In this document: piece after piece, positions 1 to 64,000 of the stretch
Layout: each line of letters opens with the position of its first letter
Numbering within the stretch: the stretch's first letter is position 1
DNA from: Blochmannia endosymbiont of Camponotus (Colobopsis) obliquus
GTDB lineage: Bacteria; Pseudomonadota; Gammaproteobacteria; Enterobacterales; Enterobacteriaceae
Direction of reading: 5' to 3'
Length of the DNA: 64,000 bases
NCBI RefSeq assembly: GCF_000973545.1
Contig: NZ_CP010049.1
Location: 372,001-436,000 of the forward strand
Notes under the pieces: generated by a model
Told to the model about the DNA's origin: nothing
Seen by the model: the letters and a program-made list of their open reading frames with translations, nothing else
The model's database searches: none
Position numbers and translations under genes: made by a program

Positions 1-16
1 TTTAAGTTTGATATTA

Positions 17-1024
17 TTATTGACATAACAACAAAGTTAAAACTTCAAATGTACTCCAAGTATTATAAATGTTGTTTTGTTTAATTTCTAATTCTAATTG
101 GAACATAATTTTTATAGATATACTTAATTGATTAAAATTTAATCGTTTTAAAGCTTTTATTAATAATAACTGATGTTTATTTGATTTTATTTTGTATTTA
201 TCTGATAACAAGTTTTGTGTGATGTTTTGTTGTGTCTGTTGTTTATATGTGAGTAATAGCAATATTTCATGTTGAAGTTTGCGTAATAAAATTACAGGTT
301 CAATATTTTCTAATTTTAATTTGTGTAAAATATGACAAGATAATTTGTAGTTTCCAGATAGAAGTGTATTAATCCAGTGAGATGGAGTAAAATTGATTAG
401 TTTGTTTATTGTTTTTTTAACTTGAGTTAATGAGATTATGTCATCAGGATATATATAGCGTAAATTTTTTAATAATTCGACTACACTTGATAAATCATCT
501 TGATAATATTCATGTAATAACTGACAGATCTTATGATCTAACAAGATATTCATCTTTTTTGCTGTGTCTAAAATCCAATTTAGTAAATAATTAGCTTGAG
601 GTGTATTACAATTAATCAATATTGTTTTGTGATGAAATTTTTTTAAAAAAATGTAATTTTTTTTATAATTGGTTAATTTATCAATATGAACAATAAATAA
701 TAAATTTTTGTTACACAATGAAAATAAAACAGATATTTTTTTATTGACGATGTCATTAATGTAATTGTTTGATATAGTGAAGGATAGTATTTGTTTATTG
801 TTGAATAAATGTAAATTTTTACATTTATTAAATATGTTACTCCAGTTAGTGTTTTTATCTAATAAGAAACTATATTTTTGATTGAAACCACATTTTTTTG
901 CTGTTTTATAAATTTTATTTTGACTTTCTTGTAATAAAAGAGGATTCGTGCCATATAAAATATAGATGTTATTTATTTTTTTTTTTAATTGAGAACTTAA
1001 TTGTTCTGGATATAAATAAATCAT
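17..1024 (-). CDS. holA: DNA polymerase III delta subunit
   Basis: Delta subunit of the clamp-loader complex, which opens the beta sliding clamp during replication. At 335 residues it is about 8 shorter than the E. coli protein, ending right after the conserved LLLC motif. Conserved blocks include YPEQL at the N-terminus, PLLLQESQ near residue 28 and EPVILLRKLQ in the C-terminal half. It is the last gene of a leuS-lptE-holA run that matches E. coli order; the next E. coli gene, nadD, would lie outside the window. The ATG complements 1022-1024 and the stop lies at the window edge, so the gene is complete. Confidence 0.93.
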   Translation of the reverse strand: MIYLYPEQLSSQLKKKINNIYILYGTNPLLLQESQNKIYKTAKKCGFNQKYSFLLDKNTNWSNIFNKCKNLHLFNNKQILSFTISNNYINDIVNKKISVLFSLCNKNLLFIVHIDKLTNYKKNYIFLKKFHHKTILINCNTPQANYLLNWILDTAKKMNILLDHKICQLLHEYYQDDLSSVVELLKNLRYIYPDDIISLTQVKKTINKLINFTPSHWINTLLSGNYKLSCHILHKLKLENIEPVILLRKLQHEILLLLTYKQQTQQNITQNLLSDKYKIKSNKHQLLLIKALKRLNFNQLSISIKIMFQLELEIKQNNIYNTWSTFEVLTLLLCQ

Positions 1025-1092
1025 GATAATTTGTAGTAAATATATTTAATTATTTGATTTCTTTTAAGTTTTGATTAAGTTTATTTAGTGTT

Positions 1093-1605
1093 CTATTTAG
1101 CATTAATAATGATATTCAGAAGTTTACATACTAATTGTTGCGCCGCTTGTTGATATATTTCTTTGCGCAAATTTTTTATTTCTGAATCTCGTGTTAATGG
1201 CATAGAATGATTTGTAAAGTAATATCGATTAATTTTAATATTTACAGTATGTGTTGTGGAAGATATTATAATTTTTGCTTTTATTTTCAACGTTAGCTGA
1301 AATTTAGTTAATATATTGTTCTGGATTATATCAATTTTATTATTGTTTTCAAATACATTGATAATCTGTACTGACGGAGTCGTTATATTTAAATGATTTT
1401 TATCTTTTATTAGGTTAAAATTATTTATGTTCAGTTCTGTTTTTATCATATTAGCTAGTAAATGATAAGACTCTAAATTATAAAAAGTGATATTTTTTAC
1501 GTTATGAGTGCTATATAAATTTTCATATGTGGTGAATTTATAACCACAATTCATAAGAATGGTTGTTGTTAATATAAATAAAAAAATTTTAACATTACAT
1601 AACAT
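1093..1605 (-). CDS. lptE: LPS-assembly lipoprotein LptE
   Basis: Outer-membrane lipoprotein that plugs and helps assemble the LptD lipopolysaccharide translocon. The 170-residue product starts with a short hydrophobic signal (residues 5-18) and a candidate lipidation Cys20 followed by GYKF, which resembles the GWHL start of mature E. coli LptE. The lipobox (L-M-N-C) has Asn at -1, unusual where Gly, Ala or Ser is normal. Beyond the N-terminus similarity is weak, so the call rests on the signal, the size and the position between leuS and holA, as in E. coli. It begins 5 bases after the leuS stop. Confidence 0.85.
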   Translation of the reverse strand: MLCNVKIFLFILTTTILMNCGYKFTTYENLYSTHNVKNITFYNLESYHLLANMIKTELNINNFNLIKDKNHLNITTPSVQIINVFENNNKIDIIQNNILTKFQLTLKIKAKIIISSTTHTVNIKINRYYFTNHSMPLTRDSEIKNLRKEIYQQAAQQLVCKLLNIIINAK

Positions 1606-1610
1606 GTATT

Positions 1611-4196
1611 TTATTTTGATATAATATTTAGCAATTTATTTTTAATAAAAAATGTTTTGTAAAATTTATTTTTTTGCAAATATTTTTTTAATGAAGGATT
1701 GTGTAGTATATATTGTTGTATAATATTCTTTTCAGAATTAATTGGTACAGCAATTGTACAGCAAAATTTTCCGTTGTATTGAATTATAATATTTACTTCA
1801 GACTGCATGAGAGTTTGAGTATCTACACATGGCCATGAGGTTGCATCTATATTTTTTTTATTACCTAAAGCATTCCAAAGAACAAAAGCAATATGTGGAG
1901 TAAAAGGGTAAATTAATCTTACAATAACTTCTAGTGCTTCTTGTGTTAATGCTCGGTCTTGTTCTTCATTTTTAGATATTTTAGTTAATTTATTTGTAAA
2001 TTCCATTATAGAAGCAATAGCAGTATTAAACATTTGTCTTTTGTCGATGTCATGAGTAACTTTAGTAATAGTTTTATGTAGTTCTTGTCGTAATTTCTGT
2101 TGCTGTGTATTTAAGTTATTTATATTTAATTTAATTGTTGGACCTTTTTGAATATGATCATAAGTTAAGTTCCAAATACGATTTAGAAAACGTTTTGCTC
2201 CTTGTATACCAGATTCATTCCACTCGAGGGGCATTTCTGGTGGTGCAGCAAACATTATAAATAAACGTATAGTATCAGCGCCGTATTTTTCTATCATTGA
2301 TTGGGGATCTACCCCATTATTTTTTGATTTAGACATTTTAATCATACCAGCATGAATTAATGTATTTCCTTTATCATCTTTAGCTTCAATAATTTTTCCT
2401 TTTTTATTATATTTAATTTTAGTATTTTTAGAACAAATCCAAATTTTTTCATTATTATTTGATAAATAATAGAAGGCGTTTGCTAATACCATACCTTGAC
2501 ATAGTAATCTTTTTGCTGGTTCATCTGAATTAACTAAACCGAGCTCTTTCATTAATTTGTGAAAGAATCGAAAATATATCAAGTGCATTACAGCGTGTTC
2601 TATTCCACCAATATATTGGTCAATTGGTAACCAATAATTAGCAGAAGTTGAATGTAACATACCTTTTTTATAATTTGGACATGTATACCTTGCGTAGTAC
2701 CACGATGATTCTACAAACGTATCTAATGTATCTGTTTCACGAATTGCTGGATGTCCATTATGAATAATATTTTTCCATGTTTTATTAATTTTTAATGGAT
2801 TTAAAATATTATTATTGGTTTCGATATTTTCAGGTAGAATAACTGGTAATTGATTGATAGGAACTGGAATGACCTTCTTATTTTCAAGAGTGATCATTGG
2901 GATAGGTGTCCCCCAGTAGCGTTGACGTGATATTCCCCAATCTCGTAAACGATATTTTATTTTGTATTTTGCTAATCCGTGGTTTATTAATGATGTAGTA
3001 ATATTATTTAATTCAATTACATGATTACATTGTTTGTTATGTTTTTGTTTTGTATGTTTATATAAGTTTTTGTTTTTTGGTTCTATTTGAGAATTACAGC
3101 ATTCATGATTTATTTCGTGACAAATATTTATTGGTAAATTATATTTTTTTGCAAATTCCCAGTCTTGTTGATTGTTATTGGGCGCGCCCATTTTAATATC
3201 AGTTTCATTATTTGTTGTTAAAATATTGGTGATCCAAATAGGTAGTTCTTGATTACTGACAGGATGAACAGCATTTATATTACTTGCTATACCCTTTTTT
3301 TCTGTAGTAATTAATTCAGATTCAGTTAATTTGACAGCACGGAATGTTTTGATAAATTTTGCTATTTTTTCGCATGTAGCAGACAATTTTAATGATAAAG
3401 GATGATGTATGGATATTAAAATATATGTTGTTGCCATTAATGTTGCAATCTTTGTTGTGTAGATTGTTAGTATTTGATTGCTTTTTGTAATTTTAAAAGT
3501 AATTTCGAAACCTTGCGAGCGTCCTATCCAATTTTTTTGCATTTCTTTAATTTTTTTTGGCCAATATTTTAATTTATCTAAATCAAATAAAAGTTGTTCA
3601 GCATAATTTGTAATTTTTATAAACCATTGTGGTGTTTTTTTATGTTTTATATATGAATTGCAACGCCAACAACATCCATTAATTACTTGTTCATTAGCTA
3701 ATACAGTTTGATCTTGTGGACACCAGTTTACTAATGCAGTTTTTTTATATATTAATTTTTTTTTATATAAAATAGTAAATAGCCATTGTTCCCAAAGATA
3801 ATATTCTGGTTTACAAGTAGTTATTTCTCTACTCCAATCATAACCAAATCCTAATATTTTTAATTGTTTTTTCATATAATTAATATTAGAATATGTCCAT
3901 GATGAGGCTGAAGTTTTATGTATATATGCAGCCTGTTCTGCAGGCAAACCAAATGCATCCCATCCCATGGGTTGTAATACATTTTTTCCTAACATACGTT
4001 GATAACGAGAAATAACGTCACCTATAGTATAATTCCGTACATGACCCATATGTAATCGTCCAGAAGGGTATGGCAACATAGATAAACAATAATATTTTTT
4101 TTTATTTACATCTTCGGTAACCTGGAATGTTTTATGTTTTTCCCAATATTGTTGTACGGTTTGTTCTATTTGTTTTGGATAGTAAAATTTTTTCAT
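1611..4196 (-). CDS. leuS: leucyl-tRNA synthetase with degenerate editing site
   Basis: Charges tRNA-Leu. The 861 residues match the E. coli length of 860. The class I HIGH motif appears as HMGH (residues 49-52) and KMSKS lies in the C-terminal half, so the synthetic site looks intact, as does the Cys-rich block near residues 159-179. The CP1 editing domain is present but altered. The threonine-rich motif TTRPDT at 247-252 reads TTKIAT, and the GHDQRD motif at 340-345 reads NNNQQD. Thr247, Thr248, Thr252 and Asp345 remain, while R249K, P250I, D251A, H341N and D342N differ from E. coli. Proofreading is probably weakened or lost. First gene of the leuS-lptE-holA operon. Confidence 0.97.
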   Translation of the reverse strand: MKKFYYPKQIEQTVQQYWEKHKTFQVTEDVNKKKYYCLSMLPYPSGRLHMGHVRNYTIGDVISRYQRMLGKNVLQPMGWDAFGLPAEQAAYIHKTSASSWTYSNINYMKKQLKILGFGYDWSREITTCKPEYYLWEQWLFTILYKKKLIYKKTALVNWCPQDQTVLANEQVINGCCWRCNSYIKHKKTPQWFIKITNYAEQLLFDLDKLKYWPKKIKEMQKNWIGRSQGFEITFKITKSNQILTIYTTKIATLMATTYILISIHHPLSLKLSATCEKIAKFIKTFRAVKLTESELITTEKKGIASNINAVHPVSNQELPIWITNILTTNNETDIKMGAPNNNQQDWEFAKKYNLPINICHEINHECCNSQIEPKNKNLYKHTKQKHNKQCNHVIELNNITTSLINHGLAKYKIKYRLRDWGISRQRYWGTPIPMITLENKKVIPVPINQLPVILPENIETNNNILNPLKINKTWKNIIHNGHPAIRETDTLDTFVESSWYYARYTCPNYKKGMLHSTSANYWLPIDQYIGGIEHAVMHLIYFRFFHKLMKELGLVNSDEPAKRLLCQGMVLANAFYYLSNNNEKIWICSKNTKIKYNKKGKIIEAKDDKGNTLIHAGMIKMSKSKNNGVDPQSMIEKYGADTIRLFIMFAAPPEMPLEWNESGIQGAKRFLNRIWNLTYDHIQKGPTIKLNINNLNTQQQKLRQELHKTITKVTHDIDKRQMFNTAIASIMEFTNKLTKISKNEEQDRALTQEALEVIVRLIYPFTPHIAFVLWNALGNKKNIDATSWPCVDTQTLMQSEVNIIIQYNGKFCCTIAVPINSEKNIIQQYILHNPSLKKYLQKNKFYKTFFIKNKLLNIISK

Positions 4197-4853
4197 GATT
4201 ATAATTTTTTATGTTAATTAAAGATTTGTTTCTTTCATATTGTACAATATTATCGGCAATTATGGATCCAAAAATATATATTTAAATTTATGTATTTTAT
4301 ATTTTTATATGATTTGTGTTAAAATTGTTAATATTTTAAATGTATAAGTCATACAATTCAAAAATTTCATGTCATATTTTGGTTAATAAAATAATAATTA
4401 CTTATTTTAAGAATTATTTTTTATATCAAAAATAGATATTTTGATCATAAATATAATTTATGATGTATTTATTGATGTTATATAACATTATTTTTTGTCA
4501 ATTTGAAAATATATATTTACAGTATTATTTTTTAATTTAATTTTTTTAAGTATGAAAATGTAAAAATTTTTTAAATTCTATAAATAGTTATGTTAATAAT
4601 TAAAGCGATAAATTAATATCTTGTGTCATGCGAGAGTTGTATAAATGATCAAGAATACAGGTTATACATCATTTGTATGTAATAATGGGTAATATTATTT
4701 ATATTTAATTGTATTAAATATAAATTAAATATATAAAATATATAATTATTTAGTTATATATTGTTTATTTTTAATTTTTTATTACTGATTAGTGAATATT
4801 TAATAATTTTATAAATGTTTTCTATTGGTAATTTTTACTATTCATATTATTAA
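4197..4853. other. gene-free AT-rich stretch between leuS and lnt
   Basis: No open reading frame or RNA gene is recognisable. In E. coli the glutamate transporter genes gltIJKL and others lie between leuS and lnt, so this is probably the scar of their loss, but no remnant could be read. A 14-base palindrome at 4237-4250, about 40 bases upstream of leuS, may belong to its promoter region, but palindromes this short are common by chance in DNA this AT-rich. Confidence 0.5.
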
Positions 4854-6395
4854 TTAATTATTAATGTTTCTTCCGAAAATAAATGCTATAATTCCACATA
4901 TGAAAATTAAAATCCATAATGGGTAATATCCCATCTTAGCGTAGGGAGTAGTTCCTTTGGTAGGAAAGATATTCATATTTAATGTTTGACAAGTTGATGT
5001 AGGTAATTGTTTTTGAGATATGCCATCTGCACTCACTATAGCAGTTATGCCGTTGTTGGTGCAACTTAGCAGAGGTCTACCTAATTCAAGTGCACGCATA
5101 CATGCCATTTGAAAATGCTGCCATGGGCCGATGGAATTGCCAAACCAAGCATCATTAGAAATAATTAACAGAAAATCGGTATCTTTACAAAAATTTTTCT
5201 GTATTTGTTCATCAATTATTATTTCATAACAAATAGCTGCAGTAAATTTCATATTAGCCGCTTGTAATTGCGGTTGTAAATAATGGCCTTTTTGTAAAAA
5301 ATTTATTGGTAAATTTAAAAATGACGTTACGTGTTGTAGTATCATGGATGAAGGATTGATTTCTCCGAAAGGTACTAAATGGTGTTTGTTATAACGATTT
5401 TTAGTGTAATTATAACAATAAGGGATAGAGTCACCAAGTACTATGATACTATTATAATAAGTATATTTATATGATTTTTCATTTACCCCGATAATGCCAG
5501 TAATTAAGCTGGTATTATTTTGTCTTAATTGTTTATCTAATGTTAATAATAATTTTGTTTGATTAATTTCTAAATCTGGTATGGCTGTTTCAGGCCAAAT
5601 GATTATTTGTGTTTTATTTATAATCGGTAAAGTTTTTTGTAGATAGACATTTAATATTTCATTTATTTTTTCATTATTCCATTTTATATTTTGATCGATA
5701 TTACCTTGAATTAATGTTATGTTAACAGCACGTTGTGGCTGGATGTAATACCATCGTATTTGATTTAAAGGTGTTATGAATAATAACAATATTATTATTG
5801 TTAATAGTGATGGGTAATGTTTTTGCGTAAGAAAAAATGTTAACAAGCCACTTATGATTACAATTATGAAAGTAATGAATTTTACCCCAAAAATTGGTGC
5901 TAATCCTTTTAATGGACCATTGATTTGGCTGTATCCAAATTGTAACCATGGAAAGCCTGTTAATATCCAACCTCTTAAAAATTCGATTACCGACCATAAT
6001 ACAGAAGCCCCTAAAGTTAATCTCCATAAATTTGAATTAGGCCATATTTTAACCAACAAAATTGAAAATAATGTTGGATAAAATGTTAAATAAATAATAA
6101 ATATGCTTGTTATTAAAATACTTGTTAATGTTGATATTTCGCCAAATGTAGTCATACTGATATATATCCAGTGTACTCCAGTACCGAATAATCCAATACC
6201 CCATATAAAACCTTGCAGCGCGGCTTGTTTTATATTACATTGTAAAGTTGTTATTAGTAATCCAGTGAGAGAAAGAATGCTTAATGGCCAAAAATTGTAA
6301 GGAGAAAATGCAAAAACACCTACTATACCAGTTATCAAGGATAGTATACTATTGTATATATTTTGGTAAGATATTTTTGTGCATTTAATATTCAT
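4854..6395 (-). CDS. lnt: apolipoprotein N-acyltransferase
   Basis: Inner-membrane enzyme adding the third acyl chain to the N-terminal cysteine of lipoproteins. The 513 residues have several membrane segments within 1-210 and a nitrilase-like domain from about 225. The catalytic triad is visible as Glu269 (WPETAIP), Lys337 (YNKHHLVPFGE) and Cys389 (AAICYE), offset by two from E. coli E267, K335 and C387. It heads the lnt-corC-ybeY-ybeZ region in E. coli order. Its likely clients here are LptE and Pal. Confidence 0.96.
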   Translation of the reverse strand: MNIKCTKISYQNIYNSILSLITGIVGVFAFSPYNFWPLSILSLTGLLITTLQCNIKQAALQGFIWGIGLFGTGVHWIYISMTTFGEISTLTSILITSIFIIYLTFYPTLFSILLVKIWPNSNLWRLTLGASVLWSVIEFLRGWILTGFPWLQFGYSQINGPLKGLAPIFGVKFITFIIVIISGLLTFFLTQKHYPSLLTIIILLLFITPLNQIRWYYIQPQRAVNITLIQGNIDQNIKWNNEKINEILNVYLQKTLPIINKTQIIIWPETAIPDLEINQTKLLLTLDKQLRQNNTSLITGIIGVNEKSYKYTYYNSIIVLGDSIPYCYNYTKNRYNKHHLVPFGEINPSSMILQHVTSFLNLPINFLQKGHYLQPQLQAANMKFTAAICYEIIIDEQIQKNFCKDTDFLLIISNDAWFGNSIGPWQHFQMACMRALELGRPLLSCTNNGITAIVSADGISQKQLPTSTCQTLNMNIFPTKGTTPYAKMGYYPLWILIFICGIIAFIFGRNINN

Positions 6396-6431
6396 ATATT
6401 TAGTACGTGAAATTATTATATTTAATAGATT

Positions 6432-7277
6432 TTATGGGATTTGTACTAATACTTGAATGATACGACGACTATCTGTTAAAGATACTTTAAAAATATAGTT
6501 ATCAATATTAATTGATTCATGAATTTTTGGTAAATGTCCAAAAGATTGCATAATCAAGCCGCCAATAGTGTCAAATTCTTCATGATCAAAATGAGCATTG
6601 AATGTTTTATTAAATTTTTTTATAGGTGTTAACGCATGAACAATGAAAGTATGTTGATTGATTTGGTGGATTTCGTAATGTTCTTCATCATCATATTCAT
6701 CTTCAATATTACCTACGATAAGTTCAAGGATATCTTCGATGGTTATTAATCCAGACATATTTCCAAATTCGTCAATAATGATTGACATATGATAATGTTG
6801 ACAACGAAACTCTTTTAACATTCTATCTACACGTTTGTTTTCTGGTACTACTATAGCTGGCCGCATTATTTTTTCGATGTTAAAATGTTTAGTATTGAAC
6901 ATAAAAGGTAATAAATCTTTAACCATAAGAATACCTATAATGTGGTCTTTATTTTCACCAACTATTGGAAATCGTGAATGTGCATATTGTATAATTACGT
7001 CTAGGGAGTGTTGTAATGTTTGTGATTTATTTAAAGTTATTATTTGGGATTTTGGAATCATGATATCACGTACTTTTTTCTCAGTAAGATTAATGACTCC
7101 TTCTAACATTTTACGTGTATCGGTATCAATAAGCGAATGTTGTTCATAATTATGGATTAGTTTCAACAAATTTTTTCGATTTTTAGGTTCACTATGAAAT
7201 AATTGATTTAAGATTGTGGTAAAAAAATTTTTTTTATTACCAAGGTTATTATTTTCTTGTAGATGATGATCACTCAT
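6432..7277 (-). CDS. corC: CBS-domain protein CorC (YbeX)
   Basis: Cytoplasmic protein linked to magnesium/cobalt homeostasis and, more recently, ribosome maintenance. It has 281 residues against 292 in E. coli. Two CBS repeats span about 66-190, beginning VRDIMIP at 69 and including RFPIVGE and DEFG (169-172). A CorC/HlyC-type domain follows, containing DTIGGLIMQSFGHLP near 236-250. It lies between lnt and ybeY on the same strand, as in E. coli, with 13 bases to ybeY. Confidence 0.93.
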   Translation of the reverse strand: MSDHHLQENNNLGNKKNFFTTILNQLFHSEPKNRKNLLKLIHNYEQHSLIDTDTRKMLEGVINLTEKKVRDIMIPKSQIITLNKSQTLQHSLDVIIQYAHSRFPIVGENKDHIIGILMVKDLLPFMFNTKHFNIEKIMRPAIVVPENKRVDRMLKEFRCQHYHMSIIIDEFGNMSGLITIEDILELIVGNIEDEYDDEEHYEIHQINQHTFIVHALTPIKKFNKTFNAHFDHEEFDTIGGLIMQSFGHLPKIHESINIDNYIFKVSLTDSRRIIQVLVQIP

Positions 7278-7290
7278 ATTATTTTTTTAA

Positions 7291-7761
7291 TTATTTTGAT
7301 TTTTTATAATTAGTATTATGATATCCCAATTTATTTATAATTTTTTGTTCCATCATGTTCATATTTTTTGTTTCTTTATTTGAAAGATGGTTGTATCCTA
7401 ATAAATGTAAAACACCGTGAGTTACTATATGTGCCCAATGTAATTCAAGATTTTTTTTTTGTTTATGTGCTTCATTTTCTACTATTTGACGACAAATAAC
7501 TAAATCACCAAGTAATGGAGTTTTGATATTGGTTGGAGGGGTAAATGGGAAAGATAAAATATTAGTTGGATAATTTTTATTACGATATTGCGTATTTAAT
7601 GCACAACTTTCATTTTCATCCACTAATCTAATAGTTATTTCTGTTTTTCTATTATGATATGAATATAATATTATTTTTAGCCAACGTATAAATGTTAATT
7701 TGTGTGGTAAGCCGCATAAGCTGTCACAAGCTACTTGCAGGTTAAGGATGACTTGATTCAT
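7291..7761 (-). CDS. ybeY: endoribonuclease YbeY
   Basis: Metal-dependent RNase needed for 16S rRNA 3'-end maturation and late ribosome quality control. The 156 residues match the E. coli length of 155. The zinc-binding signature HGVLHLLGYNH supplies His115, His119 and His125, and the conserved Arg60 lies in the block RNKNYPTNILSFPF. It sits directly between corC and ybeZ, its usual partners. Confidence 0.96.
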   Translation of the reverse strand: MNQVILNLQVACDSLCGLPHKLTFIRWLKIILYSYHNRKTEITIRLVDENESCALNTQYRNKNYPTNILSFPFTPPTNIKTPLLGDLVICRQIVENEAHKQKKNLELHWAHIVTHGVLHLLGYNHLSNKETKNMNMMEQKIINKLGYHNTNYKKSK

Positions 7762-7821
7762 TTAGTTATTTATTTTGGTTATAATTGGATAATTATAGCA
7801 CTTTTAGTTGTGAAAGATATA

Positions 7822-8835
7822 TTATCTATGTTTTGTTTTTAGGAAATTGTTTTTTTCCCAATATTCATAGGCGTTAGTAATGTTTTTAACTATTGGATGT
7901 CTAATAACATCTTCGTTATGAAAGATGTTAAAACTTATACCTTTTATATTAGTTAAAATTTGCATTGCATGACATAATCCTGATGGTTGGTTTTGAGGTA
8001 AATCTATTTGAGTGATGTCGCCAGTAATAATTACTTTTGAATTAAAACCTATTCTAGTTAAAAACATCTTCATTTGTGCAATAGTTGTATTTTGTCCTTC
8101 ATCAAGAAGGATAAAAGCATGATTAAAGGTACGTCCTCGCATATAAGCTAATGGAGCTATTTCAATGATATTACGTTCAATTAATTTTTTTACTTTAGTA
8201 TGTCCCATAATTTTAAACATTGCATCATATAATGGATATAAGTAGGGGTGTATTTTTTGATATAAATCACCTGGTAAAAATCCTAATTTTTCGTCTACCT
8301 CTACTGCCGGCCTTGTTAATATAATTTTGTGAATATTTTGGTGTTCTAATGCTTGTATTGCTGTTGCTACAGCTAAATAGGTTTTTCCTGTTCCTGCCGG
8401 CCCAATACCAAATATAATATCATGATTACAAATATGAGTAATATACTTCATTTGGTTAATTGTTTTTGGTTTAACTAAAGAGTGTTTTGTATTAATGTTA
8501 ATAATTTTATTATGGTTAATAGGAATTAGTTTATTTTTTTCGAATGTTTTACTTTTTATAATAGCTAGATGTATTTGTTCTGGTCCAATATTAGTAATAA
8601 TGCCATTTAATGGAGCAGTATCTAGATATAAAGATGTAATTACAGTAGTAGCAATATCTATATGTATTGTATTTCCTATGAGTTGAAAAATGTTATTAAA
8701 TCGGTTTATAATGATATCTAATTGATGTTCAAGTTCTTTGATATTATTATCAAGTGGGCCGCATAAACTCATTAATCTGTTATTATCAATTGGTTCAAGT
8801 ATAATTTTTTTATTGTGAAGTTTATGTTTGGTCAT
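7822..8835 (-). CDS. ybeZ: PhoH-like ATPase YbeZ
   Basis: PhoH-family NTPase functionally associated with YbeY in RNA metabolism. It has 337 residues against about 346 in E. coli. Walker A is GPAGTGKT at 145-152. Walker B reads FILLDEGQNTT from 241, where E. coli has DEAQ; the Ala-to-Gly change is conservative. The upstream gene in E. coli, miaB, is missing and replaced by a gene-free stretch. Confidence 0.94.
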   Translation of the reverse strand: MTKHKLHNKKIILEPIDNNRLMSLCGPLDNNIKELEHQLDIIINRFNNIFQLIGNTIHIDIATTVITSLYLDTAPLNGIITNIGPEQIHLAIIKSKTFEKNKLIPINHNKIININTKHSLVKPKTINQMKYITHICNHDIIFGIGPAGTGKTYLAVATAIQALEHQNIHKIILTRPAVEVDEKLGFLPGDLYQKIHPYLYPLYDAMFKIMGHTKVKKLIERNIIEIAPLAYMRGRTFNHAFILLDEGQNTTIAQMKMFLTRIGFNSKVIITGDITQIDLPQNQPSGLCHAMQILTNIKGISFNIFHNEDVIRHPIVKNITNAYEYWEKNNFLKTKHR

Positions 8836-9279
8836 TTTATTTTAATTTAAAGAAATTTAATAGAAGAAGACAGTTTAAAGATTTATGTGTTGTTATGTTT
8901 TATTTGGTATATAAATATTTAAAATAATTTATAATTATTTTGATATTTGTTTGATTTTAAAACATAAAACATATGTTTTGTTACGAATATATATAATAAT
9001 ATTGATTACTTACTTGTGTAAATTAATGTATATGTTTTTTTCTAAATTTTAAAAAATCTGAGTTTATTTTTCAATGTGTATTATAAAATATTATGACATT
9101 GTGGATATTTACATATGTCATGTAATGTATCTGTGTTATAAATTGTACAATGTTTTATTATGGTAATTTTGATTAAATAATGAGTTGATATATAATATTT
9201 AAGTATAGTTAATATTAAAAACATGTTTTTAGATCATTTTATTATAATATATTTATAATAATGTTAATTATGTATAGTA
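8836..9279. other. gene-free divergent region at the miaB position
   Basis: A 444-base AT-rich stretch between minus-strand ybeZ and plus-strand ubiF. In E. coli the tRNA-methylthiotransferase gene miaB lies here on the ybeZ strand. The space is too short for miaB and no remnant was recognised. It should hold the divergent promoters of ybeZ and ubiF, but none can be assigned with confidence. Confidence 0.5.
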
Positions 9280-10473
9280 ATGAACAAATCTGATATATAT
9301 GATGTAATAGTAATTGGAGGAGGAGTCATAGGCAGTAGTTTTGCTTTATATCTTTCTCAATCTAATTTTAGAATAGCATTAGTTGAGAAAAATATTCAGA
9401 AATTAGTTGTGTCTAAAAATAATCCACCTGATCTGAAAGTATTAGCTATTAATTGTAATTCTATTAATTTTTTGACTGAAATTAATATTTGGCCATTTAT
9501 AGATGAGTTTTATTGTACTCCATATTGTCAATTAGAAACGTGGGAATATCAGGTAGCAAAGGTAACATTTAATTCTAATTCTATTTATTTATCTAAAATG
9601 GGATTTATTGTAGAATATCAAAGATTACAAACAGCCATGTGGCAATCTTTTGATAAACATGAAAATTTAACGTTGTATTATCCATTTTCAATTATTTCCA
9701 TAAAATATAACGGTGTTTATTGGCAAATAGAATTAAACGATAATAGAATAATTATAGGTCGTCTATTAATAGGAGCAGATGGCATGAATTCTAGTGTTAG
9801 AAAGTTATCGGGTATTTCTATTAGTGGCTGGGAATATGGTCAATCTTGTATGTTGTTAAGTGCAAGGGCAGAAAAAAAACAGTCAAATACTATTTGGCAG
9901 ATTATTACTCCTTGTGGTCTAAAAGGATGTTTACCGTTGTATGATAATTGGGTGTCTTTAATGTGGTATGATACAACAGAACGTATTCATCAACTAAAGA
10001 AATTACCTTTATTGGTATTAGAAAAAAAAATACGAAATGTATTTATGCCTAAATTAGGTAATATAAAATTATATAATGTAGGTTATTCTCATTTATTTTG
10101 TCAGCATGTACATGAGTACATACGACCAGGGTTAGCATTAATTGGTGATGCTGCGCATTGTATGCATTCTTTAGCAGGACAAGGGGTAAATCTTGGATTT
10201 AAAGATGCTGTAATGTTAGCAAGAATATTGATTGATGCTCGGAATAAAGATAATAGATATTGGGATAAAATAGAAGTTCTTCAATGTTACCAACATAAGC
10301 GTCGATACGATAATTTATTAATGCAAATTGGGATACACGCATTTTATCTTATTTTTATTAATAATAATATTTTTTTGAAAGTAATAAGAAATATTGGATG
10401 TATTTTTATCAATAATTCTAATTTCTTTAAGAAAAAAATATTAAAATATGCTTTAGGTATTTTAAAAAAATAA
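9280..10473 (+). CDS. ubiF: ubiquinone biosynthesis FAD monooxygenase UbiF
   Basis: Flavin-dependent hydroxylase of the UbiH/UbiF/VisC family, adding the last ring hydroxyl in ubiquinone synthesis. It has 397 residues against 391 in E. coli. The dinucleotide fold reads GGGVIG at 13-18, the second FAD motif GADG at 165-168, and the third GDAAH at 289-293 followed by GQGVNLG at 300. UbiH and UbiI share these motifs; UbiF is chosen because the gene follows the ybe cluster and precedes the Gln/Leu/Met tRNA cluster, as in E. coli. The quinone product would serve succinate dehydrogenase encoded downstream. Confidence 0.9.
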   Translation: MNKSDIYDVIVIGGGVIGSSFALYLSQSNFRIALVEKNIQKLVVSKNNPPDLKVLAINCNSINFLTEINIWPFIDEFYCTPYCQLETWEYQVAKVTFNSNSIYLSKMGFIVEYQRLQTAMWQSFDKHENLTLYYPFSIISIKYNGVYWQIELNDNRIIIGRLLIGADGMNSSVRKLSGISISGWEYGQSCMLLSARAEKKQSNTIWQIITPCGLKGCLPLYDNWVSLMWYDTTERIHQLKKLPLLVLEKKIRNVFMPKLGNIKLYNVGYSHLFCQHVHEYIRPGLALIGDAAHCMHSLAGQGVNLGFKDAVMLARILIDARNKDNRYWDKIEVLQCYQHKRRYDNLLMQIGIHAFYLIFINNNIFLKVIRNIGCIFINNSNFFKKKILKYALGILKK

Positions 10474-10824
10474 AGTAGATATATTTATATTTTTGTTGTG
10501 TTGTTGATTAATGAAATTATTTGTTATTACGTTATTAAATAAAATAAATTAAATATTATGAATAATAAATACTTAATTTTAGTTGTTTAAATTATGTATT
10601 ATGTAAAATATTTTGAAACTATGAATATTTTTGATTTATTTTAAAATTCAGTAGCCTAATTATTATTATAGAAATATTAATTATTTAGATATGTTAGTTT
10701 ATAGAAATATTTAAGTTTTTTGTTTATTTTGTAAATGATTCGTCAATTTTAAATTTTATTAATAGCATTTTGTTATAAAAATGTTGCGTATTTTTTTGAT
10801 GTTCGTGAATGTTATAATAAAACA
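10474..10824. other. gene-free stretch between ubiF and tRNA-Gln
   Basis: About 350 AT-rich bases between ubiF and the convergent minus-strand tRNA genes. No open frame, tRNA or convincing terminator hairpin was recognised. Confidence 0.5.
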
Positions 10825-10898
10825 CTGGGGTACCAGGATTCGAACCTAGGAATGGTGGGATCAAAACCCACTGCCTTAAACCACTTGGCTATACCCCA
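10825..10898 (-). tRNA. tRNA-Gln (anticodon TTG)
   Basis: The minus strand begins TGGGGTATAGCC and folds as a 74-base cloverleaf with a TTTTGAT anticodon loop (anticodon TTG) closed by a GTGGG/CCCAC stem, a standard T arm, and U1-A72 in the acceptor as in E. coli tRNA-Gln. The 3' CCA is not encoded: the next bases are TGT. The Gln-Leu-Met grouping matches the E. coli metT-leuW-glnUWVX locus. Confidence 0.95.
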
Positions 10899-10935
10899 TT
10901 TTCAGTAATTACATTTTAACTATTAAATAAATATA

Positions 10936-11018
10936 TGCGGGAGACGAGATTTGAACTCGTACATTGCAACAATATTAGAATCTAAGTCTAACGCGTCTAC
11001 CAATTTCGCCACTCCCGC
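10936..11018 (-). tRNA. leuW: tRNA-Leu (anticodon TAG)
   Basis: Minus-strand 83-base gene beginning GCGGGAGTGGCG, with a long variable arm typical of tRNA-Leu. The anticodon loop CTTAGAT sits in a TTAGA/TCTAA stem, giving anticodon TAG. It ends CTCCCGCA with no encoded CCA. It corresponds in position and anticodon to E. coli leuW. Confidence 0.95.
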
Positions 11019-11134
11019 AATTATAATATAGTCATGAGCAAATTAAATTTATAGAAAATTTATACAAAAATTAACATGTTAAAGTCTAATAATATTATTA
11101 TAACAGTAAATCGAAAAATTAAATTAACAATACA

Positions 11135-11209
11135 TAGCTACGACAGGGATTGAACCTGTGACCTCAGCGTTATGAGTGCTGTGCTCTAACCCATCTGAGC
11201 TACGTAGCT
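11135..11209 (-). tRNA. elongator tRNA-Met (anticodon CAT)
   Basis: Minus-strand 75-base gene closely matching E. coli metT/metU in the D, anticodon and T regions. The loop CTCATAA gives anticodon CAT. The acceptor begins A1-U72 rather than G1-C72, and the last anticodon-stem pair (31-39) is an A-C mismatch. No CCA is encoded. The minor tRNA-Ile (CAT anticodon, lysidine-modified) is the main alternative, but the body and the locus fit elongator Met. Confidence 0.9.
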
Positions 11210-11588
11210 ACATTATTAATATTACATAATACACAAATAACATGTATATAATTTATATATTCTATAATTTTAACATTTTCATGTTGTTTATATTCAGATG
11301 AAATGTATATCGTGTTAAACTGTACTTCATTTTTCATACATAAAAATTTTAAAATATAAAATTTTGTTGTTATTATTAAATAAATATACGATTCGTTTCA
11401 TAAATTCAGTATGTATTAAAAATTTTTATTTGTAAAGATTGTTTATTTTTAGAAATTTTATTTTTTAAATTAAAATAATATTTTTTAAATAATCTATGTT
11501 AATGTTAATTAAAGTATCTTTTAAAAAGAGATAAAATTAAGCAATATTCATATTAATTTTACATGATTAAAGTGAATTATTAAATTTA
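11210..11588. other. gene-free stretch between tRNA-Met and nagA
   Basis: About 380 AT-rich bases without a recognisable gene. In E. coli asnB, nagD and nagC lie between the tRNA cluster and nagA; no remnant of them was identified. It must contain the tRNA promoter, which could not be placed. Confidence 0.5.
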
Positions 11589-12749
11589 TTAATGTTTTTT
11601 TATTTTAATTTCTTTACCATTAACAATGGTTTTATTTATTTTGTATTCATCAGTGAATATGGTTAAGTTAGCTATCTTATTTATGGAAATTGTTCCTAAG
11701 TAGTCGTCTACACCTAAGGCTTGTGCTGGATATAAAGTAGCCATGCGTAAAGCTTCATCTAATGATATTCCTGCATATTTAACACTGTTTTTTATTGCTC
11801 CAATCATGGTAAGTGATGATCCGCTTAGGATACCATGTTGATCTACACATAAACCATTATGATGTTTTATCGTTTTGCCTGCAAAAGTAAACGTTTTAAT
11901 ATTATTATTGGTGCCAGCAGGAGATGTAGCATCTGTAACTAAAATTAAATGATCTGTTTTAATGTGTTTTGCATTTCGTACGTTAGCCCAATGGACATGA
12001 ATCCCGTCAGTAATAATACTGCAATAAATAGTTGGTGTATCAAAGACTGCACCTATTATTCCGGGTTCTCGTGCAGTTAATGGAGGCATAGCATTGAATA
12101 AATGAGTAACAAAATTTATGCCAGCATTAAACCCTTTTTTTGTTTGTTCATATGTTGCATTGGAATGGCCAACTGAAATCTGGATGCCTGATTTGCATAA
12201 ACGGTAAATAATTGATTGTTTTACTTGTTCTGGAGCTAAAGTAATTTTTTTTACTATATCATTATTATCACATAAAAAGGCAATCATTTCTTCTGTAGGA
12301 AAACGAATAAAAAGAGGATTATGAATACCTTTTTTTTTGGGATTTATATATGGTCCTTCCAAATGTAATCCTAAAGCTTGATTTTTATTTTTTAACAAAA
12401 AAATTCGTATGATTTTAATAGCTTGTTTTATTAAAATATCACTACTAGTAATCAGTGTAGGAAGGAAACTTGTACAACCAAATTTTTGATTGGTAGTTTG
12501 CATAATTTTCAGTGTGTTTATAGATATATTATTAACGTTATCATTGAATTGAACACCGCCACATCCATTTAGTTGTAAGTCAATAAATCCGGGAGCTAAT
12601 ATATTACCAGATAAATCATGCTGGATTATTTTTTTTGAAAGATATTTCATTGGCAGAATATTATTGATGAAACCATTAGATATAATTAATGCATGGTTTG
12701 TAAGGATTTTATTACCAGTATATATTCGACTGTTAGTTAACGCGTACAT
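11589..12749 (-). CDS. nagA: N-acetylglucosamine-6-phosphate deacetylase
   Basis: Removes acetate from GlcNAc-6-phosphate to give glucosamine-6-phosphate. The 386 residues compare with 382 in E. coli. Active-site residues fall at E. coli positions: Glu131 (HLEGPY), His195 (VGHS), His216 (THLFNAM) and the catalytic Asp273 (VTDATSPAG). The N-terminal GFIDLQLNGCGG block is intact. It starts 2 bases after the nagB stop, forming a nagBA operon. The regulator nagC and transporter nagE, which flank it in E. coli, are absent here, so the substrate may come from cell-wall turnover or the host by another route. Confidence 0.96.
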   Translation of the reverse strand: MYALTNSRIYTGNKILTNHALIISNGFINNILPMKYLSKKIIQHDLSGNILAPGFIDLQLNGCGGVQFNDNVNNISINTLKIMQTTNQKFGCTSFLPTLITSSDILIKQAIKIIRIFLLKNKNQALGLHLEGPYINPKKKGIHNPLFIRFPTEEMIAFLCDNNDIVKKITLAPEQVKQSIIYRLCKSGIQISVGHSNATYEQTKKGFNAGINFVTHLFNAMPPLTAREPGIIGAVFDTPTIYCSIITDGIHVHWANVRNAKHIKTDHLILVTDATSPAGTNNNIKTFTFAGKTIKHHNGLCVDQHGILSGSSLTMIGAIKNSVKYAGISLDEALRMATLYPAQALGVDDYLGTISINKIANLTIFTDEYKINKTIVNGKEIKIKKH

Positions 12750-12751
12750 AA

Positions 12752-13567
12752 TCAGTTAATATTTATTTGCATACTTGTAGTATTATTAATTTCTAGTTCT
12801 TGAAAATATTTAACAGTTTTCACTTTTAATTCCATTGTTGAAGCTTCATCACATACTATAATTACTTTTGGGTGCAATTGCAAATAACTAATAGTCCACA
12901 TATGATTAACATTACCTTCAATTGCTGCTTTCACTGCTAATGCTTTGTTTTTTCCTGTTATTAAAATTATAATTTCTTGTGCATCTAAAAGCGTACCTAT
13001 ACCAATTGTTAGAGCTAAATTTGGTACGCGATCAATTTTATTATTAAAAAATCGTGAATTAGCATGACGAGTTTCTTCTGTGAGTTTTTTTATACGAGTA
13101 CGTGAAGACAAAGATGAACCTGGCTCGTTGAAAGCAATGTGACCATCATTACCAACACCGCCTATGAATAAATTAATTTTACCATATGATTTTATTTTAT
13201 TTTCATATCTTTGACATTCAATATCAAAATTTGGTGCATTACCATTTAAAAGATTAATGTTTTCTTTAGGAATATCAATATAATTAAAGAAATTTTTATG
13301 TATAAAAGAATGATAACTTTTAGGATTATCAGATGATAAACCAACATATTCATCCATATTAAATGTTACTACATGTTTAAAAGTAATATCTCCTGTTTTA
13401 TATTTTTTAATTAATTTTTTATACATTTCTAAGGGTGTACTACCAGTTGGTAAACCTAGTATAAATGGCCTGCGAGCAGTTGGTTGAAAAGTATTGATAC
13501 GATGTACAATATAACTAGTTACCCATGTACTAACTTGAGATGCAGTTTGTAAAAATATTGGTCTCAT
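12752..13567 (-). CDS. nagB: glucosamine-6-phosphate deaminase
   Basis: Converts glucosamine-6-phosphate to fructose-6-phosphate and ammonia. It has 271 residues against 266 in E. coli. Catalytic residues Asp72, Asp141, His143 and Glu148 align without offset, and the phosphate loop [11 protein letters not shown] and the SRTRIKKLT segment near 155-163, which contributes to the allosteric site, are present. First gene of nagBA. With NagA it feeds amino sugar into glycolysis, or supplies ammonia. Confidence 0.96.
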
Positions 13568-14265
13568 TTAATATAATCCTAATGGTTTAATAAGTATATG
13601 AATAAATATTATTACATGTGATTTACTGAATTTATATTTGTATTATAATCTAATTTAGAGTTTCTTGAGATCATTTAAACAACAATAAAAAACTTTAATG
13701 TAAGAAGTTTATATAAGTAAATCAGTAAGTTATAATAAATAAAATTAAGTTAAGAAAAATATTTTATATTTTGATAAAATAAAGTATATACAAAATATAT
13801 ATTAATAGAATATTAACAATGCAGATAATTGTGTACAGGAAAATAATAAAATTTCTATGTTATTGAACACGATAATTGTTTTGAAATTATGGTAATTATA
13901 ATTTTGTATGTTTTGTTAATTAATTATGATTTATTTTGGTTTATTTTATTTTTATTATTATATATATCTTTATTAATTTAAACTTATGGAAAATTTTTAA
14001 CTTATAATATAAATACATATTATTTATTAATTTGTTGAAATAATATGTTATTGTACTATTACATGATAGTCATGTAGTAGTATTTTCTATACTTTATTAG
14101 TAATGTTTTATAAATTTTTATAAAATTTTATTTTGATTTTATTCATAATAAAAGTTCCTTTATAAGGGATATCATGAATGTTTACATTTTATAAATAGTT
14201 TATGATTTCATTAATACAGTATTTTGTTATAATTTTATACATAATGATTTAATTGAAAAGTTTTT
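13568..14265. other. gene-free divergent region at the nagE position
   Basis: Nearly 700 AT-rich bases between nagB (minus) and glnS (plus). E. coli carries the GlcNAc phosphotransferase gene nagE here; nothing of it is recognisable. An imperfect dyad at about 14141-14179 (ATTCAT...ATGAAT around TTCCTTTATAAGGGA) lies roughly 90 bases upstream of glnS and could be a promoter-proximal element. It is not strong enough to name. Confidence 0.5.
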
Positions 14266-15948
14266 ATGAAACGACCTATTGTATATAGAAATAATTTTAT
14301 TTATCAAATTATTGAAAAAGATTTATCTCTTGATAAATCTAAAATAATACGTACAAGATTTCCACCAGAACCTAATGGATATTTACATGTTGGGCATGCA
14401 AAATCAATATGTTTAAATTTTGGTGTCGTACAATATTATCACGGTCAGTGTTATTTACGTTTTGATGATACTAATCCAGTTAACGAAGATATACAATATG
14501 TTGAAGCCATTAAAAACGATATTGTATGGTTAGGTTTTCAATGGCATGGTGATGTACGTTATGCTTCAGATTATTCTGAAAAATTATATAATTATGCTGT
14601 AGAACTAATAAATAAAGGATTAGCGTATGTAGATGAATTGTCACCAAATAAAATTCGTGAGTATCGTGGAACATTAGTTTTGCCGGGCAAAAATAGTCCT
14701 TATCGTTCTCGACATATAAAAGAAAATTTAATGTTGTTTACTAAAATGCGACAGGGATATTTTGCAGAAGGAAAAGCTTGTTTACGGGCTAAAATTGATA
14801 TGTCATCTCCTTATATGATTATGCGAGATCCTGTTCTTTATAGAATTAAATTTATACATCACCAACGTGTTGGAGATAAGTGGTGTATTTATCCAACCTA
14901 TGATTTTACTCATTGTATTTCTGATGCTCTGGAAGGTATTACTCATTCTTTATGTACTTTAGAATTTCAAGATAATCGCAGATTATATGATTGGATTTTA
15001 AATAAAATTAATATTAACGTGCATCCACGTCAATATGAATTTTCACGTCTTAATTTGGAATATGCTGTAATGTCTAAACGTAAACTTGATTTATTAGTAT
15101 TACATAATATTGTAACAGGATGGGATGATCCACGTATGCCAACTATTTCGGGTTTGCGTAGGCGTGGTTATACCCCCGAATCTATTCGTGAATTTTGTTA
15201 TCGTATTGGTGTTACTAAACAAGAAAGCTGCATAAACATGGCAGCATTAGAAGCTTGTATCAGGAAAGATTTAAATGACAAGGTATCACGTGTTATGGCC
15301 GTTCTCGATCCTATAAAAATAATTATTAATAATTTACCTGATAAGTATGAAGAAAAAATTGTTGCGTTGAATCATCCTAATAAATTGGATATGGGAACTC
15401 GTCAAATTTTTTTTACTAAAGAAATATTTATTGATCGCAATGATTTTTGTGAAATAGTTAATGATTATAAAATTAGAAAATTAATATTAGGTAAAAAAAT
15501 ACGTTTACGTAACGCGTATGTTATTCAGGCTGAACGAGTGCAGAGAGATAATAATGGAGCTATTAGTATAATTTTCTGTACATATGATTCTCAAACACTT
15601 AATAAGAATCCTATTGATTGTCGTGATGTTAAGGGTGTTATTCATTGGGTGTCAGCAACGAGGAATGTGATTGCAGAATTTCGTTTGTATAATCATTTAT
15701 TTACAATATCTAATCCATGGGCAGTGAAAAATTTTTTATCGTATGTAAATCCTCGTTCTTTGGTTATTTATCATGGTTTTGTTGAAGATAGTGTTTTATA
15801 TTCTAAAAAGAATAAACATTATCAGTTTGAACGTGAAGGATATTTTTGTATTGATGAGTGTTATTCTACTGCAAATAAATTAGTATTTCATCGTACGGTA
15901 GAATTGAAGAGCATATGGAAAACAAAAAATAATAAAAAAATCCTATGA
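14266..15948 (+). CDS. glnS: glutaminyl-tRNA synthetase
   Basis: Class I synthetase charging tRNA-Gln, the tRNA encoded at 10825-10898. It has 560 residues against 554 in E. coli. The HIGH-type motif lies in [15 protein letters not shown] at 33-47, and the KMSKS equivalent is VMSKRKL near residue 270. The dinucleotide-fold and C-terminal beta-barrel regions are complete. GlnRS has no editing domain, so the proofreading losses seen in LeuRS, ThrRS and PheRS do not apply here. Confidence 0.97.
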
Positions 15949-16054
15949 ATTTTTTATGAATTATAAAACGCATAAATTATAAAATAGTGCTTATTTATAT
16001 ATATATGAATTATAAGAAGGTTATCTGTTTATTTTTTATTGTTTTTAAAATAAT

Positions 16055-16573
16055 TTAATTTAAATTCATTTCTTTTTTAATTTGTTTAACCCAATTAATC
16101 ACGCGATCTAAAGTCATTTCAGGTTGTCGATCTTCGTCTATAACTAATCCAACGAAATGATCTTTATTAATTAAACTTTTAGAAGATTCAAAACGATACC
16201 CATCAGTAGGCCATTTTCCAATTAAAGTAGCTCCATTATGTTCAGTAATTTCTTTCAATATATTCATTGCATCACAAAAATATTCAGCATAATCTTCTTG
16301 ATCTCCACAACCAAAAATTCCTACTTTTTTCCCACAAAAATTAATGGTTTTTAAAATAGGGAAAAAATCTTCCCAATCACATTGAGCTTCACCATAATAC
16401 CAAGTGGGAATTCCTAAAAGTAAATTATTATATTGTTCTAAATCTTCTCTATTGCTATTCACGATATCAAATATATCTGCAACATTGGTGCCTAATTGTT
16501 TTTGAATCATTTTTGCAACGTTTTCTGTGTTACCAGTATCACTACTAAAAAAAATGCCCACTTTTGCTTTCAT
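16055..16573 (-). CDS. fldA: flavodoxin 1
   Basis: Small FMN electron carrier. It has 172 residues against 176 in E. coli. The FMN phosphate loop SDTGNTE lies at 11-17, and the [17 protein letters not shown] and [12 protein letters not shown] segments that contact the isoalloxazine ring are intact. In E. coli fur follows fldA; it is not present here. Clients may include IspG/IspH of isoprenoid synthesis and radical-SAM enzymes. FMN must be supplied although the ribE copy in this window is dead. Confidence 0.96.
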
Positions 16574-16978
16574 AATGTATGTACCTTTAAATTAATTTTT
16601 CATATATAACTTAATTATAAAAATTTTATTATTTAAAATGTTTGCATGTTAATTATTACATTGTTCATTTTATTTAAACACATTTTATTTTGTAAATTAC
16701 GTAATTATAATAATTTTAGTAATTGGTTTACAATGAAATAATAAACATTATTTTATAATATTTTGTATGATTTATATTTTTATGTGATTTACACGTATTT
16801 TAGTAATGATTTAATGAATTATTTAAATAATCTTAATATTACGGTTATCAATTTAAATTTATGATGCTTATTAATGCAAAATCCTAATCGAGTAAATAAT
16901 TTTGAATAAATATCTTCAGTCTATAAATATTTATATGTATCGTCAATTATTTTCTAATGCATTTAAAATTTAAAAAAA
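16574..16978. other. gene-free stretch between fldA and ybfF
   Basis: About 400 AT-rich bases. ybfE lies here in E. coli and is not recognisable. No RNA gene or convincing signal was seen. Confidence 0.5.
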
Positions 16979-17761
16979 TTAGTTTTTTAAAAAATCATTG
17001 ATAATATTTAATACAATATCTGGTTTTTCATGATGCAACCAATGTCCAACTTGAAGTACTTTTATAATTTGTGCTTTAGGAAAATTTTGAAAAATATCAG
17101 TATAATAATGTTTATTTATGTATGTAGATAGTTCACCTTTAATAAATAATATTTTTCCAGTCCAAGGAAAATAATTATGCCAATTACTAAGAATGGAATA
17201 ATATTCTTTTATGACTTTAATATTAAATAGCCATCGTCCTTGATAAAAAGATTTTAATAAAAATAGTATGATTTGTTTATCTTGAATATTTTTTTGCATA
17301 ATTTGATTAGCTTGATGTCGTGTAGTTGCACCAATTTTAATAACATCATTTATAGCTATAAATACAGGATTTATATTGTATGTGACATAATTCACTGGTG
17401 CTATGTCAAGAATTATTGCTTTTATAATACGATTTGGCGCTAGTTGACACAAAAACATAGCTACCTTACCACCTATTGAATGTCCAATAACAATGAATTT
17501 ATTTATTGTCAGTTGGTCTAATAATACAAGTATATCTTGTGACATTTCTAGATAATGCATAGAATTCGTATGAGGTGATTTGCCATGATTACGTAAATCA
17601 AGTTGTACAATTTGATAATATATTGCAAGTTTTGTTGCTAATATTCCAAGATTACTTAAATTACCAAATAAACCATGAATTAGTACTATTGTTTTTATAT
17701 TTTTTTTTGCAATATTTTTTTTGTGAAATAAGTAATTGAGTTTCACAATATTCACGTTCAT
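16979..17761 (-). CDS. ybfF: alpha/beta hydrolase, YbfF-type esterase
   Basis: Predicted acyl-CoA or small-ester thioesterase/esterase. It has 260 residues against 254 in E. coli. The nucleophile elbow GHSIGG at 93-98 places the catalytic serine at 95, the oxyanion-hole region reads LIHGLFGNLSNLG near 27-39, and a C-terminal VGHWLHHEKP supplies the catalytic histidine. It sits next to pgm on the opposite strand; in E. coli seqA lies between them and is absent here. The physiological substrate is not known. Confidence 0.88.
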   Translation of the reverse strand: MNVNIVKLNYLFHKKNIAKKNIKTIVLIHGLFGNLSNLGILATKLAIYYQIVQLDLRNHGKSPHTNSMHYLEMSQDILVLLDQLTINKFIVIGHSIGGKVAMFLCQLAPNRIIKAIILDIAPVNYVTYNINPVFIAINDVIKIGATTRHQANQIMQKNIQDKQIILFLLKSFYQGRWLFNIKVIKEYYSILSNWHNYFPWTGKILFIKGELSTYINKHYYTDIFQNFPKAQIIKVLQVGHWLHHEKPDIVLNIINDFLKN

Positions 17762-17962
17762 TTACATTAATGTCGTTTTTGATTAATCAAATAACTCAAT
17801 TATGTTACAGTTTATTTATATTGAATTCAAAACAAAATAAAAACAAATATAATTGAACATTATATTTAAATTAAAAAAATGGTATTAAATTAACAATATA
17901 ATATTTTATATTAAGGCTAAAATCTAGTTGATAATTGTTATTTTTATGAGGTATATTGATCG

Positions 17963-19612
17963 ATGGTTAATTGCACTAAACATTGTAAATCTGTTTATAA
18001 CAATAATATAATTGATATTACGCAATTAATCATGAAATATTATATTTTATGTCCGGATCCACACAATGATTCTCAAATGGTTAAATTTGGTACTTCTGGA
18101 CATCGCGGAACTTCCGAAGGTTCTAGTTTTAACGAAAATCATATTTTTGCTATTACTCAAGCTATTGTAAATATAAGAATTAATCAAGGAATAACTGGTC
18201 CGTGTTATTTAGGAAAAGATACTCATGTTCTTTCTGAACCTGCTTTTATTTCTGTGATTGAAGTGTTAACTGCTAATGGTATAGACGTTATTATACAACA
18301 AGGAGAAGGTTATACTCCTACTCCAGTTATCTCTCATGCAATTTTAAATTATAATCGCTTTATTTACATTAATTCATTTAAAGCTGATGGTATTATTTTA
18401 ACTTCTTCTCATAATCCACCTGAATATGGCGGTATTAAATATAATCCATTTAATGGAGGGCCGGCTAATATTGGTATTACTAATCTTATTGAAAAATATG
18501 CTAATTTATTATTAGCAAATAAATTACGTGGAATACGTCGTTTTACGTTAAAACAAGCTTGGCGAAGTGGACATATTTATGTGCAAGATCTGATACAAAC
18601 ATATATTAAAAATTTATCTACTGTAATTGATATGAAAGCTATTAAAGGATCTGGTATAAGATTAGGTATAGATCCGTTAGGAGGAGCAGGTATTGCATAT
18701 TGGCAATATCTTGCTCACTTTTATCATTTAAATTTAGTTGTAATAAATGAAAAAATTGATAAAACGTTTAGTTTTATACGTCCTGATTGTGACGGTAAGA
18801 TTCGGATGGATTGTTCATCCGAGTCGGTAATATCTTGTTTATTAATGTTACGTAATAAATTTGATTTAATTTTTATTAATGATCCTGATTGTGATAGACA
18901 TTCTATTATTACATCTTTAGGTTCTATTAGCTCTAGAGATTATTTATCAGTAGCAATAGATTATTTGTTCCAAAATCGTCCATTATGGAAGTCTATACTA
19001 GGAGTAGGTACAACATTGGTATCTAGTACTATGATTAATTTAGTAACGCATAATCTTAATATTAAATTATTACAATTCCCAGTAGGATTTAAATGGTTTG
19101 TTCAAGGTTTGTTTAATAGTGTTTTAGGATTTTGTTGTGAAGAGAGTGCAGGCGCATCTTTTTTAAATTTTAATGCACGTCCATGGTCTACCGATAAAGA
19201 TGGAATTATTATGTGTTTATTGGCAGCAGAAATTACTGTAAATTTTAATAAAGATATAAAAGAATATTTTTCTATATTGGCGGATAAATTCGGATTCATT
19301 AGTTATAATTGTATGCAAATCCCTATCACTAGTTTACAAAGAAAGTTTATTTCTCAAAACCTACATAATTTTCTCCATAAAACTACATTAACTGGAGATT
19401 ATGTTATTAAGAGATCCATTATATTAAATTGTGATCAAACTATCAATTGTGTAAAAATTATAACTTGTAACGGTTGGTTTGCTATTAGGTTATCTGGTAC
19501 TGAAGAAGTTTATAAAATTTATTGTGAAAGTTTTATTGATATAAATCATCGTATTCAAATTGAAACAGAAATAAAGAACATCATTAATTCTTTTTTATTG
19601 CAAATAAATTAA
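17963..19612 (+). CDS. pgm: phosphoglucomutase
   Basis: Interconverts glucose-1-phosphate and glucose-6-phosphate, linking central metabolism to sugar nucleotides for LPS. It has 549 residues against 546 in E. coli. The phosphoserine loop TSSHNPP places the phosphorylated serine at about 149, the metal-binding motif is DPDCDRH, and KFGTSGHRGT lies near 41-50. The N-terminus aligns with E. coli from the first residues, supporting the ATG at 17963. Confidence 0.96.
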   Translation: MVNCTKHCKSVYNNNIIDITQLIMKYYILCPDPHNDSQMVKFGTSGHRGTSEGSSFNENHIFAITQAIVNIRINQGITGPCYLGKDTHVLSEPAFISVIEVLTANGIDVIIQQGEGYTPTPVISHAILNYNRFIYINSFKADGIILTSSHNPPEYGGIKYNPFNGGPANIGITNLIEKYANLLLANKLRGIRRFTLKQAWRSGHIYVQDLIQTYIKNLSTVIDMKAIKGSGIRLGIDPLGGAGIAYWQYLAHFYHLNLVVINEKIDKTFSFIRPDCDGKIRMDCSSESVISCLLMLRNKFDLIFINDPDCDRHSIITSLGSISSRDYLSVAIDYLFQNRPLWKSILGVGTTLVSSTMINLVTHNLNIKLLQFPVGFKWFVQGLFNSVLGFCCEESAGASFLNFNARPWSTDKDGIIMCLLAAEITVNFNKDIKEYFSILADKFGFISYNCMQIPITSLQRKFISQNLHNFLHKTTLTGDYVIKRSIILNCDQTINCVKIITCNGWFAIRLSGTEEVYKIYCESFIDINHRIQIETEIKNIINSFLLQIN

Positions 19613-20262
19613 AACAGTGTGTTATATTTATTAATATTATCAAACAAAAAAATAAAATAATTGATAAAATTTATTTTTTCAAATTAATAGAGTATCATGG
19701 TACGTTGTATTATTGAGATAGTAATATTTTATATCTTATTTTACATTGAAAAATTCTTTGTGAAGAAATTCTATAATATCTTATAGAATATCTAAAATTT
19801 TAATATTTGTACAATATTCAATCATTAAACTTATTGATTGAGTTAATATATCAATATAATTATTGTACTAAATTGTCGGTAGAGCATTTATATAAAGCAA
19901 TTTATTGTGAAAATATGTTTTTTGATTTTAAGATGTGGTGGTAGTAATATATTACTAATTTTAATCATGAAATTCTTTCAGTTTATCTCTATAAATGTTC
20001 TATTATATCATTACACGTTTTGTTATGAAAATTGAAAAAAATTAGTTTTTTAATATATAAAGATTGCACTACTAACCATAAATTAGTTGCGAAGATAATT
20101 TTAATTTTTTTAGTATTAGAGTTTATTTAGTTGAATTAATTATGTAAAATATCATAGTATTAGAGACTATTTATTTTTTTGTAGGTAGATCATTATAATA
20201 TATTTTTAACTAAAACTTTATTAAAATTAACATATCTTATTTTGCAATATGAAATACTAAGT
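19613..20262. other. gene-free region upstream of sdhC; gltA absent
   Basis: About 650 AT-rich bases. In E. coli citrate synthase gltA lies just upstream of and divergent from sdhC; no trace was read here. A hairpin with 8-base arms at 19768-19789 is within chance expectation. The sdh promoter should be in this stretch but could not be placed. Confidence 0.5.
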
Positions 20263-20640
20263 ATGAAAGAGCAAAGACCTATTAATTTAAATTTAAGAAC
20301 AATACATTTTCCTTTAACTGCAGTGGTATCCATTTTACATAGAATATCTGGTGTAGTTATATTTATAGGAATAAGCGTGTTGTTGTGGATGTTTGATTTA
20401 TCGATATCTTCTCCAGAAGGTTTTGATAAAGCTGTTTTTATGATGAATAAAAATATTTTTAAAATAATAATTTGGGGAGTGGGATCATCTTTTATTTACC
20501 ACATTATTAGTGGTATGCGTCACATATTAATAGATTGTGCTCTTTTACAAACAACAATAACAATTGGTAGAATTAGTGCGTATATTGTGTGTTTATTAAC
20601 TATTGTTTTATCAATTTTCATTGGAGTAATTATTTGGTGA
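20263..20640 (+). CDS. sdhC: succinate dehydrogenase cytochrome b556 subunit
   Basis: Membrane anchor of complex II that holds heme b and part of the ubiquinone site. It has 125 residues from ATG 20263, four fewer than E. coli. An in-frame TTG at 20242 would add seven residues, but the sequence from MKEQRPINL matches the E. coli start best. Three membrane helices are visible. The heme ligand is His80 in IYHIISGMRH (E. coli His84). First gene of sdhCDAB; its TGA overlaps the GTG start of sdhD. Confidence 0.93.
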   Translation: MKEQRPINLNLRTIHFPLTAVVSILHRISGVVIFIGISVLLWMFDLSISSPEGFDKAVFMMNKNIFKIIIWGVGSSFIYHIISGMRHILIDCALLQTTITIGRISAYIVCLLTIVLSIFIGVIIW

Positions 20641-20981
20641 AAAATATTATAATATTTAAATATCATGGAATTTATGAATGGTTAATAGCGCGAATCAGTG
20701 GTGCATTTATTTTTTTTTATTTTGTTTATTTATTATCTTTTATTTTTGGTATTGATAAAATAACATATGAAATATGGTATATCTTTTTTTCTAGAAATAT
20801 AATTAAATGTTTCAACGTATTGATATTATTTTTTGTTTTGATTCATAGCTGGATCGGTATCAATCATGTGGTTACAGATTATATAAAGTCATTGATGTTA
20901 AAACAAATACTTCAATTAATTCTTATTGCAATTTTGTTTGGGTATTTATTATACGGATTAATTATAATGTGGAATATTTAA
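20637..20981 (+). CDS. sdhD: succinate dehydrogenase membrane anchor SdhD
   Basis: Second membrane anchor of complex II. The start is taken as GTG 20637, which overlaps the sdhC stop in a GTGA junction and gives 114 residues, one fewer than E. coli; longer frames from 20589 add 16 residues with no counterpart. Three membrane helices are present. LIHSWIG supplies His70, and TDY supplies Asp81 and Tyr82, matching E. coli heme and quinone-site residues 71, 82 and 83. Confidence 0.92.
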
Positions 20982-20983
20982 AT

Positions 20984-22756
20984 GTGAATTTATTAGTGAA
21001 AGAATTTACTTCTGTTGTTATCGGATCTGGGGGAGCGGGTATGCGAGTTGCATTACAGATTTCTCAGACAGGTGGGTCTTGTGCCTTAATTTCTAAAGTA
21101 TTTCCAACACGTTCTCATACGGTATCAGCTCAAGGTGGTATTACAGTAGCTTTGGGTAATTGCCATGAAGATTGTTGGGAATGGCATATGTATGATACAG
21201 TAAAAGGATCTGATTATATAGGTGATCAACACGCTATTGAGTACATGTGTAAAAATGGACCAAAAGCAATATTAGAATTAGAGCATATGGGTATGCCATT
21301 TTCACGTTTAAACAATGGTCGTATTTATCAGCGCCCGTTTGGTGGTCAATCAATTAATTATGGAAGTGAACAAGCTTCACGTACTGCTGCAGCTGCAGAT
21401 CGTACAGGTCATGCTCTGTTGCATACGTTATATCAACAAAACTTAAAAAACAACACTACTATTTTTTCTGAATGGTATGCTATTGATTTGGTGAAAAATC
21501 AAGATGGTAGGATAGTTGGTTGTATTGCTTTATGTATTGAAAGTGGAGAATTGATTTATTTTAAAACACAGTTCACTGTTCTTGCTACTGGTGGAGCGGG
21601 TCGAATATACAAATCTACTACTAATGCTTATATTAACACTGGAGATGGAATAGGAATGGCAGTACGTGCGGGCATACCTGTACAAGATATGGAAATGTGG
21701 CAATTTCATCCTACAGGTATTGCTGGTGTTGGTATTTTAGTTACTGAAGGATGTCGTGGTGAAGGTGGCTATTTATTAAATAAATATGGTGAAAGATTTA
21801 TGGAACGTTATGCTCCTAATGTTAAAGATTTAGCAAGCAGAGATATCATTTCTCGTTCGATCATGATTGAAATTTTAGAAGGTAGAGGGTGTGATGAAAA
21901 TATTTATGGCCCACATGTCAAACTGAAATTGGATCATTTAGGTAAAAAAATTTTAAATTTAAGATTACCAGGTATTTTAGAATTAGTTCGTACCTTTGCT
22001 CATATAGATCCAATGAAGGAAGCTATTCCAGTAACTCCTACTTGTCATTATATGATGGGTGGTATTCCTACCACCGTCCATGGAGAGGTAATTACTTTAA
22101 ACAAGCAAGGAGAAGAAATAATTGTTCCGGGTTTGTTTGCAGTAGGTGAAAATGCATGTGTGTCAGTTCATGGAGCTAATCGATTGGGAGGTAATTCTTT
22201 ATTAGATCTTATAGTCTTTGGTAGATCTGTAGGTATGTACTTACAAAAATTACTACAAGAAAAACAATTTGTAGAACTTCAGGTAAGTAATTATGATATT
22301 GAAGCATCTTTAAATAGATATATACGTTGGAATAGGAATAATTCTGGTGAGAATCCTGTTGAAATTCGTACGGCATTACAGATTTGTATGCAAGATAACT
22401 TTTCAGTATTTAGGGAAGAAAAAAAAATGATTAAAGGATTAAAAGAAATAGAAGAAATTCGTGAACGATCTTTGTATGCAAAATTAAGTGATCATTCCAA
22501 CAAATTTAATACACAACGAATAGAATGTTTAGAGTTAGATAATATGATAGAAACGGCGTACACTACGGCTTTAGCTGCTAATTTTAGAAAAGAAAGTCGT
22601 GGGGCTCATAGTCGTCAAGATTTTCCTGCGCGAGATGATGAAAATTGGCTTTGTCACACATTGTATTTACCTCAAACTAATACCATGGTGCGTCGTAATA
22701 TAAATAATAAAGTAGAATCGTGTCAGGTTTTTTTACCAAAACAACGAATTTATTAA
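20984..22756 (+). CDS. sdhA: succinate dehydrogenase flavoprotein subunit
   Basis: Catalytic subunit oxidising succinate to fumarate, with covalent FAD. The start is placed at GTG 20984, 2 bases after the sdhD stop, because MNLLVKEF then aligns with E. coli MKLPVREF and His45 in SHTVSAQGG falls exactly at the FAD-linked position; an upstream GTG at 20969 overlaps sdhD and looks spurious. The 590 residues compare with 588. The substrate-site segments QFHPTGI and [11 protein letters not shown] are conserved. It needs FAD, although the ribE copy in this window is dead. Confidence 0.96.
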
Positions 22757-22803
22757 TTCGTGTTATTAATATGTTAATATCAACTACATAAAAAATTTAA
22801 AAT

Positions 22804-23526
22804 ATGAATATAAAACTTTTTATTTATCGTTATAATTCAGATGTTGATAATAAGCCTTACATGCAAGAATGTATTCTGCCTATACAAGAAAAACATGATT
22901 TAATGTTGTTAGACGTTCTAATTAAATTAAAGGAACTTGATCCTACTTTAACTTTTCGTCGTTCCTGTCGAGAGGGGGTATGTGGTTCAGATGGAATGAA
23001 TATAAATGGTAAAAATGGATTAGCTTGTATTACACCAATTTCAATTTTATGTAAAAATAGTCGCACGATAACAATTCGTCCTTTACCTGGTCTTCCTGTT
23101 GTTCGTGATCTTGTGGTAGATATGAATCAATTTTATAAACAATATGAAAAAATTAAACCATTTTTAATTCGTCACAATGATTCTTGCCAGTCATTAAAAG
23201 AGTATTATCAATCGCCTGATGATCGAGATAAGTTGGATGGATTGTATGAATGTATACTTTGCGCTTGTTGTTCTACTGCTTGTCCCTCTTTTTGGTGGCA
23301 TCCGACTAGATTTATTGGTCCTGCTGGATTGTTAACTTCATATCGTTTTTTGGTTGATAGTCGTGATACTGATCAACAAACAAGATTAAGTAATTTAAAT
23401 GATTCTTTTAGCGTATTCCGTTGTCATAATATAATGAATTGTGTTAGTGTATGCCCTAAAAAGCTTAATCCAACTAAGGCTATTAATCATATTAAACGTA
23501 TGTTATTAATAAAACACATTAGTTAA
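22804..23526 (+). CDS. sdhB: succinate dehydrogenase iron-sulfur subunit
   Basis: Carries the three Fe-S clusters passing electrons from FAD to quinone. It has 240 residues against 238 in E. coli. The [2Fe-2S] ligands are Cys55, Cys60, Asp63 and Cys75. The CILCACCSTACP and CHNIMNCVSVCPK motifs supply the [4Fe-4S] and [3Fe-4S] ligands. Clusters probably come from the Suf machinery at 54-59.7 kb. Last gene of sdhCDAB, 47 bases after sdhA. Confidence 0.97.
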   Translation: MNIKLFIYRYNSDVDNKPYMQECILPIQEKHDLMLLDVLIKLKELDPTLTFRRSCREGVCGSDGMNINGKNGLACITPISILCKNSRTITIRPLPGLPVVRDLVVDMNQFYKQYEKIKPFLIRHNDSCQSLKEYYQSPDDRDKLDGLYECILCACCSTACPSFWWHPTRFIGPAGLLTSYRFLVDSRDTDQQTRLSNLNDSFSVFRCHNIMNCVSVCPKKLNPTKAINHIKRMLLIKHIS

Positions 23527-23709
23527 CGTATTGTTCCATGTTGTTATTTATTTTATTTTTGTTATGGTTTATTTTATTAGGATGTGATCATAAAGTGAAA
23601 GTATTGGAGATTATAGATTATTATTATTGTTAATAATGATTGATTTTTGAAAAGATAAATGATCCTAAAGATTTTTTTTAATAATTTTAATTCACAAGGA
23701 TTCATAAGT

Positions 23710-26502
23710 ATGCATAATAATGCGATGAAAGATTGGGTAAATTCTTCTTATTTGTCAAGTTCAAATCGGATATATATAGAAAAACTTTATAACCATTTTT
23801 TAATGGATCCTGATTCTGTAAATCAGGATTGGAGATTAAAATTCAAATATTTATCAGATACAGATATTAAATCTAAAAAGACATCACATGTATTAAATGA
23901 TTGTTCTTTTTTTAATCAAAATTCGGCATCAAATTATACAGAAAGAAAAATATTAAACATGATTGATGATTTTCGTTTATATGGGCATCAACATGCTAAA
24001 TTAGATCCATTAGGTTTGTGGACAAGAAAAAATATAAAAAATTTGCATTTAAGGAATTATGGATTTGTTGATTCAGATTTGCAAAAAATTTTTGATATTG
24101 ATTGTTTTTCTGTTTCTTATAATAATATTAAACTAGTTGATTTGTATAATTTTCTCAAGAAAGCTTATTGCGGTTCTATAGGTTTTGAATATATGCATAT
24201 CACTAATAATAACGAAATTTATTGGATTCAACAACAAGTAGAATCAATAAATAGCATAGATTTTTACACTGTAAATAAAAGAAGATTACTTTACGAATTG
24301 ATAGCTGCTGAAAGTATCGAACGCTATTTGGGAATGAAATTTCCAGCGGCTAAGCGATTTTCGTTGGAAGGCAGTGATGTTCTTATTCCAATGTTAAAGG
24401 AAATAATACGACAAGCCGCAACAAATTATGGTATAAAAGAAATAGTTATGGGTATGGCTCATCGTGGTCGTTTAAATGTATTGACTAATGTTTTTGGTAA
24501 AAGCTTGCAACAATTATTTGATGAATTTGCTAATAAAAATATTTGTGAAGATTATGGTAGTGGCGATGTAAAATATCATATGGGTTTAACTTCAGATATA
24601 AAAATTGAAGATAATTTGATACATTTATCGTTAATGTATAATCCTTCTCATCTTGAGATTATTAATCCAGTTGTAATGGGGTCAGTACGTGCACGTATCG
24701 ATGAAGAAATAAAATGCAGTAATATGATTTTACCAATTACTTTACACGGTGATGCTTCAATTAGTGGACAAGGTGTAGTACAAGAAACATTTAATATGTC
24801 GAAGGTTAGAGGTTATGATGTAGGTGGTAGTATACGTATTGTTGTTAATAATCAAATAGGTTTTACAACTTCAAATATTACAGATATTCGTTCTACTGAG
24901 TACTGTACCGATATTGCTAAAATGATAAATGCACCTATTTTTCATGTTAATGCTGATGATCCTGAAGCAGTTATTTTTGTATCTAGTCTTGCGCTAAAAT
25001 TTCGTAATCTTTTTAAACGAGACATAATAATTGATTTAGTAAGTTATCGTCGTCATGGTCATAATGAAGCTGATGAACCTAGCGCTACTCAGCCTATAAT
25101 GTATAAAAAAATTAATCAACATCCAAGTGTTTGTCAGATTTATTCTAGTCAATTGGAATATAATGATATTATAAAGGCTAGTGACACTAAAGAAATGTTT
25201 GATAAATTAAAAAATAAGTTAGATATAGGTTCTTGTTTAGTGCAAGAATGTAAAACTGCATATGATAGTTTTTTGGTATTACAGGATAAAAAAACAAATA
25301 AATTTATATATGCAAATTATCCTGAAAAAGATGATATTAATTATTTGCAAGAATTAGCATGTAAAATTAATAGTATACCTTCTAATATAAATATGCATCC
25401 AAGAGTTGCCAAGATTTATTCCGATCGATATGACATGGCGCAAGGGAAAAAGAATTTTGATTGGGGTGCAGCAGAGACTTTAGCTTGCGCTACTCTTTTG
25501 GATAAAGGAATATCTATTCGTTTATCAGGTGAAGATTCTTCCAGAGGAACTTTCTTTCATCGCCATGCTGTAATACATGCTCAACAAGACGACTCAATTT
25601 ATATTCCTTTACAGAATATCTCTGAGAATCAAGGAATGTATTACATTTGGGATTCAGTCTTATCTGAAGAAGCAGCTTTAGCATTTGAGTATGGTTATGC
25701 TAATAAATCTAAAAATACTTTAGTAATTTGGGAAGCGCAATTTGGTGATTTTTCTAATGGAGCTCAAATTGTAATTGATCAGTTTATAAGTTCTGGAGAG
25801 CAAAAATGGGGACAAGTTTGTAATTTAGTAATGTTATTACCTCATGGTTATGAAGGACAGGGTCCAGAGCACTCTTCTGCTCGTCTTGAACGTTATCTTC
25901 AATTATGTGCTGAAAATAATATACAAGTTTGCGTTCCATCTACAGCTGCTCAGTTGTACCATTTATTAAGAAGACAGATAATTTGCAATGTATGTAAACC
26001 ATTAATTATAATGTCTCCTAAATCTTTATTACGTCATCCTATAGCATCTTCTTCAATCAAAGAGATAGCATGCAGTACATTTAAAACAATTATTAAAGAA
26101 TTGGATAGTAATGTCATGAATCATGATGTTATTCAAACAATAATATGTACGGGTAAAGTTTATTATGATTTATTAAATAAACGTTGTCAAAATAAGCAAT
26201 ATAATGTAGCGATAATAAGAATTGAACAATTATATCCATTTCCTTTAGAAGAATTAAAAAATATTTTACTTCATTTTTCTCGCACAAAAAAAATTGTATG
26301 GTGTCAAGAAGAACCAGAAAATCAAGGTGCATGGTATTACTGTCAACATTATCTTCACAAAATCATTTCTGGAAGTAAAAATATTTTATTAAATTATATA
26401 GGTCGCCCGGCTTCTGCTGCTACGGCGGTAGGATTTTCTTCTATACATCAAAGGCAACAAAAAAAAATTATTGATGAAGCTTTAAATATTGATACATTGT
26501 AG
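23710..26502 (+). CDS. sucA: 2-oxoglutarate dehydrogenase E1
   Basis: Thiamine-dependent decarboxylase component. The start is set at ATG 23710, with an AAGGA ribosome site at 23696-23700, giving 930 residues (E. coli 933) beginning MHNNAMKDWVNSSYLS, like E. coli; an upstream start at 23659 adds 17 unmatched residues. MAHRGRLNVL, GDASISGQGVVQE and RYHGHNEADEP-like segments (RRHGHNEADEP here) mark the active site and thiamine region. It lies 183 bases after sdhB and 26 before sucB. Its E2 partner here lacks the usual subunit-binding domain. Confidence 0.96.
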   Translation: MHNNAMKDWVNSSYLSSSNRIYIEKLYNHFLMDPDSVNQDWRLKFKYLSDTDIKSKKTSHVLNDCSFFNQNSASNYTERKILNMIDDFRLYGHQHAKLDPLGLWTRKNIKNLHLRNYGFVDSDLQKIFDIDCFSVSYNNIKLVDLYNFLKKAYCGSIGFEYMHITNNNEIYWIQQQVESINSIDFYTVNKRRLLYELIAAESIERYLGMKFPAAKRFSLEGSDVLIPMLKEIIRQAATNYGIKEIVMGMAHRGRLNVLTNVFGKSLQQLFDEFANKNICEDYGSGDVKYHMGLTSDIKIEDNLIHLSLMYNPSHLEIINPVVMGSVRARIDEEIKCSNMILPITLHGDASISGQGVVQETFNMSKVRGYDVGGSIRIVVNNQIGFTTSNITDIRSTEYCTDIAKMINAPIFHVNADDPEAVIFVSSLALKFRNLFKRDIIIDLVSYRRHGHNEADEPSATQPIMYKKINQHPSVCQIYSSQLEYNDIIKASDTKEMFDKLKNKLDIGSCLVQECKTAYDSFLVLQDKKTNKFIYANYPEKDDINYLQELACKINSIPSNINMHPRVAKIYSDRYDMAQGKKNFDWGAAETLACATLLDKGISIRLSGEDSSRGTFFHRHAVIHAQQDDSIYIPLQNISENQGMYYIWDSVLSEEAALAFEYGYANKSKNTLVIWEAQFGDFSNGAQIVIDQFISSGEQKWGQVCNLVMLLPHGYEGQGPEHSSARLERYLQLCAENNIQVCVPSTAAQLYHLLRRQIICNVCKPLIIMSPKSLLRHPIASSSIKEIACSTFKTIIKELDSNVMNHDVIQTIICTGKVYYDLLNKRCQNKQYNVAIIRIEQLYPFPLEELKNILLHFSRTKKIVWCQEEPENQGAWYYCQHYLHKIISGSKNILLNYIGRPASAATAVGFSSIHQRQQKKIIDEALNIDTL

Positions 26503-26528
26503 ATTAATGCGTTATATAAGGTATAAAA

Positions 26529-27716
26529 ATGAGTGACATAAATATTCTAGTTCCAGATTTGCCTGAATCTGTTGCAGATGCGACAGTAGCAGTATGGCAC
26601 AAAAAAATAGGTGATCATGTTAAGCAAAATGATATATTGGTTGAAATTGAAACTGATAAAATAATGTTAGAAATACCAGCACAACATACAGGAATATTAA
26701 AAGAAATATTAGAAAAAGAGGGATCAATTGTCACATCAAAACAACTTTTAGGACGTTTATTATGCAAAAAAATTCATGATGATATGGAAAAAGATATTGT
26801 TAATATTCATCATGATCAAGAGATTCAAACATCATCTCAACTATCTTCTCGTAGCATACAAGAAGAATCTGATAATGATATTTCAGGTTTTGCAATAGTT
26901 AAAGAATCATCTGATAACAAAGATTTATTTGATCAGTCATTTAACAATAATCAGATGCATCACAATATTGCTCAGCAAAAATCTGTTAGCAAAAAAAATG
27001 ACTTTTTCGTAAAAGGTCGTGATGAAACTCGTGTACCTATGACTCGTTTACGTAAAAAAATAGCTGAAAGATTAGTCAACGTAAAACAAAACACAGCTAT
27101 GTTGACTACATTTAATGAAGTTGATATGACATCGATAATGAATTTACGTACAAAATACGCTAAAATTTTTGAACAACGACATGGTGTAAGGCTTGGGTTT
27201 ATGTCTTTTTTTGTAAAAGCAGTTTTTGAAGCATTGAAGTTGTTTCCTGAAATTAATGCGTCCATTGATGGTGAAGAGATAGTTTATTATAATTATTTTG
27301 ATATTAGTATTGCAGTTTCTACAGATCGTGGATTAGTTACACCGGTATTAAGAAATGTTGATAACATGAGTATAGTAGATATTGAAAAACAAATAAAATG
27401 TATGTCAATGAAGGGTCGTGATGGTAAATTAAAAGTTGAGGAATTAGATGGTGGCAATTTTACTATTACTAATGGTGGTATTTTTGGATCATTAATGTCA
27501 ACTCCTATTATAAATCCACCACAAAGTGCAATTTTAGGCATGCATGCTATTAAAGAGCGTCCTGTGGTAATTGATCAACAAATAGTTATTTTGCCAATGA
27601 TGTATTTAGCACTCTCTTATGACCATCGTTTAATTGACGGTAAAGATTCTATTAGTTGTTTAATTACAATTAAAGATATGTTGGAAGATCCTATACGTTT
27701 TTTATTAGAAATCTAG
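26529..27716 (+). CDS. sucB: 2-oxoglutarate dehydrogenase E2 lacking a recognisable subunit-binding domain
   Basis: Dihydrolipoyl succinyltransferase core, 395 residues against 405 in E. coli. The lipoyl domain (1-78) is intact with the lipoylated Lys44 in ETDK. The catalytic domain begins near 168 ([15 protein letters not shown]) and ends with DHRLIDG. The segment between, about 80-167, is polar and Asn/Ser/Gln-rich and lacks the peripheral subunit-binding domain: the SPAxRRLLxE and GTGxxGR motifs expected near 116-155 are gone, replaced by a stretch around [19 protein letters not shown]3 docking may be weak or use other contacts. Lipoate may come from LplA encoded at 52.6 kb. Confidence 0.95.
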
Positions 27717-27805
27717 TTAGTATTAAAATAAAAATATATTAATTTTAAATTTTTAAATAGTAAGGAAGTGTGTTTATATAAATTTATTGGAATAAAAATA
27801 AAATT

Positions 27806-28966
27806 ATGAATTTACATGAATATCAAGCAAAACAATTATTTGTTCAATACGACTTACCTATCCCCAAAGGAGTGGTTTGTAGTACATTTTATGATGTAGA
27901 AAGATATTTTTTAAATGCTGGCTATGGGCCATGGGTTTTAAAATGTCAAATATATGCAGGAGGGAGAGGAAAGCAAGGAGGAGTGCAAATAGTATCTTCA
28001 AAAAAAGAAGCATTAACTTTTGCAAAGCACTGGTTAGGTAATCGCTTAGTTACTCATCAAACAGATGTTATTGGGCAACCAGTTGATAAAATTTTAATAG
28101 AAAATTATATAAATGTTAAAAAAGAATTATATTTTGGAATAGTGATTGATAGAAATAAATCCCGTGTAATGTGCGTTGTTTCTATTGCAGGTGGTGTAGA
28201 TATAGAAAAAATAACAAAAACATCACCACATTTATTGCATCAAGTCACACTACATCCATTAATCGGAGGACAATTATATCAAGGACGTGTATTAGGATAT
28301 AAATTAGGATTAAATGTTACTCAAGTTAATCAATTTAGTAAAATATTCATGAGTAGTGCATCAATGTTTTACGATAATGATTTGTTATTAGCAGAAATTA
28401 ATCCATTGGTCATTGATACTGATGATAATTTAATTTGTTTAGATGGGAAAATAAATGTCGATAATAATGCATGTTTTAGACAAACAAAATTATTTAAGAT
28501 GTATGATGATACTCAAGAAGATACAAGAGAAGTATATGCCAAAAAATTAGGTTTAAGTTATGTGTCGTTAAAAGGTAATATTGGTTGTATGGTTAATGGA
28601 GCAGGTCTTGCAATGGCCACAATGGATATAGTAAAATTTTACGGTGGAGAAGTAGCTAATTTTCTAGATGTGGGTGGAAATGTTACTAAAGGTAATTTAA
28701 TAAAAGCTCTTGAAATTATTTTATTTGATCAAAAGGTAAAATCTGTATTAATTAATATTTTCGGCGGTATTGTATGTTGCGATTTGGTCGCTGAAAGTAT
28801 TATTGAAACTATAATAAGTAATTCGGTTACGACCCCCATCGTAGTAAGGTTAGAAGGTAATAATGCAAAATTTGGTTATAACCGCCTAATTAATAGTCGT
28901 TTGAATATTAATATAGCTAATACTTTAATAGACGCTATTCAACAGATAATTACAATAACTAAATAA
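27806..28966 (+). CDS. sucC: succinyl-CoA synthetase beta subunit
   Basis: With SucD makes ATP or GTP while splitting succinyl-CoA. It has 386 residues against 388 in E. coli. The N-terminal MNLHEYQAKQLF and the ATP-grasp segment YAGGRGKQGGVQ are conserved, and the C-terminal NIFGGIVCCDLVA region is present. It lies 89 bases after sucB and 17 before sucD. This step is the window's only visible substrate-level phosphorylation of the half TCA cycle. Confidence 0.97.
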   Translation: MNLHEYQAKQLFVQYDLPIPKGVVCSTFYDVERYFLNAGYGPWVLKCQIYAGGRGKQGGVQIVSSKKEALTFAKHWLGNRLVTHQTDVIGQPVDKILIENYINVKKELYFGIVIDRNKSRVMCVVSIAGGVDIEKITKTSPHLLHQVTLHPLIGGQLYQGRVLGYKLGLNVTQVNQFSKIFMSSASMFYDNDLLLAEINPLVIDTDDNLICLDGKINVDNNACFRQTKLFKMYDDTQEDTREVYAKKLGLSYVSLKGNIGCMVNGAGLAMATMDIVKFYGGEVANFLDVGGNVTKGNLIKALEIILFDQKVKSVLINIFGGIVCCDLVAESIIETIISNSVTTPIVVRLEGNNAKFGYNRLINSRLNINIANTLIDAIQQIITITK

Positions 28967-28983
28967 AAATAATGAGGTAAATA

Positions 28984-29856
28984 ATGTCGATTTTAATCGA
29001 TAAAAATACAAGAGTAATTTGTCAGGGATTTACTGGTAAAAAAGGCACTTTTCATTCTCAACAGTCATTACAATATGGTACTAAAATAATTGGTGGCGTT
29101 ACACCAGGAAAAGGTGGAACAAAACATCTTGGATTGCCGGTGTTTAATACTGTCCATGAAGCTATCAATAATACTGGTGCTGATACATCCATTATTTATG
29201 TTCCAGCACCTTTTTGTAAAGATTCTATTTTAGAAGCAATTGATGCTGGTGTAAAATTAATTATTTGTATTACTGAAGGTATTCCAGTATTAGACATGAT
29301 AATTATTAAAGCTCAATTAGATCGAAACAATGTTCGTATGATTGGACCAAATTGTCCAGGTGTTATTACACCAAATGAAAGTAAACTTGGTATTATGCCA
29401 AGTTATATTCATCGTCAAGGTAATGTTGGTGTGGTATCTCGTTCTGGTACTTTAACTTATGAAGCAGTAAAACAAATTACTGATATTGGGTTGGGACAGT
29501 CTACTTGTGTTGGGATAGGTGGTGATCCAATACTTGGATCAGATTTCATTGATATTTTAAAATTATTTAATCAAGATGTGCAAACATCATCAATATTAAT
29601 GATTGGAGAAATTGGCGGTTCTTCTGAAGAAATGGCGGCAGATTATATTAAAAAATTTATTAATAAACCCGTTATTAGTTATATTGCAGGAATTAATTCT
29701 CCAAAAGGTAAATGTATGGGTCATGCTGGTGCAATTATTTCAGGCAATACAGGCGGTGATGCAAATAGTAAAATTTCATTACTTGCAACAGCAGGTGTAA
29801 AGATTGTATCTAATTTAATAGATATTGGTAAAACCGTGAATACTGTATATGCTTAA
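28984..29856 (+). CDS. sucD: succinyl-CoA synthetase alpha subunit
   Basis: CoA-binding subunit carrying the phosphorylated histidine, in the motif GHAGAIISG near residue 246. It has 290 residues against 289 in E. coli. The CoA-binding [12 protein letters not shown] block at the N-terminus and GPNCPGVI in the middle are conserved. A clear GAGGT ribosome site precedes the ATG. Last gene of sucABCD. Confidence 0.97.
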
Positions 29857-29874
29857 TTTTTGTTGGCTTATTTT

Positions 29875-29896
29875 GTTTGGATAATGTTTGGATAAT
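29875..29896. repeat. tandem duplication of an 11-mer
   Basis: GTTTGGATAAT occurs twice head to tail (29875-29885 and 29886-29896), 18 bases after the sucD stop. Probably a replication-slippage duplication in neutral DNA; about one such repeat could occur by chance in a window this AT-rich. Confidence 0.7.
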
Positions 29897-29994
29897 ATCA
29901 TATTTTAACTATAAATTGTTTAGACAGTGCTAACGTTGTATCATATCTTATAAATAGAACAAACAGAGCAGATACACGATAATAAACATATTTA

Positions 29995-30032
29995 TATTAT
30001 ATTTATACGTTATATAATGTATAAATATAATA
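29995..30032 (+). terminator. candidate terminator after sucABCD
   Basis: Perfect 14-base arms (29995-30008 and 30019-30032) around a 10-base loop, followed by a T-rich tract, 138 bases after sucD. The stem is nearly all A-T, so it would be weak, and roughly one inverted repeat of this size is expected by chance in 64 kb of such DNA. Position is the main support. Confidence 0.3.
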
Positions 30033-30270
30033 ATTTTTATGTTTTATTTTTATAATTTTCACTATTGAAAATGAATTTTGCATTTATTTTATTTTAGTGT
30101 AATTTAATCAGTTTTAATTAAATTTAAAATTATTTATTGTCATAATGTATTTTACTTTAACAAATGTAATATCTATTAATTAATGCAATTGGTTGTGATA
30201 TATATTACATATATAATAAATAATAAAATTGATTATGATTTTTATATTAGTGCTCATGGAGTGAGGTATT

Positions 30271-30999
30271 ATGATTGATGTGAATATTATATCTCTTTTT
30301 ATTAGAGTGAGTTTTTTAGCAAAATTAATTTTGCTATTATTAATTTTTTTTTCTATTATATCGTGGGCTATTATAATTCATCATATATTTGTTATTAAAT
30401 TAACAAATTATAAAATAAAAAAATTTAAAAAACTTTTTTGTTCTGGTATAGAATTCATTAAGCTTTATCAAGATCGTTTGAAGTATAGAAATACATTAAC
30501 TGGTTTAGAACGTATTTTTTGTTCTGGTTTTAGTGAATTTTCTCGTCTAGAACGTTTACAGAATGTTTCTGTAGAAAGAGTAATAAATGGTACTTCCCGT
30601 GTTATGTGCATTTCAATAAATTTAGAATTAGCAATATTGAATAATAATATTACTTTGCTTGGTACTATTGGTTCTATTAGTCCATATATCGGGTTGTTGG
30701 GAACAGTATGGGGACTAATACATTCTTTTAATAAATTAGGTAATGTTAAATATATTACTTTACAAGAAATAGCACCAGGTATTACTGAAGCATTACTTTC
30801 TACTGCTATTGGTTTGTTTGCTTCTATTCCTGCAGTCATTGCTTTTAATCATCTTAATTTTAGTATTGGCAAAATAGAAGAAATTTTTCATAATTTTATG
30901 GAAGAATTTATTGCAATTTTATACAGACAAGTGCTTGATAATTTTAGATTACACAACAAAAAAAATAGTAACAATGAATTACCACAAATTAAGATGTAG
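30271..30999 (+). CDS. tolQ: Tol-Pal system proton channel TolQ
   Basis: Inner-membrane protein of the MotA/TolQ/ExbB family that powers Tol-Pal outer-membrane constriction during division. It has 242 residues against 230 in E. coli. There is an N-terminal membrane helix around 15-40 and the conserved SISPYIGLLGTVWG and TEALLSTAIGLFASIPAV helices. A strong ribosome site precedes ATG 30271. Its 3' end overlaps the tolR start by 26 bases. First gene of tolQRAB-pal-cpoB. Confidence 0.96.
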   Translation: MIDVNIISLFIRVSFLAKLILLLLIFFSIISWAIIIHHIFVIKLTNYKIKKFKKLFCSGIEFIKLYQDRLKYRNTLTGLERIFCSGFSEFSRLERLQNVSVERVINGTSRVMCISINLELAILNNNITLLGTIGSISPYIGLLGTVWGLIHSFNKLGNVKYITLQEIAPGITEALLSTAIGLFASIPAVIAFNHLNFSIGKIEEIFHNFMEEFIAILYRQVLDNFRLHNKKNSNNELPQIKM

Positions 31000-31402
31000 A
31001 AAAGTAAAATCTGAAATTAATGTTGTACCATTTCTTGATATATTATTAATCTTAGTAATAATTTTAATGATTACATTTCCTATTATTATTCAAAATATTG
31101 ATATTGAACTGCCTAATAATACTAATACAATAACGTTGTTTACTTTAAATGATAATTCTTGTGTTATCGTCGAAGTATTAGGAATAGGACAATACAACTT
31201 AGTAGTAAATAACAATCGAAAAAAAAATGTGTCTTATGAACAAATATTGCGTGAAGTACGTGACAGAGTTAGCATAGATTCCAATACAACTTTTTTAATA
31301 GGTGGAAGTAAAAATGTGGTATATGCAGAAATTGTAAGTATGTTAAATTTATTACAAAAAGCCGGTATAAAATCTGTTGGCTTAATGACTAAAACTATTT
31401 GA
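30974..31402 (+). CDS. tolR: Tol-Pal system protein TolR
   Basis: Partner of TolQ with one membrane helix and a periplasmic domain. The start at ATG 30974 gives 142 residues, the E. coli length, and the conserved KSEINVVPFLDILL with its proton-path Asp sits just after it. An upstream in-frame start at 30911 would lie deep inside tolQ and is unlikely. The C-terminal KSVGLMTKTI matches the family end. It overlaps tolQ by 26 bases, suggesting translational coupling. Confidence 0.95.
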   Translation: MNYHKLRCRKVKSEINVVPFLDILLILVIILMITFPIIIQNIDIELPNNTNTITLFTLNDNSCVIVEVLGIGQYNLVVNNNRKKNVSYEQILREVRDRVSIDSNTTFLIGGSKNVVYAEIVSMLNLLQKAGIKSVGLMTKTI

Positions 31403-31461
31403 ATATAATTGTAGATAATTATACATAGCATTTGTTTATTAATATATAAATATTAAAAAAA

Positions 31462-32241
31462 ATGAAATTAATGGTATTAAAAGTTATTGATACGTTTAGT
31501 AAACATTTTAAATTGTTTATTGTATTATCTATAGTGATACATCTTTTGTTTATATTTATTTTTAACTATAATTATTTTATAACTTCACGAATTATTGATA
31601 ATAATAATACCACGCAGGCAATAAGTGTTGTTATGTTAGATTTTAACAAAATAGCTGATAGTAATAATCTTTATTTAAAAACATTGGATAAACAATCCAT
31701 TGTTGCAGAAAAAAAAGAAATAAAAAATATTAACAACAGTACTTATGCGCAATCAAAAAACATGAAACAAAAAATTAATGATATCAATGTTGTTAAAAAA
31801 ACAATTACAGATAAAAAAAAAACAAAAATTAATTTACCTAAAAAATCTGTAGAAATAGATAAATTACTTAATGATTTAATTGATATTAAAAATACACAAA
31901 AGTTGAATCATGTTAATGAAAAAAATAATTTTATTAATGATTCATTAAAAAGAAAACTCAACAGTATTACGCATAATGATATGTTAAAATATAAACAAGA
32001 AATTACTCGATCTATTAGTGATAAATTTTATGATTATTCAAAATATATTGGACAAACTTGTGATTTACATATTAAAATTGCACCTGATGGCAAATTAGTT
32101 TCTGTCACTTCTTCGAAAGGAGACCGGGAATTGTGTCAAGCTGCAATATCAGCAACAAAATTAGCAATAATTCCACCACCTCCAAATCATCAAATTTATA
32201 CTTTATTTCAAGAAACAATAGTTAACTTTACTCCACAATAA
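31462..32241 (+). CDS. tolA: Tol-Pal system protein TolA, shortened
   Basis: Spans the periplasm between TolQR and Pal/TolB. There is an N-terminal membrane helix (about 17-35) and a well-conserved C-terminal domain with SDKFYDYSKYIGQTCDLHIK and IAPDGKLVSV. The product is 259 residues against 421 in E. coli: the long Ala/Lys/Glu helix of domain II is reduced to about 130 residues rich in Lys, Asn and Ile. Either the periplasm is narrower or domain II is shorter but sufficient. An ATG three codons in (31471) is an alternative start. Confidence 0.93.
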   Translation: MKLMVLKVIDTFSKHFKLFIVLSIVIHLLFIFIFNYNYFITSRIIDNNNTTQAISVVMLDFNKIADSNNLYLKTLDKQSIVAEKKEIKNINNSTYAQSKNMKQKINDINVVKKTITDKKKTKINLPKKSVEIDKLLNDLIDIKNTQKLNHVNEKNNFINDSLKRKLNSITHNDMLKYKQEITRSISDKFYDYSKYIGQTCDLHIKIAPDGKLVSVTSSKGDRELCQAAISATKLAIIPPPPNHQIYTLFQETIVNFTPQ

Positions 32242-32377
32242 TTTGTTTATCAAACATGTGACAATAGAAAATGGTCGTTTTCATTCTAATTTGAAGTTGA
32301 TATTTTTATACTGATTATTTATCATGCAGTAGTAATGTATCAAGCTAAATAATTCTTGGAATTTTTTTTATAAAAAC

Positions 32378-33679
32378 ATGACATTTCGAACAGTATTTCA
32401 GATATTATTGATGTGCTTAATGTCAATATTGTGTATTGGATACGCAAAAGTACGAATTGAAATAACACAAGGTGTAGATATAGCACATCCGATAGGAATA
32501 ATCCCTTTTCAATGGAAAGCTGATGAAGTAATACCCGAAAACATAGATAAAATTATTTCTGCTGATTTTTGTAATACTGGAAAATTTTATGTACTTCCTG
32601 AATCGCGTTTACCCCAGAGACCTACTAATGTTTCTGAAATTAACCCTATCAACTGGTCTTCAATAGGTATCTATGTTATAATAATCGGTCAACTAGAGTT
32701 AATAGGAAATGATAATTATGTAATCACTTATCAATTAGTTAATACTTCAGGTCAAAGTAGAACTATTATATTACATAATAAATATAAAGTAAATAAAAAA
32801 TGGTTACGATATGCAGCACATACTATTAGTGATGAAGTATTTGAAAAATTAACAGGTATTAAAGGTATTTTTTGCACCCGTATTGCATATATAGTACATT
32901 GGATAAATCACAACAAATATCCCTATGAATTATATATTTCAGATTATGATGGTTATAATCAAATTTCTATATATCGTTCATCAGAACCATTAATGTCTCC
33001 GTCATGGTCTCCAGATGGAGACACATTAGTATATGTGACTTTTGTAAATCGTCATGCTGTATTAATGATGCATACTTTAAGTAATGGTGATGTTCGTCAA
33101 GTAGCAAATTTTCCGCAACATAATGGAGCACCTTCTTTTTCGCCTGATGGCAAGAAAATAGCTTTTGCTTTATCTAAAACTGGAAGTTTGAATATATATA
33201 TAATGGATTTAATTTCTGGTAAAATTAGTCAAATTACAAATAATCGTAATAATAATACCGAACCTAATTGGTTTCCGGATGGTCAAAATTTAGTTTATAC
33301 TTCTGATTATGGAGGAAGTCCTCAAATTTACAAAATTAATATTATAAATAGAGAATCTCAACGATTGTCTTGGTCAGGAATCAGCAATCAAAATGCCATT
33401 GTTAGCACGGACGGGAAATTTTTGATCCTAGTGAATAAAAATAAAACACAACACATTGCTAAATTAGATTTATCAACAGGCGCAATACAAATATTGACCA
33501 ATACATTATTAGATGAAACTCCTAGTCTTTCTCCTAACGATAATATGATTATTTATAGTACTATGCAAAGTTCTGGTTATATATTACAGTTAATTTCAAC
33601 TGATGGTAAATTTAAAGCGTATCTTCCTATAACCGATGGAGGAGAAGTAAGATTTCCTGCTTGGTCTCCTTATCTATAA
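32378..33679 (+). CDS. tolB: Tol-Pal system periplasmic protein TolB
   Basis: Periplasmic beta-propeller protein binding Pal and TolA. It has 433 residues against 430 in E. coli. The signal peptide ends near residue 23 (GYA before [10 protein letters not shown], like E. coli LA before EVRIVI). Propeller blades are visible as WSPDG, FSPDG and FPDG repeats in the C-terminal half. It lies between tolA and pal in the standard order. Confidence 0.96.
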
Positions 33680-33735
33680 TTATTTAATTAAACGTGTTTA
33701 ATACATACATTATAAAAAATCAGGGGATAATAAAA

Positions 33736-34230
33736 ATGCAATTAATTAAGGTTTGTAATCGGTGGACGATAATAGCATTAATTATATTAAATACATCATG
33801 CGGTTTCAATAAAAAAACAATTAATGATAATTATACAAAACATAATGCAAATTATGATAATTTTTCTAGTGAGCAAATAGATTTAAAAATTCAAGAACTA
33901 CAAAATAGTAATACTATTTATTTTGATTTAAATAAATATAATATTATTTATAAATTTATTGAAATTTTAGATAGTCATGTTGCTTTTTTACTTAATAATC
34001 CGTCTTGTAAGATTATTATTGAAGGCCATGCTGATGAACGTGGAACTCCTGAGTATAATATTGCTTTAGGAGAACGTCGAGCAAATGCTGTCAAAATGTA
34101 TCTTGAAAGTAAGGGTGTTTGTAATCATCAAATCACAATTGTGTCTTATGGTAAAGAAAAGCCAGCTGTATTAGGACATACAGAAGAAATTTATGCTAGA
34201 AATCGTCGAGCTGTTTTAATATATATATGA
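33736..34230 (+). CDS. pal: peptidoglycan-associated lipoprotein Pal
   Basis: Outer-membrane lipoprotein binding peptidoglycan through an OmpA-like domain. ATG 33736 is chosen because an AGGGGA ribosome site lies at 33722-33727 and MQLIKV matches E. coli; a GTG at 33694 is in frame but unsupported. The 164 residues include a signal peptide with candidate lipidation Cys22 (L-N-T-S-C, with an unusual Asn at -3), then an OmpA-like domain with the peptidoglycan-binding [19 protein letters not shown]. Its stop overlaps cpoB in an ATGA junction. Confidence 0.95.
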
Positions 34231-35012
34231 TATTACATATAACAAATTGTAATTTATTTCTTATTAAAATATTTTTATTCAATATTTTAATGATTAGTTA
34301 TTCTCTTTCAGCTAAAATAGCTGTTAGCAAAATTAATAATATTGATCCTTATGAAGAAAAAATTCTTCAAGCAGAACGGATATATAATGCACATAGTCGA
34401 TGTTTGATTAAATTGCAACAACAATTATTAGATCTTCAAGAAGATATTGACCATTTACGTGGGCAAATTCAGGAAAATAAATATCAATTGACTCAACTGC
34501 TTGATAAGCAGATTTTTATTTGCCAACAAATAAATGATTTAATGAATAATAATAAAATTCTACATATTTATGATAATAAGTGTTCATCAGTAAATGATAA
34601 GGTTACACCAAGTAAATCGGTTGTTCATTCTAGTAAAAATAATGTTGATAAGGATTATAACGAAGCTTTATCGTTAATTTTTAAAAAAAAAAAATATGAT
34701 CAAGCTATAATAGCATTTCAAGATTTTGTAAGAAAATATCCAGATTCTATTTACCAGCCTAATGCTCATTATTGGTTAGGACAATTAAATTATAATAAAA
34801 AAAAACAAGATGCAGCATCTTATCATTTTGCTGTAGTAGCAAAAAAATATCCTAAATCTTCAAAAGCACCTGATGCATTATTAAAAATAGGTATTATTAT
34901 GCAAAATAAAGGTTACAAAGACAAAGCTAAAGCTATATATTATCAAGTTGGTAAATTATATCCAAACAGTGATGCAGCCAGGCAAGTAAAAAAATTTCTT
35001 GCACGACTTTAA
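34227..35012 (+). CDS. cpoB: cell division coordinator CpoB (YbgF)
   Basis: Periplasmic Tol-associated protein linking outer-membrane constriction and peptidoglycan synthesis. It has 261 residues against 263 in E. coli. It shows a signal peptide ending near LSA at 29, a coiled-coil trimerisation region about 45-100 rich in Gln and Leu, and C-terminal tetratricopeptide repeats ([21 protein letters not shown]). It overlaps pal by 4 bases and ends the tol operon. Confidence 0.93.
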
Positions 35013-35241
35013 TATTTGTATAAGAATATAAAAACATCTTTTAGTGTAAAAATATCAATTATCTTTTTAAAATTTTTTTAACAATATTTTTTAAATGTAA
35101 AATAATATTATTTAACCGATAAATTAATCAATTGTTGCTATATGTTAAGTTATGACCTTAATTAAAACCTTTTGTTATTTTAATGATATTATCTTTGTAT
35201 AAATTTTGTCTGTTGTATTATTAAAATAAATGACGTTTATT

Positions 35242-35943
35242 TTAAGTATGTTCATTTAAAAAGTAATGATTAATAACATTTGTTTCATTATCGAATTCAT
35301 ATATTAAAGGTATGGCTGTTGGTATATTTAATTGAAAAATTTCTTGTTCGTTATTTAAATTACTTAGCAACGTTACTATTGCACGGATGGAATTGCCGTG
35401 AGCAACGATAATTATTTTTTTCTTATTTTTTATTTTTGGTAAAATATTTAAATTCCAATATGGACGTATTCGATCAATCGTTAATGCTAAACTTTCAGTG
35501 TTAGGTATTTTTTTAGGATCTATATGTGAGTAACGATAATCAAATTGAATATTGTTGTTATCAGTAATCTTTGGCGGACTAATATTTAAACTACGACGCC
35601 ATTGTTCAACTTTATTAAATCCAAATTTTTTTACAGTTTCGATTTTATTTAAACCTTGTAATGCGCCATAATGACGTTCATTCAATCTCCAGGATTTCTC
35701 AATGGGCAACCATGGCTGATCTAACTTATCAATGATAAACCACAGAGTATGAATAGCACGTTTTAATACCGAAGTGTACCCATAATCAAAAATAAATCCT
35801 TTATTTTTTAGTATTGTACCAGCATATTTAGCTTCAATACATCCTTGATCTGATAAATCAACATCTACCCAACCAGTAAATTTATTTTCTTTATTCCATT
35901 GACTTTCCCCATGTCTTAAAATGACTAGTTTAGTAGTAAGCAT
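35242..35943 (-). CDS. gpmA: 2,3-bisphosphoglycerate-dependent phosphoglycerate mutase
   Basis: Glycolytic interconversion of 3- and 2-phosphoglycerate. The phosphohistidine motif [17 protein letters not shown] places His11 as the phosphorylated residue, [12 protein letters not shown] carries active-site residues, and AHGNSIRA carries the second catalytic histidine. The protein has 233 residues against 250 in E. coli: the flexible C-terminal tail, about 17 residues that cap the active site, is missing after HYFLNEHT. Convergent with cpoB. Confidence 0.95.
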
Positions 35944-36277
35944 TATGTGAATTCCTAAAAATTAATTAAAAAGTAAAATTGTATTATAATAACTTTAAAT
36001 CATTTATAAATCTTTTATTTTTTTTATTAATTGCGACTAAATGTTAATATATATCTATATATGTAGATATCTTGTTATTATTATTCTATAATATTTTGCA
36101 AATTTGTGACATTAAGATCATAAAATTATTAAATTTTATTTTTATTTAATGTTACGATTGCATATATGCGATTTAAATAAAATAATATAGTAAATAGCTA
36201 GCATGAAAATAACACTTTTTTTAAAAAATAATTTACTAAATTATTAATGAATGATTCAATAACTATTGTGGAATAAA
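35944..36277. other. divergent intergenic region between gpmA and pgl
   Basis: About 330 AT-rich bases that should carry the divergent gpmA and pgl promoters. An inverted repeat with 7-base arms (ATATCTA/TAGATAT) at about 36053-36072 is unremarkable. No gene is seen. Confidence 0.45.
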
Positions 36278-37270
36278 ATGACACAAATTGTTTATGTTTC
36301 TACTCCGGTAAGTCGACAAATCTACGTATGGTGCATGAAGAAAGATGGTTTGTTAACATTACTACAAATAGTAAATACTTATGGCAGCGTACAACCTATG
36401 GTTGTACATTCTAATAAAAAATTTTTATATGTAGGTGTGGTGCGTCCTATTTTTGGTATAATAAGATATTTAATTAATGAATATGGTATGTTATATAAAC
36501 AAGATACTATTCTTTTATCTGGCAGCCCAACTTATTTATCTATTGATGATAATATAAAAATTTTATTTTGTGCATCATATCATCACAATGATTTGACAAT
36601 GATTCCTCTTAATCTTAAAGGTACATTTAATTTACCTATAAAAAAAATAACAGGATTAATTAAGTGTCATTCAGTTAATATAGATAAAAGACATCGTAAA
36701 ATATGGGTTCCATGTCTAGGAGAAGATTGCATTTATATTTTTAATATTGATGTAAATGTAACAGGCAGGGCAATTCTTTATATTAAATCTTTATTAAAAA
36801 TGAAAAAGTATTCTGGCCCTCGTCATATGGCATTTAACAATAAAAATAATTTTGCTTATGTTATCAATGAACTTAATGGCACTGTGACTGTTATTGATCA
36901 CAATGATCATGATTGTCCTAAGATTATTCAAACTTTAGATATGATGCCTAATTTTCATAATAACGTGCGCTGGGCTTCTGATATTCATATTACTCCTAAT
37001 AGTGATTGGTTATATTGTTCTGATCGCATGTCTAATACTATTAGTTATTTTAAAATATTTAATAACGGAACGTTACGATTAATTGGACATCAAACAACAG
37101 AAATACAACCAAGAAGTTTTGCTATAGATCATATGGGACGTTATTTAATAGTTGCTGGACAAAAATCAAATAGCATCGCAGTATATACAATTAATAGTTA
37201 TAATGGAAGTTTAAAATTATTATCTAGATATTGCGTAGGTATCGGGCCAGCTTGGGTCACTATACTTTAA
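36278..37270 (+). CDS. pgl: 6-phosphogluconolactonase (YbhE type)
   Basis: Beta-propeller lactonase of the oxidative pentose-phosphate pathway. Start ATG 36278 gives 330 residues (E. coli 331) beginning MTQIVYVSTP, which aligns with E. coli; a TTG four codons upstream is unlikely. Conserved segments include GPRHMAFN, NELNGTVTVID, TLDMMPNF and RWASDIHITP. It lies between gpmA and ybhL, as in the E. coli gpmA-pgl-ybhL region with intervening genes deleted. Confidence 0.94.
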   Translation: MTQIVYVSTPVSRQIYVWCMKKDGLLTLLQIVNTYGSVQPMVVHSNKKFLYVGVVRPIFGIIRYLINEYGMLYKQDTILLSGSPTYLSIDDNIKILFCASYHHNDLTMIPLNLKGTFNLPIKKITGLIKCHSVNIDKRHRKIWVPCLGEDCIYIFNIDVNVTGRAILYIKSLLKMKKYSGPRHMAFNNKNNFAYVINELNGTVTVIDHNDHDCPKIIQTLDMMPNFHNNVRWASDIHITPNSDWLYCSDRMSNTISYFKIFNNGTLRLIGHQTTEIQPRSFAIDHMGRYLIVAGQKSNSIAVYTINSYNGSLKLLSRYCVGIGPAWVTIL

Positions 37271-37555
37271 TAAATGATTTATTAATATAATTTGTATTCT
37301 ATAATGATGTATTTATTTTTATTAATGGTTTATTTTTGTTGTTGTAGTTAAAATTTTTACGACTAGAATTATTTTTTTAAATTTTTGTCTTTATAAATTT
37401 AAAATATTTTATAAAATATTCTTGAATTTGGTTATCTTTTTATGATACGATGGCCTATTTAAAAAATTTATTGTATGTGTTGTTTTAAATTAGTATTTAT
37501 TATTTTAACAAGGTTTGTGTTTTCGTTAATTTTAACTGTTTAGAAGGTAAATTTT

Positions 37556-38266
37556 ATGGATCGATTCCCTCGTTTTCAAGGTGCCTTTGAGGATCGCATC
37601 AAAGGTGTGGTACAACCGTTTATAGCACAGGTGTATGGTTGGATGACTTGTGGTTTATTACTGACAGGTTTTGTAGCTTGGTACGCCTCGATTACTCCAT
37701 CTGTATTACAATTAATTTTTTCTAATCAAATAGTTTTTTTTAGTTTGATTGTTCTTCAGTTAGCATTGGTATTTATTTTGTCAGGGATAGTTACTAGACT
37801 TAGTGGATCTATGGCAACTACGTTGTTTATGTTTTATTCAGTATTGACTGGTTTAACATTATCTAGTATTTTTATTGTTTATACCGCAGCTTCAATTGCG
37901 AGTACTTTTTTAATTTCTGCTGGTATGTTTGGTGGCATGACATTGTATGGTTATACTACTAAACGTGATTTAAGTAGTTTTGGTAATTTGTTGTTTATGG
38001 CAGTTATCGGTCTTGTATTAGCATCAGTGGTAAATTTATGGATGAATAGTACATTTTTAATGTGGTTTATAACTTATATTGGTGTTATTGTGTTTGTAGG
38101 ATTAACAGCATATGATACCCAGAAATTAAAATCCATGGGCGCTTCATTGTCTATAACAGATCAAGAAAAATTTCGTACCTATTCCATTATAGGTGCTTTG
38201 ACTTTATATCTTGATTTTATTAATCTGTTTTTAATGATGTTGAGGATTTTTAATACGAAACGTTAA
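37556..38266 (+). CDS. ybhL: Bax-inhibitor-1 family membrane protein YbhL
   Basis: Seven-helix inner-membrane protein of the Bax inhibitor-1/YccA superfamily; its role in bacteria is not settled, with proposals including control of FtsH or calcium leak. It has 236 residues against 234 in E. coli. The LTGLTLSSIFIVYTAASIAS helix, GYTTKRDLSSFGN loop and C-terminal GALTLYLDFINLFLMMLRI are strongly conserved. YccA is the paralogous alternative, but the MDRFPR start is YbhL-like. The GAAGGTAA ribosome site is clear. Its base composition is slightly less AT-rich than its neighbours. Confidence 0.93.
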   Translation: MDRFPRFQGAFEDRIKGVVQPFIAQVYGWMTCGLLLTGFVAWYASITPSVLQLIFSNQIVFFSLIVLQLALVFILSGIVTRLSGSMATTLFMFYSVLTGLTLSSIFIVYTAASIASTFLISAGMFGGMTLYGYTTKRDLSSFGNLLFMAVIGLVLASVVNLWMNSTFLMWFITYIGVIVFVGLTAYDTQKLKSMGASLSITDQEKFRTYSIIGALTLYLDFINLFLMMLRIFNTKR

Positions 38267-38474
38267 TAGAAAAATAAAAATAAATAATGATGATGAATGA
38301 AGATGAGAAACTAAGAGGAGTAGTAAGAATAAATTTATTATTGTGAACCAAATTTAAATTCATTTTGTTTTTTAGTAGAGTGAAGGAAAAAAAAGTTTGA
38401 TTAGCGATGAATGATGTTATTTTCTTTTGTATTGTAGTACTAATTGTTTTGTTATGATGTAATGTAATGTTTAT
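38267..38474. other. spacer between ybhL and the ychF remnant
   Basis: About 200 bases with no open frame. It marks the junction between the E. coli 17-minute segment (gpmA-ybhL) and the 27-minute segment (ychF-kdsA), so it is a likely ancient rearrangement or deletion point. Confidence 0.45.
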
Positions 38475-39543
38475 TTACGCATGAATAAATTTGATTATGT
38501 CTCTGTTTTTTATGTTTGGTATTTTTACCTATCAAATGATGATGTCGTGCTCTTTTTTTTGACCCTTTTATAAGGTAAGGTAGAAATAGACAGTTATTGC
38601 ATCTTATAATTTATGTTCTATAATAAACTTTCTTTCTTTAAAAGAAATTATGTATTTTTTAGCAGTTTGTGGTCATGATCCAAAAATTTTACTTCTTTTT
38701 ATTGTCAACAATAAAAAGTTTGTAAATTATTAAATTTACACCTTTCTTTAATTAGTTTTTAGTATTTTGTTGTTTTTTATTTTTTATTTCTGTTATTACG
38801 CAAAAATGAAATTTTTGTTACATTATTTCTATCAGCAATGTTCTGTATTTTTATTGATATAATAATCTTTAAATATTGTGTTTCTTTAAAATCAATACAA
38901 TAAAGACTTGGTTTTAAAATTAAAAATTTAAAAATACTGACAATATTATTTTCTTCCTTATTAGCATGTGTAATATGAGTAATACATAATTATTACTTAA
39001 CTTTATAAAACATTTCGATGTTACTGATAAATATAAATAAGTATTTTTGTAGGTTGTTTTTATGTTCTTATAAATTGCTTAGCATAATGAAGATTTCTTT
39101 TACATATTGTTATATTTGCTAAAATTAATTCATTATTAATGATGTTAAGATCCTTTAAGGGATTTATTACATTATATATAATATATGATACAGAACGATT
39201 ATTAAAAGAATGTATAATATGTTTTGTTGTATTGCTTTTTTTAATATGATTAAGTAATTTATTACTCAAACTTTTCTTATGGAACAACCTTTAAACCAAC
39301 CTGCTATATATTCATAAATTTTATTTCAGCAAAAATTATTGAGTGCGGAGTTATAACTTTAGCTAATGCATTAAAATGAGCATCCATGGTCATCATTATA
39401 ACAATAATGTTAAGTTTGATAGTAAAAACAGAAAATTATCTGCTTTAATATTCTTATTAGTTAATAAATTAAATACAATCAATTTAACTACATTGGGTAC
39501 AACCAATAATACTTGCTATATAAATAGTATATAAATAGTTCAT
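38475..39543 (-). pseudogene. ychF: ychF (OLA1-type ATPase) pseudogene
   Basis: Reading the minus strand through stops and frameshifts recovers almost the whole of YchF. Near 39510-39475 SIIGCTQCS then a stop stands for GIVGLPNVGKS. Near 39430-39300 FSVFTI, MMTMDAHFNALAKVI and FAEIKFMNI match FPFCTI, MPDPRLDQLAEIV and TMEFVDIAG. After a frameshift near 39285, an open stretch (39060-39287) has SNKLLNHIKK and NPLKDLNIINNELILANIT, matching GNQFLTNIRE and NPADDIEVINTELALADLD. Near 38950-38890 FKFLILKPSLYCID matches LSFLTLKPTMYIAN, and near 38720-38685 NNLQTF and KEVKF match LNLQTY and KEVRA. At least a dozen stops interrupt it. It follows pth by 80 bases, as in the E. coli pth-ychF operon. Confidence 0.88.
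39517..39538. repeat. tandem duplication of an 11-mer in the ychF remnant
   Basis: TATATAAATAG occurs twice head to tail (39517-39527 and 39528-39538), at what would have been codons 2-9 of ychF. An 11-base insertion shifts the frame, so it may be one of the inactivating or post-inactivation mutations. Confidence 0.65.
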
Positions 39544-39623
39544 ATTTAATTAATCAATAATTTTCTGTGATAAACAATAATTGAATTGTTTATATATATG
39601 TTTTATATAATTTATTTAAAGAG

Positions 39624-40193
39624 TTAAGAACGTAAATAATTAATTGCTTCAACAAATTTTTTCTCAACTATATCTTTTATGCACAATACGGCTTTATTAA
39701 GTGTATTATTGATTGTTGTTCTTTCATGATAAGATGGACTATTAAGAACAAAATTAATTATTTCTCTTTTATATTTAGGTCGTCCAATACCAATTCGTAA
39801 TCTATAAAATAGATTATCATTTAGTTTATGTATAATGTTTTTTATACCATTATGTCCAGCATGTCCTCCACCAAATTTTATTCTTGTACTACCTGGCAAT
39901 AAATCAAGTTCATCATGTACGATTAAAATTTCTTCGGGAGCTAATTTATAAAAATTAGAAACTGCTACAACAGAATTACCACTGAAGTTCATGTAAGTAT
40001 TTGGTATTAGTAAATGAACTATATTATTACCAATTTTTAATTGACCAATAAAACCATGTAAATTTTTTTCTTTTTTTAAAGTTACATTATGATGTATGGT
40101 TAATAAATTAATGTACCATATTCCAATATTATGACGGGTATTTTTATATTTTAATTCGTAATTACCAAGACCAACGATAAGTTTTATTGACAT
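39624..40193 (-). CDS. pth: peptidyl-tRNA hydrolase
   Basis: Recycles peptidyl-tRNAs dropped from ribosomes. It has 189 residues against 194 in E. coli. The catalytic histidine is His21 in NTRHNIG, with GLGN at 8-11, Asn68-type residues in NTYMNFSG, and the Asp in VHDELDLLPG. The GGGHAGHNGIKNI block is intact. The downstream ychF partner has decayed. Confidence 0.96.
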   Translation of the reverse strand: MSIKLIVGLGNYELKYKNTRHNIGIWYINLLTIHHNVTLKKEKNLHGFIGQLKIGNNIVHLLIPNTYMNFSGNSVVAVSNFYKLAPEEILIVHDELDLLPGSTRIKFGGGHAGHNGIKNIIHKLNDNLFYRLRIGIGRPKYKREIINFVLNSPSYHERTTINNTLNKAVLCIKDIVEKKFVEAINYLRS

Positions 40194-40425
40194 ATTTTTT
40201 ATTTTTTTAAATATTAAATATATAGTTAAATGAATTATTTTTATAAAAAAATGAACAAAATAAAAATATAAATTAAATAATTTATTATTTTTTATAAAAT
40301 TTATGTTTACATATTACCTATTACATAGGTATTTTAATTAGCATTTTTTAAAATAAATTCATAACTTAATTTATTAAAAATAATATAAAATGTGATATAG
40401 CAATACTTATTATATATGAACACTT

Positions 40426-41379
40426 TTAATAATTATTCAAGTTATGCTCAAACATGGCAGAAATTGATTCTTCATTACTAATTCGTCTTATAGTTTCCGC
40501 TAACATTTTTGATAAAGTTAAAACACGTACGTTAGATAATATCCTAATATTAAAATTTAATGGAATGGAATCACAAACAATTATTTGATCAATGATTGAT
40601 CGTTTAATATTTTTATAAGCATTTCCGGAAAAAATAGGATGAGTTGCATAAGCAAATACTCTTTCAGCCCCTCTTGCTTTAAGAGCTTCAGTTGCTTTAC
40701 ATAAAGTACTTCCGGTATCAATCATATCATCTACTAGTATACAATCACGATTTGTAACGTCACCAATAACATTTAAAACTTGTGACACGTTGATACGTGG
40801 TCGTCTTTTATCTATAATAGCCATGTCGATATCATTAAATAATTTAGCAATAGCACGTGCTCTTATTACTCCTCCAATATCTGGAGATACTACAATAGGA
40901 TTTTTTAAATTTTGTTGTATCATATCTTCTAAAAGTACAGAGCTACCAAAAACATTGTCTACTGGTACATCAAAGAATCCTTGTATTTGTTCTGCATGTA
41001 AATCAACTGTTAAAATACGATCAACACCTACATTAGAAAGAAGGTCCGCTACTACTCTAGAAGTAATCGGAACTCTTGCAGAACGAACTCTACGATCTTG
41101 TCTAGCATAACCAAAATATGGAATAACAGCAGTAATACGACCTGCTGATGCTCGTCTTAATGCATCCACCATAACAACAAGTTCCATTAAATTATCATTT
41201 GTTGGAGCACATGTAGATTGAATAATAAAGATATCTCCACCACGTACATTTTCGTTAATTTGTACATTAACCTCTCCATCACTAAAACGGCCAACAGATG
41301 CGTCACTTAAATTAATACATAAATTATTAGCAATTAATTTAGCTAAATCTGGTGTGGCATTACCTGCAAAAAGTTTCAT
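40426..41379 (-). CDS. prs: ribose-phosphate pyrophosphokinase
   Basis: Makes PRPP for nucleotides, histidine and NAD. It has 317 residues against 315 in E. coli. The ATP-binding region includes [13 protein letters not shown], and the PRPP loop is [16 protein letters not shown]. The N-terminal [13 protein letters not shown] aligns with E. coli from its fourth residue. It lies between pth and ispE, with ychH and dauA of E. coli missing. Confidence 0.97.
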
Positions 41380-41482
41380 ATCTAGATAAATGACCTATAA
41401 TATTTGTGATAAATATTATAGTATAAAGTATGTTATAAAAATAAAATATTATGAAAGTTTATTTAATAAACATTATAATCAA

Positions 41483-42337
41483 TTATTTATTATATTGCGA
41501 TAATCTCTGATGTAACGGAGAAATATTTGTTCCTTCAGATATAATACTTCGTGTTTGCATAGGAAGCAATTTTTGAACTTTAATAGCAGATGATTTGTCT
41601 TGAAATTCCGCAAATATACAAGATCCAGTACCTGTTAATCTTGATAAAGTATATTGAGATAACCATATAAGGTGTTGTTCAATTATAGGGAACATTTTTT
41701 TTACTAAAGGTTCAAACTCATTATAAAATGGTTGATTTAATAATTGTATAATAGAATGTTTAGTTTTGTTGTGTTTTAATTTAAAAATACTAAAAATTAA
41801 TTTCGTAGAAATATTAATTGGTATCATTAAAATTAAATACCATTTTTTTGGATAATTAATGGGTGTCAATATATTACCAATACCTTCAACAATAGATGTT
41901 TTGCCATATATAAAAGCAGGTATATCAGTTCCTAACATTAAACCTAATTTAGCCAATATTTTTAAACTTAATTTAGTTCTCCATTGTTGATTAAGTGCTA
42001 CAAGTACTGTGGCAGCATTAGATGAACCGCCTCCTAAACCACTACCAATTGGTAATATTTTATATAAATAAATATTCGCTCCAGGAGCATTACCTTTAGG
42101 CCAACAATAAAACTGTAATAGCTTTGCTGCACGTATAATTAAATTATGTTTATTTTGTATTTGGATAATTGAATTAAATAAACATATTTTACCATCAGAA
42201 GTTGGAATAATTTTTATAGTATCGCCGTAATTAAGGAAGTGGAATAAAGTTTGTAATACATGGTAACCATCTGAACGACGTCGAATAATATGCAAAAACA
42301 AATTTAATTTAGCTGGTGAAGGCCAGTGAATAATCAT
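41483..42337 (-). CDS. ispE: 4-diphosphocytidyl-2-C-methyl-D-erythritol kinase
   Basis: GHMP kinase of the non-mevalonate isoprenoid pathway, which supplies the ubiquinone tail and undecaprenyl carrier. It has 284 residues against 283 in E. coli. The N-terminal WPSPAKLNLFLHI block, the ATP loop PIGSGLGGGSSNAATVLVALN near the centre (positions about 95-115) and SRLTGTGSCIFAEF near the C-terminus are intact. In E. coli lolB follows upstream; that slot is empty here. Confidence 0.95.
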   Translation of the reverse strand: MIIHWPSPAKLNLFLHIIRRRSDGYHVLQTLFHFLNYGDTIKIIPTSDGKICLFNSIIQIQNKHNLIIRAAKLLQFYCWPKGNAPGANIYLYKILPIGSGLGGGSSNAATVLVALNQQWRTKLSLKILAKLGLMLGTDIPAFIYGKTSIVEGIGNILTPINYPKKWYLILMIPINISTKLIFSIFKLKHNKTKHSIIQLLNQPFYNEFEPLVKKMFPIIEQHLIWLSQYTLSRLTGTGSCIFAEFQDKSSAIKVQKLLPMQTRSIISEGTNISPLHQRLSQYNK

Positions 42338-42818
42338 ATCAAAATTTTAATTAAAGATTATTTATTTTTTAATTTATTTACATGAACTGATATAATTAAT
42401 ATTATGTTAGTCTTGTAATATTGTTTTAAGTCCAAAATTTTTACATTGTGTTTTTATAATACAAAAAATAATGTTATTAAAATAATCATGCTATTATTAT
42501 GTAACAAAATTCAATATCTTAATAATAAGTGATTAATTATATATTTTAATATCATAAAACCTATAAAAACACAATTTTCTTTAAAAGATACTTGTTGTTT
42601 ATTGTAATAAAAAAACAAAAGAATTACGAAATGATTATACAATAGAATATAAATTCTATATGAATCTATACATATTACAAAGTTTTATTGTAAAAATGAA
42701 CTATGCAAAAATTCATGCTAAATATGTAGTTATTAAAAATATTATAAGATAAAATAGTATAAAAATATATTTTAATAAAATAATTAATAAATATATTTTA
42801 TTGATAATTTATATTATT
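42338..42818. other. gene-free divergent region at the lolB-hemA position
   Basis: About 480 AT-rich bases between ispE (minus) and prfA (plus). E. coli has lolB (minus) and hemA (plus) here. Neither is readable, and the space is far too short for both. It should contain the divergent ispE and prfA promoters. Confidence 0.55.
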
Positions 42819-43895
42819 ATGAAGCTTTCTATAATTAATAAACTAAAAAAATTGCAAACTCGTTTTAAAGAAATAGAAATATTACTTAGTGATAAGAATA
42901 TTATGTCTAATAAAGCACAATTTCGTGCTTTATCTAAAGAATATGTACAATTAAACAATATAGTTGCTTGTTTTGAGCGTTGGATGTTAACAAAAAAAGA
43001 AATGTATAATACAGAACAAATGCTTAATGATCCAGAAATAAATCAAATAGTACAAGAAGAAATAAAAAAAATAAAAATTAATCAAAGTAAACTTGAACAA
43101 GAATTACAAATATTATTATTTCCTACAAACTCTGATGATAAGAGAGGTTGTTTTGTTGAAATAAGAGCTGGAACTGGTGGTAATGAAGCTGCATTATTTG
43201 CAGGCAAATTATTTAGAATGTATACTCGTTATGCTGAAACAAAAAATTGGGAAACAGAAATTATTAATATTAATGTCAGTGAGTATGGTGGATACAAAGA
43301 AATAATTACTAAAATTCCTAATGAAGGAGCGTATGGTCGGCTAAAATTTGAATCTGGAGGTCATCGTGTACAAAGAATACCACATACCGAATCTCAAGGT
43401 AGAATCCATACATCTACTTGTACTATAGCTGTAATACCAGAAATACCGGTTTTGGAGTTACCAATTATTGATTTTAACGAATTAAGAATTGATACTTTTC
43501 GTTCTTCAGGAGCTGGAGGACAACATGTTAATACTACAGATTCTGCAATTCGTATAACTCATATACCCACTGGAATTGTAGTTGAATGTCAAGATGAGCG
43601 ATCACAACATAAAAATAAAGCCAAAGCATTAGCTGTATTAGGTTCTCGTTTATATAATTTTAAAGTACAACAACGACAGAAAAAAGAAACTTCGACTAGA
43701 CGTCTTTTATTAGGTACAGGCGATCGATCTGATAGAATACGAACGTATAATTTTCAACAAGGACGAGTAACAGATCACCGAATCAATTTAACTTTATATC
43801 GATTAAATGAAATTATAGAAGGTAATTTAGATATATTAATTGAACCTATTATGCAAGAATATAAAACTGATCAATTAACCCTATTAGCCAAATAA
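42819..43895 (+). CDS. prfA: peptide chain release factor 1
   Basis: Releases peptides at UAA and UAG. ATG 42819 gives 358 residues (E. coli 360) starting MKLSIINKL, like E. coli MKPSIVAKL; an in-frame TTG at 42801 adds six unmatched residues. The catalytic GGQ lies in [17 protein letters not shown], and the stop-codon tripeptide reads P-H-T in [10 protein letters not shown], where E. coli has P-A-T. Most genes here end in TAA. Six bases separate it from prmC, which methylates its GGQ. Confidence 0.96.
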
Positions 43896-43901
43896 ATACT
43901 A

Positions 43902-44741
43902 ATGATAATGACTTGGAAAAAATGGTTAGAATGGGCTCAAACACAATTGTATTGTTCTACTAGCCCACGACTTGATGCAGAAATTATTTTAAGTAAAATA
44001 CTTAATAAATCACGTACTTATATTTTAGCATTTGATGACACTGTGTTGAATGAAATAGAAAAATATAATCTTCTTAAACTACTGTATCGAAGAAAACAAG
44101 GTGAACCCATAGCTTATTTGATAGGAATGCAAGAATTTTGGTCTTTAAATATTCAAGTATATTATGATATTTTTATTCCCCGTTCTGACACAGAATGTCT
44201 TGTAGAACAAGTATTAAATTTATTTACAACGCCCAATATAAAAGTGTTAGATTTAGGCACTGGTTCTGGAGCTATTGCGTTAGCAATAGCTTCAGAACAT
44301 CCAGAATGGGATATAACTGCTGTAGATTGTCAAATGCAAGCTATAAAACTTGCTTGTGCTAATGCTGTCCATTTAAACTTAAATAATATACTATTTTTAT
44401 ATGGAAATTGGTTTAATTTATTGCACAATAATTATTACAACGTAATAGTAAGTAATCCACCTTATCTTGATATTCAAGATTCACATTTACTATGTGCAAA
44501 TTTAAAATTCGAATCTAAACAATCTTTAATTTCAGCAAATCAAGGATTAGCAGATTTAAATATCATTATAAAATATTCACCTAAACATTTATTGCATGGA
44601 GGATGGTTAATTGTAGAACATGGTTGGAAACAAGGACGGTGTGTACGTGTTTTATTTAAAAATTCTGGTTTTAAAAAAATTGTTACATTGCGAGATTACA
44701 ACAAAAACGAAAGAGCAACTTGTGGACAATGGTGTTATTAA
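43902..44741 (+). CDS. prmC: release factor glutamine methyltransferase
   Basis: SAM-dependent enzyme methylating the GGQ glutamine of release factors 1 and 2. It has 279 residues against 277 in E. coli. SAM motif I is DLGTGSG at 117-123 and the catalytic NPPY lies at 185-188. The start may be ATG 43902 or ATG 43908, as the first codons are M-I-M. It is translationally close to prfA, as in E. coli. Confidence 0.95.
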   Translation: MIMTWKKWLEWAQTQLYCSTSPRLDAEIILSKILNKSRTYILAFDDTVLNEIEKYNLLKLLYRRKQGEPIAYLIGMQEFWSLNIQVYYDIFIPRSDTECLVEQVLNLFTTPNIKVLDLGTGSGAIALAIASEHPEWDITAVDCQMQAIKLACANAVHLNLNNILFLYGNWFNLLHNNYYNVIVSNPPYLDIQDSHLLCANLKFESKQSLISANQGLADLNIIIKYSPKHLLHGGWLIVEHGWKQGRCVRVLFKNSGFKKIVTLRDYNKNERATCGQWCY

Positions 44742-45997
<1,256 letters not shown>

Positions 45998-46405
45998 TAT
46001 TCCGTAAAATATTTATTATATTTTTTATTATAATTCAAATTTATTGTGCATTGTAAAGTACAATATATTAACTTTTTGTTAAAGTAACTATATTAAAAAT
46101 TGATTACATATATCAATGTTTTAAATAACAAACGATACATAAGAATGTTTTATATATAAAATATCAGAAAATAAATTAAATATTAATATATCATTTACTA
46201 ATAAAATTTTTTCACCTGAACTTTGATAAAAAAAATTAGATGTTTTTTCTTTGTTAATACAAAGATATATTTTTTAGATTATTTTAATTATAAATATTTA
46301 TTATGTTATAATGAAAACGGTAGAGTACGATTAAAATTGTTTATATACATAGAATAAAAATTAATATAATTAACTAAATATACACTATATTTAATATTTA
46401 AATAT
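45998..46405. other. gene-free stretch upstream of truncated thrS
   Basis: About 410 AT-rich bases. A full thrS would need roughly 700 bases upstream of the present ATG, more than lies before kdsA, so most of the lost 5' part of thrS has been deleted. A few bases near 46303-46325 (coding I-M-K-T) resemble the LMKTAG stretch just before the missing boundary, but the match is too short to call. TATAAT-like runs abound and no promoter is assigned. Confidence 0.5.
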
Positions 46406-47650
46406 ATGGATGCACGTGACCATCGTAAACTTGGAAAACAACTAGATTTGTATCATATGCAAGAAGAAGCTCCTGGGATGGTATTCTGGCATAATAATGG
46501 TTGGATAATTTTGCATGAATTAAAAAAATTTATACGTACAAAGTTGAAAGTTTATCAATATCAAGAAGTAAAAAGTCCTATAATGATGGATCGTGTATTA
46601 TGGGACAAAACCGGACATTGGGAAAATTATGCAGAACATATATTTTCTACAGTTTCAGAAAATCGTGATTATTGTATTAAACCAATGAATTGTCCTGGGC
46701 ATATACAAATTTTTAACCAATCTTTAAAATCCTATAAAGATTTACCAATACGTATGGCAGAATTCGGTAATTGTCATCGTAACGAACCTTCCGGGTCTTT
46801 ACATGGATTAATGAGAGTGCGGAGTTTCCTTCAAGACGATGCTCATATTTTTTGCACTATATCTCAAGTACGTGAAGAAATAAAAAATTGCATAAAAATG
46901 ACATATGATATATATGCTACATTTGGATTTAATAAAATTATTGTTAAACTTTCTACTCGCCCAGAAAAACGTATTGGCAATGATACATTATGGGATGTAG
47001 CAGAGCATGATTTATCTAGTATTTTAACTGAAATTGGAGTATCATTTACATATCAAAAATTTGAAGGAGCATTTTATGGCCCCAAAATCGAATTTTCTTT
47101 ACTTGATTGTTTAGATCGCACTTGGCAATGTGGTACGGTACAATTAGATTTTTCTCTTCCACATCGCCTGAATGCTTTTTACATTAATAAAAAAAACGAA
47201 CGAATTGCACCAATAATGATTCATAGAGCTATTCTTGGCTCAATAGAAAGGTTTATCGGTATTTTAACAGAAGAATTTTCAGGTTTCTACCCAACTTGGT
47301 TAGCTCCAATACAAGTGGTCTTAATGAACATTACTTCTGATCAAACTGATTATATTTTAAAATTAGCACAAAAATTATCTCAACATAATATTAGAATAAA
47401 ATTAGATTTAAGAAATAAAAAAATAGGCTTTAAAATTCGAGAACATACTTTACATCGTATACCGTATATGTTGGTATGTGGTAACAAAGAAATAAATATG
47501 AATAAAGTTGCTGTGCGTACTTTCCGTGGCAAAACTTTAGGTCATTATGACATTAATATCTTTATAAAAAAGATACTATATGAAATTAAAAATTATGGTC
47601 TTAATCAACTGGAGAACAACGTATTAAAGGTGGAAAAAAAAATTATTTAA
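46406..47650 (+). CDS. thrS: threonyl-tRNA synthetase lacking TGS and editing domains
   Basis: Charges tRNA-Thr. The product is 414 residues against 642 in E. coli. It starts at [17 protein letters not shown], matching E. coli from residue 239, so the TGS domain and the N2 editing domain are absent; an in-frame stop at 46367 and the short upstream space rule out a longer frame. The catalytic core and anticodon domain are complete, with zinc ligands Cys96, His147 and His273 (E. coli 334, 385, 511). At the 3' end the ancestral stop has become a sense codon, adding about 10 residues that run 28 bases into infC. Confidence 0.93.
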
Positions 47651-48159
47651 CACGTTCTAATCGTGTTAATCAAAATATTCATGCAGTTGAAGTACGATTA
47701 ACTGATATAAATGGTAAACAAGTTGGTATTGTTAGTTTACGTGAAGCACTTGCACAAGCTGAAGCATCAGGAGCTGATTTAGTTGAAATTAGCTCAAATG
47801 CTTTACCTCCTGTATGTCGTATAATGAATTACGGTAAATTTCTTTATGAAAAAAACAAATCTTCAAAAGAACAAAAAAAGAAACAAAAAACAATTCAAAT
47901 TAAAGAAATAAAATTTAGACCCAATACTGAAGAAGCTGATTATCAAGTAAAATTACGTAACTCAGTTCGTTTTCTTAAAGATGGTGATAAAATAAAAATA
48001 ACATTAAGATTTCGTGGCGGAGAAATAGTGCATCAACAAATAGGTACGAAAGTATTAAATCGTGTGCGTAAAGATTTAGAACAAATTTCAATAGTGGAAT
48101 ATTTTCCTAACAAACTTGAAGGTAAACAGTTAGTTATGATTTTAGCACCAAAAAAATAA
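47623..48159 (+). CDS. infC: translation initiation factor IF-3 (AUU start)
   Basis: Prevents premature subunit joining and polices initiator tRNA. The start is taken as ATT 47623, which gives 178 residues beginning MKGGKKNYL, like E. coli MKGGKRVQT. E. coli infC uses the same rare AUU start, the basis of IF-3 autoregulation; a shorter frame from ATG 47824 would lose the whole N-terminal domain. A GGAG ribosome site lies at 47611-47614. The N domain has [10 protein letters not shown] and the C domain [18 protein letters not shown]. Its first 28 bases overlap the extended end of thrS. Confidence 0.95.
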
Positions 48160-48265
48160 CAATTTAATATCAAAAGTAAGTATATATAATTTACTCAATG
48201 TTTTATTTTTTTACAAAAATATTTTTTATAAAAATATAGAATGTTATTATAGAGATTAGTAATAC

Positions 48266-48463
48266 ATGTTTAAAATAAAAACAATCAATAGCGTTAAAAA
48301 AAGATTCAAAAAAACATCTTCTGGTACATTTAAGTATAAACATGCCAATTTACGTCACATTTTAACTAAAAAGTCTAGCAAAAGAAAACGTCATTTACGT
48401 CATAAATCCATAATTGCTACAAATCACTTAGTGCGTATAAAAAAATTTTTACCATATTTTTAA
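48266..48463 (+). CDS. rpmI: 50S ribosomal protein L35
   Basis: Small basic large-subunit protein, 65 residues as in E. coli. The core [23 protein letters not shown] matches closely from residue 23. It lies between infC and rplT; in E. coli L20 represses L35 and itself through the upstream RNA. Confidence 0.97.
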
Positions 48464-48521
48464 TTTAATACAATACATCATTAAAATATGTAATTGCTTG
48501 CATCATCATCCAGGAGACATA

Positions 48522-48881
48522 ATGACACGTAGTAAAAATAGCGTTGTTTCACGAATGCGTCATAAAAAAATAATAAAACAAGCAACAAGTTATTATGGCG
48601 CTCGTTCACGTACATACCGTACTGCTTTTCAAGCAGTCATAAAAGCAAATCAATATTCTTATCGTGATCGACGTCAAAAAAAAAGACAATTTCGTAGGCT
48701 GTGGATTACTCGAATTAATGCTGCAGCCAGATTGCATGGCATTTCTTATAGTAAATTAATTAACAAATTAAAACAATCATCTATAGGATTAAATCGCAAG
48801 ATTCTTGCAAATATTGCGATTTTGGATAAAAAAACTTTTGCAAATTTAGTAAATTTATCAAAAAAAAATGAAATTATGTGA
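48522..48881 (+). CDS. rplT: 50S ribosomal protein L20
   Basis: Early-assembly 23S rRNA-binding protein. ATG 48522, preceded by AGGAG at 48512-48516, gives 119 residues (E. coli 118); an in-frame start at 48498 adds eight residues (MHHHPGDI) without counterpart and includes the ribosome site itself. The [19 protein letters not shown] block and [21 protein letters not shown] are strongly conserved. Confidence 0.97.
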
Positions 48882-49114
48882 ATAATATTTATAAAAAAAT
48901 TTATTAAAATGTAAAAATAATTTATATATATTTATTTTCTATACATATATTGATATTTATATATATTACATTGGTTATAAAAAAATATTTTTATTTATTT
49001 ATACCGATAAAATTAAATTTATATTGATATTGTATAATTAATAATTATAAAATATTGGAACTTTCTTTGCATCTCAACTATATATTTTAATCGAAATAAA
49101 CTGGTAAATAAAAA

Positions 49115-50101
49115 ATGTTAAATATTTCAAATTTAATTACACAAGCTAAAAAATATATAGAACAATCTCAGGATTTACGTGCACTAGAACTAATAAAAGT
49201 AGCTTTTTTGGGTAAAAAAGGATATATAAAGCAACAAATAGCAATGTTATGCAGTTTGACATATGAAGAACGAATAAAAAGAGGTAAATGTATTAACCAA
49301 GCTAAACAACTAATACAAAAATTAATTTATGAACGTACAAATATATTAGAACTAAAATTAATTAATGAAGAAATTTTAAAAAATAAAATAGATATATCTT
49401 TGCCTGGTCGAAAAATAGATAATGGTAGATTACATCCAATAACACTTGCTATAATTAAAATCAAAAATTTTTTTAAAAAATTGGGTTTTAACACAGTATA
49501 TGGGTTAGAAATTGAAGATAATTATCATAATTTTGATGCTTTAAATATCCCTATACATCATCCAACTCGTACGGATCATGACACTTTTTGGTTAGACTCA
49601 CACAGACTGTTACGAACTCAAACTTCTAGCATACAAATTCGTACTATGAAATCACAACAACCCCCAATTCGTATTATTGAATGTGGCCGCGTTTATCGTA
49701 ATGATTACGACAAACAACATACCCCGATGTTTCATCAAATAGAAGGGTTAATGATTGATGTAAATATTACTTTTTCTAATTTAAAAGGAATATTATATGA
49801 TTTTTTGCATGATTTTTTTAATAAAAATATAAAAATTCGTTTTCGGCCATCTTATTTTCCATTTACAGAGCCATCCGCAGAAATTGATATTATGGAGGAA
49901 AAACAGGGTGTATGGTTAGAAATTTTAGGTTGTGGTATGGTACATCCTAATGTATTACGTAATGTTGGTATTAATTTAGAAAGATTTTCAGGATTTGCTT
50001 TTGGTATAGGTATAGAACGATTAGCAATGTTAAATTATGGAATAACAGATTTACGTGTATTTTTTAAAAATGATTTACGTTTTTTACAACAGTTTAAATA
50101 A
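49115..50101 (+). CDS. pheS: phenylalanyl-tRNA synthetase alpha subunit
   Basis: Catalytic subunit of the alpha2-beta2 class II synthetase. It has 328 residues against 327 in E. coli. Motif regions include the [11 protein letters not shown] segment, [20 protein letters not shown] (motif 2 region) and [15 protein letters not shown] (motif 3). The 233-base gap before it contains no readable pheM leader peptide, unlike E. coli. It lies 24 bases before pheT. Confidence 0.97.
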
Positions 50102-50125
50102 ATCTTAATAATAAGAGTTATTATT

Positions 50126-52516
50126 GTGAAGGTTAGTGAATCCTGGTTACGAGAATGGATTGGTTCGGACCTGAATATTAAGGAATTAACTGAATCCTTG
50201 ACTATGTCCGGATTAAAAGTAAATTCATTGCATCCTGCTGCGAATTATTTTGATGGAGTAATTATTGGAAATATAATAGCATGTAGACAACATTTTATTT
50301 ATAATGATTTATGGATAATAAAAGTAAATATTGGTGATGACAATCCATTAAATATTGTGTGTAGTGCAACTAATTGCACTACACATTTAAAAGTTGTAGT
50401 AGCCAAATCGGGTGCAACTATAACTGGTAAAAAAAAAATAAAAACTATTGAAGTACATGGATACAGATCAGAAGGTATGTTATGTTCTTTTAAAGAACTA
50501 GGTATACTTAATTCTGGTTCTGATATTATTATATTGCCTGACGATGCACCTATAGGATTAGATTTTAGAGATTATTTAAAATTTGATGATAATGTTATTG
50601 ATATAAGCATTCCTTTTAATAGAGGAGATTGTTTGGGGTTACTTGGAATTGCTCGTGATATAACAATAATTAATAAATTATTGTTACAAAAACCACAAAT
50701 TCACTCTATACAACCAATTATTAATGATATATTACCTATTCATGTTTCTGAACCTAATGCATGTCCTTGTTATTTAGGTAGAATAATAAAAAATATCGAT
50801 AATACTATATCTATACCATTATGGATGAAAGAAAGATTAAGGCGTAGTGGAATATGTTTTATTAATCCAATAATGGACATAATAAATTATGTTAGTTTAG
50901 AATTAGGTTATCCAATCAATGCTTTTGATCTAAATAAAATTTCTGGCAGTGTTTTTGTGCGTTTAGCAAAACAAGGAGAATCATTACAACTATTGAATAA
51001 CACAAAAATAAATATTCAAACAGATACATTAGTAATTGCAGATCAAAAACAACCATTAGCTATAGCTGGTATTGTAAATGGAACAAATTCAATTGTTGAT
51101 AAATCAACTTGTTCTATTCTATTAGAATGTGCGTTTTTTTCTTCATCTATTCTTATAGGTAAAGCAAAAAGATATGGTTTATCTAATGCCTTGTCATATC
51201 GTTATGAGCGAGGCATCGACCCTACATTAACTAAAAAAGTTATGGAACGTATTACATTTTTTTTAGTTAAGATTTGTGGAGCTTATCCAGGCCCAATATT
51301 GAATGTCACGAATTTAAATATGTTACCTAAATTAAACATGATTATTTTACATAAAAGTAAATTAAATAAGTTAATAGGTCATTTTATTTCAAATGACGAA
51401 ATAAATAACATTTTAACAAGAATTGGTTGCAAAGTAACACAAATTACTAAAGATTGGAGAATATCAATTCCTTATTGGCGCTATGATCTTAAATTAGAAG
51501 AAGATCTAATAGAAGAAATAATAAGAATATATGGTTATGATAAATTACCTATGAGTTCAATATATAGTACTTTAAAAACTATTAATATCAATAAAAAACA
51601 ATTTTCATTATTAAGAATTAAAAACCTTCTTGTGGATCGTGGTTATCAAGAAGTTATTACATATAGTTTTGTAAATCCAATAATTCAAAATTTATTATTT
51701 CCACAAAAAAAATCATTAAAAATTGCCAATCCTACTTCAATAGAAATGTCTGTCATGCGTTTATCATTATGGAGTAGTTTAATAAGCACAATTATTTATA
51801 ATCAAAACCGTCAGCAACAAAGAATGAAATTGTTTGAAAGTGGTATGGTGTTTTTTTCAGATAAAAATGAACCATGGAAAATTGGTCAACATTTTATGTT
51901 ATCTGGAATTATTACAGGAATGCGTTATGAGGAATATTGGGATCATAAAAATCATTATTTCATGGATTTCTATGATATAAAAGGTGATGTTGAAGCAATA
52001 TTAAATATGACTAATAAAATAAATAAGATAGAATTTAAAGTAACGACTAATACAGCATTACATCCAGGACAAAGTGCAGGAATATATCTTAAGAATGAAT
52101 GTATTGGATTTTTAGGTTTGATACATCCTATACTAGAAAAGCAATTAAATTTAAATAGTCATACATTAGTTTTTGAAATTTTTTGGGAAAAAATTTCAAA
52201 AACTAATGTATCCAAAATTTTTAATGTTACTCGTTTTCCTATTAATCGTAGAGATATTAATATTATAGTTGCAGAAGAAATTGCTGGAGGAGATGTTATT
52301 AATGAATGTAAAATAATTTTAAAACAAGAATTAATTAATATAAAATTATTAGATGTATATCGAGGAAATAACATAAGTAAAGGTTTTAAAAGTTTAACTA
52401 TTAGTTTGTTTCTATACAATGATTATCACACATTGACAGAAATAGAAACTAACGAAATTATTGTAAAATGTATACAGAAATTAAGAAAAAAATTTCAAGC
52501 ATCTTTAAAAACATGA
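50126..52516 (+). CDS. pheT: phenylalanyl-tRNA synthetase beta subunit with altered editing pocket
   Basis: Non-catalytic subunit that binds tRNA and normally hydrolyses Tyr-tRNA-Phe. It starts at GTG 50126 (MKVSESWLREW, like E. coli), 796 residues against 795. In the B3/B4 editing domain four of five known pocket residues are changed: His265 to Asn (GYPINAFD), Gly318 to Asn, Thr354 to Asn and Ala356 to Leu (GLSNALSYRYERG); Glu334 stays. Numbering matches E. coli without offset. The N-terminal tRNA-binding fold lacks the HPNADKL block (HFIYNDL here). ihfA, which follows in E. coli, is absent. Confidence 0.95.
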   Translation: MKVSESWLREWIGSDLNIKELTESLTMSGLKVNSLHPAANYFDGVIIGNIIACRQHFIYNDLWIIKVNIGDDNPLNIVCSATNCTTHLKVVVAKSGATITGKKKIKTIEVHGYRSEGMLCSFKELGILNSGSDIIILPDDAPIGLDFRDYLKFDDNVIDISIPFNRGDCLGLLGIARDITIINKLLLQKPQIHSIQPIINDILPIHVSEPNACPCYLGRIIKNIDNTISIPLWMKERLRRSGICFINPIMDIINYVSLELGYPINAFDLNKISGSVFVRLAKQGESLQLLNNTKINIQTDTLVIADQKQPLAIAGIVNGTNSIVDKSTCSILLECAFFSSSILIGKAKRYGLSNALSYRYERGIDPTLTKKVMERITFFLVKICGAYPGPILNVTNLNMLPKLNMIILHKSKLNKLIGHFISNDEINNILTRIGCKVTQITKDWRISIPYWRYDLKLEEDLIEEIIRIYGYDKLPMSSIYSTLKTININKKQFSLLRIKNLLVDRGYQEVITYSFVNPIIQNLLFPQKKSLKIANPTSIEMSVMRLSLWSSLISTIIYNQNRQQQRMKLFESGMVFFSDKNEPWKIGQHFMLSGIITGMRYEEYWDHKNHYFMDFYDIKGDVEAILNMTNKINKIEFKVTTNTALHPGQSAGIYLKNECIGFLGLIHPILEKQLNLNSHTLVFEIFWEKISKTNVSKIFNVTRFPINRRDINIIVAEEIAGGDVINECKIILKQELINIKLLDVYRGNNISKGFKSLTISLFLYNDYHTLTEIETNEIIVKCIQKLRKKFQASLKT

Positions 52517-52624
52517 ATAAATATAAAATAAAAGAATTCTTTAAAGTAAAAAAAGCAATAATTTTATTTAAAATAATAGATGCAGTATGGTTAATCAATT
52601 TTAATTATATATTTAAGGAAAAAC

Positions 52625-53638
52625 ATGACATCTTTACGATTATTAATATCTGACTTTCATAATCCATGGTTTAATTTAGCTATTGAAGAATGTATTTTCC
52701 GTCAATTAGAAAATAACCAAAGTATATTATTTTTATGGCGTAATCATAATACTGTAGTTATTGGTAGAGCTCAAAATCCATGGAAAGAATGTAACACGCG
52801 TCGTATAACTCGAGATAAAGTCTATCTAGCTAGAAGAAGCAGTGGAGGTGGTGCTGTATTTCATGATTTAGGTAATACATGTTTTACGTTTATATCTAAT
52901 CAAATTGATTATAATAATCAACTATCTACTCATATTATTCTTGATGGATTAAAGAACTTTAATATCAACATTAAAGTCTCTGGAAGAAATGATTTAGTTG
53001 TACAGACTGCAGAAGGAGAACGCAAGGTAAGTGGTTCAGCTTACCGCGAAAGTTCTTATGGAAAATTGCATCACGGAACTTTATTATTACAAACTAAACT
53101 GGATAAATTAGCATATTATTTGAACCCTGATATAAAAAAACTAAAAAGCAAAGGTATTACATCTGTTCGTTCTCGTGTTGCTAATTTAATTGAATTTAAT
53201 AAAAATATTAACCATAATCAATTATGTTATTTTTTACAACAATCTTTTTGTAAATTTTATAAAAAACAAATTGATCCAGAAATTATTTCTTTAAAAAATA
53301 TATTAAAAATACCCGGTTTTTTACAACAATTAACAAAACAAAGTTGCTGGGATTGGAATTTTGGTGCCGCTCCAATGTTTAGTCATCATTTAGATACTTA
53401 TTTCGCCTGGGGTAGCGTAACATTACATTTTGACATTAAACATGGTATTATCACTCGAAGTCGTATTTTTACAGATAGTTTATATCCCGATCCCTTAGAA
53501 GCATTAGCTCAAAAATTAATTGGAACACCGTATAATATTCAAAAAATTAAATATTGCTGTCAACACTGGTTATTATCATGGCCTAAATATGAAAATTTAG
53601 TGGATGTAGTAGATTGGCTAATTAATAGTATATGTTAA
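52625..53638 (+). CDS. lplA: lipoate-protein ligase A
   Basis: Attaches scavenged lipoate to lipoyl domains. It has 337 residues against 338 in E. coli. The lipoyl-AMP loop RRSSGGGAVFHDLGN and the catalytic-lysine region GERKVSGSAYRE are intact, as is the C-terminal accessory domain. An AAGGA site lies before ATG 52625. In E. coli lplA is far from pheT, so this placement is a rearrangement. Likely target in this window: SucB Lys44. Confidence 0.95.
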   Translation: MTSLRLLISDFHNPWFNLAIEECIFRQLENNQSILFLWRNHNTVVIGRAQNPWKECNTRRITRDKVYLARRSSGGGAVFHDLGNTCFTFISNQIDYNNQLSTHIILDGLKNFNINIKVSGRNDLVVQTAEGERKVSGSAYRESSYGKLHHGTLLLQTKLDKLAYYLNPDIKKLKSKGITSVRSRVANLIEFNKNINHNQLCYFLQQSFCKFYKKQIDPEIISLKNILKIPGFLQQLTKQSCWDWNFGAAPMFSHHLDTYFAWGSVTLHFDIKHGIITRSRIFTDSLYPDPLEALAQKLIGTPYNIQKIKYCCQHWLLSWPKYENLVDVVDWLINSIC

Positions 53639-53997
53639 TTAATAAAATGATTGTAAAACTTAATTTAATTGTAATTTAAATTACTATTTATATTTTAATA
53701 CCATACATTTTATTTTTCAATTATTAATAATACAACAATACAATAAACATTGTTCAGCTATTATTAGAAAATTATGTTATAATAACCGTTATCAATTTAA
53801 ATTTTAATCGTTTTATTAACGTAATAGATATTTTAATACAATTTAATTAATTTATATTTTTGTATCATGTTAAAACATTTTGCGTTATTTTTATGCAAAC
53901 ATTATTTTCAATCTAATGAAAATTAAGTAATGAAATTATATATAAATATAAAATTTTTTATTTATTAAATTTTGTGAAGTAAAATAGGTGAATTTAA
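53639..53997. other. intergenic region upstream of the suf operon
   Basis: About 360 AT-rich bases holding a candidate suf promoter (53775-53783) and a 14-base palindrome at 53671-53684 that is within chance expectation. No gene is seen. Confidence 0.5.
53775..53783 (+). promoter_or_regulatory. candidate extended -10 promoter for sufA
   Basis: TGTTATAAT matches the extended -10 consensus TGnTATAAT exactly. It is followed by ACCGTTATCAATTT, which loosely resembles half of a Fur-type operator, about 210 bases before sufA. No good -35 lies at 17 bases. In DNA this AT-rich the hexamer alone means little; the TGn extension raises it slightly. Confidence 0.3.
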
Positions 53998-54381
53998 ATG
54001 ACAATTAATTTAACAAGAAAAAATAATTCAATAATTTTACCAAAAAAAAATACTTGGCAGGGATTAAATGTTAGCAATGCCGCAATTAAACAAATTAAAT
54101 ATTTAATGAAACAACACATTGATATGCTGGGGTTACGTATTGATATTAGAAAATATGGATGCGCAGGGTTCGGTTATATTGTAGATAAGGCTACTATATC
54201 AAATAAAAAAGATTTAGTATATGAATACAATGGAGCTAAATTATTCGTTTCATTAAAAGCTATGCCATTTATTGATGGTACTCAATTAGATTATGTTAAA
54301 GAAGGTTTAAACTACATGTTTAAATTTGATAACCCTCAAGTGCAATTTATTTGTGGATGTGGACACAGTTTTAATGTTTAA
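53998..54381 (+). CDS. sufA: Fe-S cluster carrier SufA
   Basis: A-type carrier delivering clusters from SufBCD. It has 127 residues against 122 in E. coli. The three cluster cysteines are Cys55 (KYGCAGFGY), Cys119 and Cys121 (CGCGHSFNV), offset by five from E. coli 50, 114 and 116. First gene of the complete sufABCDSE operon, probably the only Fe-S assembly system in view. Confidence 0.95.
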   Translation: MTINLTRKNNSIILPKKNTWQGLNVSNAAIKQIKYLMKQHIDMLGLRIDIRKYGCAGFGYIVDKATISNKKDLVYEYNGAKLFVSLKAMPFIDGTQLDYVKEGLNYMFKFDNPQVQFICGCGHSFNV

Positions 54382-54396
54382 AGAGATAACTAATTT

Positions 54397-55896
54397 ATGA
54401 TACAAAAAAAAACAAATAATTCTAAAAAAAAATATAACGTTACTCAACAATGGTTAACGCAAAACAAAAATTATAAAGAAGGTTTTTTTACTAAAGTAAG
54501 AAATGAAGAATTAATGCATGGTATTAATGAAAAAATAATACATGCTATTTCAGAAAAACGTAATGAACCAAAGTGGATGTTAGATTTTCGCATTAACGCT
54601 TATAACGCTTGGATTAATATGAAAGAACCTCATTGGTTAAAAGCACAGTATCCAATGTTGAAATACAATAATTATTGTTATTACTCTGCTCCTGTTTGTT
54701 CAAATAATCAAGAAAAATATGCTCATCGTCCTAATATAAATAATGAAAATAAAACTAATTATTTAACTAATGAAGTAGAAGAAGCATTTAATAAATTAGG
54801 AGTGCCAGTACATGAAGGTACCGGAATAGCTGTTGATGCTATTTTCGATTCTGTATCTGTAGCTACTACGTATCGAGAAACATTGTCCAAACAAGGAATT
54901 ATTTTTTGTTCGTTTAATCAAGCTATTCATGAACATCCAGATCTAGTTCGTAAATATTTAGGTAGTGTAGTTCCATATAATGATAATTTTTTTGCTGCTC
55001 TAAATTCTTCGGTAGCTTCTGATGGAACATTTGTATATATACCCCAAAATGTACAATGTCCTATGGAACTTTCAACATATTTTCGTATTAATTCATCAAA
55101 AACAGGTCAATTTGAACGTACTATTATTATCGCTGATAAAGGTAGTTATGTAAGTTATATTGAAGGATGTTCCGCTCCGATACATAATCATAACCAACTC
55201 CATGCAGCAGTTGTAGAAATTATCCTTATGGAGCATGCTACTGTAAAATACTCTACTATTCAAAATTGGTTTTCTGGAAATAAAATCACAGAAGGAGTAT
55301 TAAATTTTGTTACCAAAAGAGCATTATGTTTGGGTGAACATTCAAAGATGTCATGGATTCAATCAGAAAACGGTTCTGCTATTACATGGAAGTATCCTAG
55401 TGTAATTTTAAAAGGAAACTATTCAATTGGCGAATTTTTTTCAGTTGCAATAACTAATAATTATCAACAAGCAGATACTGGAACTAAAATGATTCATATT
55501 GGTAAAAATACTCACTCCACTATTATTTCAAAGGGTATAGCAACTGGTAATAGCGAGAATACATATAGAGGTTTAGTGAAAGTTATACCTAACGCTATTA
55601 ATTCACGTAACTTTACACAATGTGATTCAATGCTAATTGGTGATAAATGTGGTGCTCATACTTTTCCACATATAAATATACAAAACGATTCTACTAAATT
55701 AGAACATGAAGCTACTACTTCACGTATTAGTGAAGATCAATTATTTTATTGTAAGCAACGAGGAATTAGTGAAGATAATGCTATTTCTATGATTGTAAAT
55801 GGATTTTGTAAAGATGTTTTTTCTAAATTACCTTTAGAGTTTGCTGTAGAAGCACAAAAATTATTAAACATCAGTCTTGAACACAGCATAGGTTAA
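54397..55896 (+). CDS. sufB: Fe-S scaffold subunit SufB
   Basis: Scaffold on which the nascent cluster is built with SufC and SufD. It has 499 residues against 495 in E. coli. The C-terminal EHEATTSRISEDQLFYCKQRGIS region carries the conserved cysteine, and INGFCKDVF-type (VNGFCKDVF) and LEFAVEAQKLL segments close the protein. It lies 15 bases after sufA. Confidence 0.97.
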   Translation: MIQKKTNNSKKKYNVTQQWLTQNKNYKEGFFTKVRNEELMHGINEKIIHAISEKRNEPKWMLDFRINAYNAWINMKEPHWLKAQYPMLKYNNYCYYSAPVCSNNQEKYAHRPNINNENKTNYLTNEVEEAFNKLGVPVHEGTGIAVDAIFDSVSVATTYRETLSKQGIIFCSFNQAIHEHPDLVRKYLGSVVPYNDNFFAALNSSVASDGTFVYIPQNVQCPMELSTYFRINSSKTGQFERTIIIADKGSYVSYIEGCSAPIHNHNQLHAAVVEIILMEHATVKYSTIQNWFSGNKITEGVLNFVTKRALCLGEHSKMSWIQSENGSAITWKYPSVILKGNYSIGEFFSVAITNNYQQADTGTKMIHIGKNTHSTIISKGIATGNSENTYRGLVKVIPNAINSRNFTQCDSMLIGDKCGAHTFPHINIQNDSTKLEHEATTSRISEDQLFYCKQRGISEDNAISMIVNGFCKDVFSKLPLEFAVEAQKLLNISLEHSIG

Positions 55897-55979
55897 ATAC
55901 AATAATCAATAATACAATTTATATAACATAAGTTTGTAAATTGCAGTAAACGGTACGTGTTAAACAAAAGGCATTATAT

Positions 55980-56720
55980 ATGTTAATAATTGACAAATTA
56001 AAAATTGGTATAGAAAATAAAATTATTCTTCATGAAATTAATCTACATATACAACCTGGTGAAATACATGTAGTTATGGGTCCTAATGGTTCAGGAAAAA
56101 GTACTTTAGCTGCTACTCTTGTTGGTCATAAAAATTATATAATAAAAGCAGGTAAAATCTTATTTAAAAATCATGATTTACTTTCCTTAAAACCAGAAGA
56201 ACGAGCAGGAGAAGGTGTTTTTATAGCTTTTCAATATCCGATAGAAATACCTGGTGTAAATAATCAATTTTTTTTGGAATGTTCATTAAATGCAATACGT
56301 AAATACCGTGGTCAAGTATCTTTAGATCATTTTGAATTTATTGATCTTGTTGAATCTAAATTAAAATTATTAAAAATGTCTAAAAGCTTATTAAAACGAT
56401 CAGTCAATGTAGGTTTTTCTGGTGGGGAAAAAAAACGTAATGATATTTTACAGATGGTTTTATTAGAACCATCATTATGCATTTTAGATGAAACTGATTC
56501 AGGATTAGATGTTGATGCAGTAAAAATTGTAGCACATGGAATTAATATATTACGTAAAACAACACGTTCATTTATTATTATTACTCATTATCAAAAAATT
56601 TTAGAATATATTAAACCTGATTTTGTGCATCTTTTATATAAAGGTCATATTGTAAAATCTGGCGATATACGTTTAGCAAAAATAATTGAGGAACAAGGTT
56701 ATGGTTGGTTGGACAAATAA
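55980..56720 (+). CDS. sufC: Fe-S assembly ATPase SufC
   Basis: ABC-type ATPase of the SufBC2D scaffold. It has 246 residues against 248 in E. coli. Walker A is GPNGSGKST at 34-42, the signature region FSGGEKKRNDILQM and Walker B LCILDETDSGLDVDA follow. The last 20 bases overlap sufD, an arrangement also seen in E. coli. Confidence 0.97.
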   Translation: MLIIDKLKIGIENKIILHEINLHIQPGEIHVVMGPNGSGKSTLAATLVGHKNYIIKAGKILFKNHDLLSLKPEERAGEGVFIAFQYPIEIPGVNNQFFLECSLNAIRKYRGQVSLDHFEFIDLVESKLKLLKMSKSLLKRSVNVGFSGGEKKRNDILQMVLLEPSLCILDETDSGLDVDAVKIVAHGINILRKTTRSFIIITHYQKILEYIKPDFVHLLYKGHIVKSGDIRLAKIIEEQGYGWLDK

Positions 56721-57984
56721 AAATGGAAGCGTATTAGAACAATGGTATGATTTATTTAAAAAAAACAATAATTTTCATTCATTACAAAAAAGCGCACATT
56801 GGAAAAAAATAAAAAAAATTGGCATTCCAAACTATACAGACGAAAAATGGAAAAATATTCCCTTAAAACGTTTTTTATCACATACTTTTGTTTCTTCTAT
56901 TAATCAAGAACTAAGTATGTCCCAATGTAATGATTGTGCTTTAAATTTGGATGCTTATCGATTAGTATTTATAAATGGTTATTATTCTTCACTTTTAAGT
57001 AATACTGAAACGGGATACTGGAAAATCACAACAAATCAAAAAAATAACAAAATACTTCCAGAACCAATTCAATCAGATTTTTTTTTACATTTAACAGAAT
57101 TATTAAATAATAAAATTATTTATATTTTTTTACCTAACGGTAAACGAGCAGACAAACCTTTGTATTTATTGCATATTAATTCAGGAAATGAAAATATAAA
57201 TACATTGACTACTTCACATTATCGTCATCATATCGAAATTGCATCTAGTGCTTGCGGTAAAATAATAGAACATTTTGTGAGTATAAATCAATATGGTTCC
57301 TACAACGGAGCTCGTACATCAATTATAGTAAAAGATAACGCAAATTTTAGTCATATTAAATTAGTCCATGAAAATCAAGCTAGTTACCATTTTTCACATA
57401 ATGATATTCATGCTGGATATAAAACTAAAATTCAAAGTAATACATTTATCATATTAGGAGCAGGAATAACTCGTCATCAAACTAGTGTGAAATTGAATCA
57501 TAAAGAGACATACTTATCAATTAATAGTTTAATATTTCCCTCTAATGAAGAAATTAATAACATAATAACATATGTAGAACATAATGAAGAACATTGTTTA
57601 AGTCAACAATTGCATAAAATAATTGCTTGTGATAATGGAAGAGGTATATTCGATGGTTTAATTAAAGTAGCTAAAAATGCTATTAAAAGTGATGGTTGGA
57701 TGATGAACAATAATTTATTGTTAGATAAACATGCACAAATCATTTCTAAGCCACAATTAGAAATTTATGCTGATGATGTTAAATGCAGTCATGGTGTAAC
57801 TATAGGCAATATTAATGAAGATCAAATATTTTATTTACGTACAAGAGGTATTTCATACAAAAAAGCCTTGAAAATGATGATTTATGCGTTTATTTATGAA
57901 ATAATTGAAATAACTGATAATACAGTAATTGCTGAAAATATCATAAAACATATTATGCATATTTTACAAAGGATTATAAAATGA
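56701..57984 (+). CDS. sufD: Fe-S scaffold subunit SufD
   Basis: SufB paralogue needed for iron acquisition by the scaffold. ATG 56701 lies within the sufC end and gives 427 residues (E. coli 423) beginning MVGWTNKNGSVLEQW; a further start at 56686 adds five residues and is less likely. The VKCSHGVTIG motif carries the functional histidine. Its stop overlaps sufS in an ATGA junction. Confidence 0.95.
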   Translation: MVGWTNKNGSVLEQWYDLFKKNNNFHSLQKSAHWKKIKKIGIPNYTDEKWKNIPLKRFLSHTFVSSINQELSMSQCNDCALNLDAYRLVFINGYYSSLLSNTETGYWKITTNQKNNKILPEPIQSDFFLHLTELLNNKIIYIFLPNGKRADKPLYLLHINSGNENINTLTTSHYRHHIEIASSACGKIIEHFVSINQYGSYNGARTSIIVKDNANFSHIKLVHENQASYHFSHNDIHAGYKTKIQSNTFIILGAGITRHQTSVKLNHKETYLSINSLIFPSNEEINNIITYVEHNEEHCLSQQLHKIIACDNGRGIFDGLIKVAKNAIKSDGWMMNNNLLLDKHAQIISKPQLEIYADDVKCSHGVTIGNINEDQIFYLRTRGISYKKALKMMIYAFIYEIIEITDNTVIAENIIKHIMHILQRIIK

Positions 57985-59222
57985 TTTATCCCATTACACA
58001 AATAAGATCTGATTTTCCTATAATAAATAAATTAATCAATAATCAACAGTTCACTTATTTAGATAGTGCAGCAAGTGCTCAAAAGCCTAATGTTGTTATA
58101 AAATGTCTAAACAATTTTTATAGTCATGAGTATGCTACTGCGCATCGAGGTATATATTCATTAAGCAGACAAGCTACCATATGTATGGAAGAAGTAAGAG
58201 AACAAATAGCCAAATTTATTAATGCATCTTCATTAGAAGAAATTATTTTTACTAAAAGTACTACCGAAGGAATTAATTTAATAGCCAACAGTTGTGGTGA
58301 GAAATATTTAAAAGCAGGTGATAATATCCTTATCACTGAAATGGAACATCATTCGAATATAGTTCCTTGGCAAATATTGGCTAAAAAAAAACAATTAATA
58401 ATAAAATATATTCCATTAACATATGATGGAAAGTTAGATATTTCTTTTTTACCTAAGCTTATAGATCAACGTACACAATTGGTAGCAATAACTCAATTAT
58501 CCAACGTTATTGGTACTTTAAATCCTTTGTCTAGTATTATTAATCAAATACGTAAAATAAAAAATATTTTAATATTAGTAGATGGAGCTCAGGGCATAGC
58601 ACATTCTAAAATAGATGTGCAAAAAATTGATTGTGATTTTTATGTTTTTTCCGGTCATAAAATTTATGGCCCTACCGGTATAGGTATTCTTTATGGAAAA
58701 AAAAAATTATTAGACAATATGCCTCCATGGGAAGTTGGAGGGGGTATGATTCAAGAGGTTAACCTTACTAAAGGTACTACTTTTTTAGATGCTCCTTGGA
58801 AATTTGAAGCAGGTACGGCAAACATCACCGGTATATTAGGTTTAGGAGAAGCTGTAAAATATATTAACACTGTGGGTTTAGATTTAATTTTTAATCATGA
58901 AAATGAATTGATGCAATATGTAATAAAACATTTAAGGGAAATTCCCGACATCATCATATATGGTCCCACTGATCGGGTTGGTGTAATTGCTTTTAATATT
59001 GGTAAATTACATTCTTATGATATTGGAATTTTTTTAGATCAAAATGCTATTGCCATACGTACTGGACATCATTGTGCTATGCCATTAATGAATTTTTTTA
59101 ACGTATCAAGCATGTGCCGTGTTTCACTAGCAATGTATAATAACAAAGATGACATTGATCGATTAATAAATGGATTATTAAAAACACAAGATCTTCTTAA
59201 TAAAAAAACACTTTTAAGGTAA
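57981..59222 (+). CDS. sufS: cysteine desulfurase SufS
   Basis: PLP enzyme taking sulfur from cysteine for SufE. It has 413 residues against 406 in E. coli. The PLP lysine is Lys227 in FSGHKIYGPTG; the persulfide cysteine lies in RTGHHCAMP near the C-terminus. The MEHHSNIVPWQ and DGAQG motifs are present. It overlaps sufD by 4 bases. Confidence 0.97.
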   Translation: MIYPITQIRSDFPIINKLINNQQFTYLDSAASAQKPNVVIKCLNNFYSHEYATAHRGIYSLSRQATICMEEVREQIAKFINASSLEEIIFTKSTTEGINLIANSCGEKYLKAGDNILITEMEHHSNIVPWQILAKKKQLIIKYIPLTYDGKLDISFLPKLIDQRTQLVAITQLSNVIGTLNPLSSIINQIRKIKNILILVDGAQGIAHSKIDVQKIDCDFYVFSGHKIYGPTGIGILYGKKKLLDNMPPWEVGGGMIQEVNLTKGTTFLDAPWKFEAGTANITGILGLGEAVKYINTVGLDLIFNHENELMQYVIKHLREIPDIIIYGPTDRVGVIAFNIGKLHSYDIGIFLDQNAIAIRTGHHCAMPLMNFFNVSSMCRVSLAMYNNKDDIDRLINGLLKTQDLLNKKTLLR

Positions 59223-59242
59223 AATACATATAAAATATATTA

Positions 59243-59668
59243 ATGAATTTACTTGATAAAAATACATTACTGAAGAACTTTCTTCGATGTGAAAATTGGG
59301 AAGAAAAATATTTATATATTATTACATTAGGTAATAATTTATCTCCTGCCCCAAATAATATACATTCTTCTAAATTTTTAGTACCAGGATGTCAAAGTAA
59401 AACTTGGATAATGGTATTAACTGATAATCATACCAACGTACAGTTGTATGGAGATAGTAACTCTTCAATTGTAAAAGGTATTATCGCTATAATATTTATT
59501 ATATATCAAGGTTTAACACTAAAAGAAATCATTAAATTAGATGTGAGTCCATTTATCAAAAAATTAAATTTACATCAAAATTTAACTTTTACTCGAACAC
59601 AAGGTTTAGGTGATATTATTCGTACACTACGTAAACAAGCTATATGTAATATGACTAAATATCATTGA
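59243..59668 (+). CDS. sufE: sulfur acceptor SufE
   Basis: Accepts persulfide from SufS and passes it to SufB. It has 141 residues against 138 in E. coli. The acceptor is Cys50 in VPGCQSKTW (E. coli Cys51), and the C-terminal GLGDIIRTLRKQA is conserved. Last gene of the suf operon. Confidence 0.95.
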   Translation: MNLLDKNTLLKNFLRCENWEEKYLYIITLGNNLSPAPNNIHSSKFLVPGCQSKTWIMVLTDNHTNVQLYGDSNSSIVKGIIAIIFIIYQGLTLKEIIKLDVSPFIKKLNLHQNLTFTRTQGLGDIIRTLRKQAICNMTKYH

Positions 59669-59889
59669 TAAATATATAATACAATTCTTAATTCAAGCTT
59701 TTATTATATATAATCAAGAATTTTCATATCCGAATATATTATAAAAAATCTTCTGCAATAAAACTCACAACAATATTGTTAAGTAAGTAATAACTTATTA
59801 GTTTTGATTTAATGATATCACTATAAACAAAAATAGACAATGCCATATACTAAAAAATGTAATTTTAATGATTAACATTTTATGCAAAA

Positions 59890-59962
59890 TGCGTCCTGAT
59901 GGATTTGAACCATCGACCTCTATCAAGTCAGGATAGCACTCTACCAACTGAGCTAAGAACGC
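59890..59962 (-). tRNA. tRNA-Val (anticodon GAC)
   Basis: Minus-strand 73-base cloverleaf starting GCGTTCTTAGCTC. The CTGACTT loop gives anticodon GAC, closed by a CTATC/GATAG stem, with a T arm GATGG/CCATC and discriminator A73. The acceptor has one T-G wobble (5-68). CCA is not encoded. In E. coli valVW (anticodon GAC) also lie between ribE and the suf operon. Confidence 0.95.
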
Positions 59963-60328
59963 ATTATTAATTGTATTTTAAAAGTTTATTGTGAATAATA
60001 AACTTTTTAACATTTCGATGCTTATTTTGTCATGTTATTAAAATAAAAGACCACAATTAACATTGATCTTAACACAATAGTATATATTATCAATTATTAT
60101 GTTTATTAAAATATCTTTATCTATGTAATATCAAATAAATACTATTTTATACTTTGTACAAACATTTTTTTAGATATTCAATTATTCAAAAAAAATCATT
60201 TAACTAACCAACTATTAAATTGAATAATTATACAAACATTTTTAATCTAACAAATATTTATAAAAAAATAAATATAATTAATAAAATACAAAATCATACA
60301 GATAATATTTCTAATAAGATTGCAATTT
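59963..60328. other. gene-free stretch between tRNA-Val and the ribE remnant
   Basis: About 365 AT-rich bases. In E. coli mdtK lies here; nothing of it is readable. Confidence 0.45.
59980..60007. repeat. inverted repeat just upstream of tRNA-Val
   Basis: Perfect 11-base arms AAAAGTTTATT and AATAAACTTTT around GTGAAT, 18 bases before the tRNA 5' end. It could be an AT-only terminator or part of the tRNA promoter region. Several repeats of this strength are expected by chance in the window. Confidence 0.3.
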
Positions 60329-60897
60329 ATATTTACAGAAATTTTACAAATTACTGCATTTATTATCAATATTATAAAAAACTTTGATATGCATATAATT
60401 AAATTATCTAATAATTCATTAAAAAATTTAAAATCTAGATTATTCGTTTCTTACAATGGACATTGCTTAACTATAAATAAAATAAAAAAATCAGTAAATT
60501 GTGATAATATGCAAAAACGCTTAATTTTAACTAATATAACAACATTATGCATAAAAGATATTATTAATTGAGAACAATTCACATCACTAAGTAAAAGTAG
60601 GCAAGCATTTAATATATGAATATATCATTCTGTACAATTAAGATAAATAAAATTATATTTATAGCAAAATAATCAAAAAAATATGGTTTAGAATAAAATA
60701 AGAATATAAATAAAAAAGTTATAAAAATATCTTATATGTAAAAGATTAATTGATGTTAATGCTGTTAATTTAACTATATATAAAGTTATTAAAAATTAAT
60801 TTTATGTTTCTTTAATACCAAAACTTTAAAAATATTACTAATTTAAGTATTAAATAATTTGGAGATATTTTACAAAAATATCGAAACAAACATATAA
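60329..60897 (+). pseudogene. ribE: riboflavin synthase (ribE/ribC) pseudogene
   Basis: The plus strand reads as a decayed riboflavin synthase alpha chain. The original start appears to be ATA at 60329 (then FTEILQ, matching E. coli MFTGIVQ). The following open stretch to 60571 contains IIKLSNNSLKNL and YNGHCLTINKI, matching VVELPDHMLDGL and HNGCCLTVTEI. After the stop at 60569, reading through gives IN-stop-EQFTSLS (VNVERAAKFS), KIWFRI (QIWFKV), then in another frame IDVNAVNLTIYKV (IGIDGISLTVGEV), then FYVSLIPKTL (FCVHLIPETL). At least seven stops and one frameshift interrupt it. Position between tRNA-Val and grxD agrees with E. coli order. Confidence 0.88.
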
Positions 60898-61142
60898 AAA
60901 CGCATGCCATGATAAATACTATTAAGCGTATAGTATTTTGATCAAATATTTATTAAACCAGATAGGGTGACTTTATAAAAAATTTTTAAATATTTAAGTT
61001 TTTATTTTAATGTTTATTATATTTTATAATTCAAGTTTCTTATCTTTATAATTATTTTTACATTGTATGTGTTAAAAATTTAAAAAAATGATATCATACA
61101 GAATATATGAAACATTAATTTTATTATGGTTGTACATAAAAT

Positions 61143-61484
61143 ATGACTTTTACAATTAAAAAAATCAAAAAACAAATTACCGATAATCCTATTATCTTAT
61201 ATATGAAAGGGTCTCCAACACTACCTAATTGTGGTTTTTCTGCTAAAGCAGCTCACATTTTATCGGCTTGTAGCAATAAACATTTTACTTATATAGATGT
61301 TTTGGTAAATCCAGATATTCGTACTGAATTACCAAAAATTGCTGGTTGGCCTACTTTCCCACAATTGTGGATTGATGGTAATTTGATAGGCGGGTGCGAT
61401 ATTATTATTGATTTGTATAGAACAGGGGAGCTACAAAATCTTATTAACAAAACTTTAGCGAAACATAATATAAAAGATCTTTAA
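61143..61484 (+). CDS. grxD: monothiol glutaredoxin GrxD
   Basis: CGFS-type glutaredoxin binding a glutathione-ligated [2Fe-2S] cluster, acting in Fe-S trafficking. It has 113 residues against 115 in E. coli. The active cysteine is Cys30 in PNCGFSAKAA, with GWPTFPQLWIDGNLIGGCD forming the glutathione site. It complements the upstream suf operon. Genes lying between ribE and grxD in E. coli (cfa, purR, sodB, mepH) are absent. Confidence 0.96.
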   Translation: MTFTIKKIKKQITDNPIILYMKGSPTLPNCGFSAKAAHILSACSNKHFTYIDVLVNPDIRTELPKIAGWPTFPQLWIDGNLIGGCDIIIDLYRTGELQNLINKTLAKHNIKDL

Positions 61485-61622
61485 TACATCATTTAGTATT
61501 AAGTTTTGTAATTGTAGTATAATAAACTATGAATCGATGGGTTGTGTTGCTTTTTTTTTCAAAATTTACAATCCATATGTTAACTTAATAAATGAATTTT
61601 TTTGTTTTTTTATATTTGTATT

Positions 61623-62258
61623 TTATACAGATACAGGCCAGCCTCCTAACCTTTTCCAACGATTAACTAATTCACAAAATAAAATTGCTGTTCGTTCAGT
61701 ATCATATAATGCAGAATGTGCTTTATTATTATCAAAAATAATGCCTGCACATATACATGCTTTTGCTAATACCGTTTGTCCTAAAACTAAACCACTTAAA
61801 GTAGCAGTATCAAATGTTACAAAAGGATGAAAGGGATTATATTTAAAATCAGATCGCTCAATAGCTGCCATTAAAAAACTATGATCAAAAGCAGCGTTAT
61901 GAGCAACAAGAATAGCACGATTACAATCTTGATTTTTAATACCTTTATTGACCATGTTGAAAATTTTGCTTAAAGCTTCATATTCTGTAACAGCAGAACG
62001 CAGAGGATTATATGGATCAATACCATTAAAAGCTAATGCGGATGCTTGTAAAATAGCTCCAGGAAAAGATTTAATATGAAAATGTATTGCATCATCCATT
62101 TCTAACCAACCATTAACATCCATTTTTAATGTAATAGCAGCAATTTCAAGTAAAGCATCAGTGTTAGCATTCAATCCGGCTGTTTCTACATCAATGACTA
62201 CAGGATAAAAACCACGAAAACGAGCGTTAAGAGTATTATGATCTTCTTTTATAACCAT
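61623..62258 (-). CDS. rnt: ribonuclease T
   Basis: DEDD-family 3' exonuclease trimming tRNA and 5S/23S rRNA ends. It has 211 residues against 215 in E. coli. Catalytic Asp23 and Glu25 lie in [11 protein letters not shown], and the second pair in [11 protein letters not shown]. Relevant here because none of the four tRNA genes encodes CCA, so 3' trimming and CCA addition are both needed. Confidence 0.96.
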
Positions 62259-62835
62259 GTTAATTTTATTAAAATACTAAAATATTAAATATTAAAAAAA
62301 TGGTTACTATAAGTATAGTAAATGTTTTAAATAAAATTATGCTACTTCATTTTTCATAAAAGTTAAAAACAAGAAAAATAGTATTATACATTATGTGTAA
62401 ATCAAATCTACAAAAAATATACTATATACCAAATCTTTTGATTGTAATTTTAATATAAATATTCATGAAAATTTATAAGTATATAATCAAAATTTATAAT
62501 GCCTATAAATATATATGTTATATTAATAAATGTTTTTATACTTTATAATGTTAATTAAATTATTAAATAATTACTAATAGTAGGATATTACTTACATATA
62601 AAATTAATTAAATATTGTTTTTTGACTATCAAATTGAAATGAACTTTATTTTTTTAAAAAATAAAATATGATAGACTCATACTAATATTAAATTAATAAA
62701 ATACATAATAATATTTACAATTGAAAATTATATTCAATATTTTATTCAAGTAAAATATATTTTACATTATCTGATCTTAATCAAAATATATCTAATAAGT
62801 TAATTATTAATTACAACATAGAGAGGAGAAAAAAA
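62259..62835. other. divergent region between rnt and slyA
   Basis: About 580 AT-rich bases with no gene; it should hold both promoters. A candidate for slyA is listed at 62622-62650. E. coli genes between rnt and slyA (lhr is on the other side; gloA, nemA and others here) are not recognisable. Confidence 0.5.
62622..62650 (+). promoter_or_regulatory. candidate slyA promoter
   Basis: TTGACT at 62622-62627, a 17-base spacer, then TTTATT at 62645-62650: 5/6 and 4/6 to the sigma-70 consensus, about 185 bases before slyA. Such matches are frequent in AT-rich DNA, so this is weak. Confidence 0.25.
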
Positions 62836-63276
62836 TTGGAATTATCTTTAGGATCAAATTTAGCACGGTTAGTTAGAGTATGGCGTGCTTTAATTGATTA
62901 TCATTTAAAACCATTAGAACTTACACAAACTCATTGGATTACATTATATAATATTTGTCAGCTACCTCCTGAACAATCACAAATTCAATTAGCTAAAGCT
63001 ATAGGTATTGAACAGCCATCTTTAGTACGAACATTAGATCAATTAGAGGAGAAAGGATTGATCACGCGTCATACATGCATAAATGATAGACGTGCTAAAA
63101 GAATTAAGTTAACTGAATCTGCTAAACCTGTAATTAAAGAAGTAAATAATGTAATTAGTAATATTCGTAACGAAGTATTAAATGGAATAAGTTCAAACGA
63201 TCTTGAATTACTTAATATCATGCTTACAAAATTAGAAAAAAATATTTCCAAACTAAATAATATTATTCAACATTAA
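62836..63276 (+). CDS. slyA: MarR-family transcriptional regulator SlyA
   Basis: Winged-helix dimeric regulator that in enterics counters H-NS and controls envelope and virulence genes. It has 146 residues, near the E. coli length. The start is TTG 62836, well placed behind a GAGAGGAG ribosome site at 62821-62828; enteric slyA also starts with TTG. The DNA-binding core [20 protein letters not shown] continuing into [10 protein letters not shown], and [11 protein letters not shown] (the wing), are nearly unchanged. It is the only transcription factor gene in the window. Confidence 0.96.
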
Positions 63277-64000
63277 ATTAATAAATCTTAATTTACAAAT
63301 AAATTAAAATTTTTATAAATATTTTTTGTATTTCGAAAACAAACAAAAATATAAAACATTTTTGTTTTATATTTTATTACTATTTACTATAAATTATGAC
63401 AATATTTTTTTATTTACTTGAATAAACGATTTTATAAATCATTTAACATAAATAATTTATCGTTACACAAATGTTTATAATTGAATTACTAATATATTAT
63501 AAAAAGTTGAAAAACATTAAAATTAAAATAATAATTTTATCATAAATAACTGTAATTACAATGATATATAATTGTAGTTGTTATTTTTATAAAAAACTTT
63601 AGATTAAATATTTTACAACAAAAAAAAAGAAAATACTTATAAAAAATAAACCAAATGGATTGAATAAGCGAACTTATATAATTCATTTTTTTGACATATT
63701 TTGAAACATGAAACATAACATGTCTATATTAAAATATAAAAACACGATAATTATATAACATTAGAAATACACTTACATTATTATTAACAATTTTTTATAA
63801 AATATAAAATAATAACAATACTATAATTATATACACATATTACTTGTAAACGATATACATAATAAACTATTTTATAATCGTTCTAAAAACAAAATTAGTT
63901 TTTATACATCGTTTTGATTAAAAAATTTTTTAAAAATTATAAAATAAATTTTTAAAATTAAAAAAAATTATTAAAACTATAAAATATCCTTTGTAATTTT
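63277..64000. other. gene-free window end after slyA
   Basis: About 720 very AT-rich bases without any supported gene or RNA. Apart from the hairpin at 63346-63375 nothing stands out. Confidence 0.5.
63346..63375. terminator. candidate terminator after slyA
   Basis: Perfect 12-base arms (63346-63357 and 63364-63375) around ATTTTT, 70 bases after slyA. The stem is almost all A-T, and a few such repeats are expected by chance in this window, so only position supports a terminator role. Confidence 0.3.

Follow-up and report, generated by a model that had tools for sequence, protein, structure and literature searches.

Aminoacyl-tRNA proofreading appears to be shed selectively in a Blochmannia endosymbiont and in other reduced enterobacterial symbionts

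Three altered editing synthetases in one window

The window, a stretch of 64,000 nucleotides (positions 372,001 to 436,000 of NZ_CP010049.1), belongs to the reduced, host-restricted genome (773,940 bp, one contig) of the Blochmannia symbiont of the ant Camponotus (Colobopsis) obliquus, here called B. obliquus. Among 19 scanned ORFs, out of 44 of at least 150 aa, the synthetases are LeuRS, ThrRS, PheRS (PheS and PheT) and GlnRS, and since GlnRS has no editing domain, the other three are the only editing synthetases among these ORFs, as the first-pass annotation had stated for the window. The features are as follows.

1611-4196, minus strand: leuS, leucyl-tRNA synthetase, 861 aa (TIGR00396, 1048.7 bits)
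3114-3536, minus strand: LeuRS CP1 editing domain, residues 221-361 (PF13603, 144.9 bits), recognisable, active-site motifs broken
3162-3212, minus strand: second LeuRS editing motif, residues 329-345, with D342N, H341N, G331E, G333D and other changes; D345 kept
3423-3458, minus strand: threonine-rich LeuRS motif, residues 247-258, with R249K, P250I and D251A; T247, T248 and T252 kept
14266-15948: GlnRS, the only further synthetase among the scanned ORFs; its Pfam domains include no editing domain
45998-46405, plus strand: A+T-rich gap before thrS (GC 14%), place of the TGS and editing domains in relatives; remnant not recognisable
46406-47650, plus strand: thrS, truncated threonyl-tRNA synthetase, 414 aa (TIGR00418 from profile position 170; PF00587 and PF03129 only)
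49115-50101, plus strand: pheS, PheRS alpha subunit (TIGR00468, 346 bits), specificity residue Ala294 kept
50126-52516, plus strand: pheT, PheRS beta subunit, 796 aa (TIGR00472, 783.9 bits)
50759-51280, plus strand: PheRS B3/4 editing domain, residues 212-385 (PF03483, 197.7 bits), recognisable, pocket remodelled
50846-50929, plus strand: PheRS editing residues R244C, T253I and H265N
51059-51214, plus strand: PheRS editing pocket, G318N, T354N, A356L and H358Y; E334 kept

The determinants scored are positions that we take to define the editing sites; three of them (G318, C182 and C666) are borne out by the literature. They were scored in a Blochmannia panel (n = 14, this genome, G000, included) and in a reference set of 14 large-genome relatives (2-5.5 Mb), with pheT taken from 7 of the 14 and valS and ileS from 7. 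The list used for this panel and for the survey of other genera below is shorter than our first list (IleRS T246 and A331, AlaRS Q584 and R693, PheRS T253 and others were dropped), and the counts were repeated with T246, Q584 and R693 added and without D342 and R244. As controls, the large-genome relatives have no determinant changed in 14 LeuRS, 6 PheT, 14 ThrRS, 7 IleRS, 7 ValRS and 13 AlaRS sequences (A356S not counted). An invariant-site test compares sites constant in E. coli and 13 large-genome relatives between the editing domain and the rest of each enzyme, omitting the PheT of G016, which is cut, and the LeuRS of G018. The pheT of G008, masked as N over most of its stretch, was left out, that of G023 was not found in the stretch taken, and the ProRS of G011 was inspected separately, outside the panel scoring.

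In LeuRS, 11 of the 15 residues at positions 330-344 are altered, and 4 of 8 determinants of the shorter list are changed. Invariant sites are changed far more often in the editing domain (32/57) than elsewhere in the enzyme (30/276; p = 7e-13). In PheRS, where 5 of 6 determinants of the shorter list are changed, the editing domain as a whole shows no enrichment for change (32/91 invariant sites against 92/276 in the 276-site remainder, p = 0.8), and the pocket does, with 4 of 5 invariant determinants changed against 28 of the 86 remaining invariant domain sites. G318 is replaced in all 13 Blochmannia scored, and in 10 of these 13 a residue larger than Ser stands in place of A356; the portion of the literature drawn on here describes changes at G318 as hindering PheRS editing in E. 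coli. Close pairs of relatives, all without the too distant B. obliquus, give pairwise dN/dS values (NG86) of 0.21-0.59 for the leuS editing domain (16 pairs), and 11 pairs, again none with B. obliquus, give 0.15-0.24 for that of pheT. Neutral drift of the two domains is not borne out by these values, which lie well below 1.

The thrS product consists of the catalytic core and the anticodon-binding domain only; its alignment starts at E. coli residue 242 (242-641 of 642), and the TGS and SAD domains are therefore absent. The zinc ligands C334, H385 and H511 are all kept, and over its length the protein matches the core chains of solved ThrRS structures, including 1evk (401 aa) and the yeast mitochondrial 3ugq. 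The 408-bp gap between kdsA and thrS contains 11-13 stops per forward frame, with an in-frame TAA 13 codons ahead of the ATG, and a tblastn search of it for a remnant of the ThrRS editing region gave no convincing match. Of the 14 Blochmannia, 4 retain an intact ThrRS editing domain and 6 have a fossil of it, riddled with stops, and in the other 4, B. obliquus among them, it is unrecognisable. Running from intact through fossil to erased, this series shows the loss of an editing domain inside one genus. We considered and rejected a frameshifted complete thrS rescued by transcriptional slippage: a gap with so many stops in each forward frame holds no recognisable domain, and the six sister fossils have several stops each, not a single homopolymer slip. 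Sequencing error is judged an unlikely cause of the lesions, since relatives are affected in the same enzymes and the reading frames are open.

The three different routes that had been described from the letters (substitution in the LeuRS motifs, deletion of the ThrRS domain, remodelling of the PheRS pocket) are thus confirmed as observations. The word "lost" is firm for ThrRS; for LeuRS and PheRS we infer it.

Editing sites retained elsewhere in the genome

The first-pass annotation had read these lesions as relaxed quality control across the genome, had pointed to IleRS, ValRS, AlaRS, ProRS and free-standing factors as the place to check, and had named intact sites in the remaining synthetases as one half of what would speak against it. 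What we found there are kept sites, bar T246S in IleRS and H369Y in ProRS, and the genome-wide claim does not hold up against them. The determinants of ValRS and AlaRS are intact, and in IleRS T246S is the only change among seven; T246 is an editing-site residue, mutated in the work described in the cited part of PMC9023258. In IleRS, ValRS and AlaRS the editing domain shows no significant excess of change over the enzyme body (p = 0.5 to 1.0). Two or more changed determinants in IleRS, ValRS or AlaRS are found in 0 of the 14 Blochmannia, also with T246 counted, and the editing-domain/body ratios are 0.8-1.3 for ValRS and 0.5-1.1 for AlaRS. The IleRS editing domain evolves mildly faster than the body (dN/dS 0.13-0.39 against 0.08-0.18), and its editing-domain/body ratio of change exceeds 1 in 26 of 30 reduced genera. 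The AlaRS of G004 carries R693K.

The INS domain of ProRS keeps K279 and shows no excess of change (15/49 against 39/171, p = 0.26). H369Y occurs in all 13 Blochmannia scored and is absent from the 10 large-genome relatives scored; being genus-wide and unlike those relatives, it suggests that ProRS editing may be altered. In the separately inspected ProRS of G011, the lysine aligned at K279 is still present.

The check for free-standing editing factors, which covered the SAD, INS and DTD families, returned nothing besides the synthetases' own domains. SAD (PF07973, E ≤ 0.1) has one match genome-wide, within the 887-aa frame of AlaRS, and INS matches only ProRS, leaving no free-standing SAD or INS/YbaK factor found in the genome; the genome profile search likewise gave no match for DTD.

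Recurrence in other reduced genomes

The survey covered 30 of 36 non-Blochmannia genera with genomes of at most 0.9 Mb (G030, G125, G126, G141, G146 and G156 were omitted for completeness, contamination or contig number; G102, 84% complete, is not among the 36), and a synthetase was counted as changed when two or more of its determinants were. Among these genera, which are not independent (their ValRS tree has poor resolution and is compatible with a minimum of only 2-4 changes in each enzyme), LeuRS is changed in 25, PheRS in 26, ThrRS in 23 and all three in 22, and IleRS in 0 and ValRS in 2. Without D342 and R244 the counts become 21 for LeuRS, 26 for PheRS and 19 for all three, and with T246 counted that for IleRS rises to 1 of 30. 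The four catalytic residues of AlaRS are intact in 12 of 12 genera, these being the 12 of the 30 with the strongest SAD matches and hence a sample biased to well-conserved AlaRS.

Of the 30 genera, 12 have a single changed IleRS determinant and 4 have at least one in ValRS. In G127 and G148, 4 of 7 ValRS determinants are changed, so ValRS retention is not absolute. G148 also has just one SAD match, a weak one (E = 1.4e-4), so AlaRS may have degenerated there as well. Four genomes (G031, G069, G088 and G098) have two SAD matches, yet substituted ThrRS sites; the number of PF07973 matches, if taken to stand for ThrRS editing, therefore undercounts loss. The domain-wide change ratio of PheT (median 1.22, against 1.40 for IleRS; higher in PheT in 13 of 30) is not above that of IleRS, and the PheRS case therefore rests on its pocket residues.

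Probable selective shedding and its alternatives

We consider it likely, from the sequences compared, that proofreading has been shed selectively in B. obliquus and in many reduced enterobacterial symbionts, by ThrRS, LeuRS and PheRS, and kept by IleRS, ValRS and AlaRS. ThrRS has dropped everything N-terminal to the core, TGS and editing domain alike, and is now a minimal enzyme of core and anticodon-binding domain. The LeuRS and PheRS editing domains would persist as folded parts, probably for structure and tRNA binding, under a purifying selection that appears to continue in relatives, with their hydrolytic or substrate pockets presumably broken. With the one region gone and the two pockets broken, Ser-tRNA(Thr), Tyr- and m-Tyr-tRNA(Phe) and norvaline- and Ile-tRNA(Leu) would probably be cleared poorly or not at all, with whatever effect on the proteome this may have; LeuRS and PheRS may nonetheless edit in part, given that T247, T248, T252 and D345 of the former and E334 of the latter are kept.

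Editing would be given up by enzymes that charge accurately or whose errors do little harm; IleRS, ValRS and AlaRS would keep their sites because they have inherently leaky charging sites or make toxic errors. In the cited part of PMC6918089, ThrRS C182A permits normal growth and AlaRS C666A does not, and in that of PMC9023258 the rate at which IleRS misactivates Val and norvaline is some 10-fold above the tolerable 1 in 3300; the former source also describes Ser at Thr codons as harmful in E. coli at high levels, a point against this reading. The selective pattern turns the loose notion of symbionts putting up with inaccurate translation into a specific, testable question of which proofreading steps are dispensable. 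We lean slightly towards the further view that proofreading is given up in a fixed order. PheRS, LeuRS and ThrRS would be expendable and usually lost together in genomes of up to 0.8 Mb, with ThrRS tending to follow the other two, and IleRS, ValRS and AlaRS would form a core that persists until reduction becomes extreme. If so, tolerance would be set by the kind of error and not by the number of lost sites, contrary to the "upper limit" of two proposed on the basis of Mycoplasma.

It is possible, if doubtful, that charging sites have instead become more selective or that pre-transfer editing in the core has taken over, keeping fidelity normal without post-transfer editing. As far as the portions of the literature cited here go, the yeast mitochondrial ThrRS retains tRNA-dependent pre-transfer editing without an editing domain, and mitochondrial PheRS makes up for its lack through active-site specificity. 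The yeast enzyme (MST1, PDB 3ugq; PMC4267643, cited part) resembles the B. obliquus ThrRS in comprising core and anticodon-binding domain without TGS and editing domains; unlike MST1, the latter came about when a bacterial gene was truncated, and six sister genomes still carry fossils of the missing domain. However, PheS has kept its standard Ala294 and ThrRS its zinc ligands, and in these residues no sign of an altered charging site was seen.

That quality control is relaxed over the whole translation system and the proteome statistically mistranslated, as first proposed, seems unlikely: the three lost or damaged sites, the failure to find YbaK and DTD in the genome, ProRS H369Y and the mistranslation via LeuRS and PheRS reported for Mycoplasma in the cited part of a review would all fit, but the IleRS, ValRS and AlaRS editing residues are kept here and genus-wide, the B. 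obliquus INS domain is not excessively changed, and the surviving editing domains are under purifying selection in relatives. We find it improbable that LeuRS and PheRS still edit through remodelled pockets, perhaps acting on other substrates, with true loss of activity in ThrRS only. The editing residues that both retain and the low dN/dS of both domains in relatives would suit such a reading; against it stand a fivefold higher frequency of change at invariant sites of the LeuRS editing domain than in the remainder, the replacement of G318 (13/13, at a position where changes hinder editing in E. coli) and of A356 (10/13), and pocket residues that vary by lineage, which would hardly be expected had the site acquired a new fixed use. 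Adaptive mistranslation, in which loss is selected since a varied proteome benefits the symbiont, has been suggested for parasites in the cited parts of reviews and is very improbable for a mutualist within bacteriocytes with no obvious gain from it, the many-stop thrS fossils resembling decay.

The proposed selective shedding has partial precedents. Editing-deficient LeuRS, ThrRS and PheRS of Mycoplasma, reportedly shown by Li et al. (2011), are described in the cited parts of PMC10057733, PMC7373986, PMC4014445 and PMC6918089. Mycoplasma shares with B. obliquus the identity of the three enzymes, domain loss or site substitution, and a reduced, host-dependent genome; B. obliquus differs as an unrelated bacterium and a mutualist, with all three enzymes hit at once. 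No Mycoplasma with three or more affected synthetases is known in the cited part of PMC7373986, and the triple loss, which by sequence looks common in enterobacterial symbionts, goes beyond the Mycoplasma cases known to a 2020 review. That host-restricted bacteria lose editing is itself known, and the agreement with published reports claimed at the outset stands, three editing sites being lost or damaged in a host-restricted genome. Melnikov et al. (PNAS, 2018) reportedly found synthetase editing to be generally lost among host-restricted bacteria, which are like B. obliquus in having degenerate editing sites in small genomes, and editing sites are said to be intact in free-living species; likewise, the sites changed in B. 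obliquus are unchanged in its large-genome relatives (altered in 0/14 LeuRS, 0/6 PheT and 0/14 ThrRS).

LeuRS, PheRS and ThrRS in B. obliquus and its relatives

The first-pass annotation had claimed that proofreading is lost in LeuRS, ThrRS and PheRS of the window, in keeping with relaxed quality control across the genome. We compared the genome of B. obliquus (773,940 bp, one contig, of which bases 372001-436000 form the window) with other Blochmannia genomes and with large-genome relatives (G014-G027, 2.0-5.5 Mb, assumed from their size to be free-living). Editing-site residues ("determinants", E. coli numbering) were a hand-picked set taken to be critical. Among these, excerpts of the literature give PheRS G318 (PMC4066437) and both ThrRS C182 and AlaRS C666 (PMC6918089) as editing residues, and IleRS T246 and H333 were mutated in PMC9023258. 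As a test of background decay that is independent of any hand-picked residues, changes at invariant sites (those the same in E. coli and the large-genome relatives) were compared between the editing domain and the remainder of each enzyme.

Table. Invariant sites changed in B. obliquus synthetases
Enzyme; editing domain; rest; p
LeuRS; 32/57; 30/276; 7e-13
PheRS; 32/91; 92/276; 0.8
IleRS; 16/69; 75/390; 0.5
ValRS; 20/75; 123/450; 1.0
AlaRS; 8/56; 27/164; 0.8
ProRS; 15/49 (INS); 39/171; 0.26

LeuRS of B. obliquus is full length, and its CP1 editing domain is still recognisable; T247, T248, T252 and D345 are retained, and R249K, P250I, D251A, H341N, D342N and most neighbouring residues are changed. 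At least two of eight LeuRS determinants are changed in 13 of the 14 Blochmannia genomes (the exception, G009, has one), by routes that vary: T252I is found in 11/14, T247I occurs with T248A in B. floridanus (G011), and the second motif is lost in B. obliquus.

PheRS beta is likewise full length, with a strong match to the B3/4 editing domain, and carries R244C, T253I, H265N, G318N, T354N and A356L; E334 is retained in B. obliquus, and the 12 other Blochmannia have Q, G or K at this position. The domain as a whole gives a null result (table), whereas 4/5 invariant determinants in the pocket are changed, compared with 28/86 other invariant domain sites, so the change is concentrated in the pocket. 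Determinants are changed more often than other sites of the domain in all 13 Blochmannia scored and in 29/30 other genera (see below), and at least two of six are changed in each of these 13. Pairwise dN/dS in close Blochmannia pairs (LeuRS, 0.21-0.59 in the domain vs 0.15-0.21 in the body; PheRS, 0.15-0.24 vs 0.17-0.29) indicates that both domains are still constrained.

ThrRS of B. obliquus has 414 aa, corresponding to E. coli residues 242-641, and lacks the TGS domain and the SAD editing domain; its Pfam matches are to the core and anticodon domains only. The zinc ligands C334, H385 and H511 are all retained. The editing domain is intact in 4/14 Blochmannia (G005, G007, G010 and G012), where its dN is 2.1-2.8 times that of the body (four pairs), and upstream remnants with several stops each are found in G001, G002, G004, G006, G008 and G013. 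In the comparison of all 14 genomes, no recognisable editing-domain trace was seen upstream of thrS in B. obliquus, G003, G009 and G011, all four of them long branches on a tree built from IleRS and ValRS bodies (80/78 at the fork parting B. obliquus from the rest). Counted from this tree, five losses of the domain would be required under a loss-only reading vs three by unordered parsimony. Overlapping the end of thrS, infC (window 47623-48159) reads from an ATT codon; the E. coli gene starts at AUU.

The remaining editing enzymes of Blochmannia

The editing sites of IleRS, ValRS and AlaRS are kept and do not support the suggestion of a genome-wide loss: in none of the 14 Blochmannia are at least two of the determinants used changed. 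Single determinants are changed in IleRS and in ValRS of G003; wider determinant lists add IleRS T246S (B. obliquus) and AlaRS R693K (G004), and single changes beside determinants include IleRS A331I (B. obliquus), IleRS H338Y (G001) and AlaRS G667T (G003). The IleRS domain also evolves somewhat faster than the body (dN/dS 0.13-0.39 vs 0.08-0.18 in close pairs), and a raised rate is therefore by itself no mark of loss. The ileS gene of G004 (L186) changes frame near residues 136-139 and so lies in two frames; it may be a case of the transcriptional slippage known from Blochmannia.

In the INS editing domain of ProRS, K279 is retained, and H369Y is present in 13/13 Blochmannia scored, B. obliquus included, vs 0/10 large-genome relatives; this substitution may alter ProRS editing genus-wide. 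INS is eroded in 11/13 Blochmannia (25-35 of 49 invariant sites), the exceptions being B. obliquus and G009. The 603-aa ProRS frame of B. floridanus (L209) has a spacer of INS length with no PF04073 match, in which the residue aligned with K279 is still a lysine; ProRS may be a fourth enzyme whose editing site is lost in this species. Profile searches of the 14 genomes gave no match above cut-off to the free-standing factor DTD (sub-threshold matches containing stops occur in G009 and G011) and no INS matches outside ProRS-length frames.

Other reduced symbionts and the pattern of losses

In a hand count covering 149 genomes of the family, 20/38 of those no larger than 0.9 Mb have at most one SAD match vs 1/110 larger ones, the one being G076, 87% complete; G102 (84% complete) was set aside. 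Residues were surveyed in 30 of 36 reduced non-Blochmannia genera.

Table. Determinants and invariant-site ratios in 30 genera
Enzyme; genera with at least two changed; at least one; median ratio; ratio exceeds IleRS
LeuRS; 25; 28; 2.14; 27/30
ThrRS; 23; 26; 1.92; 25/30
PheRS; 26; 30; 1.22; 13/30
IleRS; 0; 12; 1.40
ValRS; 2 (G127, G148); 4; 0.86

LeuRS, PheRS and ThrRS all have at least two changed determinants in 22/30 genera, or 19/30 once D342 and R244 are omitted; counting T246, IleRS has two changes in one genus (G116). The invariant-site test agrees with the determinant counts for LeuRS and ThrRS, not for PheRS. In the eight genera without the triple change, PheRS is affected in four, LeuRS in three and ThrRS in one, a weak hint of the order of loss. 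On a poorly resolved tree, the genera being non-independent, the fewest changes are three for LeuRS, four for PheRS, two for ThrRS and six for absence of the ThrRS domain. The N-terminal region of ThrRS is missing in 7/30 genera. AlaRS H564, H568, C666 and H670 are intact in 12/12 genera examined, a sample biased toward strong SAD matches; G148 has a single, weak SAD match (E 1.4e-4).

The pattern of losses fits a reading in which editing can be dispensed with if the charging site is sufficiently accurate or the error is mild. In the excerpts consulted, m-Tyr or oxidative stress are named as exceptional conditions for PheRS editing in E. coli (PMC4066437), ThrRS C182A leaves growth unchanged and AlaRS C666A changes it, Ser at Thr codons does harm when its level is high (PMC6918089), and misactivation of Val and norvaline by IleRS exceeds the tolerable rate, 1 in 3300, ~10-fold (PMC9023258). 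Excerpts also indicate that loss of synthetase editing in host-restricted bacteria is already established (reviews), that LeuRS, ThrRS and PheRS had been singled out as able to lose proofreading (PMC6918089), and that three or more losses were not known from any single Mycoplasma genome, from which an upper limit was inferred (PMC7373986). Among the literature matches listed, whose coverage leaves out Melnikov et al. 2018, there is no report of synthetase-editing or ThrRS loss in Blochmannia, and the papers describing the genomes of B. obliquus and B. vafer mention neither "tRNA synthetase" nor "thrS" in their main text.

LeuRS of G074, G110 and G152 (L239, L237 and L238) has no alignable CP1 sequence over roughly residues 290-412, 353-400 and 351-399, respectively, which suggests partial deletion of the editing domain. 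The divergent IleRS of G149 (L329; 1052-aa frame, 27% identical with E. coli IleRS over residues 25-773) was perhaps acquired from elsewhere. LeuRS, IleRS and ValRS of G127 (~0.3 Mb; L236, L328 and L359) contain 19, 17 and 18 internal TGA codons, respectively, so TGA probably codes for an amino acid there.
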